A DNA stretch of 64,000 nucleotides from contig CP136068.1 in NCBI GenBank assembly GCA_032622095.1, positions 151,305,151 to 151,369,150 of the forward strand. The letters are read 5' to 3'. Positions within the stretch are counted from its first letter, which is position 1. Every line of letters begins with the position of its first letter. Below the pieces are notes generated by a model. That model had not been told where the DNA came from, did no database searches, and was given only the letters and a program-made list of their open reading frames with translations. Shown here piece after piece: positions 1 through 64,000 of the stretch. Source of the stretch: Siphonodentalium dalli. Lineage: Eukaryota > Mollusca > Scaphopoda > Gadilida > Siphonodentaliidae. Made by a program: the position numbers and the translations under genes.

Positions 1-103
1 AGTGGACTTCCTTACTAAATTTGATACGTGCAAGTGAATTACCCAATCCGAACAACTCAAATAAGACAGATGCGTCGAGAAAAACCGGGGTACAAAAAGT
101 TGT

Positions 104-185
104 TGGCAGCGGTGGGATTCGAACCCACGCCTCCGAAGAGACTGGTGCCTTAGACCAGCGCCTTAGACCGCTCGGCCACGCTACC
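104..185 (-). tRNA. tRNA-Leu(AAG), unit 1
   Basis: Class II tRNA of 82 nt. Acceptor stem GGTAGCG/CGCTGCC, A box TGGCCGAGCGG, B box GGTTCGAATCC, long variable arm with a TTCG loop. Anticodon stem CTGGT/ACCAG encloses loop CTAAGGC, giving anticodon AAG (Leu). CCA is not encoded. A T5 Pol III terminator follows on the minus strand at 94-98, five bases after the gene. Position 32 is C here, unlike later copies with T. Confidence 0.96.
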
Positions 186-636
186 CGATGAATTAATTTG
201 GCAGCGCATGGTCGTTAAGTCCCGACTGACGGTTTCAGTCCAAACATATAAAACTTGTCGATGCGTCCGCGACGCAAATGTATTTTTGTGGACATTAATA
301 TATTTTGTGTTCGTTCTGGAGTGAGCGAATGGCGCCAGAAAGGAGAGAGACATGCTGTCCCTTCTTGATGGTCTACAATTGTGAGCAGAAAGTGCACAAT
401 TGTTTCATTTTCCCAAGGAGCAAAAATAGACAAACGGCGAGATTTACATCACCCACTCGGAGGCAGATAGACGCGCGCAACGGAGTCTGCATTTGCGAGC
501 ATCTCGATCAAGATCCTGAGTGAGCAAAATTGGCGAGAAAATAAAGATTCCTGTTGACCGTTCGTTTGAGGGGATGTCACCTTGTTGCCGCGCGGCAGTT
601 GCTTCGAAAAAAACGAAGCAAAAAAGGTTTACTTTT

Positions 637-718
637 TGGCAGCGGTGGGATTCGAACCCACGCCTCCGAAGAGACTGTTGCCTAAAACCAGCGCCTTAGA
701 CCACTCGGCCACGCTACC
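637..718 (-). tRNA. tRNA-Leu(TAG), unit 1
   Basis: Same 82-nt class II fold with loop TTTAGGC, so anticodon TAG (Leu). The D arm has GAGTGG where the AAG type has GAGCGG, a marker that separates the two gene types. A T6 terminator lies 11 bases downstream at 620-625. This copy has AACAG instead of ACCAG in the 3' anticodon stem, which breaks one pair, so function of this copy is doubtful. Confidence 0.9.
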
Positions 719-1330
719 AGACGATAAGTTTGCAACACACTGTCCCAAAACCATTGAGACATGATTCCAGACAGTAATTTACTTACTTCCTTCGTTTCTA
801 CGCCCAAATCTTGGACGAGACGTTACTACCATGTTGTGATCTTGTGCCTATTATAAAGCGTTATAAATGCAAAATACGCTCTTTTTCGATAACATATAAG
901 GATTCAATCAGGCAGCAACGCTCTTTAATGTTTTTACCCAATTTCAAAGTCACTCCCACACAGTTGCGCATGGTTTGCCTGTTTACTTTGATTTTTGTTT
1001 TCTTTTGGTGAAGGAAGGGTGGTGTAAACTACCGCATGCACGTACATGTATGCGAGTTTATGCAGCTGAGGTTCACAGATGGTGATTGATCGATCAGACC
1101 AACGTTATCGACAAAGAGCCTCGGGGAATGCACAGTCATTTAAACTGAAAACACAAACTCTTGAGGCTCATTCGTTTCTCGCGCCTTTTTTTCTTCATAC
1201 AGGTGAACCACACGTTACGAGTCATAAAGTGGACTTCCTTACTAAATTTGATACGTGCAAGTGAATTACCCAATCCGAACAACTCAAATAAGACAGATGC
1301 GTCGAGAAAAACCGGGGTACAAAAAGTTGT

Positions 1331-1412
1331 TGGCAGCGGTGTGATTCGAACCCACGCCTCCGAAGAGACTGGTGCCTTAGACCAGCGCCTTAGACCGCTC
1401 GGCCACGCTACC
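1331..1412 (-). tRNA. tRNA-Leu(AAG), unit 2
   Basis: AAG anticodon with C32. The 3' side of the T stem reads CACAC instead of CCCAC, leaving one mismatch in the T stem. Otherwise identical to the unit 1 copy. Confidence 0.92.
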
Positions 1413-1863
1413 CGATGAATTAATTTGGCAGCGCATGGTCGTTAAGTCCCGACTGACGGTTTCAGTCCAAACATATAAAACTTGTCGATGCGTCCGCGAC
1501 GCAAATGTATTTTTGTGGACATTAATATATTTTGTGTTCGTTATGGAGTGAGCGAATGGCGCCAGAAAGGAGAGAGACATGCTGTCCCTTCTTGATGGTC
1601 TACAATTGTGAGCAGAAAGTGCACAATTGTTTCATTTTCCCAAGGAGCAAAAATAGACAAACGGCGAGATTTACATCACCCACTCGGTGGCAGATAGACG
1701 CGCGCATCGGAGTCTGCATTTGCGAGCATCTCGACCAAGATCCTGAGTGAGCAAAATTGGCGAGAAAATAAAGATTCCTGTTGACCGTTCGTTTGAGGGG
1801 ATGTCACCTTGTTGCCGCGCGGCAGTTGCTTCGAAAAAAACGAAGCAAAAAAGGTTTACTTTT

Positions 1864-1945
1864 TGGCAGCGGTGGGATTCGAACCCACGCCTCCGAAGAG
1901 ACTGGTGCCTAAAACCAGCGCCTTAGACCACTCGGCCACGCTACC
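1864..1945 (-). tRNA. tRNA-Leu(TAG), unit 2
   Basis: Fully paired anticodon stem CTGGT/ACCAG around TTTAGGC and intact acceptor and T stems, so a good candidate for an active gene. A poly-T terminator follows on the minus strand. Confidence 0.96.
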
Positions 1946-2557
1946 AGACGATAAGTTTGCAACACACTGTCCCAAAACCATTGAGACATGATTCCAGACA
2001 GTAATTTACTTACTTCCTTCGTTTCTACGCCCAAATCTTGGACGAGACGTTACTACCATGTTGTGATCTTGTGCCTATTATAAAGCGTTATAAATGCAAA
2101 ATACGCCCTTTTTCGATAACATATAAGGATTCAATCAGGCAGCAACGCTCTTTAATGTTTTTGCCCAATTTCAAAGTCACTCACACACAGTTGCGCATGG
2201 TTTGCCTGTTTACTTTGATTTTTGTTTTCTTTTGGTGAAGGAAGGGTGGTGTAAACTACCGCATGCACGTAAATGTATGCGAGTTTATGCAGCTGAGGTT
2301 CACAGATGGTGATTGATCGATCAGACCAACGTTATCGACAAAGAGCCTCGGGGAATGCACTGTCATTTAAAATGAAAACACAAACTCTTGAGGCTCATTC
2401 GTTTCTCGCGCCTTTTTTTCTTCATACAGGTGAACCACACGTTACGAGTCATAAAGTGGACTTCCTTACTAAATTTGATACGTGCAAATGAATTACCCAA
2501 TCCGAACAACTCAAATAAGACAGATGCGTCGAGAAAAACCGGGGTACAAAAAGTTGT

Positions 2558-2639
2558 TGGCAGCGGTGGGATTCGAACCCACGCCTCCGAAGAGACTGGT
2601 GCCTTAGACCAGCGCCTTAGACCGCTCGGCCACGCTACC
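2558..2639 (-). tRNA. tRNA-Leu(AAG), unit 3
   Basis: All stems paired, loop CTAAGGC, anticodon AAG. T5 terminator five bases downstream. Confidence 0.96.
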
Positions 2640-3090
2640 CGATGAATTAATTTGGCAGCGCATGGTCGTTAAGTCCCGACTGACGGTTTCAGTCCAAACA
2701 TATAAAACTTGTCGATGCGTCCGCGACGCAAATGTATTTTTGTGGACATTAATATATTTTGTGTTCGTTCTGGAGTGAGCGAATGGCGCCAGAAAGGAGA
2801 GAGACATGCTGTCCCTTCTTGATGGTCTACAATTGTGAGCAGAAAGTGCACAATTGTTTCATTTTCCCAAGGAGCAAAAATAGACAAACGGCGAGATTTA
2901 CATCACCCACTCGGTGGCAGATAGACGCGCGCAACGGAGTCTGCATTTGCGAGCATCTCGATCAAGATCCTGAGTGAGCAAAATTGGCGAGAAAATAAAG
3001 ATTCCTGTTGACCGTTCGTTTGAGGGGATGTCACCTTGTTGCCGCGCGGCAGTTGCTTCGAAAAAAACGAAGCAAAAAAGGTTTACTTTT

Positions 3091-3172
3091 TGGCAGCGGT
3101 GGGATTCGAACCCACGCCTCCGAAGAGACTGGTGCCTAAAACCAGCGCCTTAGACCACTCGGCCACGCTACC
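3091..3172 (-). tRNA. tRNA-Leu(TAG), unit 3
   Basis: All stems paired, anticodon TAG. Restores the anticodon-stem pair that is broken in the unit 1 copy. Confidence 0.96.
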
Positions 3173-3784
3173 AGACGATAAGTTTGCAACACACTGTCCC
3201 AAAACCATTGAGACATGATTCCAGACAGTAATTTACTTACTTCCTTCGTTTCTACGCCCAAATCTTGGACGAGACGTTACTACCATGTTGTGATCTTGTG
3301 CCTATTATAAAGCGTTATAAATGCAAAATACGCTCTTTTTCGATAACATATAAGGATTCAATCAGGCAGCAACGCTCTTTAATGTTTTTGCCCAATTTCA
3401 AAGTCACTCCCACACAGTTGCGCATGGTTTGCCTGTTTACTTTGATTTTTGTTTTCTTTTGGTGAAGGAAGGGTGGTGTAAACTACCGCATGCACGTACA
3501 TGTATGCGAGTTTATGCAGCTGAGGTTCACAGATGGTGATTGATCGATCAGACCAACGTTATCGACAAAGAGCCTCGGGGAATGCACAGTCATTTAAACT
3601 GAAAACACAAACTCTTGAGGCTCATTCGTTTCTCGCGCCTTTTTTTCTTCATACAGGTGAACCACACGTTACGAGTCATAAAGTGGACTTCCTTACTAAA
3701 TTTGATACGTGCAAGTGAATTACCCAATCCGAACAACTCAAATAAGACAGATGCGTCGAGAAAAACCGGGGTACAAAAAGTTGT

Positions 3785-3866
3785 TGGCAGCGGTGGGATT
3801 CGAACCCACGCCTCCGAAGAGACTGGTGCCTTAGACCAGCGCCTTAGACCGCTCGGCCACGCTACC
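3785..3866 (-). tRNA. tRNA-Leu(AAG), unit 4
   Basis: All stems paired, C32, anticodon AAG. Lies in a unit of the even subtype. Confidence 0.96.
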
Positions 3867-4317
3867 CGATGAATTAATTTGGCAGCGCATGGTCGTTAAG
3901 TCCCGACTGACGGTTTCAGTCCAAACATATAAAACTTGTCGATGCGTCCGCGACGCAAATGTATTTTTGTGGACATTAATATATTTTGTGTTCGTTATGG
4001 AGTGAGCGAATGGCGCCAGAAAGGAGAGAGACATGCTGTCCCTTCTTGATGGTCTACAATTGTGAGCAGAAAGTGCACAATTGTTTCATTTTCCCAAGGA
4101 GCAAAAATAGACAAACGGCGAGATTTACATCACCCACTCGGTGGCAGATAGACGCGCGCATCGGAGTCTGCATTTGCGAGCATCTCGACCAAGATCCTGA
4201 GTGAGCAAAATTGGCGAGAAAATAAAGATTCCTGTTGACCGTTCGTTTGAGGGGATGTCACCTTGTTGCCGCGCGGCAGTTGCTTCGAAAAAAACGAAGC
4301 AAAAAAGGTTTACTTTT

Positions 4318-4399
4318 TGGCAGCGGTGGGATTCGAACCCACGCCTCCGAAGAGACTGGTGCCTAAAACCAGCGCCTTAGACCACTCGGCCACGCTACC
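4318..4399 (-). tRNA. tRNA-Leu(TAG), unit 4
   Basis: All stems paired, anticodon TAG, T6 terminator downstream. Confidence 0.96.
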
Positions 4400-5011
4400 A
4401 GACGATAAGTTTGCAACACACTGTCCCAAAACCATTGAGACATGATTCCAGACAGTAATTTACTTACTTCCTTCGTTTCTACGCCCAAATCTTGGACGAG
4501 ACGTTACTACCATGTTGTGATCTTGTGCCTATTATAAAGCGTTATAAATGCAAAATACGCCCTTTTTCGATAACATATAAGGATTCAATCAGGCAGCAAC
4601 GCTCTTTAATGTTTTTGCCCAATTTCAAAGTCACTCACACACAGTTGCGCATGGTTTGCCTGTTTACTTTGATTTTTGTTTTCTTTTGGTGAAGGAAGGG
4701 TGGTGTAAACTACCGCATGCACGTAAATGTATGCGAGTTTATGCAGCTGAGGTTCACAGATGGTGATTGATCGATCAGACCAACGTTATCGACAAAGAGC
4801 CTCGGGGAATGCACTGTCATTTAAAATGAAAACACAAACTCTTGAGGCTCATTCGTTTCTCGCGCCTTTTTTTCTTCATACAGGTGAACCACACGTTACG
4901 AGTCATAAAGTGGACTTCCTTACTAAATTTGATACGTGCAAATGAATTACCCAATCCGAACAACTCAAATAAGACAGATGCGACGAGAAAAACCGGGGTA
5001 CAAAAAGTTGT

Positions 5012-5093
5012 TGGCAGCGGTGTGATTCGAACCCACGCCTCCGAAGAGACTGGTGCCTTAGACCAGCGCCTTAGACCGCTCGGCCACGCTACC
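5012..5093 (-). tRNA. tRNA-Leu(AAG), unit 5
   Basis: AAG anticodon. Carries the same CACAC T-stem mismatch as unit 2, so that variant was copied within the array or exchanged between units. Confidence 0.92.
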
Positions 5094-5544
5094 CGATGAA
5101 TTAATTTGGCAGCGCATGGTCGTTAAGTCCCGACTGACGGTTTCAGTCCAAACATATAAAACTTGTCGATGCGTCCGCGACGCAAATGTATTTTTGTGGA
5201 CATTAATATATTTTGTGTTCGTTCTGGAGTGAGCGAATGGCGCCAGAAAGGAGAGAGACATGCTGTCCCTTCTTGATGGTCTACAATTGTGAGCAGAAAG
5301 TGCACAATTGTTTCATTTTCCCAAGGAGCAAAAATAGACAAACGGCGAGATTTACATCACCCACTCGGTGGCAGATAGACGCGCGCAACGGAGTCTGCAT
5401 TTGCGAGCATCTCGATCAAGATCCTGAGTGAGCAAAATTGGCGAGAAAATAAAGATTCCTGTTGACCGTTCGTTTGAGGGGATGTCACCTTGTTGCCGCG
5501 CGGCAGTTGCTTCGAAAAAAACGAAGCAAAAAAGGTTTACTTTT

Positions 5545-5626
5545 TGGCAGCGGTGGGATTCGAACCCACGCCTCCGAAGAGACTGGTGCCTAAAACCAGC
5601 GCCTTAGACCACTCGGCCACGCTACC
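5545..5626 (-). tRNA. tRNA-Leu(TAG), unit 5
   Basis: All stems paired, anticodon TAG. Confidence 0.96.
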
Positions 5627-6238
5627 AGACGATAAGTTTGCAACACACTGTCCCAAAACCATTGAGACATGATTCCAGACAGTAATTTACTTACTTCCTT
5701 CGTTTCTACGCCCAAATCTTGGACGAGACGTTACTACCATGTTGTGATCTTGTGCCTATTATAAAGCGTTATAAATGCAAAATACGCTCTTTTTCGATAA
5801 CATATAAGGATTCAATCAGGCAGCAACGCTCTTTAATGTTTTTGCCCAATTTCAAAGTCACTCCCACACAGTTGCGCATGGTTTGCCTGTTTACTTTGAT
5901 TTTTGTTTTCTTTTGGTGAAGGAAGGGTGGTGTAAACTACCGCATGCACGTACATGTATGCGAGTTTATGCAGCTGAGGTTCACAGATGGTGATTGATCG
6001 ATCAGACCAACGTTATCGACAAAGAGCCTCGGGGAATGCACAGTCATTTAAACTGAAAACACAAACTCTTGAGGCTCATTCGTTTCTCGCGCCTTTTTTT
6101 CTTCATACAGGTGAACCACACGTTACGAGTCATAAAGTGGACTTCCTTACTAAATTTGATACGTGCAAGTGAATTACCCAATCCGAACAACTCAAATAAG
6201 ACAGATGCGTCGAGAAAAACCGGGGTACAAAAAGTTGT

Positions 6239-6320
6239 TGGCAGCGGTGGGATTCGAACCCACGCCTCCGAAGAGACTGGTGCCTTAGACCAGCGCCTTA
6301 GACCGCTCGGCCACGCTACC
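6239..6320 (-). tRNA. tRNA-Leu(AAG), unit 6
   Basis: All stems paired, C32, anticodon AAG. Confidence 0.96.
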
Positions 6321-6771
6321 CGATGAATTAATTTGGCAGCGCATGGTCGTTAAGTCCCGACTGACGGTTTCAGTCCAAACATATAAAACTTGTCGATGCG
6401 TCCGCGACGCAAATGTATTTTTGTGGACATTAATATATTTTGTGTTCGTTATGGAGTGAGCGAATGGCGCCAGAAAGGAGAGAGACATGCTGTCCCTTCT
6501 TGATGGTCTACAATTGTGAGCAGAAAGTGCACAATTGTTTCATTTTCCCAAGGAGCAAAAATAGACAAACGGCGAGATTTACATCACCCACTCGGTGGCA
6601 GATAGACGCGCGCAACGGAGTCTGCATTTGCGAGCATCTCGACCAAGATCCTGAGTGAGCAAAATTGGCGAGAAAATAAAGATTCCTGTTGACCGTTCGT
6701 TTGAGGGGATGTCACCTTGTTGCCGCGCGGCAGTTGCTTCGAAAAAAACGAAGCAAAAAAGGTTTACTTTT

Positions 6772-6853
6772 TGGCAGCGGTGGGATTCGAACCCACGCCT
6801 CCGAAGAGACTGGTGCCTAAAACCAGCGCCTTAGACCACTCGGCCACGCTACC
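6772..6853 (-). tRNA. tRNA-Leu(TAG), unit 6
   Basis: All stems paired, anticodon TAG. Confidence 0.96.
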
Positions 6854-7465
6854 AGACGATAAGTTTGCAACACACTGTCCCAAAACCATTGAGACATGAT
6901 TCCAGACAGTAATTTACTTACTTCCTTCGTTTCTACGCCCAAATCTTGGACGAGACGTTACTACCATGTTGTGATCTTGTGCCTATTATAAAGCGTTATA
7001 AATGCAAAATACGCCCTTTTTCGATAACATATAAGGATTCAATCAGGCAGCAACGCTCTTTAATGTTTTTGCCCAATTTCAAAGTCACTCACACACAGTT
7101 GCGCATGGTTTGCCTGTTTACTTTGATTTTTGTTTTCTTTTGGTGAAGGAAGGGTGGTGTAAACTACCGCATGCACGTAAATGTATGCGAGTTTATGCAG
7201 CTGAGGTTCACAGATGGTGATTGATCGATCAGACCAACGTTATCGACAAAGAGCCTCGGGGAATGCACTGTCATTTAAAATGAAAACACAAACTCTTGAG
7301 GCTCATTCGTTTCTCGCGCCTTTTTTACTTCATACAGGTGAACCACACGTTACGAGTCATAAAGTGGACTTCCTTACTAAATTTGATACGTGCAAATGAA
7401 TTACCCAATCCGAACAACTCAAATAAGACAGATGCGTCGAGAAAAACCGGGGTACAAAAAGTTGT

Positions 7466-7547
7466 TGGCAGCGGTGGGATTCGAACCCACGCCTCCGAAG
7501 AGACTGGTGCCTTAGACCAGCGCCTTAGACCGCTCGGCCACGCTACC
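7466..7547 (-). tRNA. tRNA-Leu(AAG), unit 7
   Basis: All stems paired, C32, anticodon AAG. Last copy in block 1 with C32. Confidence 0.96.
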
Positions 7548-7998
7548 CGATGAATTAATTTGGCAGCGCATGGTCGTTAAGTCCCGACTGACGGTTTCAG
7601 TCCAAACATATAAAACTTGTCGATGCGTCCGCGACGCAAATGTATTTTTGTGGACATTAATATATTTTGTGTTCGTTCTGGAGTGAGCGAATGGCGCCAG
7701 AAAGGAGAGAGACATGCTGTCCCTTCTTGATGGTCTACAATTGTGAGCAGAAAGTGCACAATTGTTTCATTTTCCCAAGGAGCAAAAATAGACAAACGGC
7801 GAGATTTACATCACCCACTCGGTGGCAGATAGACGCGCGCAACGGAGTCTGCATTTGCGAGCATCTCGATCAAGATCCTGAGTGAGCAAAATTGGCGAGA
7901 AAATAAAGATTCCTGTTGACCGTTCGTTTGAGGGGATGTCACCTTGTTGCCGCGCGGCAGTTGCTTCGAAAAAAACGAAGCAAAAAAGGTTTACTTTT

Positions 7999-8080
7999 TG
8001 GCAGCGGTGGGATTCGAACCCACGCCTCCGAAGAGACTGGTGCCTAAAACCAGCGCCTTAGACCACTCGGCCACGCTACC
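7999..8080 (-). tRNA. tRNA-Leu(TAG), unit 7
   Basis: All stems paired, anticodon TAG. Confidence 0.96.
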
Positions 8081-8692
8081 AGACGATAAGTTTGCAACAC
8101 ACTGTCCCAAAACCATTGAGACATGATTCCAGACAGTAATTTACTTACTTCCTTCGTTTCTACGCCCAAATCTTGGACGAGACGTTACTACCATGTTGTG
8201 ATCTTGTGCCTATTATAAAGCGTTATAAATGCAAAATACGCTCTTTTTCGATAACATATAAGGATTCAATCAGGCAGCAACGCTCTTTAATGTTTTTGCC
8301 CAATTTCAAAGTCACTCCCACACAGTTGCGCATGGTTTGCCTGTTTACTTTGATTTTTGTTTTCTTTTGGTGAAGGAAGGGTGGTGTAAACTACCGCATG
8401 CACGTACATGTATGCGAGTTTATGCAGCTGAGGTTCACAGATGGTGATTGATCGATCAGACCAACGTTATCGACAAAGAGCCTCGGGGAATGCACTGTCA
8501 TTTAAAATGAAAACACAAACTCTTGAGGCTCATTCGTTTCTCGCGCCTTTTTTTCTTCATACAGGTGAACCACACGTTACGAGTCATAAAGTGGACTTCC
8601 TTACTAAATTTGATACGTGCAAGTGAATTACCCAATCCGAACAACTCAAATAAGACAGATGCGTCGAGAAAAACCGGGGTACAAAAAGTTGT

Positions 8693-8774
8693 TGGCAGCG
8701 GTGGGATTCGAACCCACGCCTCCGAAGAGACTGTTGCCTTAAACCAGCGCCTTAGACCGCTCGGCCACGCTACC
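8693..8774 (-). tRNA. tRNA-Leu(AAG), unit 8
   Basis: T32 (loop TTAAGGC), as in all later AAG copies, so unit 8 is transitional between block 1 and the rest of the array. The 3' anticodon stem reads AACAG, one mismatch. Confidence 0.9.
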
Positions 8775-9225
8775 CGATGAATTAATTTGGCAGCGCATGG
8801 TCGTTAAGTCCCGACTGACGGTTTCAGTCCAAACATATAAAACTTGTCGATGCGTCCGCGACGCAAATGTATTTTTGTGGACATTAATATATTTTGTGTT
8901 CGTTCTGGAGTGAGCGAATGGCGCCAGAAAGGAGAGAGACATGCTGTCCCTTCTTGATGGTCTACAATTGTGAGCAGAAAGTGCACAATTGTTTCATTTT
9001 CCCAAGGAGCAAAAATAGACAAACGGCGAGATTTACATCACCCACTCGGTGGCAGATAGACGCGCGCAACGGAGTCTGCATTTGCGAGCATCTCGACCAA
9101 GATCCTGAGTGAGCAAAATTGGCGAGAAAATAAAGATTCCTGTTGGCCGTTCGTTTGAGGGGATGTCACCTTGTTGCCGCGCGGCAGTTGCTTCGAAAAA
9201 AACTAAGCAAAAAAGATTTACTTTT

Positions 9226-9307
9226 TGGCAGCGGTGGGATTCGAACCCACGCCTCCGAAGAGACTGGTGCCTAAAACCAGCGCCTTAGACCACTCGGCCA
9301 CGCTACC
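9226..9307 (-). tRNA. tRNA-Leu(TAG), unit 8
   Basis: All stems paired, anticodon TAG. The downstream spacer differs slightly (AAAAAAGATTTAC instead of AAAAAAGGTTTAC on the plus strand), but the terminator tract is kept. Confidence 0.95.
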
Positions 9308-10038
9308 AGACGATAAGTTTGCAACACACTGTCCCAAAACCATTGAGAAATGATTCCAGACAGTAATTTACTTACTTCCTTCGTTTCTACGCCCAAATCT
9401 TGGACGAGACGTTACTACCATGTTGTGATCTTGTGCCTATTATAAAGCGTTATAAATGCAAAATACGCTCTTTTTCGATACCATATAAGGATTCAATCAG
9501 GCAGCAACGCTCTTTAATGTTTTTGCCCAATTTCAAAGTCACTCCCACACAGTTGCGCATGGTTTGCCTGTTTACTTTGATTTTTGTTTTCTTTTGGTGA
9601 AGGAAGGGTGGTGTAAACTACCGCATGCACGTACATGTATGCGAGTTTATGCAGCTGAGGTTCACAGATGGTGATTGATCGATCAGACCAACGTTATCGA
9701 CAAAGAGCCTCGGGGAATGCACAGTCATTTAAACTGAAAGAGAGAGAGATACTTTATTCCTCCATATCAACGGAGATTACATATATTACAAATATATACA
9801 ACAAAATAATTACATATAATTTGTTAATACAAGCTGGGAGCTATGCGCGTAAACACATTTGCTAAGTTTTAGTGCAATTTTACTGCCAGTACCGTGAACA
9901 GTTCGCAACACAGCCGCATTTGGTATTAAACGCCAACATATACATAATGGCTAGGATATGTTTAACCGCATTCAAACATATCCATATAATTGGTCGCCAT
10001 TCAGAGGTGTTCATTTATATGCTGAGGGTATATACTTT

Positions 10039-13000
10039 CTATTCCGAGCAGAGGAAACAAATGAAGCGAACGCATCGCTTTAATAAGAGATTCTCGTTGC
10101 AGAGAAGATGGATCTGCAGTGGGATACACCCACCAAAGCAGTACGCTAGAAATGTGTTTTTGCTGAGGCTATCTAGGAGCGCGAATGTTTCTACCCCATG
10201 TCTGTCGATTATTGCATACCAGAAAGCATTCCCCGTCACCTGTGCAAATTCTGACATACAATCATGATACATGTGAGTAAGAAGATTAATGAATGAATTA
10301 TGGCAATGAATACAGGTGGCATCATTATTGTACGTGGTTTTTGCCAGAATGTTCGCCATTTTGATGCACATAGGATAGTAATCGGGTACATTGCGGCACA
10401 ATTCCCAGAGTCTCCAAGATGAGTGGACATCTGGCTTCACATTGAATAGGAACCTTAGGGTATCGTCTTGCTGTACACTGAGATGCACCCTACGGGCATA
10501 ATGTGCAGCAAGGCGATCTCTAATCATCCCCTTCCAAACCGCCTGAGACGGGAAAACACCTGTTTCTGTGAAAGACGTGAGGTAGTGGTACATATCGATT
10601 TCTTTGAGAATTTCAGTTATGTCTTTCAGAAAGCCCTCAATTGGGCGACCAAACAACCTGTGGCCGTGGAAGTTGAATAAAAATATATTAAGAGCCGTTC
10701 TGTGACTTTTGGGGAGATTTACTAGTGTGCTAAGAAATAGTAATTTTCTTTTATGCAGCTCGTACTCTATCGGCAATTGTCCCAATAAAGATAAAGCGAA
10801 TATCGTGCTAGTACGTTTTGGTAAGTGCTGCATGTGTTTGATGCACATACGATAAGCTCTTTCGAGAGAGATATATTGAGTGCTAGAAATATCCCACCAC
10901 ATTTCGCATCCGTAGGGATAGCTACGTGTTTAAAAATCATAAGATTTGTTAACGGGGTAAACGTAGACGTAATGTGAGAACGACAACCTGCAAAGAAGCA
11001 TTTACGTAGCATGTCCGTTGCGTTCTGAATTTTTGGCAGCTGCCTAGATTTACAGTTTTGTTTGATACCTAGATGGACGACTTCCACCACTTGTTGTATT
11101 TCATCTGTACCAAGTTTCCACGACCGAGACTTGGCACAACCCGTGCTGCGACTACTATTGAAAAGCAGCACCTTGCTCTTTTCATTGGAGAATTCAAAGC
11201 GCCATTTTTTGCTATAGACGTGACAAATATCAAGAAGTCTGCGTAAGCCACATTCAGTGAAAGAGAGAACAGTGATGTCATCTGCCGTTGTCGGTGATGC
11301 GCATGATGTTGAACCTATATATAGGCCATCAGATGAATTTTCAAGATTCGAAAGAAGATCATCAATGAAGACTAGATAAAGGAAAGGAGATAAGACATCT
11401 CCTTGCCTCGTTCCTTGTTCGATGACAAATGATTCAGAAACGTTTCCATTATACATGACGTGACTCTGAACATTTGAATACATATTCGCAATTAGTTTCA
11501 ATGTGAGACCTTTGACACCATTCTTGTGTAATTTGTATATGAGTCCTTCGTGCCACACTCGATCAAAGGCTTTCTTTGAATCTAAAAATGCTGCATAGAC
11601 ACTTGATCCATTTGCTTCTGCATATGCAAATGCTTCTTGGAGCTCGTACGTAGTTACCGTGCAACCCACTCCCTTCTGAAATCCGTTCTGTAAGCTGCTT
11701 GGGAAATCCTTAAACAAACGACTTTGCCGAAGTCGTCGAAGAAGAATTGTCTCAAGCAGCTTGTACAACACAGAGAGAAGTGTTATCGCACGATAACTAT
11801 CAGGTACATGAGGTGGTTTTGGGTCGCTTTTGAAAATGGGAACAATGAGGCCCTTTTTCATGTCGGGGGGGGGGGATATAGGCAAACCACAAAATTTGGG
11901 AATAAAATATACATAAAGTATCACATAATGCGAGCGGGGCATTAATAATATGCTCGTTCACTAGCTCATCAAGACCGCCTGCCTTGTTTACTTTGAGCTC
12001 CTTTATTGCGTCAGTCAATTCGTCCAGTGAGACATAATTAGCGAATTCGGGGATGCCGCTTTCAATTTGGCTATCAGATAGAATTTTGTCAACATGTCCA
12101 CTGACTGCGTTTTCAAAAGCTGAGTTCGTATGTGATGAACATTTATACAGCTCAAAGAAGTAGCTTTTCCACCCTTGGGAAATATGAGAAGGATCTCTAC
12201 ACATGATTCCATTGAATAACATTTCCGTGCCGGGTGTGATATAGCACCTGTCTTTTGAGTTTACAGCTTTCCAAAAGCGTTTTTGGTCACTTTTAGCATA
12301 TGTTTCTACTCTAGTCGCGGCATTTGAGAGGTACGGTTTAATGGTAGAACGATGCACTCTACGAAATTCACGCTTTTTATCTCGATAAGATCGAAAAGCG
12401 TGGTTGGATGGGCAGCTGGGCTTCCCCATCGATATCCATACTTTCCTAACATCGAGCATGGCTGAGTGAAGTTCGGTTAGCGCCCGTGACCAATATGGTT
12501 TGGATTTTGGATTTTTGTTAAAGTTCGGACTTGAGTCAACAGAAGCTTGTAGTGTGTACAAGCTGAGAATAGAGTAAGTCAATGGCACTCTTCGAGTTTA
12601 TTTTAACATTGAGATTTGAAATATCCCCTTTAACTCTGTTCTGATACATTTCTTTATCTATTTTCTTCCAATTTACAAACTTACGACACCGATTAGAGTT
12701 ATCGGTCGTGCATGAGGGGAAGTGTACTGTACATCTCACTGGTCGATGGTTTGACGTGTTAATTGCATTGTCATCGAGAATTTCAATATTGCGAATTAGG
12801 TCTGCTTTACAATCTCTGACAATGATATGGTCGATCAGTGAGGGTGATGCAACATATGAATAAGGAACATAAGATACATCGGGACCTTTGCAACTATGTG
12901 ATGACATAAGTGATAACATAGTATGCTTAGATAAAAATTGAATAAGAAGACTTGCTCTAGATTTCTGTGCGGTGCCTAAAGTGCGAGGGCATACACCTGA

Positions 13001-13482
13001 ACGTGGTAAGGTTGCATTAAAATCGCCCATTAAAAGTAGCATACCACGAGGTGATAGCTCGTAGATGAGATCACTTAGATCTGTGAGGCACTTGCAGTAG
13101 TCTTCATCTGAATAATTGGTATTAGGGAGATATACTTGCAATATGAAGATAAACTGATCATATCCTAAGCGGAGTCGGATCCCAATGATCCGCTCGTTAT
13201 CGACTGAGATGCTGGAAGTATTGATTACATGTTTCTTATTAATGAGAAAAGCAACTCCATCACGACAGTAGCTACCACCTGTCTTAGTGACGATGGTTTT
13301 TCCACATTTTGCATAGCTAGTGTATTTATCGTGGATTTCATTCAAAAGATGGAGTTTCCCTTGATCGAGCCAATGCTCTGAAATTCCTACAATATCGTAT
13401 TCTTGGTGATTGAGGAGGTCCAACTAATTACATGTACATCAGTATAGACAATATTGTTATGACTAGTATTGCAACTATCCAT
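10039..13482 (-). pseudogene. LINE ORF2 (endonuclease-reverse transcriptase), frameshifted
   Basis: Likely start is the ATG at 13,482-13,480, overlapping the ORF1 stop. The frame is broken at least four times: near 13,424 (a TAG precedes the endonuclease frame), between 12,588 and 12,536, at a run of G at about 11,866-11,876, and near 10,905. Recognisable parts are the AP endonuclease (GISEHW, LLMGDFNA, SNHRPV) in 12,536-13,423, the connector and first RT motifs in 11,800-12,588, the RT core (DSKKAFDRVWH, GTRQGDVLSPFL, then ADD) in 10,767-11,942, and a C-terminal CxxC...H...C motif in 10,039-10,902. The catalytic box reads TADD rather than the usual F/YADD. Enzyme role: target-primed reverse transcription. 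The lesions make it non-coding today. Confidence 0.85.
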
Positions 13483-14887
13483 GATTACTGTATGTTATAG
13501 AGTTTTTGTATTGTCCGCCATGGTTTCTCCGTGGTCGGCAGTAGACACCCTTCGGCCAAAATGAAGGGGTGGCGATATTGTCACAATCACAGGCTGGAAT
13601 CGTTATTTTGGCTGACAAGTAACCAGGGTTCTTACTGCTAATCACCTTTACGTACGAAGGAATGATGTATCGTCTCTTCAGGTAGTCGCGTATCATCTTT
13701 TGTGAGTCCTGAGGTCCAACTCCGCCCAAATAAAAGCTGCGATCCTCAGGTGGTGCATTTTGATTGGCGAACGCGCTATTTGTAACACTTGAATTAAAAG
13801 GATGGCCAAGCTCGTATGATTCATTTGTCGACACTGGAATAGAGTGTAGTGACAGATGACCATCCACTTGTTGAAGCGATGGTTGACCCGATACTCTGTC
13901 GATGGGTCTTCTGTCATGTTGAGCGGCTGGGAGATTCATTTCAGCTGGGGTACTCGTATTATCACCACATTTGGAAGACATCTCTAGATTCAGTAACCTA
14001 GATTCATACACATCGATTAGCGTTTGAAACAACTGCTCGAAGTAATCGGTCATATTATCGAAGTTTGCGTTGGTGGCTTCAATATCACGTCTGAGTGAAG
14101 AATTGAGTGATTTTATGCTGACATCTGTGGACTCCTCCACTCCCGCGATAGATGTGCTCAGGTCTGTTAGACGATTGAGCGTGGTCTTGCACACAAAGTC
14201 AGTAGATCCTATCGCTTTCTCGATATCATCGAGCTTGAAAGAAGCGATTTGGGAAGAGTTCATATTACTGGAACTGGTGGCTTGCAATTGCTTGAGCTCT
14301 TCGATAGACTGTTTGTTGGATTCTGATTGAACAAATGCAAGTATAGCATCCGATTTCGCAGACAACACATCAGACCTCAGGGACGAAACTGCATCTTTGA
14401 GTTCGGCAACTGCTGATTCAATTGAGCTGAATCCAGAACTCAGTCTACCGCCTGGTTCCTCAACTGTAGCAGATAATCTGTGAATATCTGCTTTCATCAT
14501 CGTGATTGAAGAGTTCACATCGATGATCATGTCCTGGAGACACACTGATCCGCATGCACACTGTGTGTGTGGAGGCTGTGACTGTTGGGACTGCATATTA
14601 TGTTCATCTGTAGAAAGAGGCGTGAGTACATCTTTTATTTCTCCGAAGGATCCTCCACTGACAAATAGAACTATTTGGTAGACATCACCAGCCAATTTCC
14701 TATCTAGAGGGACTCCGCCTGTTCGCTGATACCTTTGCTTCAGGTCATAGGCTGATAGTTCGGACAGGTCCGGGTTACTCTGGGCATCGTTGAAAACGTT
14801 TCTCCTGATAGTTTTGAGAAGTGAGATGTTATGGCAAGTACTGAGTAGCAGTCCACAGATAAATTTGTCTTTAGGGAGACTTATCAA
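13475..14887 (-). CDS. LINE ORF1 protein (470 aa)
   Basis: Open along its whole length. Residues about 115-310 are rich in heptad-like Leu/Ile/Ser/Asp/Lys patterns (for example SAVAELKDAVSSLRSDVLSA), which suggests a coiled coil, the usual trimerisation element of LINE ORF1 proteins that bind RNA. A Cys-rich patch CACGSVC lies just before it. No CCHC knuckle of retroviral type is visible. The C-terminal part (about 385-470) could hold the nucleic-acid-binding fold. The stop codon overlaps the start of ORF2 in ATGGATAG, which suggests coupled or reinitiated translation. Identity as ORF1 rests on position and coiled-coil character. Confidence 0.75.
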   Translation of the reverse strand: MISLPKDKFICGLLLSTCHNISLLKTIRRNVFNDAQSNPDLSELSAYDLKQRYQRTGGVPLDRKLAGDVYQIVLFVSGGSFGEIKDVLTPLSTDEHNMQSQQSQPPHTQCACGSVCLQDMIIDVNSSITMMKADIHRLSATVEEPGGRLSSGFSSIESAVAELKDAVSSLRSDVLSAKSDAILAFVQSESNKQSIEELKQLQATSSSNMNSSQIASFKLDDIEKAIGSTDFVCKTTLNRLTDLSTSIAGVEESTDVSIKSLNSSLRRDIEATNANFDNMTDYFEQLFQTLIDVYESRLLNLEMSSKCGDNTSTPAEMNLPAAQHDRRPIDRVSGQPSLQQVDGHLSLHSIPVSTNESYELGHPFNSSVTNSAFANQNAPPEDRSFYLGGVGPQDSQKMIRDYLKRRYIIPSYVKVISSKNPGYLSAKITIPACDCDNIATPSFWPKGVYCRPRRNHGGQYKNSITYSNHG

Positions 14888-15827
14888 AGTAATTAGGTCG
14901 GAGAGGGCTACATTTCGACCGGATCCAATTTGTGGAGTTGTACACTCGAAGTCGATGCTTGAGTCAGGTCCAGGTCGGGGTGCGACGTCTTCAACACCCT
15001 GAACTCTTTGTCGCCGATTGTAGTGACGTTTGGTGACAACATGTCTGAAAGGCGTTCGCGCACTGCGGGTTAATTAGTTCACACCAACAAGCCAGACACA
15101 AACACTCGCTATCAGGTCATAGTATTATCGAATTACTCAACCGTGAAATTTTCCCACGGCCAGAGCTCTAATAGAGTAGGTGTATGTGTTCGACATGAGT
15201 ACAGTTCACTAATAATTATGGACAATATGGCGACATAAACAAAGGAAATGGATGGTCTCAATGAATATGGACGGCGCGAAACAGAAATATCATCAAACAG
15301 TCGATCTGAGAATTTTTTCAACAGCACAATAGTCCCAGTTGATGCGGCATCACAAGCGTTCTTCTGAGAATATATTTTGATGATCTGAACATTGTATTAA
15401 TTTATTGTTTATACCTAAAAACTCGGAGCAAAAATAATAAACACTCTCTCTTAAGGACGATAACTCATTTGCCTGTTTACTTTGATTTTTGTTTTCTTTT
15501 GGTGAAGGAAGGGGGGGGGTGTAAACTACCGCATGCACGTACATGTATGCGAGTTTATGCAGCTGAGGTTCACAGATGGTGATTGATCGATCAGACCAAC
15601 GTTATCGACAAAGAACCTCGGGGAATGCACAGTCATTTAAACTGAAAACACAAACTCTTGAGGCTCATTCGTTTCTCGCGCCTTTTTTTCTTCATACAGG
15701 TGAACCACACGTTACGAGTCATAAAGTGGACTTCCTTACTAAATTTGATACGTGCAAGTGAATTACCCAATCCGAACAACTCAAATAAGACAGATGCGTC
15801 GAGAAAAACCGGGGTACAAAAAGTTGT

Positions 15828-15909
15828 TGGCAGCGGTGGTATTCGAACCCACGCCTCCGAAGAGACTGGTGCCTTAAACCAGCGCCTTAGACCACTCGGC
15901 CACGCTACC
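15828..15909 (-). tRNA. Chimeric tRNA-Leu(AAG), AAG/TAG recombinant
   Basis: The 3' half and 3' flank (AACAACTTTTTG) are of the AAG type, while the 5' half has the TAG-type D arm (GAGTGG) and the 5' flank is the spacer that normally precedes TAG genes. The anticodon is AAG. The crossover therefore lies inside the tRNA, between D arm and anticodon loop. One T-stem mismatch (ACCAC for CCCAC) is also present. Still 82 nt with A and B boxes, so possibly transcribed. Confidence 0.9.
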
Positions 15910-16521
15910 AGACGATAAGTTTGCAACACACTGTCCCAAAACCATTGAGAAATGATTCCAGACAGTAATTTACTTACTTCCTTCGTTTCTACGCCCAAAT
16001 CTTGGACGAGACGTTACTACCATGTTGTGATCTTGTGCCTATTATAAAGCGTTATAAATGCAAAATACGCTCTTTTTCGATAACATATAAGGATTCAATC
16101 AGGCAGCAACGCTCTTTAATGTTTTTGCCCAATTTCAAAGTCACTCCCACACAGTTGCGCATGGTTTGCCTGTTTACTTTGATTTTTGTTTTCTTTTGGT
16201 GAAGGAAGGGTGGTGTAAACTACCGCATGCACGTACATGTATGCGAGTTTATGCAGCTGAGGTTCACAGATGGTGATTGATCGATCAGACCAACGTTATC
16301 GACAAAGAGCCTCGGGGAATGCACAGTCATTTAAACTGAAAACACAAACTCTTGAGGCTCATTCGTTTCTCGCGCCTTTTTTTCTTCATACAGGTGAACC
16401 ACACGTTACGAGTCATAAAGTGGACTTCCTTACTAAATTTGATACGTGCAAGTGAATTACCCAATCCGAACAACTCAAATAAGACAGATGCGTCGAGAAA
16501 AACCGGGGTACAAAAATTTGT

Positions 16522-16603
16522 TGGCAGCGGTGGGATTCGAACCCACGCCTCCGAAGAGACTGGTGCCTTAAACCAGCGCCTTAGACCGCTCGGCCACGCT
16601 ACC
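16522..16603 (-). tRNA. tRNA-Leu(AAG)
   Basis: All stems paired, T32, anticodon AAG. The downstream terminator tract reads AAATTTTTG on the minus strand, so one base differs from other copies, but a T5 run remains. Confidence 0.95.
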
Positions 16604-17057
16604 CGATGAATTGATTTGGCAGCGCATGGTCGTTAAGTCCCGACTGACGGTTTCAGTCCAAACATATCAAACTTGTCGATGCGTCCGCGACGCAAATGTA
16701 TTTTTGTGGACATTAATATATTTTGAGTTCGTTCTGGAGTGAGCGAATGGCGCCAGAAAGGAGAGAGACATGCTGTCCCTACCTGATGGTCTACAATTGT
16801 GAGCAGAAAGTGCACAATTGTTTCATTTTTCCCAAGGAGCAAAAATAGACAAACGGCGAGATTTACATCACCCACTCGGTGGCAGATAGACGCGCACAAC
16901 AGAGTCTGCATTTGCGAGCATCTCGACCAAGATCCTGAGTGAGCAAAATTGGCGAGAAAATAAAGATTCCTGTTGACCGTTCGTTTGAGGGGATGTCACC
17001 TTGTTGCCGCGCGGCAGTTGCTTCGAAAAAAACGAAGAATTTTTTTTTTTTACTTTT

Positions 17058-17139
17058 TGGCGGCGGTTGGATTCGAACCCACGCCTCCGCAGAGACTGGT
17101 GCTTAAAATCAGCGCCTTAGACCACTCGGCCACGCTACC
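17058..17139 (-). tRNA. Degenerate tRNA-Leu with TAA anticodon
   Basis: Lies at a TAG-gene position but the loop reads TTTAAGC, giving anticodon TAA. The anticodon stem is CTGAT/ACCAG (one mismatch), the T stem is GTGGG/CCAAC (one mismatch), and the acceptor end reads CGCCGCC. TAA still decodes a leucine codon, but the accumulated stem lesions suggest a decaying pseudogene rather than a new isoacceptor. Confidence 0.7.
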
Positions 17140-17770
17140 AGACGATAAGTTTGCAACACACTGTCCCAAAACCATTGAGACATGATTCCAGACAGTAATT
17201 TACTTACTTCCTTCGTTTCTACGCCCAAATCTTGCACGAGACGAGACGTTACTACAATGCTGTGATCTTGTGCCTATTATAAACCATACCAATGCAAGCG
17301 TTATAAATGCAAAAAACGCTCTTTTTCGATACCATATAAGGATTCAATCAGGCAGCAACGCTCTTTAATGTTTTTGCCCAATTTCAAAGTCACTCCCACA
17401 CAGTTGCGCTTGGTTTGCCTATTTACTTTGATTTTTGTTTTCTTTTGGTGAAGGAAGGGTGGTGTAAACTACCGCATGCACGTACATGTATGCGAGTTTA
17501 TGCAGCTGAGGTTCACAGATGGTGATTGATCGATCAGACCAACGTTATCGACAAAGAGCCTCGGGGAATGCACAGTCATTTAAACTGAAAACACAAACTC
17601 TTGAGGCTCATTCGTTTCTCGCGCCTTTTTTTCTTCATACAGGTGAACCACACGTTACGAGTCATAAAGTGGACTTCCTTACTAAATTTGGTACGTGCAA
17701 GTGAATTACCCAATCCGAACAACTCAAATAAGACAGATGCGTCGAGAAAACCCGGGGTACAAAAAGTTGT

Positions 17771-17852
17771 TGGCAGCGGTGGGATTCGAACCCACGCCTC
17801 CGAAGAGACAGGTGCCTTAAACCAGCGCCTTAGACCGCTCGGCCACGCTACC
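17771..17852 (-). tRNA. tRNA-Leu(AAG)
   Basis: AAG anticodon, T32. The 3' anticodon stem reads ACCTG instead of ACCAG, one mismatch at the base of the stem. Confidence 0.9.
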
Positions 17853-18292
17853 CGATGAATTGATTTGGCAGCGCATGGTCGTTAAGTCCCGACTGACGGT
17901 TTCAGTCCAAACATATCAAACTTGTCGATGCGTCCGCGACGCAAATGTATTTTTGTGGACATTAATATATTTTGAGTTCGTTCTGGAGTGAGCGAATGGC
18001 GCCAGAAAGGAGAGTGACATGCTGTCCCTTCTTGATGGTCTACAATTGTGAGCAGAAAGTGCACAATTGTTTCATTTTCCCAAGGAGCAAAAATAGACAA
18101 ACGGCGAGATTTACATCACCCACTCGGTGGCAGATAGACGCGCGCAACGGAGTCTGCATTTGCGAGCATCTCGACCAAGATCCTGAGTGAGCAAAATTGG
18201 CGAGAAAATAAAGATTCCTGTTGACCGTTCGTTTGAGGGGATGTCACCTTGTTGCCGCGCGGCAGTTGCTTCGAGAAAAACGAAGCAAAAAA

Positions 18293-18362
18293 GATTCGAA
18301 CACACGCCTCCGAAGAGACTGGTGCCTAAAACCAGCGCCTTAGACCACTCGGCCACGCTACC
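18293..18362 (-). pseudogene. tRNA-Leu(TAG), 3'-truncated
   Basis: The 5' two thirds match the TAG gene, including the anticodon. The acceptor 3' strand, part of the T stem and the terminator spacer are deleted: the plus strand runs from GAAGCAAAAAA straight into GATTCGAACAC. Cannot form an acceptor stem. Confidence 0.9.
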
Positions 18363-18796
18363 AGACGATAAGTTTGCAACACACTGTCCCAAAACCATTG
18401 AGAAATGATTCCAGACAGTAATTTACTTACTTCCTTCGTTTCTACGCCCAAATCTTGGACGAGACGTTACTACCATGTTGTGATCTTGTGCCTATTATAA
18501 AGCGTTTTCAATGCAAAATACGCTCTTTTTCGATACCATATAAGGATTCAATCAGGCAGCAACGCTCTTTAATGTTTTTGCCCAATTTCAAAGTCACTCC
18601 CACACAGTTGCGCATGGTTTGCCTGTTTACTTTGATTTTTGTTTTCTTTTGGTGAAGGAAGGGGGGTGTAAAACTACCGCATACACATACATGTATGCGA
18701 GTTTATGCAGCTGAGGTTCACAGATGGTGATTGATCGATCAGACCAACGTTATCGACAAAGATCCTCGGGGAATGCACAGTCATTTAAACTGAAAT

Positions 18797-18828
18797 CGGA
18801 GGCGTGGGTTCGAATCCGACAGCTGCCA
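18797..18828 (+). pseudogene. tRNA-Leu 3' fragment at inversion junction
   Basis: Only the variable arm 3' side, T arm and acceptor 3' strand (CGGAGGCGTGGG...GCTGCCA) remain. The flank that follows is of TAG type. The breakpoint of the inversion lies inside the tRNA gene. Confidence 0.85.
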
Positions 18829-19278
18829 AAAGTAAATCTTTTTTGCTTCGTTTTTCTCGAAGCAACTGCCGCGCGGCAACAAGGTGACATCCCCTCAAAC
18901 GAACGGTCAACAGAAATCTTTATTTTCTCGCCAATTTTGCTCACTCAGGATCTTGGTCGAGATGCTCGCAAATTCAGACTCCGTTGCGCGCGTCTATCTG
19001 CCACCGAGTGGGTGATATAAATCTCGCCGTTTGTCTATTTTTGCTCCTTGGGAAAATGAAACAATTGTGCACTTTCTGCTCACAATTGTAGACCATCAAG
19101 AAGGGACAGCATGTCTCTCTCCTTTCTGGCGCTATTCGCTCACTCCAGAACGAACACAAAATATATTAATGTCCACAAAAATACATTTGCGTCGCGGACG
19201 CATCGACAAGTTTGATATGTTTGGACTGAAACCGTCAGTCGGGACTTAACGACCATGCGCTGCCAAATTAATTCATCG

Positions 19279-19360
19279 GGTAGCGTGGCCGAGCGGTCTA
19301 AGGCGCTGGTTTAAGGCACCAGTCTCTTCGGAGGCGTGGGTTCGAATCCCACCGCTGCCA
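19279..19360 (+). tRNA. tRNA-Leu(AAG)
   Basis: All stems paired, loop TTAAGGC, anticodon AAG, plus strand. Followed by ACAACTTTTTG, a T5 terminator. Confidence 0.96.
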
Positions 19361-19971
19361 ACAACTTTTTGCACCCAAGTTTTTCTCGACGCATCTGTCT
19401 TATTTGAGTTGTTCGGATTGGGTAATTCACTTGCACGTATCAAATTTAGTAAGGAAGTCCACTTTATGACTCGTAACGTGTGGTTCACCTGTATGAAGAA
19501 AAAAAGGCGCGAGAAACGAATGAGCCTCAAGAGTTTGTGTTTTCAGTTTAAATGACTGTGCATTCCCCGAGGCTCTTTGTCGATAACGTTGGTCTGATCG
19601 ATCAATCACCATCTGTGAACCTCAGCTGCATAAACTCGCATACATGTATGTGCATGCGGTAGTTTACACCCCCTTCCTTCACCAAAAGAAAACAAAAATC
19701 AAAGTAAACAGGCAAACCATGCGCAACTGTGTGGGAGTGACTTTGAAATTGGGCAAAAACATTAAAGAGCGTTGCTGCCTGATTGAATCCTTATATGGTA
19801 TCGAAAAAGAGCGTATTTTGCATTTATAACGCTTTATAATAGGCACAAGATCACAACATGGTAGTAACGTCTCGTCCAAGATTTGGGCGTAGAAACGAAG
19901 GAAGTAAGTAAATTACTGTCTGGAATCATTTCTCAATGGTTTTGGGACAGTGTGTTGCAAACTTATCGTCT

Positions 19972-20052
19972 GGTAGCGTGGCCGATGGTCTAAGGCGCTG
20001 GTTTTAGGCACCAGTCTCTTCGGAGGCGTGGGTTCGAATCCCACCGCTGCCA
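19972..20052 (+). tRNA. tRNA-Leu(TAG), 1-nt D-arm deletion
   Basis: Anticodon TAG and paired stems, but 81 nt: the D arm has GCCGATGGTC where other copies have GCCGAGTGGTC. The loss falls in the A box (internal Pol III promoter), so transcription may be weakened. Confidence 0.85.
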
Positions 20053-20434
20053 AAAAGTAAATCTTTTTGGCTTCGTTTTTCTCGAAGCAACTGCCGCGCG
20101 GCAACAAGGTGACATCCCCTCAAACGAACGGTCAACAGGAATCTTTATTTTCTCGCCAATTTTGCTCACTCAGGATCTTGGTCGAGATGCTCGCAAATTC
20201 AGACTCCGTTGCGCGCGTCTATCTGCCACCGAGTGGGTGATGTAAATCTCGCCGTTTGTCTATTTTTACTCCTTGGGAAAATGAAACAATTGTGCACTTT
20301 CTGCTCACAATTGTAGACCATCAAAAAGGGACAGCATGTCTCTCTCCTTTCTGGCGCCATTCGCTCACTCCAGAACGAACACAAAATATATTAATGTCCA
20401 CAAAAATACATTTGCGTCGCGGACGCATCGACAA

Positions 20435-22980
20435 CCAGGATTGCAACAAAGCCTACAATTCTTTCCACGAAACATTAACAAACATTTACAATAATAATTT
20501 TCCAAACATCAGAAAGAAAATCAAACCTTCTAATCATTGCAATCCATGGATAGCAGCAGGTATACTGAATTCCATTAGAAGAAAGAATAAACTATATAAA
20601 ATATTCATTAAGAACAGAACATACTATAATAATGATCGATACAAGAAGTATAGGAATAGACTAAATTTAATTATCCGTACTGCTAAACAACACTATTATC
20701 ATAGGAAATTCCAACAATATGAAGGTAATATCGATGGCACATGGAAACTGATTAAAAACATTCTCAACAAGAAAAAGGGAAGCAAAAATGTAACAGTGTT
20801 CTTTTATGAAAATAAATATATTAATAACAAAGAGGAAATTGCTACCAAATTCAATGAATTCTTCACCAATATTGGACCAACCCTTGCTTCAAAAATTAAA
20901 TCTAACAAGAATCCAGCAGATTACCTTAATCAACCTAAGTGTTCTTCATTCTTTATCCAACCAACAGATGAACTTGAAATCATAGAAATCCTCAAAAATA
21001 TCAGTGCAAAAAAGGCTGCCGGTATTGATGATCTCAAGTGTTCAATATTGAAACATTGTAGCGAATTTATTATTAAACCCATTACACATATATGCAATCT
21101 TTCTCTTGCTAAAGGAATATTTCCAGACCTCATGAAGATAGCAAAAGTTGTACCTATTTTCAAAGCTAAAGACCCAACCACATTAAGTAACTACAGGCCA
21201 GTCTCTGTGCTACCTGTATTTTCCAATATCCTAGAAAAAATGATGTACAACCGACTGAACAAATACTTAACCAAATACAATATGCTATATAGAAGTCAAT
21301 ATGGCTTCAGAAAGAATCACTCAACTATTCTGGCACTAACTGATCTCTTAGAGAAAATTACCCAAGCCCTAGATAATAGAGAACACACCATTGGGGTATT
21401 CCTTGATCTATCAAAGGCATTTGATACAATAAATCATAATATAATGCTAAATAAACTTGAAAACTATGGATGTCGTGGGGTTGCACTGAACTGGTTCCAA
21501 AGCTATTTGACTAATAGAAAACAATCTGTACAATATGAAGGCCACTTGTCTTCACAAACAGACATAATATGTGGAGTCCCACAAGGATCTATACTTGGCC
21601 CTCTACTCTTTCTGATATATATGAACGATCTTCCAAATATTTGTAAGGACCTGAATCTAATATTATTTGCTGATGATACAAATGCATTTTACTCTAATAA
21701 AGATATAAATAAGGCATATGATGTAGTCAACAAAGAAATGGAGACAATGAGCAAATGGTTTCTTGCTAATAAACTATCTCTAAACCTAGAAAAAACTTAT
21801 TACATGATATTTACGAATACAGATCTATGCAAAAAAATAACTGTCCTACCCGAGCTCAAGATCAATGAAAATCAGATACAAAGAGTTAAAAACACTAAAT
21901 TCCTAGGAATTATTATTGAAGAAAATTTATCATGGAATATGCAAGTGGAATCTATTACTAAAAAACTGTCAAAAAATTTAGGAGTCATGAGAAAAATCAG
22001 TGATTTTATACCCAGAGATACAATGAAAACAATCTATTCTGTACTGATTATCCCACATCTCACATATTGTAATGCCATATGGAGTGCAACAACAAAGAAA
22101 AACCTTGAAAATCTTGAAAAAATACAAAACAAAGCTATCGCCACACTATCTTACGCAAAAAAAAGCATACCAGAAATATGCAGGGACCACAATTTGCTAT
22201 TGATGAATGACATTGGAAACATGCAACTAATAAATTTTTTACATGATTTCCATCAAAAGAAACTCCCCAAATCGCTGTCTTCAATATTTACTAATATACA
22301 TGATATCCATAACCACAATACCCGGTTCAAAGCAAATTCAAATCTGTATTGTGAATTCAGAAGAACAAAAAAAGCAAGAAGTGTCATATCAACCAGAGCC
22401 AGATGTCTATGGAATGAACTCCCATGTGACTGTAAGCTTCGCGTAGAAACTAGTGACAAATGTCATAAGTACCTAAAATCACATTTCATTAATAAATACA
22501 CCCCAAATATCAAATAACAATCCAGTTTGTATGTATTCTCTCCCCTATTATATATACTAAGGCAATACCAGCCAGCAGTCCCTTAAGGCAGAGACTGTCC
22601 AGAAGAGGGGGCAGAAATTAATGAACTTCTCTTTATTCTCATAGTATAATCCTCCCTCTCCTGGCCAGCTCTCCCGGTGAGGAACAGGCCAAACAAATTT
22701 ATGCCACTTTTCCTCCATGTGTTACTATTTGTCACTCATCTGAACAACAGTGCAAAAATAATCAACTTGTCTATAACCTTAACCAATTCCTCAACCAAAT
22801 CAAGCAGTATTCACACCCATATTTCATTGATCACCTTAAATACTGGTATTCCCCACATTATTGAAAATTGCAAGACGATCGCGCAGGTCTCAGCATAAAG
22901 ACATCACGATAATCATATTGGCTACCAGATAAAGCATAACAACTAAAAAAAAAATGACTATAATCACCATCTCACAACCC
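20435..22980 (+). mobile_element. 5'-truncated LINE in tRNA array
   Basis: Starts directly downstream of the endonuclease domain of an APE-type LINE and runs through the complete RT region and a 460-bp 3' UTR. The array resumes with CGACCATGCGC at about 22,980, so about 40 bp of array sequence present in the intact unit at 19,210-19,249 is missing at the insertion site. ACAACC occurs at both junctions (20,431 and 22,974). Truncation plus target deletion is typical of LINE integration. It belongs to a different family from the element at 9,740: AT-rich, FADD active site, no sequence resemblance. Confidence 0.88.
20436..22517 (+). CDS. LINE reverse transcriptase, partial ORF2 (693 aa), open frame
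   Basis: Open frame fused at its 5' end to array sequence, with no native start. The N-terminal 230 residues are the Lys/Asn-rich connector between endonuclease and RT. RT motifs in order: KVVPIFKAKDP and NYRPVSVLP (about residues 245-270), YGFRKNHST, FLDLSKAFDTINH, GVPQGSILGPLLFLIYMNDL, LFADDTN (catalytic Asp pair), and KFLGIIIEENLSW (thumb). The C-terminal part lacks an obvious zinc finger. The motif set fits the CR1/L2/Jockey assemblage. There is no stop or frameshift over 2 kb, so the insertion is fairly recent, though the copy cannot mobilise alone without its endonuclease. Confidence 0.88.
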   Translation, partial: QDCNKAYNSFHETLTNIYNNNFPNIRKKIKPSNHCNPWIAAGILNSIRRKNKLYKIFIKNRTYYNNDRYKKYRNRLNLIIRTAKQHYYHRKFQQYEGNIDGTWKLIKNILNKKKGSKNVTVFFYENKYINNKEEIATKFNEFFTNIGPTLASKIKSNKNPADYLNQPKCSSFFIQPTDELEIIEILKNISAKKAAGIDDLKCSILKHCSEFIIKPITHICNLSLAKGIFPDLMKIAKVVPIFKAKDPTTLSNYRPVSVLPVFSNILEKMMYNRLNKYLTKYNMLYRSQYGFRKNHSTILALTDLLEKITQALDNREHTIGVFLDLSKAFDTINHNIMLNKLENYGCRGVALNWFQSYLTNRKQSVQYEGHLSSQTDIICGVPQGSILGPLLFLIYMNDLPNICKDLNLILFADDTNAFYSNKDINKAYDVVNKEMETMSKWFLANKLSLNLEKTYYMIFTNTDLCKKITVLPELKINENQIQRVKNTKFLGIIIEENLSWNMQVESITKKLSKNLGVMRKISDFIPRDTMKTIYSVLIIPHLTYCNAIWSATTKKNLENLEKIQNKAIATLSYAKKSIPEICRDHNLLLMNDIGNMQLINFLHDFHQKKLPKSLSSIFTNIHDIHNHNTRFKANSNLYCEFRRTKKARSVISTRARCLWNELPCDCKLRVETSDKCHKYLKSHFINKYTPNIK

Positions 22981-23589
22981 GACCATGCGCTGCCAAATTA
23001 ATTCATCGGGTAGCGTGGCCGAGCGGTCTAAGGCGCTGGTTTAAGGCACCAGTCTCTTCGGAGGCGTGGGTTCGAATCCCACCGCTGCCAACAACTTTTT
23101 GTACCCCGGTTTTTCTCGACGCATCTGTCTTATTTGAGTTGTTCGGATTGGGTAATTCACTTGCACGTATCAAATTTAGTAAGGAAGTCCACTTTATGAC
23201 TCGTAACGTGTGGTTCACCTGTATGAAGAAAAAAAGGCGCGAGAAACAAATGAGCCTCAAGAGTTTGTGTTTTCAGTTTAAATGACTGTGCATTCCCCGA
23301 GGCTCTTTGTCGATAACGTTGGTCTGATCGATCAATCACCATCTGTGAACCTCAGCTGCATAAACTCGCATGCGGTAGTTTACACCCCCTTCCTTCACCA
23401 AAAGAAAACAAAAATCAAAGTAAACAGGCAAACCATGCGCAACTGTGTGGGAGTGACTTTGAAATTGGGCAAAAACATTAAAGAGCGTTGATGCCTGATT
23501 GAATCCTTATATGGTATCGAAAAAGAGCGTTTTTTGGCATTTATAACGCTTGCATTGGTATGGTTTATAATAGGCACAAGATCACAGCA
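22980..23589 (+). repeat. tRNA-Leu array, inverted block (block 3, right part)
   Basis: The plus-oriented array continues after the LINE and stops within the TAG-tRNA upstream spacer at GATCACAGCAT, where orientation flips back. Confidence 0.9.
23009..23090 (+). tRNA. tRNA-Leu(AAG)
   Basis: All stems paired, T32, anticodon AAG, T5 terminator directly downstream. Confidence 0.96.
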
Positions 23590-23611
23590 TATAACATATA
23601 AAACTTGTCGA

Positions 23612-23825
23612 TTGATTGATTGATTGATTGGTTGATTCGGGTTTTATGTCGCTTTAGCCACTAAGGCCATATCACGACATTGCCAATTTTAATGGTGGAG
23701 GAAATCCGCACACTTACGGCTAATCTAACAGTGATTTCAATGGCTGATAAACTCGTCGACCATGTGCGGCAAACCACCGGCCATCGGCAAGTAACTGGCA
23801 ACTTTCCCAGATAACGATTTCGAGT
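23612..23825 (-). mobile_element. SINE with AATC-repeat tail, copy 1
   Basis: Flanked by a 12-bp direct repeat AAAACTTGTCGA (23,600-23,611 and 23,826-23,837), a target duplication of the array spacer. On the minus strand it ends GCGACATAAAACCCG followed by AATC repeats, a 3' end that resembles widespread molluscan short repeats. No clear tRNA-like A and B boxes, so the head is unidentified. This first copy has a slightly longer tail than the next two. Confidence 0.8.
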
Positions 23826-24213
23826 AAAACTTGTCGATGCGTCCGTGACGCAAATGTATTTTTGTGTACATTAATATATTGTGAGTTCGTTCTGGAGGGA
23901 GCCAATGACGCCAGAAAGGAGAGAGACATGCTGTCCATTCTTGATGGTATACAATTGTGAGCAGAAAGTGCACAATTGTTTGAGTTTCCCAAGCAGCAAA
24001 AATAGACAAACGGCCAGATTTACATCACCCACTCGGTGGCAGATAGACGCGCGCAATGGAGTCTGCATTTGCGAGCATCTCGACCAAGATCCTGAGTGAG
24101 CAAAATTGGCGAGAAAATAAAGATTCATGTTGACCGTTCGTTTGAGGGGATGTCATTTTGTTGTTGCGCGGCAGTTGCTTCGAAAAAAAACGAAGAAAAA
24201 AATATTTTCGTTT

Positions 24214-24295
24214 TGGCAGCGGTGTGATTCGAACCCACGCCTCCGAAGAGACTGGTGCCTAAAACCAGCGCCTTAGACCACTCGGCCACGCTACC
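24214..24295 (-). tRNA. tRNA-Leu(TAG)
   Basis: Anticodon TAG. T stem 3' side reads CACAC (one mismatch). Preceded in the unit by SINE-bearing spacer. Confidence 0.92.
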
Positions 24296-24908
24296 AGACG
24301 ATAAGTTTGCAACACACTGTTCCAAAACCATTGAGCACATGATTCCAGACCGTAATTTACTTACTTCCTTCGTTTCTACGCCCACATCTTGGACGAGACG
24401 TTACTACAATGTTGTGATCTTGTGCCTATATTATAAAAATACCAATGCAAGCGATATAAATGCAAAATACGCTCTCTTTCGATACCATATAAGGATTAAA
24501 TCAGGCAGCAACGCTCTTTAATGTTTCCCCCAATTTCAAAGTCACTGCCACACAGTTGAGCATGGTTTGCCTGTTTACTTTGATTTTTTGTTTCCTTTGG
24601 GTGAAGGAAGGGGGTGTAAACTACCGCATGCACGTACATGTATGCGAGTTTATGCAGCTGAGGTTCACAAATGGTGATTGATCGACCAGACCAACATTAT
24701 CGACAAAGAGCCTCGGGGAATGCACAGTCATTTAAACTGAAAACACAAATTCTTGAGGCTCATACGTTTCTCGCGCCTTTTTTTTCTTCATACAGCTAAA
24801 CCACACGTTACGATTCATACTAAATTGGATACGTGCAAGTGAATTACCCAATCCGAACAACTCAAATGAGACAGATGCGTCGAGAAAAACCGGAGTGCAA
24901 AAACGTGT

Positions 24909-24990
24909 TGGCAGCGGTGGGATTCGAACCCACGCCTCCGAAGAGACTGGTGCCTTAAACCAGCGCCTTAGACCGGTCGGCCACGCTACC
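24909..24990 (-). tRNA. tRNA-Leu(AAG)
   Basis: Anticodon AAG, all main stems paired. D arm reads GACCGG instead of GAGCGG, changing one A-box base. Downstream tract is ACACGTTTTTG, so the T5 terminator is kept. Confidence 0.92.
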
Positions 24991-25066
24991 CGATGAATTA
25001 ATTTGGCAGCGCATGGTCGTTAAGTCCCGACTGAAGGTTTCAGTCCAAACATATAAAACTTGTCGA

Positions 25067-25272
25067 TTGATTGATTGATTGATTCGGGTTTTATGTCGCT
25101 TTAGCCACTAAGGCCATATCACGACATTGCCAGTTTTAATGGTGGAGGAAATCCGCACACTTACGGCTAATCTAACAGTGATTTCAATGGCTGATAAACT
25201 CGTCGACCATGTGCGGCAAACCACCGGCCATCGGCAAGTAACTGGCAACTTTCCCAGATAACGATTTCGAGT
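25067..25272 (-). mobile_element. SINE with AATC-repeat tail, copy 2
   Basis: Same insertion point and the same 12-bp flanking repeat (25,055-25,066 and 25,273-25,284) as copy 1, so it is the same insertion duplicated with the array, not an independent event. Confidence 0.82.
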
Positions 25273-25660
25273 AAAACTTGTCGATGCGTCCGCGACGCAA
25301 ATGTATTTTTGTGTACATTAATATATTGTGAGTTAGTTCTGGAGTGAGCGAATGACGCCAGAAAGGAGAGAGACATGCTGTCCATTCTTGATGGTCTACA
25401 ATTGTGAGCAGAAAGTGCACAATTGTTTGAGTTTCCCAAGCAGCAAAAATAGACAAACGGTCAGATTTACATCACCCACTCGGTGGCAGATAGGAGCGCG
25501 CAATGGAGTCTGCATTTGCGAGCATCTCGACCAAGATCCTGAGTGAGCAAAATTGGCGAGAAAATAAAGATTCATGTTGACCGTTCGTTTGAGGGGATGT
25601 CATTTTGTTGTTGCGCGGCAGTTGCTTCGAAAAAAAACGAAGAAAAAAATATTTTCGTTT

Positions 25661-25742
25661 TGGCAGCGGTGTGATTCGAACCCACGCCTCCGAAGAGACT
25701 GGTGCCTAAAACCAGCGCCTTAGACCACTCGGCCACGCTACC
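25661..25742 (-). tRNA. tRNA-Leu(TAG)
   Basis: Identical to the copy one unit earlier, including the T-stem mismatch. Confidence 0.92.
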
Positions 25743-26355
25743 AGACGATAAGTTTGCAACACACTGTTCCAAAACCATTGAGCACATGATTCCAGACCGT
25801 AATTTACTTACTTCCTTCGTTTCTACGCCCACATCTTGGACGAGACGTTACTACAATGTTGTGATCTTGTGCCTATATTATAAAAATACCAATGCAAGCG
25901 ATATAAATGCAAAATACGCTCTCTTTCGATACCATATAAGGATTAAATCAGGCAGCAACGCTCTTTAATGTTTCCCCCAATTTCAAAGTCACTGCCACAC
26001 AGTTGAGCATGGTTTGCCTGTTTACTTTGATTTTTTGTTTCCTTTGGGTGAAGGAAGGGGGTGTAAACTACCGCATGCACGTACATGTATGCGAGTTTAT
26101 GCAGCTGAGGTTCACAAATGGTGATTGATCGACCAGACCAACATTATCGACAAAGAGCCTCGGGGAATGCACAGTCATTTAAACTGAAAACACAAATTCT
26201 TGAGGCTCATTCGTTTCTCGCGCCTTTTTTTTCTTCATACAGCTAAACCACACGTTACGATTCATACTAAATTGGATACGTGCAAGTGAATTACCCAATC
26301 CGAACAACTCAAATGAGACAGATGCGTCGAGAAAAACCGGAGTGCAAAAACGTGT

Positions 26356-26437
26356 TGGCAGCGGTGGGATTCGAACCCACGCCTCCGAAGAGACTGGTGC
26401 CTTAAACCAGCGCCTTAGACCGGTCGGCCACGCTACC
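26356..26437 (-). tRNA. tRNA-Leu(AAG)
   Basis: Identical to the copy at 24,909, with the same D-arm change, which shows how recently these 1,447-bp units were copied. Confidence 0.92.
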
Positions 26438-26513
26438 CGATGAATTAATTTGGCAGCGCATGGTCGTTAAGTCCCGACTGAAGGTTTCAGTCCAAACATA
26501 TAAAACTTGTCGA

Positions 26514-26719
26514 TTGATTGATTGATTGATTCGGGTTTTATGTCGCTTTAGCCACTAAGGCCATATCACGACATTGCCAGTTTTAATGGTGGAGGAAATC
26601 CGCACACTTACGGCTAATCTAACAGTGATTTCAATGGCTGATAAACTCGTCGACCATGTGCGGCAAACCACCGGCCATCGGCAAGTAACTGGCAACTTTC
26701 CCAGATAACGATTTCGAGT
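26514..26719 (-). mobile_element. SINE with AATC-repeat tail, copy 3
   Basis: Third copy of the same insertion, flanked by AAAACTTGTCGA at 26,502-26,513 and 26,720-26,731. Confidence 0.82.
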
Positions 26720-27107
26720 AAAACTTGTCGATGCGTCCGCGACGCAAATGTATTTTTGTGTACATTAATATATTGTGAGTTAGTTCTGGAGTGAGCGAAT
26801 GACGCCAGAAAGGAGAGAGACATGCTGTCCATTCTTGATGGTCTACAATTGTGAGCAGAAAGTGCACAATTGTTTGAGTTTCCCAAGCAGCAAAAATAGA
26901 CAAACGGTCAGATTTACATCACCCACTCGGTGGCAGATAGGAGCGCGCAATGGAGTCTGCATTTGCGAGCATCTCGACCAAGATCCTGAGTGAGCAAAAT
27001 TGGCGAGAAAATAAAGATTCATGTTGACCGTTCGTTTGAGGGGATGTCATTTTGTTGTTGCGCGGCAGTTGCTTCGAAAAAAAACGAAGAAAAAAATATT
27101 TTTGTTT

Positions 27108-27189
27108 TGGCAGCGGTGGGATTCGAACCCACGCCTCCGAAGAGGATGGTGCCTAAAACCAGCGCCTTAGACCACTCGGCCACGCTCCC
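27108..27189 (-). tRNA. tRNA-Leu(TAG), terminal copy, diverged
   Basis: Last gene of the array. T stem restored to CCCAC, but the acceptor 5' strand reads GGGAGCG instead of GGTAGCG and the 3' anticodon-stem/variable-arm stretch reads ACCATCCTC instead of ACCAGTCTC, disrupting the base of the anticodon stem. Array-edge copies are expected to escape homogenisation in this way. Confidence 0.85.
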
Positions 27190-27559
27190 AGACGATAAGT
27201 TTGCAACACACTGTTCCAAAACCATTGAGCACATGATTCCAGACAGTAATTTACTTACTTCCTTCGTTTCTACGCCCAAATTGTTACTACAATGTTGTGA
27301 TATTGTGCCTATATTATAAAAATACCAATGCAAGCGATATAAATGCAAAATACGCTCTCTTTCGATACAATATAAGGATTCAATCAGGCAGCAACGCTCT
27401 TTAATGTTTCCCCCAATTTCAAAGTCACTGCCACACAGTTGAGCATGGTTTGCCTGTTTACTTTGATTTTTGTTTTCTTTGGGTGAAGGAAGGGGGTGTA
27501 AACTACCGCATGCACGTACATACATGTATGCGAGTTTATGCAGATGAGGTTCACAAATT

Positions 27560-28007
27560 ATGCAACAGTTGTTCTGTTTGATCAAAATTATAAATTAGGT
27601 TTATTGCTATACACGATGAATCCTACTTATGCCCAACTAACCTTGGGATCAGTCACCGTTAGTGGCACACGCTGAACGTGGAGTTCCTTGGTATCGGAAA
27701 ACGAGCGAGGACATAAGTTGGATTCTAATCATGATTATTTAAATGTTGATATATATTATAATTCAACTGATGCCTAACTCACCTTGATGCCAGTCACCAT
27801 TAGTGACGCACGCTGAACGTGTAGCTCCTTGGTAAACGTATCGGAAAACGAGGTAGACATCAGTCGGATTATTATAGTGTCATTATGTAAATAATATATT
27901 AATAATGTTGGCCTACTAATATCACGTTTTATTTCAGGTGGTATTAATGTTTTTCAAGTTTATAATTTCAGGTGCAGTTCATGGCGAAGAAGATGGAAGT
28001 CATAAAA
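27560..28007. other. Array-flanking region with paired 140-bp repeat
   Basis: Unique AT-rich DNA with two related segments (27,642-27,713 and 27,783-27,860, offset about 141 bp). On the minus strand both carry a conserved Ser-Phe-Ser-Asp-Thr...Lys-Glu-Leu-His-Val-Gln-Arg reading and end at splice-donor consensus (AAG/GTTAGT and AAG/GTGAGT). The second also has an in-frame ATG at 27,860. These may be duplicated first exons of a minus-strand gene or relics of one; I cannot name it. Confidence 0.4.
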
Positions 28008-28011
28008 AAAC

Positions 28012-28027
28012 GGCCCTTTTCAGGGCC
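28012..28027 (+). promoter_or_regulatory. Histone-type mRNA 3' stem-loop
   Basis: GGCCC-TTTTC-A-GGGCC: six-base stem GGCCCT/AGGGCC with loop TTTC, preceded by AAAAAAAC and followed by ACACAC. This matches the canonical replication-dependent histone stem-loop (GGYYYUHUNARRRCC with flanking CAAA/ACC-type bases), the site bound by SLBP for 3' processing. A purine-rich AAAGAG lies 14 bases downstream, where U7 snRNA would pair. No histone coding sequence is found just upstream, so this is an isolated signal. Confidence 0.6.
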
Positions 28028-28330
28028 ACACACTTTCTCCTAAAGAGTAATCTTTAAAATTACTAAACCTTCATAATTATATTGCTTAATAAAAAGTCAT
28101 TGTTTGTTTTTATTCCCCACTACTTGCCCTTTGATCTTCATGTGACCCACCACTGACTTAATCCAATCAGCCGCCTATACAATAGCAATTAACAGCTAAT
28201 TAGCGACTCGGCTGATTCTAACTACAACTTTTAGTGTGCTGGAGAACGAAAAATGTCGATAAAAGTTGAAATATAAGACTTACAAATTACCTTTTTATTT
28301 TTTTTTATTTGTAATTGGCATAACTTACCA
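28028..28330. other. Unannotated AT-rich stretch
   Basis: No coding frame, RNA gene or repeat family recognised. Ends in a poly-T tract near 28,290-28,310 before GC-rich satellite begins. Confidence 0.5.
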
Positions 28331-29545
28331 CCGGTCCTACTAAAACCCGACCGCACCCGACCGGACCCGATCGGACCGCCCCAGGGGTCCGAGCGAGATG
28401 GGGTTTGCAATATCGTGTAGAATGGAACCGAATGTACCAAATTTATAATCCCCAAGTCGAGAGCTCGAGCGGACACGGCACTGTTAACCCCTGACTTGCG
28501 GCCGTTTCCGCCAGGTACGGGAAATCCAAAAAGGCGCCGACCGCACCACCCCTGACTGCCTGACCACGAAAATGGACATTATATCATGAAGGAAATACGG
28601 CTATTCATCCATGAGCGATCGGACAAGTCGCTAGCTGCAGCGGACGTGAATAAATTGACCCATACGCCGCTGCCGAATTCGCTATAAATGTACACAAAAA
28701 CGCCGAAATTAACACCCGCCGACCGGACCGCCCCCAGGGGTCCGAGCGAGATGGGGTTTGCACTATCGTGTAGAATGGACATGAATGTACCAAAGTTCCA
28801 ATCCCCAAGTCGATAGCTCGAGCGGACACGGCACTGTTAACCCCTGACTTGCAGCCGTTTCCGCCAGGTACGGGAAATCCAAAAAGGCGCCGACCGCACC
28901 ACCCCTGACTGCCTGACCACGAAAATGGACATTATATCAAGAAGGAAATACGGCTATTCATCCATGCGCGATCTGACAAGTCGCTAGCTGCAGCGGAAGT
29001 GAATAAATTAACCCATACGCTGCTGCGAATTCGCTATAAATGTACGCAAAATGCCGAAATTAACACCCGCCGACCGGACCGCCCCCAGGGGTCCGAGCGA
29101 GATGGGGTTTGCACTATCGTATAGATTGGACCCGAAAGTACCAAATTTCCAATCCCCAAGTCGATAGCTCGAGCAAACACGGCACTGTTAACCCCTGACT
29201 TGCGGCCGTTTCCGCCAGGTACGTGAAATCCAAAAAGGCGCCGACCGCACCTCCCCTGACTGCCTGACTACGGAAATGGACATTATATCGTGAAGTGAAT
29301 ACCCATATGCATCAACGGGCGATCGGACAAGTCGCTAGCTGCAGCGGAAGTGAATAAATTAACACATACGCTGCTGGCGAATTCGCTATAAATGTACGCA
29401 AAAAACGCCGAAATTAACACCCGCCGACCGGACCGCCCCTAGGGGTCCGAGCGAGATGGTGTCTGCACTATCGTGTAGAATGGATCCGAGTGTACCAATG
29501 TTCAAGTCGATAGCTCGAGCGGACACGGCACTGTTAACCCCTCGG
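28330..29545. repeat. 353-bp GC-rich satellite, about 3.4 copies
   Basis: The marker GGGGTCCGAGCGAGATGG recurs at about 28,384, 28,737, 29,088 and 29,442, a period of 351-354 bp. Each monomer also holds AAATCCAAAAAGGCGCCGACC and GAATTCGCTATAAATGTAC. Monomers differ by a few per cent. The first and last are partial. The short open frames across it change between copies, so it is not coding. The TATAAA box is present in each full monomer but nothing shows it is a promoter. Confidence 0.9.
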
Positions 29546-30102
29546 GCTCGGACTACAACTATTAGTGTGTCCCCAAATATCGACAAGAAATCTGCGTAAA
29601 AAGACGATGTTTTGATTTTGTGACCACGCCCCCTATTAACCAACCAATCGGGGACATTACTGCCACTATTGTCGATTAATTTACGAAAATGGGCCATATA
29701 AGTAAATTAACTGGTGCTATTCCCGCACAATTCACACGAAAACAGCGTTTAAAAGGCTTTTAACAAATTTCAAACCGCCAAGCTTGTCTTTTAGTCATCT
29801 GCCTTAAAAACTGCCAAGCTTGGCGCCAAGCTTGCATTTTAGCCACTGTGATCCAATCACGTGATTGTCGCATGCTAATTTCAGCTCTGGGTTTTCCCCA
29901 AACTGCTTCCTGGTTGCAAGATTTAACTTGAACTTTGAAGTTAGGGAACCGATCGAAATATATATTGATTTAAGAACGTCAGTATACAATCAGTTATGTT
30001 AAATTCTTTGCCATTCATAGTTTTCTTTACCCCAGTCCACACATTGATATGATTAATGAATAAACACATGTATTATTCAAGTTATATTGGTCAAATCTTT
30101 AA
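29546..30102. other. Unannotated stretch
   Basis: No gene seen. A small imperfect inverted repeat around GCCAAGCTTGGCGCCAAGCTTG lies at about 29,778-29,840. Confidence 0.5.
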
Positions 30103-31979
30103 CAGGTCTGGCAATTCTCAATTATAATTTATACTTATTTATAGCTACCAACTAACCAAGTACGTTCATTTTATTGATTAATGTACTTGTAGCTATTATA
30201 GCTATATTTAGCTATTGTAGCTACATTTGACCTATCGTACAACAAAATTTTACCAATTGTCATGGCGCGTAAGCATTACCGCGAGCTGTTTCAACTAAGG
30301 GTGATCGAGTCCTATTATTTTGTAGCAACTTAATTGTGAAACCACTGCCAGTGTCATTTCGGTTGCACACGCTTGCGGGATATCCGACAAGTAGAGATTG
30401 CCAGTTAAACGAAAAATCAGTTCGTTTTTTTTTCTCTTGACCGAAAACCGAAACCGCGCAAACCGGAAAAAACGATTTTTCCGGTTTTCATGAAACTGCC
30501 CAGCACTAACATATCGCGCCGAAATGATAAGTTGACACTTCGCCTCGAAAGTACCGATAGAACAGTATGCCAAGACGCGGCGCCGGTGAATGGTGATATC
30601 CCCAGGTATCGTACGTATATAACTTAAATTACCGTACTTGTACAATTCAATGAAATTCATTATCAATAATGAAACTTGAATTTTAACTTTAATAATGAAA
30701 TAAGTGATTTCCTGAAATCAACTGTATATATATATATGTATATTATATATATATATATATATATATGGAATCTGGACTACTGGGCTAAACAGTCAAATAA
30801 CTTGAGTTATCGGGGTGTGAATTACAGTGGGTCAGTGTCACGTGTCAATGGTCGTCAGCGCTGCAGCGTCTCTTTGAATCATGTTTGTGAGTTGTGACCC
30901 GATTGAGGGAGAACAACTCTAAATTCACACAATGTAAGGATATCGTATTCGTTACGTACCACATACAAAATATACAACATGCAGACAAGCTATAAGAATT
31001 ATTATTATTTTACTGACACCACGACATACTAAAACTGTTTTACAGTGGGGTTTATAAAAACTATGTACATGTAAGTCGACAAAGTTTGAAGATTGAGATC
31101 AGCTGCACAATGTCTTTACTCTTCCCGTCTTCCTCCCTGTTGTGATCTAATATGATCAATTCAATTGAGTGACCATTCTTCTCATACATCAGTAATTTGT
31201 ATGGTTCTGCACGCACATTGTTGTTGTAGCAACCCAAAAGCTGTTTCATATCTTCAATCTTCCCTTTTATCAAGGAACTTGTGAGAAAATTGATGCTCCA
31301 TACATTGGCTGTTGGTCAGGACTCAACAAGATCTCAACATGTGCTACACTCCGCACTCCCTTGTAATTGTATACTGTTTTTGTTTTAAATTTTAATTATT
31401 AAGCGCAGGGAACTACGGTACGTAATTACGGTAATTGAAATGTGTATTTGGGTCATGAGTGTACCAGCAGTCTCTACTCTCAAGTGACCACTGACCAAGT
31501 CGATGTTGTTATGATGTTATGATGGGTACACCACCGTGTGTGAGGGAGGTAATAACCGAGTAATAACCGTAACCTGAGTTAACCACCTGAAAAAAAACTG
31601 AAACGAAACCGAAGTGACAAAATCACAACCGCCAACCTCTACCGACAATCATAGCTAAGCACGTGTATCTGTTTAGAAAGCTGTATGCTAGGTGATATGG
31701 GACTCGCATCATCCATATATGATCTACTATTCTTGTATTTAGGTACACTTGTCTGGAAAAAGTAACCATGTTGGACTATTTTGTTAATTATACAAATGGC
31801 AAACTATATTAACTTAACTAAGAATAATCAAATCAGGTTATTGTATGTGTCAACGATTGTTTGTTGGATTGAGTTACATGTATCTCTCTTCAACCAGATT
31901 CATCCATCACTAATAGCCATATGTAGCTACAATAGCTACATGTGGCTATTATAGCTATAATTGGGAATTGCCAGACCTG
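30103..31979. mobile_element. Non-autonomous DNA transposon with terminal inverted repeats
   Basis: Left end CAGGTCTGGCAATTCTC and right end (reverse complement) CAGGTCTGGCAATTCCC form inverted termini, extended by related AGCTATTATAGCTA tracts inside both ends. TTTAA flanks both sides (30,098-30,102 and 31,980-31,984). The CAGG...CCTG ends recall hAT elements, but an 8-bp duplication is not seen, so the superfamily is uncertain. No transposase. Inside are a TA microsatellite (30,727-30,768) and Cys-poor open frames of no recognisable family. Confidence 0.65.
30727..30768. repeat. TA-dinucleotide microsatellite
   Basis: Interrupted run of TA repeats, inside the inverted-repeat element. Confidence 0.9.
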
Positions 31980-31984
31980 TTTAA

Positions 31985-33237
31985 TAATATATCATCAAAG
32001 AACATAAAAGAACACAATATAAATATTCCAATAACATGATTTTTGAGGGCGTTATGGCTTATTAATGGCCCAACAGGAATGATTAACAGCCCTCGGGCCT
32101 ATTGCGTATCGGGCCGCTAATAGGCTCGAGGGCTGTTAATTAGACCCCGAAGCCACGACAAATAGTTTTCATGGCTGGCTCAACCGATTTTCGTGGCTGG
32201 TTAGCTAGCTAAGCCGGCTCAGTCATGACGTTCGTGGCTGACGAAATATGGCGGCTCAGCCGGCTGAGATGTTATCATTCAGCGTATTTTCGTTTCCGAA
32301 ATGTTCCTAATCCCCTGTTACCGGTTATAGACGCCGTTTTTTTTGCGTTTGTAGAATTCCAGACCACACGTAATCTTTTGATGTTGGGCTTTTCCATTAT
32401 GGCGAAAATTCAAGAAGGACTGGCATGGATATACTATGTAGTTTCCCATCTAATCGGTATAAGTAGTTACATTGGGACTTCTGTCTACTTCAGACTGCTA
32501 TCATCTCTGCCATCTTGCGATATAGGCATGCATCATTGAATGATGAACCCGATAGTAATGATATATAATATTTCAAACTATTTTCTATTCTTATTTGTAT
32601 ATATATTGACAAATGCCAGTGATGTCTGAGACTGGGTGCTATCAATATAAACAATTTATATTTTAACCCTTTCAATACCGAATGGATGCGCCCATTCAGT
32701 TATATGAAAGCATTCATTGGGAGTCTATTCCACATTAAGGGGCCAGGTGTTCTGATAATATAACAACCATGCCGTGTCCATGCGAGTAAGCCAATATTAG
32801 GCAATGCGGTTCAGTTCTTTGCAATTCACAGTACAGTTGTGTTTGACATATAAGCCTATGCACACGGCTCAGCCATTTTACAATTCCGGCGGCGGAGATT
32901 TTTAAATGTGGCTGGCTTGTGGCCAATATGGCTGGCGGCGGCGGCGTGCGGTGGCGGCTTCGGGCTCTACTGTTAATCATTCATGGAGGGATGTTAATAA
33001 ACCCAATACGCCGGACAAAATCATGTTATTACTATTATTACCACTCTGTCCTCGTGTGATCATGTGATCGCTGACTTAACCGGAAGCGGGTGGCAGGTGG
33101 TAAACAAAGCTTCATTAACACCCACTGCCTGCTTCTAGTCAACTTCGCCTCAAAATTATGGAATATTATTGTGCGGGTAAAATACTTTTAATCTATTAGA
33201 GAACGCCCTCTAAAGTGGTACTCTTGTGTGCCAAATA
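31985..33237. other. Intergenic stretch with a 22-bp-arm hairpin
   Basis: No gene recognised. A near-perfect inverted repeat at 32,082-32,140 has arms ATTAACAGCCCTCGGGCCTATT and its complement with two differences. A related motif AATGATTAACAG recurs in reverse orientation near 32,970, so 32,040-33,010 may be a degraded inverted-repeat element. A TTAACCCTTTCAATACCG motif at 32,663 resembles the end of the TTAA-flanked MITEs listed below, but no partner end was found. Confidence 0.45.
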
Positions 33238-33476
33238 ACAGTACAGGGCGGAATAATAGTACAGGGTGGAAAATGGGGACAAAATTAATAATAGTACAGG
33301 GCGGAATAATAGTACAGGGTGGAAAATGGGGACAAAATTAATAATAGAACAGGGCGGAATAATAGTACAGGGTGGAAAATGGGGACAAAATTAATAATAG
33401 TACAGGGCGGAATACTAGTACAGGGTGGAAAATGGGGACAAAATTAATAATAGTACAGGGCGGAATAATAGTACGG
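33238..33476. repeat. 53-bp minisatellite, about 4.5 copies
   Basis: Unit begins GTACAGGGCGGAATAATAG at 33,241, 33,294, 33,347, 33,400 and 33,453. Copies are almost identical (one GAACAGG variant, one ACTAG variant). Diverged copies of the same motif (AATAATCGTACAGG) lie at 34,155-34,225, with a palindrome TCGTACATGTACGA. Confidence 0.95.
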
Positions 33477-35058
33477 GATTTTCCCCTGAGTATTGTCACA
33501 CTCGTACTGTCGAGATTTCTAGTGCACTATTATCTCTATCATTTTATTCAAATCAAGTTTTCGTATTACTAATATGTATTTGAATATTTCATGTCATAGT
33601 CGCTTCAATGTCCAAGTATGATCCTACAGTGAATGAATTGAACTATCATACACTAATTTCAGCGTCAATCTCAGTCTGCAGACCACGTGGGAATTAAGAC
33701 ACAGGGAAGAGAGGTGTTTTAAATTGTAAAATTACCAAAGCGGTAATTGGGTCATGGAGGCAACTTTTAACACGCTGTGTCTTTTTATTGGAATTAGAAA
33801 AAGTCATGCGTTACTAATTTGAATTCTGTGCCGTTCAAATACGGCTATCATTTCGTAATTCCAATGTTAAACACAAATTATTAACTGCACCTGCAGGGAG
33901 CCCCGAACCAGTGACGCCATGCTTTATATCATCACTAAAAGCAGAACGTTCCATTGCGTCATTGGGATAACTGGTTAGCGACTGTTGCAAACCACGTGGT
34001 TCCCGTCATAGTACATTCAACAATCATTACCGAGTCACCAGAGATATGTGGGCTAAACAAAAGTAGACTCATCTGCTGTTTTGTCGGAACATGATGCAAG
34101 CGTTTTTCCACGTGTCTAAATATTTACAACCGGCCGACAGGTCCATTGATTTTTAATAATCGTACAGGTGTGAAGAAGGATCGTACAGGGCGGATTTTTT
34201 ATTGAAAATTAATAATCGTACATGTACGATTATTTGGCCCGAGAGTAATAATTAAGAGTGGCTTTGATTGAAAAAGTACTCTAGTTTTCGAGATACATGA
34301 CATTGTACCACGCCCTGTAATCAGATACAGATAGTTGGAGAACATACACAGTTTAGAGCAGGAAAAAGAGTGGACATCACTCAAAATAATTCCATTTTTT
34401 ACACCAAAAATTGTTTTTGACAACATGAGTTGATTTTAAACTGGATGTAGCAATGACTATTTTCTTATTTTGAATATGGTGTTTATACTAAGCATATTTA
34501 ATATATGTGCGATTGGCAATATTTACATAAAATAGTCGCGAAGGATTGACCAAAACCTGTTTTATCCATTTCAATAAATCACAATCTCTTTATGATTCAT
34601 CACAATAGAAATTGATCACTCAAAATTGTTGTTAATGACAGTATGGAGAAGATGTTACCGTACCAAGAGTTTGGAGAATGTGATGTTAAATGCCACGGAT
34701 AGACCGGAGTAATTTACTTGTTCAAACTCTAGAAAAAATTCTCGTTCGGGGGAAATAATCACTAAAACTTCGTCAAATAAAATTATAATCCAGTTGTGTT
34801 TGTGATGGCAATATTGATTACATTATATAGAAAAATTAACTTTAAATGAATCAGAACCTGATAGCCATTACGGTGAAGGAACCTATATGAGAACTGGTGT
34901 ATATGATCATGGGTCTACAGTGATTTATATAGCACAAACATCCCACCACAATTGTATCGTACATGTAGTATCGTCATGTAAAATTGTCGCTATATGACGA
35001 AAATGCAGATCAGGGACGTTGGTGAAGAAGGGGCTGAGTGTTAGTTTTCGTAACGCCT
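33477..35058. other. Unannotated AT-rich stretch
   Basis: No coding frame, RNA gene or known repeat recognised apart from the diverged minisatellite motif near 34,160. Confidence 0.5.
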
Positions 35059-35062
35059 TTAA

Positions 35063-35518
35063 CCCTTTACCCAACAGAACGGCCCTGTGCCAATGCATTC
35101 TCTTATATATGCGAGTCGACCATAGGTCGCCTCGCATATATAAGAGAATGCATTGGCTTAACACATATTAAAAATGATAAAATTGTCAAAGAATGTAGAA
35201 AAATATTATAAAAATTGTTAAAAAATGTAAGAAAAAATTATAAAATTGTTAAAGAATGTAAGAAAAAATGGTAAAAAGTGTTAAAAAAGCATTGTTTTAG
35301 GCCAATGCATTCTCTTATATATGCGAGGCGACCTATGGTCGACTCGCATATATAAGATAATGCATTGGCACAGGGCATAACTGTAACCATCACAATGTGG
35401 TCATTGAACCGGTTCCAATGATATCCATATTTGTATGGTGTTATTGAGACAGACCGAAGATATTTTGGGCTGTTGAAGCTTTATTTGGGCGTTTTTGGCC
35501 GTTTTGTTGGGTAAAGGG
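35063..35518. mobile_element. piggyBac-type MITE with two internal palindromes
   Basis: Flanked by TTAA (35,059-35,062 and 35,519-35,522). Terminal inverted repeats CCCTTTACCCAACA...TGTTGGGTAAAGGG. Inside each half lies a 70-bp near-perfect palindrome around GTCGAC/TATGGTCGC (35,089-35,158 and 35,303-35,371), in opposite orientations, so the element folds on itself at two scales. TTAA targets and CCC termini are hallmarks of piggyBac. Confidence 0.85.
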
Positions 35519-35522
35519 TTAA

Positions 35523-36611
35523 CGACTGAACTTAAGTAGTTAAAGCTTCTAATGCTGTTTTGTTGGAACTTAAAATAGATGATAAGATGGTTGCAATTTT
35601 GCAAAGATGTATTCTCGATTAATAGTAGGTTGATAACGCTTTAGTATATGAGGTACGTATTAACTATACTTGGTAAAAACAAGATATTTAGTTTCTGTAA
35701 ATTGTGCAAAGTGGTCCGGCACTTGTTTGATAAGCGTTCTGAATAAATATTACAGTGTAGGCCCTATGTATAAATCCCGAATGAACATAAATTGTATAGT
35801 AGGACTATAACAAAAAGACAAAAAATACATTAGAACATGGGATTTGACAGATAGCATGAAGCTTATGTCAGCCGCTGGAGGTGTCCAATGAATGTGCAAC
35901 TTCACACTCCCTTGAACCATGCCGAATATCCAAGTCTGTGGAATACCATTTGCACAGCATCGCACTTGGGTTGGAAATTTCTAACTGGTATCTCAAGCTT
36001 TCTAGCTGTTGTAAATTTCCATAAGGTTGGAAATTTCCCAACTGATAACTGAAAGTCGGAAAATGTTTGACTGTTGTCCTAAATCAACAAATTTCGCTCT
36101 GAATATATTGGATGGGATATCAAACTATCATGCCAAATTCAACACAACACAATATTCCCAGGTTCCTATTGCCAGTTTCATTCCAGTTGCATTCGAGTTA
36201 GCCGAGGAGAGTCCATATGAAAGGCGTTGTTAGATGGGTTGTGATTTATCAATCGTGGACATATGTCGATATTTCCGTCACCAAACCACACATCTCTTCA
36301 TTTGATCTGACAATTAAATGTTATTTCCAACAAGACTGTGCCGACTTCATAACCCCACAAGTCATGATATTTAACATTCCAACAAAATGTTATTTATAGT
36401 TTTATATGTGTCATTAGATGCTAACAAAGTAATTTAAAGGGGCATGTCCAACCTGATCTGATTGTCAGGTTCGTAGCGATTAAAATTGAAGATAAGAACT
36501 GTTTGGTGGAAAATCATACCATGCTGGGCTATTATATTGTTGATTTCGGAAATGAAAATCTGCATGCCAGTCACTACAATTTTGACAAAAACATAGTCAG
36601 ATTACTAAAGA
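35523..36611. other. Unannotated stretch
   Basis: No gene or known repeat recognised. Short open frames here show no domain. Confidence 0.45.
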
Positions 36612-36740
36612 AATAAATACACTGCGCATCGGCATATATAGTCAAATTTGACCACAGAAACTGATTGTATGACTCCAATTCGCATCGTCCAACAATCAGT
36701 TTCTTTGTTGTAAAATTCTACTATCCACAGTGTATTTATT
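36612..36740. mobile_element. Small fold-back MITE (129 bp)
   Basis: Termini AATAAATACACTG and CAGTGTATTTATT, with inner arms AGAAACTGATTGT and ACAATCAGTTTCT. Lies about 290 bp upstream of the predicted start codon of the CARD-TIR-STING gene. Confidence 0.7.
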
Positions 36741-37031
36741 GCTTAAATAGTAGCCTAATACTTCAGGCCCCCCCCCCCCCTTTCAACACAATGTTTAAAG
36801 TTTAACAGAACTTCATTTATTAATTGAATTATACATGCAGAGTTCCTTTCACTTATACTTGTCAATAATAAGACATCTATTCATACTATGTATACAGTAT
36901 GCAATACACTATTTTCCTGTTGACAATATTGTTACAGATTGACTATATACAGTTGATATAGCTTATATGCTAAAATTATAGTTATGTGGTATTGCTGTTA
37001 TACTTGCAGAGTAAAAGCCACTGTTGACAAT
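36741..37031. other. Region upstream of CARD-TIR-STING start
   Basis: Contains an 11-bp C run (36,770-36,780) and AT-rich DNA. No convincing core promoter is seen, which is expected if the first, non-coding exon lies further upstream. Confidence 0.4.
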
Positions 37032-37151
37032 ATGGATGATTGCCAGAAGTTGAACGAAGAGCTGATTAATGTCATCAAACCAGATTTTTGTAATCAAGTA
37101 TCTTCAAAGCAGATCCTACCTTACCTTACTTTCCTAAATGTTGATGATGAG
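37032..37151 (+). CDS. Exon a: CARD, N-terminal half
   Basis: Forty codons ending DDE before a GT donor (GAG/GTTTGT). Contains FCNQVSSKQILPYLTFL, which matches the helix 1-2 region of MAVS (FCNVDVVEILPYLPCL). An acceptor-like TACTTGCAG at 37,001-37,009 suggests that the start codon sits in the second exon, after a 5'-UTR intron. Upstream of the acceptor the frame is open to ATG 36,984, but that would put the polypyrimidine tract into the protein. Confidence 0.85.
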
Positions 37152-40100
37152 GTTTGTCAAACATATTTATATCTATAGCTGTCATGATTATCTAACTCAT
37201 TCAATGCCGAGCCCTTATCAAACTACATGTATGTTGGCTGTCCACCAATCCCCCTTGAGGAACGTCATAATGTTATATTATTATTATTAGCTCAACTTAC
37301 AGGTCGTACATTTGGTCGGGTCATTATGAAATTTGTCATGGCTGTTGACATGTAGATTGGAACGAGTCATTTTGGGGTCATTCGGCAATAAAACATGGCC
37401 ACATCTTTCATCCGATCATCACCAAATTCATATGGATCTTCGGGGTGACCTCCAGATGGGAACCATCAATTTTGTTTTAAATATGGCTACCGGCAGCCAT
37501 CTTTGATTTCAAATTTGAATTCATTGCCCCACACTGCAGGCCACATTTATTGGAGAAATGTTTTGAAAATTTACAAGCATGTTTTGGATCACCTCTAGAT
37601 AGAAGCTATAAAATTTGAACGATTTTCGATGAAAATAATGGCAGCCGACAGCCATCTTGGATTTTACTCTTTGCATGACTAAATCCATTGCCACACCCTA
37701 CAAGCTTAAGCCAGCTGCCTCATTCAATCATCACCAAACCTCATACATGTAGGTCTCTTCAGGGTGACCTCTAGATGGGAGCCGTCATTTTTTTCTGAAA
37801 CTCATTAAAAAACATGGCCGCCAGCACCCATCTTGGATTTCAAAGTTGGATCAATCGCCTCACCCTGCAGCCCACATTGTTAAATAATTGTTTTGAACTT
37901 TACAGGCATGTTTTGGAATACATGTACCTCTTGATTAGAGCCATCAATTTTATTTCTGAAATTCCTGAGACTGAGAAACACCCTGCAGGCCACCTGCCTC
38001 ATTTAATCATCATCAAACTTCATCAGTATCTACGGGATGACATCTAGATGGGAGCCGTCATTTTTTTCTGAAACGCATTAACAGCTGAGGTCTTTATTTC
38101 AAATGTCATCAAACTGCTGGCTGTTACTACATCTTTACCATCTTTAGAATTGGTGAATGTGCCAACATCAACATTCACCGATGTGGATCCATGCATAAAT
38201 GCTAGATATCAGTGTGTGGACAATTGATGCATGGGTGCGACACCAGATAGGACGATTAGAGGAATTGGCAAAGTAAGTGGAGCAACCTGCAGTTATGCCA
38301 ATGCTCCCAGAAATGTGCTGAAATATACCAATTAACAGTTGTCTAAATACTACTTATTCGGTCAGTCAGTCTCTTGATGTCCTTTTCACATGTAAACAGG
38401 AAGATATGTGCCAAAGATTTGATCATAGGCATGAAGCAGGCTTGGGGCAATTACTTGTGAATGTAATTAATTACAATTACAATTACTTCAACATTTTTGA
38501 ATTACAATTACAATTCCCATTACATCTATTTCACAATGTAATTAATTACAATTGCAATTACTTTGAAATGTAATTCAATTACAATTACAATTACATTTCA
38601 GCACATCATTGAAGTAGGAACACTTTTTATTTATATAAACTCTATTTGATAACAAAACATAAATTTAATACAAGCAAGATGAAAATACACAGTGAAGCAC
38701 ACTTGGTACAGAGCAGCCAATGTACTGAGCCCAGTATAGGTGTTCGTAGAACTGAGCGAATCATGATTTATAGCTGGTAACTCCAGCGTGTTGAATTGGC
38801 AGCTTGTATTCGGAGTTGATCTTCTAGAAAATGGAATGATATCAGAGATTTATGAACTTTGCTAACTATCTTCAATGCTTTGGCATTCTTGACCGATGTA
38901 TTTGCATACTGAAAGATCCTAGTAGGCTGTTGATCACTTGCTGATGGTGCTTGTTTGACTGTGGATTCATAGACATCTTGATGCTTTCGCTATAAAATGA
39001 ATATAATAGAGTATTTTAGTAACACACATGTATCCATCATTTAATTATAAAGGGAATAAGGCTATCTCAGTAAGTCAGACACACAGCCAGGCCAATGTTA
39101 AAGGACAATGAGATAATCAACACTCTGATTGTTAATTAGAGTCATAAACTTAATTAGCCTTTGTGTCCACCAGCTTACTGGTAACACAATGCCTCCACTA
39201 GACAGTGCTAATTGGGGGATTATTTGTTCCCACTTTGTCATTCAGTTGCAAATTAGAAGGGACAAGAAACAATGCATATACCAATACCACCATATGACTG
39301 AAGTTATATGTCAATGGAATTAAACAAAACTAATACATAGAAATGGAAACTTACCTTCAGATGTGTCACAAAATTGGAGGTAACTTTTTTGGAACTGGAT
39401 ATTGTAGTTGGGCAAAGTTTGCACTTCGCTTTCATAGGACACGATGTGTCTTTCTGCAAATTAAAATGCTGCCGTATTTTGTGTAGACATGTTGATAGCA
39501 TTAGCAATGCTTAAGCAAACAAACAGGAGGTGTCAACATAATTCACCATTGAGACACAGTGGATAAAAACTCAGTGGTGTGACAACATAGTGATAGCTAG
39601 TCACCATTCTTACACTTTGAAATTTGGAAAAAAACATTGGAAGAAACCATTGGATGAATCATGAAATAGAACTTTGAGAAGAAACAAGTACCTGTGATTT
39701 TGAAGTAATTGAAATTAGACCCTAATTACAATTACAATTACATCCTAACCAATTACAATTGCAATTACATGTAATTGAGAATATACTCAATTACCAATTA
39801 CATGCAATCACTTGAAAAAATGTAATTAATTACAATCAATTACAATTACAAATTACAATTACCCCATCCCTGGCATGAAGGAAGGGAGAATATAGTTGAT
39901 TGCCGTACATCTCAAACCCTGTGAACATATTCTGCATTTGTACATTTATTTGTATGTGTGAACGATTCCAATTACCGACTGTGATGTGTCGTTAATATGT
40001 TGTGGCCAAATGGACGTAACCGAATCAACTTCATTGGTGATATCAATCATGTGCTGATCTATGTTTTACTTTGTCGATATGTTTGTGTTCTGTTCTTCGT

Positions 40101-43100
40101 GTATAGCCAGTGTGACTAGCTTGTCTATTATTATACCCCCCGCAACGAAGTTAGGGGGGGGTATACTGGAGTCAGCTTGTCCGTCCGTCCGTCCGTCCGT
40201 CGTCCGTCCGCTTCGTCCATCGTCCGTCCGTGGACACAAATTTGTCCGGAGTTTTTCTCAGTCGTTTTTTGATCAATTTCCGTGAAACTTGGCACAGACA
40301 TCAACCACCATGGGAACCTGTGCACCTGCGATTATGACGTCTGTTGGACTTTTTTTAGTGGAGTTATCCCCCCTTTTTCGACTTAGAAAATTTTCACAAC
40401 ATGTATACTTTTGTCTGAGCTTTTATTCCTACATTTTTCAGTCAATTTTTAAAAAACGTGGCACAGATATTTAGTACCATGGGAACTTGTGCACTTGCGA
40501 TTATGACGTCTGTCCGACATTTTTTGGTGGAGTTATCCCCCTTTTTTTATTTAGAAACTTTTTTTGCAACATTCATAATTTTGTCCGAGCTTTTATTCCT
40601 ACATTTTTCGGTCAATGTTTTTTAATCTTGGCACTGATATTTAGTACCATGGGAACCTGTGCACCTGCGATTATGACGTCTGTCCGACATTTTTTGGTGG
40701 AGTTATTCCCCTTTTACAACTTAGAATTTTTTTCGCAACATACATAATTTTGTCCAAGCTTTTATTCCTACATTTTTCGGTCAATAGGTTTAAGATTAGG
40801 GTTATGGTTGTACACCTGCAATGGGAACTGTTATTTTATTATTTTAACTAAATGTTTACTGACATGTGAAACATCTTAGTATTTTAAAAACAGGGGGGTA
40901 TCCGTAGTCCCATTGGGACAGTCACACCTCTAGTTGTTATTGACAATATATGCTTCGCTCAACGAGGAGAGGAGAGAAAGAAGAAAGTGGTTGCGCCAGT
41001 GGGTTGTATCGAGTTGAGACTGTGTTTGGTTGTATTGTTTGTGACTGTCCAATTGCGGTCTCTATTATAACAAACCAGGTTTTCTCTCTTGGTTTGGTCA
41101 GAAATCTTGACCGCATGTATTATTGTCTCGTTCTAATAAATACTCATTTGATCGAACATTGTCATCTGTGTTGGTTACCCGACTATGTAACTACCTAAGT
41201 AATGGCGGAGTGGAAATTTATTTGGGAATTTTTTTGGAAATCAGTGTTTGATGTTGTTTTCAAATTTCATCCTAGAATTGGTTGTATCATAATTTTAATA
41301 GTGTGTCCGACTGTGTGTCGGCATTTAATAAGGCCGGTTCATTGGTATTTTTATATTGCCAGTAGTTAAGTATTTGATTTAAAATCCTTGGATAGCTGTC
41401 ACTTGTGGGGCTTCCAATGCTTCCTCATCAATATTTATATGTGTTATCAACCAAGATACTTGTTGTCCATAATATCAAACACCGTGTCATACACCTAATA
41501 ATGTCAATAATTGACTCCTGCATATTTTTCTAATCAGGATGGGTTATGTGACACCTTCATTTTATGACAGTATGATGTTGCTTACTTATCAGATTACAAT
41601 TTACCAGATTTAAGATCTAAAAGACAATAGATCATCTGACTTATTTTCCTTAAAGGGCTCAATTAAACCTCATTTATCGTGTCATCTTTTATATTTTTCC
41701 AGCGTCATTTTGAACAGCAACTACACTGCGTCCGAATGGAAATTAGGAGTGAGAAAATAGCACCAAATTATTCAGAGGTGGACATAAATAAAACAAAATT
41801 GAAAGATATACTACAAAATAGGTTGCTGGTATACTTTTTCGGTGCGGTGATAGGAAATATCAATGCATGACAACCAAGGCAGTGCGTTTAACTTGGAACG
41901 TGGTGCATTATACTTCAACGCGGTCACAACGCACTTGCAACACGTTATGAACGCAACGACCACTGTGTTTTAACAGTCCTACCGCATTGTAAACGACTGA
42001 GGATCGCATTAAAACGGACATTTATTTTGAGAATATGTGTATGTGTGCATTAACATGAGTCAGCATGTATGTACCCACGGGCAACTTAAATCATGAGATT
42101 TGCATCCATGATCGTGAAGGCAGGTGATGGGTTGTGAAATTGTGAGTGTCACATCAAAATTGTATGAATTAAGATGTCTGCATCTTCCGATAGTTTATTT
42201 CCAATAATATTTGCTTGGTGATGATATCTCCTGCTTTCGCGATCTTTAGACTGAAATAATGATATGCTGTCAAAACATTGCAATTGGAAGATGTCGATTT
42301 CCGGTATATTTGTACAGTAAAAATTATCAACCGACAATTACCGAAATCTGGAAAATACCATATAAGGGCGGAGAAATTTTAACTTTACCTCGCGACAGGT
42401 TTGATTTTTTTTTAATTTTCCGGGAATTGTCATTGGCAGGTTTGTAATTCAAGTTGGTCTTGCCTAACAACAATAATTGTATGACCATTATACCCCCTCC
42501 ACAACAAAGTTGTTGGGGGGGGCGGTATATTGGAATCAGCTTAGCTGTCCGTTCGTCCGTCTTGCTGTCTGTCTGTCGTCCATCCAGCCATGGACACAAA
42601 TTTTGTCCAGAGTTTTTCTCAGTCATTTTTTTAATCATTTTCCGTGAAACTTGGCCCAGATATCAACCATCATGGGAAACTATGCATGTGCGATTATGAC
42701 ATCTGTCAGACTTTTATTGGTGGAGATATCCCACTTTTTCTACTTAGAAATTTTTTGCAACATGTATAATTTTGTCCGAGCTTTTATTCCTACATTTTTA
42801 GGTCAATTAATTTAAAACTTGGCACAGATATTTAGTACCATGGGAACCTGTGCACCTGTGATTATGATGTCTGTCCGACTTTTTTATGAAGTATTCCCCC
42901 CCTTTTTTTACTTAGAATTTTTTTTGCAACATGCATAATTTTGTCCGAGCTTTTATTCCTACATTCCTGAAAAATAGCCCAAAAATGTTCAAAATAATTT
43001 TCTGACCCACGCGAACCCTCGTCTGGCATATCACTATTTGTTGGTTTGTTTTTATTTATAGGAACGGATTTGCAAGAAAGAAACAACACTTGATGGTTCT

Positions 43101-46100
43101 CTGGAGTTTATTCATTTTCTACACAAGACAGGAAATCCATTCACATGGGTTGATGAAACAATCAAAGGTCTACAGCAATTGAAATTCAAAGATATAGCTC
43201 TTAAATTGGAACAAAAAAGAGGTTTGTATTAAGTAGTAGTTAATCTGCTATATCCATATGTTGCGTCAGTCTGTTGAGATACCACAATCTATCGTCTGTC
43301 TTTTTGTCATTCACATGGTGCATGGCAGAATTGATTTTGTAATAAGTGCAATATTGAAGACCAATCTTTCTGTTATAGACACATTCTGTGATAATGACAA
43401 ACCTGTCAATTCTGGACATCTAAGTTATTATGCCTGGGCATATAAGCGAGGGCTCTTTCCATCCGTCTGTCGTACCGTCTGTCCACTCATTGTCCTTTGA
43501 CATGGTGATAGCACAGGTTGGGGGAAAGGATTACGGGTTTCGTCCATTAATTATACCCCCTATTAAAAAAAGAATGGTATACTGTTTTGACCTGTCTGTC
43601 CATCAGTGCATCGTACCATGTGAACGTCCATCCGTCTGATGTCTGCTCATGTCATAACTTGAACAGTAGTGCCCAAGTGATTGTTTAGCCTTGTTGTATC
43701 GTACGATAACATGGGAAGTTTTTAAAGGCATGGATGCTGTGTTGCTGTGAAAATAGTCACATCCATTAAAACCGCCATAAACAGAAATAATATGAAGATA
43801 TAGACAGACTATGTTTTTATACCAATCATAAATATCATGTAAATTTTATCCTATTGTCAAATTTTTATGCTGTGTTATGTAAACAAAAGTCAAAAATGTT
43901 ACAGAACCAGGCTTTTGTTTACATAACACAGCGTTCGAACATGACAATAACATACAATTTATGAGATATTTATGATTGGTAGAAGAACAAGATATGTCTA
44001 TATTTTACTACTCTTTCTGTTTATAGCAATTTTAATGTGTGTGACTATTTTATCAGCATACCCAATGTGAAGGCCATCAATGCCTTTAAAACTATAATAT
44101 TGTTGACAAGCAAAATTGTTAAAATTATTGTGAGTTGAAGGGTCAAACGAAGTTTGAATCTTCATGAAAATTTTGGGTCAAGTTTCCAAAAGTTCCGGAA
44201 TTATGTGAAAATATAAAGGGATATATCACCATTTGTTGTTTTATTGTGGCTCTCGCGGTTTATTATCGAGGAAGGAGGCAAGCGGGAGCTGGCCTGCTCG
44301 GATTTTCTTTTATGTTTCGCAGCGGAATGTATTTTAATGTTGTAAATTTCATTTGTGATGATGACAAGCATGGACCTAAGTGTTTCCAGCGTGTTCGATC
44401 CTGAACTCTGTCGATCCGACTCGTGTTTTTTGTCTCGACGATTCTCTCCGACAGCACATTGCCACGAAGATAGGGGAGACCGCCATTTCTTACCCAGCCG
44501 TTCCTTCGGACTGTTTTACTCCAACTTTGCGTTTTAACTGTTTTAAACTATGTTTTACTGAACAATCATTATATTATCCTGCTGGTGCAGTTGAGGAGTG
44601 TGAACCATGCGTTGCAGTGTCATCGTTGGTCTGCTGTTTCTTCCGTGAACTTTGACCTTTCGTCATGTATATGCGATGCACCAACTCTATCAGAATGGAT
44701 TTTATGTATACAGAGTTTCGCAGTCATGTTGCCGATCTGAATATGCGTGATACTTTGCTTCGGATACAGAGTTTCGCAGCGCTCCGGTCTGAAATGCGTT
44801 TATACAGAGACCCTAGTATTTTGTTGTTGTGATATTTATAGGCCTATTTATATTATATGTACTTTTCTGTATAACAGAGTTTCGCGGATCGTTGATCTGA
44901 ATATGCGTTATTCGAGTCATGAGTTCATTTCGAACTGGGTATACAGAGTTTCGCGGTTCACATGATTGATCTGAATATGCGTCTATACATTGACTTCATC
45001 ATGAAAGAGCTTGCACTGGTGTACAGAGTTCGGGCGATGTGATATGTTCTCTGGAGGGATCGGTGGATGGACTTGACATTCAGGGCAGTTCCAGGCTCTC
45101 CAATAACATCCTGGTCTCAACTCAAATTGTTTCGGAACTTTCGGCCTCACCTTCTGCGCTGTTGTACCAGCTGTGTTCCAAAAAAACCTGTTAGGACCTA
45201 CATGTGAACTGTCATTGCTTTGTTTTTATTAGACAGTCTTTTACATGTATTTTACCCCATATATATGGGGGTGCGCTGTTAAATAATCGGCGGAATTTCC
45301 AATAAACCATAACCATAACCAAACCATGTGGCCTAACAGATTCCATGGTTATTATATATGTGAAACAGATACCAAGGACATAAAAATACAATCACAGCTT
45401 GCTATAGGCCTCTATTATCTGACCAAAGATGGAGAAAAAAATATACACAGAGACTCAGAGTAATCTCTCCCACTTTTCTCAAACTTTTTTATAACCAGAT
45501 ATTAGTGTCATTATGACCAACAGGAGACGCCAGAAATTTTGATATATAGAAATGAAAAATGCGAGTGGGGGGGGGGGGGGGGGGGGGGGGAGGGTGCAAC
45601 GAAATAGAAAACTAAGTATTTTTAGCTCATCTGAGACAAAGTCTCCGGTGGCGCTATAGTCATCACTCCTCGTCCGTCCATCCGCCTGTCCATCCTTCTA
45701 GCCGTCTGGCTGTCCGTCCATCAAGAATCATCTTCTCTAGAACTAGAAGACCGAATGGGTTCATATTTGGTGTGGATGTTCCGTAGGTGACTCACATTTA
45801 GATTTGTTCAAATGAGGTAACCAGGTCAAATAGTTGCAAAAGCAGGGCCATAACTCTATTCCTTCATAGTAATTCTTAGAGCGACTTCTCAAGAACCATT
45901 GGGCTGATTTAGCTTATACGGTATGGAAGGTCCTTGGGTGATTGGGGTTCAGATTTGTTCAAATGGGGTCACTGGTTCAAATAGGGGCACAGTCAGGGAC
46001 ATAACTCATTTTTTTTTTTTTTAAATAAATTTTTAGCTCAACTTTACTTTATAAAGTTTGAGCTATTGCTACAGGTCGTACCTTTGGTCTGATCATTAAA

Positions 46101-49100
46101 ATATTTGTCATGGCTGTTGACATTGACATGTAGATGGGAACGAGTCATTTTGGGTCATTCGGAAAAAAAACATGGCCGCCAGTGGCCATCTTGGATTGTA
46201 AAATTCAATCTATTAGCACGGGCTACAGGTCTACTGTTCGTCTGATCATCATGAAATTTGTTGTGGATGTTAATATTGACATGTAGATGGGAACGAGTAA
46301 TTTTGGGGTCATTCGACCAAAAAACATGGCCGCCAGTGGCCATCTTGGATTTCAAAATTCAATCCATTAGCATGGGCTACAGGCTATACTGTTTGTCTGA
46401 TCATCATGAAATTTGTCATGGATGTTAATATTGAGATGTAGATGGGAACGAGTCATTTTGGGATCATTCGGCCAAAAAACATGGCCGCCAGCAGCCATCT
46501 TAGATTTTACTCTTTGCATGACTAAATCCTTTGGCACATGCTACAGGTCGTACCTTTTATCGGATCATCATGAAATTTGTCACAGATGTTGAGAATGACA
46601 TATAGATGGGAACGAGTCATTTTGGGGTCAAGCGGCAAAAAAACATGGCTGCCAGCGGCCACCTTCGATTTCAAAATTATATCCATTAGCACCGATTATC
46701 TACAGGCCGGAGTGTTTGTCTGATCATCATGAAATTTGTCGTGGAAGTTAATATTGACATGTAGATGGGAACGAGTCATTTTTGGGTCATTCGGCCATAA
46801 AACATGGCCGCCTGTAGCCATCTTTGATTTTACTCTTCATATGACTAAATCCTTTGACACAAGCTACAGGTCGTATCTTTGGTAGGATCATCATGAAATT
46901 TGTCGTGGATGTTAACATTGACATGTAAATGTCAACGAGTCATTTGTGACATGAACTTTTCAGGAACCTTCATGAATCAAATAACTGCTTTGACATGAAC
47001 CTTTTTAACTTAATATTTATGTGTAAACGTAATATTCAGATCACTGTCTATTGCATTTTGTCTTTCGAATCACTGAAAATGGTGTTTGTCTATTTGATGA
47101 ACTGTTCATGAACACACTTCATGAATCTTTCATGAACACTGAAGAACAGGTCATGAACTGTTCATGAATGTTCATAAAGTCATGAACTTTCTCTCAGCGG
47201 GGTGGGTCTATGTTTGAACAATATATTACAGTGGGGATCGCCGGGAAGCAAGTGACACTTTGGGTTAGAGCCAGGCTGCGAAGATGACGCCATGATTGAG
47301 CGTAATCATAAATTATATGATGATGTACACAAATTACATCTCATGGGACTCATGTACGCCGATACGTAACTTTATTGTTCGTCAACATGTAGAGATTTTG
47401 ATTTATGTATGTCAGACTATCAAAAATCAAAATGTATGCATACGCAGCACAACAAATCTATCTATATAGTACACACAGCGTAAAACAGGTATAAACTGTA
47501 GAAACCGAAAGTGCATGTCACGTGACATTTAATTGCACAGCTGACTTCACTGTTTGTTCAATTAAATTGAGCATATTACAACATGTGTATCAGTTGTCAG
47601 GACGCAGGAATAAAAACTGTACAAGCATTAATAGTCAGATATTACAAAAAATTAAAGAAATTTATTTATTAATTTTACTATCTGTAATTAATCTTTTCAA
47701 AGTCTTTCACCAAACACAACTTTCCATTAATGATTAACTTTAAATAGACAAAGACAATGTCATTCCATCCAGTCAGCCTCGTGTGACGTCACGTATATGT
47801 CACCACCAATGATTATTTTGATGACCATGCCGAAATTGACAATCAAATCGTGTCTGCAAAATTGACATGAACATGGTGTAGCTTGCAACTAGTTCAGTCG
47901 GCTCATTTCCTTTGATGTGATATCTTTGAATTGGGATCAAAGAAAAATGCTGTTTGATGAATTGTTATCAAAAACGGGCCGTGGATACGTTGTCACATGC
48001 ACGTGGCTACATCAAACTTTCAAACAATTTGTTGTGGAATAGCCTAGAATACATTGGTAAGTTAATGCATTGCATCGTCGATTCGTCGATACAATACATT
48101 ACAATAAATACATCGAGGCCCCGTACCACAGCCTCTGCAGGACATGTGCCTGTATTCGATCACAAGTCCGCCCATACCTACCTATAAGCTATATACTTAC
48201 CCAAATGTATACTTATGTATACTGTGTACTGACATATTACTACGGTTGTTGCTTGCTTCTAATTCTAAGTATTATAAAACACATATAACATATTCTGGTA
48301 TAATTATTACAATAATCGGAATCGGCACCTGAATCGGCCGATTGTGATCTCAAATAATCGGCAATTGGCGCAAGGCTCTATTTGACAATCGGCTCATCAC
48401 TACAACTCATACCTTCCAGACTTGCCTATACACCTCACACATGACAATTCGGCTACTCACTGTGTACTCATACACCCATGATCGTAGATCTAGAGCTACT
48501 CCCTGTATACCTATTTACCAACCAATGACATACATCCACGACATATATGCATATACATCCCACCCATTACCATAAGGGCACTCCTCATATACACACACGC
48601 CCAACAATGACCATCCAGCTATACTCCAGGTATGCATACACCCTTCAATATTGACCATACAATCATTCCATGTACACACATACCCATTACCCATAACCAT
48701 AAAATCACTCCCTATGTATACACCCCACCCATGATCATACAGACAACACATATATACATATACACCAAAATGTGGCCATTCAGCCACCCAAGGTATACCT
48801 GTATACTCGCACATAACCATGCACACACTCCCTGTATACCTATTCACCTCGAACATGACAATTCAGCCACTCATTGTGTACTTAGATACATCTTACCATG
48901 GACGCCCCCCCACCCATGGCCATATAGTCACTCATTGTATACCTATTCACATCATTCATGATCATACAATAACTCCCTGTATACCTGTTGACCATACTAT
49001 CACTCCCTGGCTGCCATCTTGACATATTTCCTGTATTAAGTTGATCAATTTTTATGCTAATTGGTCAGCGTAGTCAAATATTAAGGTCTCTCTCAGTTCC

Positions 49101-52100
49101 GTTAGAAAGTTCTTCTCATTTTCTTTCAAAAATATGGCCAGAATACCAAAATAAGTTTTCGGCAAAATTCCATACTGCATCATTTAATATAAATTTGTCA
49201 TGCATCATAAGGTACTGGGACAACCAGAATAGAACATTTAGTTGTCAGTTGATTAAATAACATGTTTAATAACCAAGTGAGTCACAATTTGCTACCTTTT
49301 CGGAACAGCAGAGAATAATGTTCAGGGTACATATGAAAACTGAACTGTTTACCAATTTTGGTTGCCATTTTGCAAGCCATCTTAAGTAATTTGGTCCAAA
49401 ACACATCAGTGTGACACAATTAAGGCAGATCAAACAAAAAACAAAAGATAGGTTTTGGTATTTTTGATGTCAAGTGTGTGAGAGAAAAATCCAATATTTC
49501 TGATATTGTCAGTGGTTGCAATAGCAACAATTAAACAAGCTTTAGAGGGCATATATTTGTCAATTTTATTCATCAAACACAAAATTGTAACCAATTGCAG
49601 GGCACACTGGGGCAATATCTACCATTTTCCATCATTTGGCTGTCATTTTGAGCTAAAGTGACAATTTTGTATCCATTGTGTTGGAATATTCATAAGTAAT
49701 GATATGCCTGACTTACATTGCACAGTTCTGCTCATTTCTTTTTGAAATAATATGACCATACGCTAGTGCAATTAACGAACCACAGCTAAAACACACGCAT
49801 AAGCTAGGATATATCTGTGTCTTTTTAATCCTATAAAATAACATCATAGATGCGTATTTCCATCAAATAAGATTAACTTATATAGGCCTCATATCGTGGT
49901 GTGATTATGATATATTACACTCCAGACATGCACAAGGGTTCATATAGCAATTTCGTGTATAAATTAAGTCAATCATATCATACATCAAGGCATGAGAGAA
50001 ATCAGAGATTCACAATGCAAACAGACTACGAGCTCACCGACTCAGACTTAGACCCTAAATAAAAAACTTTTAAAAGCCATTCCTTTTGAACAAATTATTA
50101 TAGAATATAAACGACCAACATCAAACTGAAAGTGTTCAAAAGTCAAGACAGTTGGTTGTTGTCTAGAGGGGAGTATTTTACTGAAATTATGTTCATCATG
50201 TTCATTTCATTCATAAAATGTCATCATGTCGATTTCAACGAAACTCAAAGAGCAATTTCATCATGTAGCTTTCACCATCAACCTAATTTGCGATAACCTG
50301 AATGTATCTTCTGCTTTGTTCATAAGTATGTGTTTCTTGACGATTCATGAAAATAGAAGGATATCTGAGGATTATCAGATTCACATACGTACTATGTAAT
50401 ATTAGGATAATTTAAACGCGATATAATAACGTTTGCTTGCATCACGAATTTCGATTTCGATTCCAGTATTGTCCCCAGCCCAGCCAGAGTGATTGAGATT
50501 TTCCCATTGCACGCGACATTTATATTTTAGGCCACTCCATTGCAAATATTTGACAGTCCATTATATGTTATAATTATGTTCTCAATATAAAATGTAAACC
50601 GCGGCTACGAATGAACTTCACTGTGCATAATTCCGATAGCAACTCCCCTCATTTTGGAACGCCGGCCATTGAAAGACGCACACGTTTATTTTAGATTAAG
50701 ACATTAATGCTTTAAGCCCACCGATCTACTGTGCGACAAAAGTGCTCGCAAAAATTCAAAACAGCAATGTCGTATTAGATAATAATTGGTGATGTCACAA
50801 AATCAGATCTAGTCCATATACGACCCAAAGCGTCCGGATTTGGTTCGTTATGACTAGAATCCAAATGGTGATTTTTGGTGAAATTTATACAATGTCATGT
50901 TAAATAAAATTTTTGAGAGATCGGAAGGGGCTGGTACCCACGGAATGGCATATTTCATTTCTCCAATGATCAGTTAACATGAAAAATACAAAATAAAGTC
51001 ACAAATCTCAACCAGTTCTAAACAGCAGAAACTAATTTAGAAGATATTAGTGAAAAATAGTTATATTTTCCACTTCCGGCAGACATTTTGGTGGCCATCC
51101 TGGACATGGAGTTCCAATTTTGCCCTAAAAAAGTAGCACTATGTCTTAGCATCACAATAATATATACTTTTGTCCAGATTTTCTCTTAAGAATTTGCATC
51201 AAACTGACTTGTAGTGCCTAGTCTTAAAAACGGTGGCCATGTTTGACGCCATCCTGTCTCGTGCGTACACGTCCACTTTTTTTCTGTGTCAACATTTCTT
51301 AAAAGTTGAGGGATATAATAAGGAAGAACATGAGTGGGGTGAAGTTGTCCTGTGGTCGGGGGTGCAGGGGTGCCCTATCAGATCCCAGACTATTATATTT
51401 GTTTTTTTTTATCGCCGTTACGTGACCTTAACGTCTTATTATCAGTGGATAGATTATTCAAATACCTACCAAATTACACTATGATCACCTTTTAAAATCC
51501 AATCACTTATATGGGATATCAGTTTCCCCCACCCCATCATAATCGGTAAAAAATGGTAACTGAGTAAGGCTAAACTTTTACCCAGTAGGTATAAATTACA
51601 ATTAAGGACCCAAAACATTTGCTGTTAACATCATTTTTCCTGACCAGTACATATTAGGGTAAATGAAAATACCAAAGAAGTTAAGTATTGGGTGGGGGGG
51701 GTGTATGATGGGTCCTACCAGCTCATTGACTATAATATGCAATATGTTGTGTGTAACGTGATCTGGGCATTTGAAAATTAACCCTTTGAGTGCCAGGTCG
51801 ATTTTTGTATCAACACATATACCCTGTGCCAATGCATTCTCTTATATATGCGAGTCGACCATAGGTCGCCTCGCATATATAAGAGAATGCATTGGCCTAA
51901 CAATTATGTTTTTTTACAATTTTAATATATTTTATTATATTCTTTAACAGACTTATTGTGTAGGTTTAGGGCCGTTACTATCGGTCCCTGGCACTCAAAG
52001 GGTTAAATGGGCCTTTAAGCTATCAACCAACACTAATTCAAGCATCTGCTCTACTCACACCTACATGTATATAACTAAAGAACTTAGGGTCCGTGGTCCA

Positions 52101-55100
52101 GTGGTTAGCGCGTTGGACTTGTCTTCGCTGTCAACACAGCGAGGCGAGTTCGCGGCTGGCTGGTGGTCTGTTATGAGTTTCCACACAGCAGTGGCTTGGC
52201 CGACTTGAGCGATATGCAATTGTTGGATTGTACACTGTTTGAATCTCGCGCCAAGTTGTGACCCTTGAGCAAGGTCGCTCGTACTGTGTCTGCTTTGCAC
52301 CACCCATGCATTACAAGGGTACCTGATAATGAGCAGTGAAAGATCTTGTCAGTATGCTAGCCATATGGTATCCTCGCATACTCCCGGCTGTACCTCCCCC
52401 TGTCCCCGGGGAGCAGTAGATGGTTACTGAATGTTCAGGCTCATCAGGGTAATAATTGTAAAACTTTGAGCGCTTTGGGCCTCATGGGAAAGGCGCTTTA
52501 CAAATGCTATACATTATATAACTAAAGAACTTAGGGTCTGTATCATCTAATATTGGTTTTATAGTTGTCATTATAGCTGGTTTCATAGCTGTGTGTCCAG
52601 TGTTTGCTGGCTTTATAGCCAGTAGTCAGTTTAGTAGCCAGTTTTATTTGGTTTTAGCCAGTTCATACATGCAACCGAATTGATAGCTTATGATATAGCC
52701 AGTCTTGGATCTATGTATCCCTAATTTTAGCCATGTACATAGTCATGGTGTGATCCAGTTTTATAGCTGTACTATCAGTTTTATAGCCATTTACCATGTG
52801 CACAACCTGGTGGCCAGCCCATGTTAACAGGATTGTTAGCCAGTTAGCTGATATTGAAGCTTTTTTAGCCAATATTGAGCCTTGCATATAGCCTCTTATG
52901 TATCCATTTCTTTTTCTGTATTTTTTGGACGTATTGTTGCTCGACGTGTGTTTATTCACATATGTAGTGTTCAAAAATGGAATGGGGCTTGATTGTACTG
53001 ACTGCATGGAATGTATATTAATGTATACACTAGTATATATTATTGACTAATATGTTGGCTTTAAATAATTGCTTGACTTAAATTTTTTCTCTTTTTTTTT
53101 CAGCTGAATTAGAACCCCAAATCCAGAAGTGCCAGCCAGTTCCAAGTAAGTTTATCCTAATTCCCACCTCTGAATGAGTAACATATCTGGCAAATAAATA
53201 AATATACATTCAGCTTTTTAGCTCTGCTTTACAACATAAAGTTTGATCGATTGCCATGGGTTGGCATCTATCGTCCGTTCGTGCATGCATCAATTCGATG
53301 AAAAACATGGCCACGAGCAGCCATCTTGGATTTCAAATTTGAATCCATCGGCACACCCTAATTAATTTTTGTTTTGCCAAATGGAAATAAGTTTTGCCAT
53401 TGGCAAATTTGGCAACTGACAGCACAAACTCTCTTGTCACAACTAAGAGGCAACTTACAAGTCATCATGTCAAAGACACAGCTCACTCAATGGTCAACAA
53501 TCTCACAGGGGAGGTCTGGCTCATACACAAGCTGATTCTTTGCAAGGAGTACTATGGATAATTTGCGAGGAGGTCTGACCGAATTGCACTGTTTAGTATA
53601 ATGGAAAAGAAAGGAGTGTACAAATATATCCTGGCTTTAGAAGTTCATTTTGATATTTTTGGTGAAATGGGCTTTATTATACTTCCCATATTTTTAATAT
53701 GGAAGTATATTATAATTCTTAAAAACATTTTTAGTTTTTATTATACTTTTTTATTCCGAGGAGTTGATATCTCAGGAACTCTAAGGTCAAAGGGGGCTGA
53801 TTTGATAGTTTTATTTTCAATAAAACCTGTAGTGTAAAGTATGTTGTTTATGTAAAAAGTTGAATTATCCCAAATGTTCAGTCAATATATGTAGGACTAT
53901 ATAAGACTCAACTGGATATCAGTTGGAACTTTGCAACCATAGGGGCCAGGGCAGACAGATCCTACTCTTTTATATATTTTGATTAACATAAACAATCGCC
54001 ATACCTAGGCTATACGCTACTTATAGAATTCTAATATTTTGTATATGTATAATTTCAGGCACCCCTGATCAAGGGTTTGGAGGTAAGTACATTATGAGTA
54101 AATCTCTATAACTTGTAGTCATATGTTCCATTTGTTTGGCTATTATGATGGTAAGTATTTAATAGAATAATATATTTAACTTTTTGTATCATTGTTATTT
54201 GTTTAAACTTCCAACAATTTCTGAGCAGTACCTCAATTCTCAAATTACCCATTCAAAAAACAACTCAGCTGAATCACAGATTCTCTTTGGCACTATGACA
54301 TGCATGACTGATCAAATAGTCTATAGCATCATGATAGCATCATCATTATTGAAAGATGATAGTCCGATTTCCACATCTGTAGTTGCTTAAAGATTTACAG
54401 ATGAATTATCTATAACAACTGTTATATAAATAATTTCCTGGGTACAAAATAATAAATATGAATCATCTAAATTTTGTTTCATACTGTATTCAGTACATTG
54501 TATTTCTGCATAAATTATCTCATTTCACTCTACTTTTATCATTTCAAATTACACTTTAGTCATCAATATTCGTAATATAATCTAATATTCTAGCAAATCC
54601 AGTTCATAATCTGCACATTCAATCAGTTTTTATTCAAGGATGACATTTTATTTATTGAATAAAGGCATTTAATCAGCAAGTGTTTGTGATTTTTCATACT
54701 TTTTATCAGTGTGATTGGCGAAATTTATTTAAGCTCCGCCCACCGCTGTCACACTGTTAGCAAAATATGTGATATTCACCAGAGGATATAGTCAGGTGAC
54801 TACACTGATTAGCTGATAGGTCCCTCAGTTAAAATGTTGGCAATATGTTCGGGATTTTTTTATGTTAAAAAAGTAATTTAATTATCTCGTCAAATTCAGA
54901 GGGGGGGGGGGGGGGGGGGGGGGGGCTGGTGGTCTTGATCAAATTTGCTACCTGACCACCCACCCCTTCTTTTTATTTGTTCAAGGCTAATATTTTGAGA
55001 CCCTGCCCCCCCCCCCAAATAATTGTGAATAAATAAGGATAATATGAAACAAACTTATATCAGCCTGGTTCTTTCCAGCAATTACTATTTAGCATATTCC

Positions 55101-58100
55101 AACATGTGAATACAACACAAAACAGGGGAATGGTAGTAGCATGATCGGACGCAAGATCATAAAAACAGTTCCCATAGGTATCTGCTTCCCATCTTCTTTG
55201 CCAACATTGAAATACATCTGAGTGAATAAATGAAGATATGCATCATGTCCATGGATTTCATCTGTAAAAGTCACCTCACAATCCTAACCATGCATGTGCA
55301 CATACAGTGTTCAAGTGTTTTGGCCGATGCACTCCATTTGGCATTCTAATGGACTGGGCAGTATGTTAGTGATTGTTGATTGCTAATATGTGGTCTACAA
55401 TAATATTCAAAATAAAATGGTTTGGTAACCAGTGACTGCTGTAAGAGGCTCCAAGGGCAAGAAGATATTTGCAAATAGTTTGTTATAATTTTATACTGTT
55501 GACATGTGGATGTCTCATTTTGTCATTAAAATGGGTTTATGTTTTATGTATGCAGGACTGTTTTATGTCATGACAGGACTGCTGGTACATGCCTATTGAC
55601 TTGAATATCAGCGGGCAGAAATACTGAGAAAGAATAAGACCTGACAGGGTTTCTGCTACTATGGCAGGCGGCCTCATGCCCCTCCCCAACCTTGACTTAA
55701 TATTAGCCACAAGATAGCCACATATCTAGCTCAGCCCCCTTTTTGCACATGACGAGCGATCACCGACACTGATTATTAGCTCAACTTTACTTTGTAAAGT
55801 TTGAGCTATTGCCATGGCTTGGTATCCGTCGTCCATGTGTGTGTGTGTGTGAGGGTGTGTGTGTGTGCATGATTCGTCAACAACACGGGCTACAGGTCGT
55901 ACCTTTGGTCGGACCATTATGAAATTTGTCATAGTTGTTGACATTGACATATAGATGGGAACGAGTCATTTTGGGGTCATTCGGAAAAAAAACATGGCCA
56001 CCAGCAGCCATCTTGGAATTCAAAATTCAACACGGGCTACAGGTCGTACTGTTCGTCTGATCATCATGAAATTTGTCACGGATGTTAATGTTGACATGTA
56101 GATGGGAATGAGTAATTTTGGGGTCGTTCTGCCAAAAAACATGGCTGCTGGTGGCCATCTTGGATTTTATTCTTTGCATGACTAAATCCTTTGGCACGGG
56201 CTACAGGTCATACCTTTGGTTGGATCATCATGAAATTTTTCACCGATGTTAACAATGATATGTAGATGGGAAAGAGTCATTTTGAGGTCAATTGGCCAAA
56301 AAACAAGGCAACCAGCAGCCATCTTGGATTTCAAAATTCAATCCATTAGCACGGGCTACAGGTCGTACACTTCGTCTGATCATCATGAAATTTGTCATGG
56401 ATATTAATACTGACATGTAGATGGGAACAAGTAATTTTGGGGTCGTTCTGCCAAAAAACATGGCTGCTGGTGGCCATCTTGGATTTTACTCTTTGCATGA
56501 CTAAATCCTTTGGCACGGGCTACAGGTCGTACCTTAGGTCGTATGAATTTTGTCATAGTTGTTGACATTGACATATAGATGGGAACGAGTCATTTTGGGG
56601 TCATTCTGTAAAAAAACATGGCCATCAGCAGCCATGTTGGATTTCAAAATTCAATCTATTAGCACAGGCTACAGGTCGTACTGTTCGTCTGATCATCGAT
56701 AAATTTGTCATGGATGTTAATATTGACATGTAGATGGGAACGAGTAATTATGGGGTCGTTTGGCCAAAAAACATGGCCACTGGCAGCCATCTTGGATTTT
56801 ACTCTTTGCATGACTGAATCCTTTAGCACAGGCTACATGTCGTACCTTTGGTCAAAGGAAGACAGTCATGACATTTCAACTTTCGCATTCCTAATCGCTA
56901 CATTGACTGTAACACATGAAATTGTTCCCTTTCCAAGTTGAGCTACAGTATCATTGACACTTTCATTAACAGATTAGCAAGGAATGCTACATTTTGTGCC
57001 TGAATAAGACATGATCAGTAGCGCTTACCACTTGCACTGTTGTCTACACCATCCTGAGCGACGCTTTGTTGACGAATGTTTAGTAGTAATCAGCCTCTCG
57101 CATTTTAATTTACCAAAGATTTCTGTCTATAAGTCCAACTTTCTGACCCACTGTTACCCCTCAAAATGCACATTATACATCGGTAAGTCATTAGGCGGGG
57201 CTGAATTCTGAGCTACCACCAAGAACACAGGTGAGATTTGGCAGTTGCTGAGACGAAAAGTGCAGACCTTTTACCTCAAAACAAGGTCTGTGTCAAAGAA
57301 ATGTTTTATGAAAATAAAACAATTAAAATATTAATAGTTATTATCAGTGTATTTATTCCCTATCCAATTAATAACAAAATATCTATTATACGAATGCAGC
57401 ATGAGGTCATCTTCATCTGAGGATATGGCTTTTGATTATACACCAAATTGTTTTGATTGGTACCATGAACAAAATACAAGGAAAGCATACAGAACGTGTA
57501 TATACATGTAGCATGTGACATGAGCTCTGTGCATGACTGCTAGAGTACACTTGACACTGAGTGTGACAGTGTGTCTTTTGCCAACCGCGGTAGTTCCTTT
57601 GATGTGGGCTTTAATAAATTAATATGCTATTGTTAGAAAGTCATTGTATCCATTGTATGTTGTGGTGCTTACATGCTTTTAGTTCTTTAACTTGAGATCA
57701 AATAAAGACGATCTGTTTTAATTTGGTTTCTATACGAAGCTTCATTGTTCCTGCTTGTTGTCTCATGTGCAAGGAAATGGCTACTTTTCAGTGATAAACA
57801 TCCAAATTTTCTCCTGACAGGGCGCCGGATATGTTCTTCCCAAATACGGCCACAACCTCCCAACCCCTAGCGGAAACCCTGCCGGGATGGCCACTACCTG
57901 AAGTACATGTAATAGTATTGATAGTGGAATATAGGCTTCCAGGAAATATAATTTGAAAACAAAAAACAATTGTGTCACCATGCTCGAGTAAACCATTGTT
58001 TCAGGCCTCAGCATAAGAGGCGAGCAATTGCTTGTGCATGCCTCTTTCATGCCTAAATGATTTTGAGGCAAGCTCCTACCGACTCACCTCGGTCAGAGAA

Positions 58101-61100
58101 TATTCCTTGCGCCTCAGCGATCATGATCAACCAATGTTCAGTATGCGTGGCATTGCTTACGTTAACAATGAGCCACGAGCTCGACATACACTTATATCTA
58201 GTAACTAGCTGAAACAGGGTCCTGAATTTGGTTGAAATCGGTCAAGGGGTCACCACACTGCAGGGCATTATAAGATTTCATTGTACCAGTAAAACTCTGC
58301 TAATACTCTATTGAATCAGCGTAATGTCCATAAAGGAGATCCGTTGAAAGGGTTAATACTTTAGAGTAGATAGTGAATGACCTGTAAAGTGGTAATAATA
58401 TAAAATGGTTAAGAGCATGTAATATAGAACAATAAGTGATATTTTATATTCATTAACATTATATATCGCCTTCCATGTTTTATTACACCCATTGTACGAC
58501 ATGCCAAATATTATCGTTAAACTACAGTGTGAATAGAAACATCCTCCAATGTAGTGTCAATTAGTTCATTGCTCTTGGTTTAACCATGCAATGTAATGAA
58601 CAAATTAATAGACCCGAACAAATTAACTCATTCCGTGCCGGTATGTTGTCACCCGAAAGATGCCATCAGTGTGTCAACGAGATATCTCATCACCCAAAGC
58701 ACCATGTTTTGATATAGGGGTTCTATATCACAGTGCAGCGTAAAATCATGGACATATCATTGATTGCATGGCGAGAATCTGTTTTTACATACAAAAAAAA
58801 ACAATGAAAACTGGCAATATGCCCAGGAAACTCGGTCATTATATCGGAAATCCCCAGAAAGTTGGCACTGATTGAGTTAACATGATTTTACAGTATTTTT
58901 TTTCTTTGTAGATTTAAGGGTTTCAAAGAAAAAGAAAGTATTCATTGCAGGAGCAACTGACATGAATGATAAAGAACAGAAAGATATTTGTTATAATATT
59001 CTGAATAAACTAAAGAAAGCTCAACATGAGTGCAAAGGACCAGTTGCCAGGAAAATTCATCCAGGAAAGCATGCAATAGAATCCTATGAAGAGGACATCA
59101 ACGATTGCGACAAATATGTCTTTATTCTGTTTGGAGACTGTTTGCAAGATGGAGAACCACTAGAAATAATGCTGTTAATGTGCCTGAACAAATGCATCGA
59201 AAGACAGAGCATCGATATTGTTATTGTTATAGATCCTAGTTTTTGCTCAAAAGATCTACCAAATAATCATTTACTGTCTGCTAAAATGGAGATTGAGCCA
59301 AACAAACCAAGACGGATTGCAATAACTGACGTGCTTGAATACCCAGACCGTGTTCTTGCCCAAGTTAACAGTAAGTTACTAAATAATACTCAAAACAACA
59401 GGCCTGGCAATATGGTGCGAGCGATTTTATCGCTCACGCGTCGCCCGCGCAATTTCAATTTGGCGTGGGCGATATATCGCTTGCGCAACATTCACTACCC
59501 AACATACTTTTTCAGTCGTAATTTTGATGAGTTATCCGTTTGAAAACATACAAGGCAACGCGACATCGCATCTTTGAAGCAGGATACACATGCTATGTTA
59601 ACAGTCGGCTGCCACCAGTATATCTAATTAGGTCAAACCATGCTACACACCTGTCACCAGTGACAGACTGACGATTACATGACCTAACTGTGAACGTGCA
59701 GTGCTACCCACAAATCTTACCTCACCTACAATGTAGTTTGATGAGCGCTGTTGACAGCGATGGGTGGGGCTACGAAGGAATCCGCCAATCGCGCAACAGT
59801 GCTCGCTGACATGTAAACAAATGAGGTGAATGAAGTGACGAAAACAAAGAATAAATATCGCGATATCATGCTATTAATTACATGAAATGAGTGATTTATA
59901 TATAGCACGGATGGGTTATGAGATGATACAAACATAGAAGTGATTTAATTTATGATACTAGTATATACGGAATAATGTATGTTTTGACGCCATAGAAGTG
60001 GACGAAATTTCACAAATGTACGGAAGCCGCGAATGTACCGATGGATATAAAAGTATGGAACAAATAAATGCATGATATAATGATTGATTCTGGTTAGGTA
60101 ACTTGGTCACTCAGGTATAAAGGAACAAACACAAACATATCATGTACATGTATGTACAATATATGCATGGCATAATGATTGATTCTGGTTAACTTACAAT
60201 AATATCTTACCATGATGTCACCTAATACATGTATTATACAGTATAACAGCATGTAATATATGATATAAATATATTATAATGATTGATTGATTCTGGTTAA
60301 CCATTAGGTCACTTGGATCAGGCATAAAGGAACAAACACAACAATACCATATATGCAAGACATTGTATAACATTTATAAAAGTACTTTATTAAACATTAA
60401 TAAGTTATACAACATTCATTGATAATTTCACAATTAATATATGATTATAAATTAATTAAATTTAAATATTATCACTTACCACATAATAAGTTATATGCAA
60501 TATGACATATGTCAGTTTACTTGTATTTCATATGTTACAACATAAATACCCCATAGAACAGAAATTGCCTCTGCAAAATATTTTAGCCCCTGCAAAGTAT
60601 TTTGGCGAGGGCGAATTTTAGCCCCTGCAGATTTTTCATAAGGCCAGCACTGAAACAAGTGTCTGTTTTAGTGTGGTAATTTGTCATTATCAATGTGGTG
60701 GCTATGTTAAAGCATGCTTTGCACTCTGATGCCAAATGTTTTTGGAAATGACAAAGAAAATTTCATTAGGCCAAACAATTCAAGCCTAAAGCAACAGTGG
60801 TTGATTGATTGTTTATTATAATGCAATTTTAATTCGCAATTTATTGCCATGTCCGACTTCACTACATTCATCATAATATGTTATACCGTTGCCAATTCCA
60901 TGAAATATTCCTGATCATCTTTCAGTGGGTAATATTTGGACCTCCTAAGTAATCATAAATTAGAACCAGTCAGAACAGTGTGTTATTTGAGAATGTAATC
61001 GCGATGTAAGCAGACATAATCAGCCATGTGGCATTTAGCGATGTCCACTTCGATATCTTTCAGAAAAAGGCAATAATAGTTGATGTATATATAACTGAAA

Positions 61101-63064
61101 AGCATTCTTTTCCTGCAAAATGGTTCACTAGTGATCAGCGTTTAAGCGGGCAAATAAAATTAGCTCATTTTATCATTCCCTGTTGGTTTAGTTAGTGGCA
61201 TATACATCTGTGATGTCGGCATTAATCTGTGGATCTGATATGTCAGGAGGGGAAATTTGGGTATGGGGAAAGGGACCCTAAAAGGAAATTGGTGCCCCTA
61301 TAGCGGGAATCCCTACTTAAGATCCCAGATCTCACTGAAGACCTAACATTCATTAACTGTAAATTAGCAGTTGTTTGCCGGTGTATGTTTGAATAACAAG
61401 TAAAGTTAGCCGACTATAGGGGTCAGGCTTCTCAATGGTACCAGTACCGGAACAGTAGGTACCTTGACAATTTTCAAGGTACCAGTGCTGAGTGATGAGA
61501 AATGCAGTACACGGAACTAGGCGGTCCTCAAATAAATTAGTAGTTTACATACGTTGTATAAGTGATGGATAACTGGATTAAGATGTTATTTGCAGCATTA
61601 ACAAATCCAAATTTGAGGGGTGAGAGAAATCAAGGGGAGTGAATTCTTTGTCCGAATCCTCACGGTCCTCGTTTTGATGAGCTGCAGGGGCTCTGCTAAC
61701 CCTTGCGGTGTATGTGTGCCTGCTTGTTGGAAGAAAGCAACAATGGGGTTAATATTCAACATGGCCATGGCCACCGCTAAAGGGTCGAAATCCACATTAA
61801 CACGAAGAAAATCCAGAGCCACTGCATGGGCGGATGACTGCCTCTTCTTTTTTGGGGCAGTAATAGAGCTACTAGTAGTCCCCACATTTTAGGGCTTCCG
61901 ATTGGAACCCACAATTGATTTGGCCCTTGTGGGAGCTGTGTCCATTGAAGTAAGAGTGGCAGTGGGTTTAGAGACTGTCGAAGTCCCCGTAGTTAACCCT
62001 TTCAGTGCCAAGTCCAATTTTTGTATCAACCCATATTTCCCTGATCATTTTTCAAATTTATTGATTATAATAATGTAATACATTGATGGAAAGAGCTCTT
62101 TCCATCAATGCATCACATTATTATAATCAATACATTTGAAAAATGATCAAGGAAATATGGGTCGATACAAAAATCGGACTTGGCACTGAAAGGGTTAAGA
62201 GCCAGTGGGGCTGAACCCTTGTTGTTACCTGAAACGGAAATAGGCCCGGTGAACCGGATGAAAGAAGATTCATCGTCTGAATGACTTTCCAGCTAGTCAA
62301 GTAAATCAGCTTCACAATCACTGTCCATTAAAGTATCATGTAAATTCAAGTCTATCACCATGGTATCTGGAAAAACAATTCCGGCAAGGGCTTTAGAACC
62401 CAATTTTTTGTCTGAAAATTATTAGTAAAACATGTCTGCATCCAATGCCGTACGAACAAAAAGTGACCAGCCAGGTGCTCGGATGGCTATTGCTAATCCC
62501 TATGAGTCAACAAGCACTTAAATCTTTTCTTCGTACAATGGACAATTTTACCGTAATGGACAATATGCACAAGTTAACTCTTTGAATATCGACAATTTCT
62601 GAACCGAACGTAAGGAATAGAATCTAATTTTGACCAAATTTGAATCATAAATCTTTGATTAGTTTAGAAAACCAGTCCTAACTGAATTTATTTTCAGTAG
62701 TGATTGTGTTCTTAAGCACGATAACTTTTACAAATATAATTCGATAATGTCCTGTTTTTAATCTTTTGGATGTGTTTGAAAACCATTTTTTTTTCAGGAG
62801 ATACATCTCCTGGATTTTTCATGAAGTATCTTAGATCATTCTAACAAACGCATTCTGATTTTGAACAAATTTGGTTAGTAGGTTTTACTCAAGCTCACAT
62901 TTTTTTATACATGTACCACGTACAACTCGTAATAGCATATCTGATGCATACCTCTTGTTCTCTTTCAGCTGACATAGATATGAAGACTTTCATGCCATAT
63001 GGTAACATTGCTCATGGTCAGGCATGGTCCCACTATACAGGATTTATAAAAATCATCGGGCCTC
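37032..63064 (+). CDS. CARD-TIR-STING fusion protein, 3' end outside window
   Basis: Six exons join in frame: 37,032-37,151, 43,062-43,221, 53,104-53,145, 54,059-54,082, 58,912-59,370, 62,969-63,064, all with AG/GT borders; intron phases 0,1,1,1,1,1. They give 300 codons so far. Residues 1-93 form a CARD like those of MAVS and MDA5. Residues 94-120 are a linker. Residues about 121-268 form a TIR domain. Residue 269 onward starts the STING ligand-binding domain (NIAHGQAWSHYTGF; human STING has NVAHGLAWSYYIGY). STING binds cyclic dinucleotides; TIR domains signal or cleave NAD+; CARDs nucleate filaments. TIR-STING fusion is established for oyster; an added CARD is the unusual part. No membrane segments are seen, unlike vertebrate STING. 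Start chosen because the CARD then begins 19 residues before the FC of its first helix, as in MAVS, and the context is AATATGG. Confidence 0.85.
37290..38090. repeat. Interspersed repeat family A (ACATGGCCGCCA), diverged copy
   Basis: Starts AGCTCAACTTACAGGTCGTAC and holds subrepeats of about 150-190 bp marked by GACATGTAGATTGGAACGAG, AACATGGCCGCC and CCATCTTGGATTT. Intronic. The short plus-strand frame 37,814-38,047 is repeat sequence. Confidence 0.8.
38437..39872 (-). mobile_element. hAT transposon encoding only a BED zinc finger
   Basis: Flanked by a perfect 8-bp duplication GCATGAAG (38,429-38,436 and 39,873-39,880). Ends CAGGCTTGGGGCAATTA and, reverse-complemented, CAGGGATGGGGTAATTG, typical hAT termini. 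Both subterminal regions are long runs of AATTAC/TAATTG motifs (38,450-38,605 and 39,700-39,865), as expected for subterminal transposase-binding repeats. It lies in the first intron of the CARD-TIR-STING gene, in antisense orientation. Confidence 0.92.
38768..39507 (-). CDS. BED-type zinc-finger protein of hAT element (two exons)
   Basis: Exon 39,355-39,507 encodes KCKLCPTTISSSKKVTSNF then VTHLK and ends at donor AAG/GTAAGT. Exon 38,768-38,989 starts after ACC TTTTATAG with RKHQDVYE, completing the BED pattern C-x2-C...H-x4-H, and reaches a stop at 38,768. The result is about 125 residues: BED DNA-binding finger plus a short tail, with no catalytic RNase H-like core and no hAT dimerisation domain. 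The acceptor TTTAATTTGCAG inside the first frame may mark the real start of that exon. Frame integrity suggests the truncated protein is, or was until lately, made; it could act as a repressor of related hATs (inference). Confidence 0.7.
40132..40935. repeat. Interspersed repeat family B (CCGTCCGTCC head)
   Basis: Begins TATACCCCCCGCAACGAAG, has a CCGT-repeat tract at about 40,180-40,235, then three subrepeats of about 168 bp marked by TGTGCACCTGCGATTATGAC, and ends CAGGGGGGTATCCGTAGTCC. Outer ends are inverted (TACCCCCC/GGGGGGTA). Intronic, non-coding. This kind of repeat is common in marine invertebrate genomes. Confidence 0.85.
40936..42487. other. Intron 1 sequence, one possible cassette exon
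   Basis: Mostly unique DNA. The stretch 41,703-41,828 is open, has an acceptor TATTTTTCCAG and a GT following, and is phase 0 on both sides, so it could be inserted between exons a and b. It would interrupt the CARD and has no known domain. Confidence 0.3.
42488..42966. repeat. Interspersed repeat family B, second copy
   Basis: TATACCCCCTCCACAACAAAG head, CCGT-type tract, and two of the TGTGCACCTGTGATTATGA subrepeats. Truncated about 95 bp before exon b of the CARD-TIR-STING gene. Confidence 0.8.
43062..43221 (+). CDS. Exon b: CARD, C-terminal half
   Basis: Acceptor TTTTATTTATAG, donor G/GTTTGT, phase 0 in and phase 1 out. Encodes ERICKKETTLDGSLEFIHFL... up to KLEQKR, matching helices 3-6 of a MAVS/MDA5-type CARD, including the Trp of the FTWVDETI helix where MAVS has GWVEYFI. 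Confidence 0.87.
43552..43645. repeat. Repeat family B fragment
   Basis: TATACCCCCTATTAAAAAAAG head followed by CTGTCTGTCCATC-type tract. Confidence 0.55.
43718..44093. mobile_element. Fold-back MITE, about 175-bp arms
   Basis: The left arm (TTTAAAGGCATGGATG...TATGTAAACAAAAG) is repeated in inverted orientation on the right (CTTTTGTTTACATA...CATCAATGCCTTTAAA), with a loop of about 25 bp near 43,890-43,915. Arms agree at most positions. Intronic; nearly the entire element is one hairpin. Confidence 0.85.
44240..45325 (+). repeat. Probable retroelement 3' region with ACAGAGTTTCGC repeats
   Basis: Contains four or more diverged 60-110-bp repeats with ACAGAGTTTCGCAG...GATCTGAATATGCG (44,709, 44,766, 44,876, 44,943) and ends AATAAACCATAACCATAACC, a short tandem tail of the type that ends LINE copies. 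No RT frame. The assignment as LINE 3' UTR is inference. Confidence 0.45.
45567..45590. repeat. Poly-G tract (24 G)
   Basis: Homopolymer inside intron 2. Confidence 0.95.
45625..46020. repeat. Interspersed repeat family C (AGCTCATCTGAGACAAAGTC)
   Basis: Head AGCTCATCTGAGACAAAG, a CCGTCCATCC tract, then two related subrepeats marked by GATTTGTTCAAATGRGGT. Intronic. Confidence 0.7.
46028..46945. repeat. Interspersed repeat family A, long copy
   Basis: Starts with the hairpin AGCTCAACTTTACTTTATAAAG...GAGCT and contains five to six tandem subunits of about 160 bp (ACATGTAGATGGGAACGAGT, AACATGGCCGCCAG, CCATCTTGGATTT). Subunits alternate in detail, hinting at a dimeric internal organisation. Confidence 0.88.
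46946..48450. other. Intron 2 sequence with GTTCATGAAC-rich patch
   Basis: Positions 46,950-47,195 hold many copies of TCATGAAC/GTTCATGA in both orientations. The remaining stretch shows no recognised element. Confidence 0.5.
48455..49015. repeat. Degenerate minisatellite (CACTCCCTGTATACCTATTCAC)
   Basis: Irregular repeats of about 45-60 bp, each with CTCCCTGTATACC or similar followed by CATGAYCATAC. The His/Thr/Pro-rich open frames on both strands are a by-product of the repetition. Confidence 0.75.
49016..51777. other. Intron 2 sequence, unannotated
   Basis: No exon-like frame with fitting splice phase, RNA gene or repeat family recognised. Confidence 0.5.
51782..52002. mobile_element. 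piggyBac-type MITE (221 bp) with palindrome module
   Basis: TTAA on both sides (51,778-51,781 and 52,003-52,006), termini CCCTTTGAGTGCCAGG/CCTGGCACTCAAAGGG. Contains one copy of the 70-bp palindrome (51,828-51,896) that is found twice in the MITE at 35,063. Confidence 0.9.
52092..52514 (+). mobile_element. tRNA-derived SINE
   Basis: Flanked by a 24-bp direct repeat TATATAACTAAAGAACTTAG... (52,068-52,091 and 52,515-52,538). The head GTGGTCCAGTGGTTAGCGCG is a Pol III A box of tRNA type with a B-box-like AGTTCGCGGC about 45 bases later. The tail AGCGCTTTGGGCC...GGAAAGGCGCTTTACAAAT is the conserved end shared by many animal SINEs and L2/CR1-type LINE tails, through which the LINE RT is thought to recognise them. 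The long perfect target duplication means recent insertion. Confidence 0.9.
53104..53145 (+). CDS. Exon c: linker micro-exon (42 bp)
   Basis: Long polypyrimidine tract then CAG, and donor AA/GTAAGT. Phase 1 in and out. Adds AELEPQIQKCQPVP, a Pro/Gln-rich linker. Confidence 0.7.
53217..53355. repeat. Repeat family A fragment
   Basis: AGCTCTGCTTTACAACATAAAG head and ACATGGCCACGAGCAGCCATCT core, close downstream of exon c. Confidence 0.65.
54059..54082 (+). CDS. Exon d: linker micro-exon (24 bp)
   Basis: Acceptor ATAATTTCAG, donor AG/GTAAGT, phase 1 in and out, encoding STPDQGFG. Very short, but both splice sites are strong and the phase fits both neighbours. It may be an alternatively used cassette. 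Confidence 0.6.
54083..55773. other. Intron 4 sequence
   Basis: Unannotated apart from a 25-bp G run at 54,901-54,925 and a C run near 55,005. Confidence 0.5.
55774..56945. repeat. Interspersed repeat family A, full-length copy
   Basis: Begins AGCTCAACTTTACTTTGTAAAG and ends TTCCAAGTTGAGCTACAG, so its outer ends are inverted (AGCTCAACTT/AAGTTGAGCT). A GTGTGTG tract sits near the head, followed by six to seven subunits of about 155 bp. Best copy in the window for defining the family. Confidence 0.88.
56946..58622. other. Intron 4 sequence, unannotated
   Basis: No exon, RNA gene or recognised element seen. Confidence 0.45.
58627..58876. mobile_element. TTAA-flanked MITE (250 bp)
   Basis: TTAA at 58,623-58,626 and 58,877-58,880. 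Termini CTCATTCCGTGCC and, reversed, CTCAATCAGTGCC: related to the AGTGCC-containing ends of the other MITEs but diverged. Ends only 31 bp before the TIR exon. Confidence 0.7.
58912..59370 (+). CDS. Exon e: TIR domain
   Basis: Acceptor TTTTCTTTGTAG, donor ACA/GTAAGT. One exon holds the full TIR fold: strand A KKVFIAGATD, helix A KDICYNILNKLKKA, BB loop with Pro-Gly (KIHPGKHAIES), helix B ending DINDCDK, strand C YVFILFGD, helix C PLEIMLLMCLNKC, strand D IDIVIVIDPSF, and a last part RRIAITDVLEYPDRVLAQV. Glu200 of helix C is placed like the NADase glutamate of SARM1-type TIRs. The FW of box 3 is absent. The open frame continues past the donor to 59,543 but loses TIR character there. Confidence 0.88.
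59399..60652. mobile_element. Candidate hAT-like non-autonomous element
   Basis: Left end CAGGCCTGGCAATATG and reversed right end CAGTGCTGGCCTTATG are similar. Flanks share only AAACAA, so the target duplication is unclear. Contains three repeats of TGATTGATTCTGGTTA...AGGAACAAACACAA (60,080-60,345) and AT-rich DNA. No transposase. Starts 28 bp after the donor of the TIR exon. Confidence 0.5.
60653..61992. other. Intron 5 sequence, unannotated
   Basis: A small GGTACC/GGTACCAG cluster at 61,436-61,495. Overlapping open frames on both strands near 61,598-61,892 show no domain. Confidence 0.4.
61997..62194. mobile_element. piggyBac-type MITE, near-perfect palindrome (198 bp)
   Basis: TTAA at 61,993-61,996 and 62,195-62,198, termini CCCTTTCAGTGCCAAGTCC. 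The arms match over nearly 95 bp each around a centre AAGAGCTCTT at 62,091-62,100, so this is a self-complementary element. Confidence 0.93.
62199..62968. other. Intron 5 sequence up to the STING exon
   Basis: AT-rich, nothing recognised. Confidence 0.45.
62969..63064 (+). CDS. Exon f: start of STING ligand-binding domain
   Basis: Acceptor CTCTTTCAG, donor C/GTGAGT, phase 1 in and out. Encodes TDIDMKTFMPYGNIAHGQ then AWSHYTGFIKIIGP. The AHGxAWSxYxG(Y/F) pattern is the first helix of the STING cyclic-dinucleotide pocket. Relative to human STING, Tyr163 becomes His and the base-stacking Tyr167 becomes Phe. The remaining domain must lie beyond 64,000. Confidence 0.88.
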
Positions 63065-63131
63065 GTGAGTCTATCCCAATATTTCCCACAGCTAAGCATG
63101 AAACAAATGTTTAATAATTCCATTGAACAGT

Positions 63132-63895
63132 TTTTAGCTCAACTTGACTATGCAAAATTTGAGCTATTGCCATGGGTTGGCATGTATCCATGCATCCGAA
63201 CATAATTGTCCCAAGTTGTGAATTTGCCGCCTTTTCATGGAAGAGGGGCCACATGATGCGATGGAAATTTTAAGTCAGAGTCTGTTTTTTGCTCAACTTG
63301 AGTCAAGTTTGACCTATTGCTATTTGCATCAGTCCATTTTTAACTCAACTTTGCTTGTAAAGTTTGAGCTATTGCCATGGCTTGGTATCCATCGTGCGTG
63401 TGTGTCATGAATTGTGCATGGAGATGTCCGTCAAAATTTCATTTGCACAGGCTCTAGGTCGTACCTTTGGTCGGATCATTATGAAATTTGTCATGGATGT
63501 TAACTTTGACATGTAGATGGGAACGAGTCATTTTATGGTCATTCGGCCAAATATATCTCTTCATGTTGATATCTAGTATTACATAGACATTTAAACTTTC
63601 CACATTCCTAATCACACCATTGAATGTAAGACACGGAATTATCTCATCTCCAAGTTGAGCTACAGTGTTTTCTGAATTTTGTTAAAAACAATCATGGCCA
63701 CCAGTGGCCATCTTTGATTTTCCATTTGATTCCGTCGGCACATCTTACAGCCCGCATTTATCGGAGAATTGTTTTGAAAATCACAGGTATGTTTAGGATC
63801 ATCTCTGATGGGAGCTATCTATCAAATTGCAATGATTTTTGATGAAAAACATCGCTACAGGCATCCATCTTGGATTTTACTCTAACATTACAGCT
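63132..63895. repeat. Repeat family A, several fragments
   Basis: Heads at 63,134 (AGCTCAACTTGACTATGCAA) and 63,342 (AACTCAACTTTGCTTGTAAAG), tail TCCAAGTTGAGCTACAG at 63,649-63,665, then CATGGCCACCAGTGGCCATC and a second core near 63,845. Intron 6. No STING continuation is found between here and 64,000. Confidence 0.75.
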
Positions 63896-64000
63896 AACAA
63901 TTTTTATATGCCCATTTGAAAAAACTGTCGTATTATGTAAATGGGTTGGTTGTCTGTCCATCCGTCGTCCGTCATCCATCCGCTTTTGGTTTCCGGATGA

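Follow-up and report, generated by a model that had tools for sequence, protein, structure and literature searches.

A candidate CARD-TIR-like-STING gene in the scaphopod mollusc Siphonodentalium dalli

Siphonodentalium dalli, whose 2.2 Gb genome is assembled in 9 contigs, probably encodes in a single gene a protein that begins with a CARD of the MAVS/RIG-I type, continues with a linker specified by mini-exons and with a TIR-like domain, ends in a STING ligand-binding domain (LBD), and would cluster when the ligand binds. The window, that is, the whole stretch of 64,000 nucleotides that was analysed (G000:C8:151305151-151369150), holds six exons of this gene. The gene model was extended with 90 kb of downstream DNA, in which two more STING exons were located with the aid of paralog fragments. 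The exons were as follows.

37032-37151, plus strand: exon 1, first coding exon, first part of the CARD; 120 nt, begins with ATG, phase 0 donor gtttgt
43062-43221, plus strand: exon 2, remainder of the CARD; 160 nt, phase 1 donor gtttgt, stop three codons into the read-through
53104-53145, plus strand: exon 3, linker mini-exon; 42 nt, phase 1-1, peptide (A)ELEPQIQKCQPVP
53113-53145, plus strand: exon 3 with an alternative acceptor; 33 nt
54059-54082, plus strand: exon 4, linker mini-exon; 24 nt, phase 1-1
58912-59370, plus strand: exon 5, TIR-like domain; 459 nt, phase 1-1
62969-63064, plus strand: exon 6, opening part of the STING LBD; 96 nt, phase 1-1
108992-109206 (extended window coordinates), plus strand: further STING exon, about 45 kb past the window; borders fit, read by hand
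122596-122782 (extended window coordinates), plus strand: further STING exon, about 59 kb past the window; borders fit, read by hand

The six exons that a sequence-only reading of the window had described are real. AG precedes exons 2-6, GT follows all six, the phases are compatible and the join gives 300 residues without a stop. The same reading had called for an extension past position 64,000, and the two exons found there, with fitting borders, bring the gene, as far as it was traced, to a span of about 86 kb. The window copy thus has eight known exons, each of them open and with intact splice sites. No last STING exon was found in the 31 kb of downstream DNA that was compared with the downstream DNA of two paralogs (loci 2 and 3, described below); the comparison gave one weak 33-residue match with locus 2 and repeats with locus 3. 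The exon set is beyond chance, since other loci matched by the joined query show these exon types in the same order, and matches to a strict pattern for the mini-exons are rare.

Upstream of the gene, positions 1-27190 of the window contained 29 tRNA-Leu genes according to ARAGORN (28 tRNAs by Rfam), largely as AAG/TAG pairs that are carried, over the first 9.3 kb, by a 1227-bp repeat; three genes lie on the opposite strand near 19-23 kb. Two open frames interrupt the cluster, one at 10039-15073 on the minus strand and the other at 20241-22517 on the plus strand, the latter open for 758 codons; from their motifs, both are presumably reverse-transcriptase-like. A histone 3' UTR stem-loop (28007-28051, plus strand, Rfam 38.2 bits) adjoins a 351-bp tandem repeat at 28367-29542.

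Exon 6 had been read as the first helix of the STING pocket. Alone it scored 17.0 bits, below the Pfam cut-off of 27, and the assignment was borne out when the two downstream exons were added: the 435-residue model, which includes the mini-exons, matched STING_LBD (PF15009) at 3e-28 over positions 1-159 of 182, and the 413-residue model without the mini-exons at 2.5e-28. The best PDB match of the 413-residue model (86 PDB sequences at E<=10) was 6wt6, 'Metazoan TIR-STING fusion', with an E of 2.5e-18. The alignment, over query residues 159-411, passed from the middle domain into STING, and a profile gave the same result. Neither a homologue nor an annotated protein of this gene was matched in the protein database by the 413-residue model or the middle-domain profile, which counts against the gene model. 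The joined sequence, read by eye, contains SHYTGF (Tyr to Phe), GRPY and HYATP, which we take to be the sites of the human contacts Tyr167, Arg238/Tyr240 and Thr263/Pro264, respectively; by this reading the predicted pocket has its ligand-contact residues. The Pfam matches of the model, from which the last exon is missing, included neither the four N-terminal transmembrane helices of vertebrate STING or another membrane anchor nor its C-terminal tail.

The CARD exons alone matched CARD_2 at 5e-7, their 30.1 bits exceeding the cut-off of 28.2, and within longer joins the score was 26.1-27.0 bits, slightly below the cut-off. All five of the other CARD copies scanned alone were past it (31.0-42.6 bits), making six of six with the window copy. 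When a typed CARD consensus was compared with the PDB, MAVS CARDs ranked first, weakly, with a best E of 0.014. On these two grounds the MAVS/RIG-I type originally given to the CARD was upheld. The start ATG of exon 1 was kept in all six copies examined, and a GCAG acceptor-like site was present 22, 24, 30, 24, 34 and 23 nt 5' of it. The spacings differ modulo three. This suggests that a 5' untranslated exon precedes the CARD, which would then be truly N-terminal. Among 36 pairwise comparisons of the CARD exons, 25 were gapless and 11 had one gap of one or two whole codons, whereas in fixed 150-nt downstream flanks 35 of the 36 pairs had 2-5 gaps (end gaps included) and one was gapless. The dN/dS ratios over all pairs were 0.42-2.23 for exon 1 and 0.52-1.60 for exon 2 (short exons, hence noisy values, with exon 2 compared without locus 4, which the gap counts do include). 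The whole-codon gaps, set against the gapped flanks, indicate a reading frame that is constrained despite fast amino-acid change, a combination that may reflect host-pathogen conflict.

The genome was searched with the joined query (48 candidates scored, E<=0.001, 41 matches listed, so that all counts are lower bounds) and with the CARD only (25 candidates scored, E<=0.001). The latter gave at least 14 matches, which divide equally into exon-1 and exon-2 types and make at least seven pairs. The loci included the following.

C8 118.17-118.29, 119.10-119.22 and 119.37-119.72 Mb, plus strand: loci 2-4, at least three further CARD-TIR-like-STING loci, with the two CARD exons in order, then the TIR-like exon, then STING exons
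C3 198781228-198786460: isolated CARD exon pair (L035, L041, L058), exons about 2 kb apart, borders and phase as in the window
C8 118562058-118594050: partial copy or CARD-STING form (L044, L046), CARD exons 1 and 2 with the first STING exon about 27 kb on

The order CARD, TIR-like, STING on one strand, as first proposed for the window, recurs at three or more other loci on the same contig. The TIR-like exon starts in phase 1 in the window, in loci 2-4 and in a copy at C8 169.30 Mb (borders by eye). Elsewhere the parts occur separately. No TIR-like or STING exon was seen in the open frames of about 11.5 kb downstream of the C3 pair, and the matches listed include no TIR-like exon between the CARD and STING exons at C8 118.56 Mb. 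Beyond the CARD pair at C8 129.06-129.12 Mb, some 204 kb separate it from the next TIR-like exon found, which belongs to another clade; this region (129.06-129.60 Mb) had been considered a complete locus, its CARD being closely related to that of the window, and was dropped for that reason. Among the matches listed, a near partner is wanting for two of the seven CARD pairs (those on C3 and at 129.06-129.12 Mb), and TIR-like/STING loci with no detected CARD lie at C8 169.30 Mb, on C9, C7 and C5 and at other sites. The modules are thus separable. Their closest copies also differ, being loci 2 and 3 for CARD exon 2 (locus 4 not in the comparison), loci 2 and 3 tied with the window and locus 3 for CARD exon 1, and the window and locus 2 for both the TIR-like exon and the STING exons. 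This discordance points either to separate histories or to recombination among copies.

The CARD-to-TIR introns of the window, locus 2 and locus 3 were compared. Besides repeats, the window and locus 2 had in common two colinear stretches, with 72 and 75% identity, and both mini-exons sit inside them. The exon 3 counterpart in locus 2 is 33 nt long (42 or 33 nt in the window) and encodes IIQKCQPVP, the peptide IQKCQPVP being common to both, while the exon 4 counterpart is 24 nt long, as in the window; the borders are AG/GT and AG/GTAAGT, respectively, and both are phase 1-1. Exon 4 was no more conserved than its flanks. No counterpart of either mini-exon was found in the CARD-to-TIR intron of locus 3. 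A strict mini-exon pattern, defined after exon 3 had been seen, matched only exon 3 in 154 kb of the window region on both strands (window exon 4 falls below its pyrimidine threshold); in locus 2 it matched both mini-exons, and locus 3 gave no match. A direct join of exon 2 to the TIR-like exon, which was tried first, was dropped for the window and locus 2 and may apply in locus 3. Since the mini-exons are conserved, the six-exon model is the better one for the window and locus 2.

The middle domain had been called a TIR domain outright. The domain is colinear with oyster TIR-STING, as described above, and no TIR model came near its cut-off. With Pfam, exon 5 gave TIR_2 at 0.08 and DUF4062 at 0.078, both far under cut-off. 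The domain was aligned from 11 of the 13 TIR-part loci read (alignment A1, in which the C5 fragments L042 and L047 are left out, the C9 row begins past its in-frame stop, and row L030 was extended by reading flanking bases; additional TIR-part matches for which there was no locus were set aside); in a further alignment, A2, row L025 was extended from its flanks and row L027/L045/L005 carries a one-residue typing slip at a junction. TIR_2 appeared at E<=1 in five of the 11 copies (best 0.035) and DUF4062 in two; single copies matched the unrelated families DUF7656 (0.0027) and IL4_i_Ig (0.0091) better. One of two consensus sequences gave UPF0029 (0.072) ahead of TIR_2 (0.12), and the other gave no match. 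The middle-domain profile matched no PDB chain, PADLOC gave no match for the domain, and a single-sequence AlphaFold model was unusable (mean pLDDT 40.3). When hhalign was used to compare the middle domain with five TIRs, the probability was 5.9% and P was 0.0064, and the regions of GK, VFVLS and the catalytic glutamate lined up; with a piece of the oyster TIR the values were 9.9% and 0.0032, as against 0.1% and 0.4 for a CARD control. In the 5.9% alignment the glutamate of PLEIML, present in nine of 11 rows, falls on that of WVHKEIV, which we take to be the catalytic glutamate at the SARM1 WVHKE position. NADase activity would be a guess. The dN/dS of the TIR-like exon was 0.41-0.80 across pairs. 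The TIR label is only suggestive, and TIR-like is the term used here.

It is rather unlikely that, within one gene, the middle domain falls outside the TIRs proper and is another Rossmann-like domain, for instance a DUF4062-like one. The equally weak TIR_2 and DUF4062 scores would be expected from such a domain, as would the better matches of single copies to unrelated families, the consensus that prefers UPF0029 or matches nothing, and the empty PADLOC and profile-PDB searches. Against these stand the colinear register with oyster TIR-STING into the LBD and the hhalign P values, which are far smaller for TIRs than for the CARD control. The available text of a 2026 preprint calls the DUF4062 family TIR-like NADases (PMC13174449). 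A domain of this sort does not exclude the single gene that best explains the locus. Another alternative is that there are two neighbouring genes, one CARD-only and the other a TIR-STING gene with its own downstream start, which were duplicated as a block. This we consider improbable. The TIR-like exon, starting in phase 1, needs an upstream exon that ends in phase 1, and exon 2 does so, with its GT kept, in seven of seven copies; that same exon, if read through, meets a stop after 3-7 codons in all seven, as a CARD-only gene would have it, and the CARD donors, gtttgt or gttggt rather than GTRAGT, also count against one gene. The lone CARD pairs, the TIR-like/STING loci with no detected CARD and the only partly congruent distances of the CARD and TIR/STING parts fit two genes as well, and the oyster form, so far as the sources available describe it, is a TIR-STING without a CARD. 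The linker weighs on both sides: in the window and locus 2 its mini-exons, with acceptor and donor, lie between CARD and TIR-like exons, and in locus 3 they were not found. The single gene proposed by the sequence-only reading is nevertheless favoured, because the paralogs keep the order, making four loci with the window, and locus 2 keeps the mini-exons.

That the window gene is a decaying copy, a pseudogene left from a CARD-TIR-STING family active in the past, is quite improbable. Signs of decay occur among its relatives. In locus 3 the first STING exon carries a frameshift (L055, C8 119152546-119153638) and was left out of the comparisons, this copy probably being non-functional unless the assembly is in error, and on C9 an in-frame stop interrupts the TIR-like exon close to its beginning. 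The CARD dN/dS values near 1 and the very long introns would also suit a pseudogene. The eight open exons of the window copy, with their splice sites, argue otherwise, as does the dN/dS between the window and locus 2, which was 0.21 and 0.28 for two STING exons, although other window pairs reached 0.93 and 1.09 (all pairs, 0.14-1.33 and 0.26-1.09). A wider proposal, tentative and with somewhat less than an even chance, is that the copies constitute a fast-evolving multigene family whose members are cyclic-dinucleotide receptors. In these STING would directly gate a CARD of the MAVS class, while a diverged and possibly NAD-cleaving TIR-like domain would be a second output, and CARD and TIR parts would have been shuffled between copies.

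The best reading of the single gene, as judged from its domains, is that a cyclic dinucleotide would gate the clustering of its CARDs and TIR-like domains. The STING dimer would bind a cyclic dinucleotide and then pack into higher-order assemblies, as other STINGs do, which would bring the TIR-like domains and the CARDs together. The clustered CARDs could seed or recruit a MAVS-like CARD adaptor, and the TIR-like part might provide a second output by clustering or by enzymatic activity. An amplified family with a fast-changing CARD would be expected at a host-pathogen interface. According to the accessible parts of the respective papers, oyster MAVS binds the CARDs of RIG-I (PMC5557890) and lophotrochozoan RLRs swap their N-terminal domains through exon changes (PMC8998645), the latter being a precedent for a grafted CARD. 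Invertebrate STINGs are described, in the portions available, as being without the vertebrate TBK1-recruiting tail and as having an unsettled signalling route (PMC6723221, PMC8218723); oyster TBK1 binds CgSTING, as cited in the available text of PMC8218723, so the CARD need not be the sole output. If the proposal is true, a STING with its own MAVS-type CARD would have an output route that is direct and can be tested, and two branches of antiviral sensing, cGAS-STING and RLR-MAVS, would be physically united in one polypeptide.

Several known systems have parts in common with this gene. No CARD-TIR-STING protein was found described in the open literature, including what was accessible of PMC10732462, PMC13142454, PMC10855445, PMC8218723, PMC9334734, PMC8195603, PMC6321704, PMC6723221, PMC8998645, PMC5557890 and PMC8204762; the phrase CARD-STING had no match in a literature search, and the word CARD is absent from the available text of PMC8204762. 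The CARD resembles those of MAVS, RIG-I and MDA5 by the CARD_2 score of its exons and, weakly, by the rank of MAVS in the PDB; unlike RIG-I-like receptors, the joined model has neither a DExD/H helicase nor a RIG-I C-terminal domain among its Pfam matches, and the sensor is STING. TRADD-N-STING fusions likewise join an adaptor-type domain to STING, but the adaptor domain is a different one and TIR is not mentioned in the accessible text (PMC8195603). The bacterial TIR-STING of CBASS also combines TIR with STING, and its ligand-driven oligomerisation promotes TIR activity, according to the text available of PMC10732462 and PMC8204762; here, by contrast, the STING_LBD is of the animal type and a CARD is present. 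The former source, as far as it was accessible, calls the bacterial and metazoan fusions convergent and the role of the oyster TIR unclear (PMC10732462). The closest counterpart is the metazoan TIR-STING of Crassostrea gigas (6wt6/6wt7), in which a TIR domain lies directly N-terminal of the STING LBD, as the TIR-like domain does here. CgSTING, as presented in the available text, has 396 residues and consists of TIR and CBD only (PMC8218723), and a TIR-STING is also reported, in the part accessible, from Capitella teleta (PMC6723221). The oyster TIR is found by a TIR profile at 5.2e-17, whereas the middle domain of the scaphopod gene is under every TIR cut-off, and in the latter gene a CARD and a mini-exon linker come before it. 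The gene is best read as a variant of metazoan TIR-STING rather than a new kind of system.
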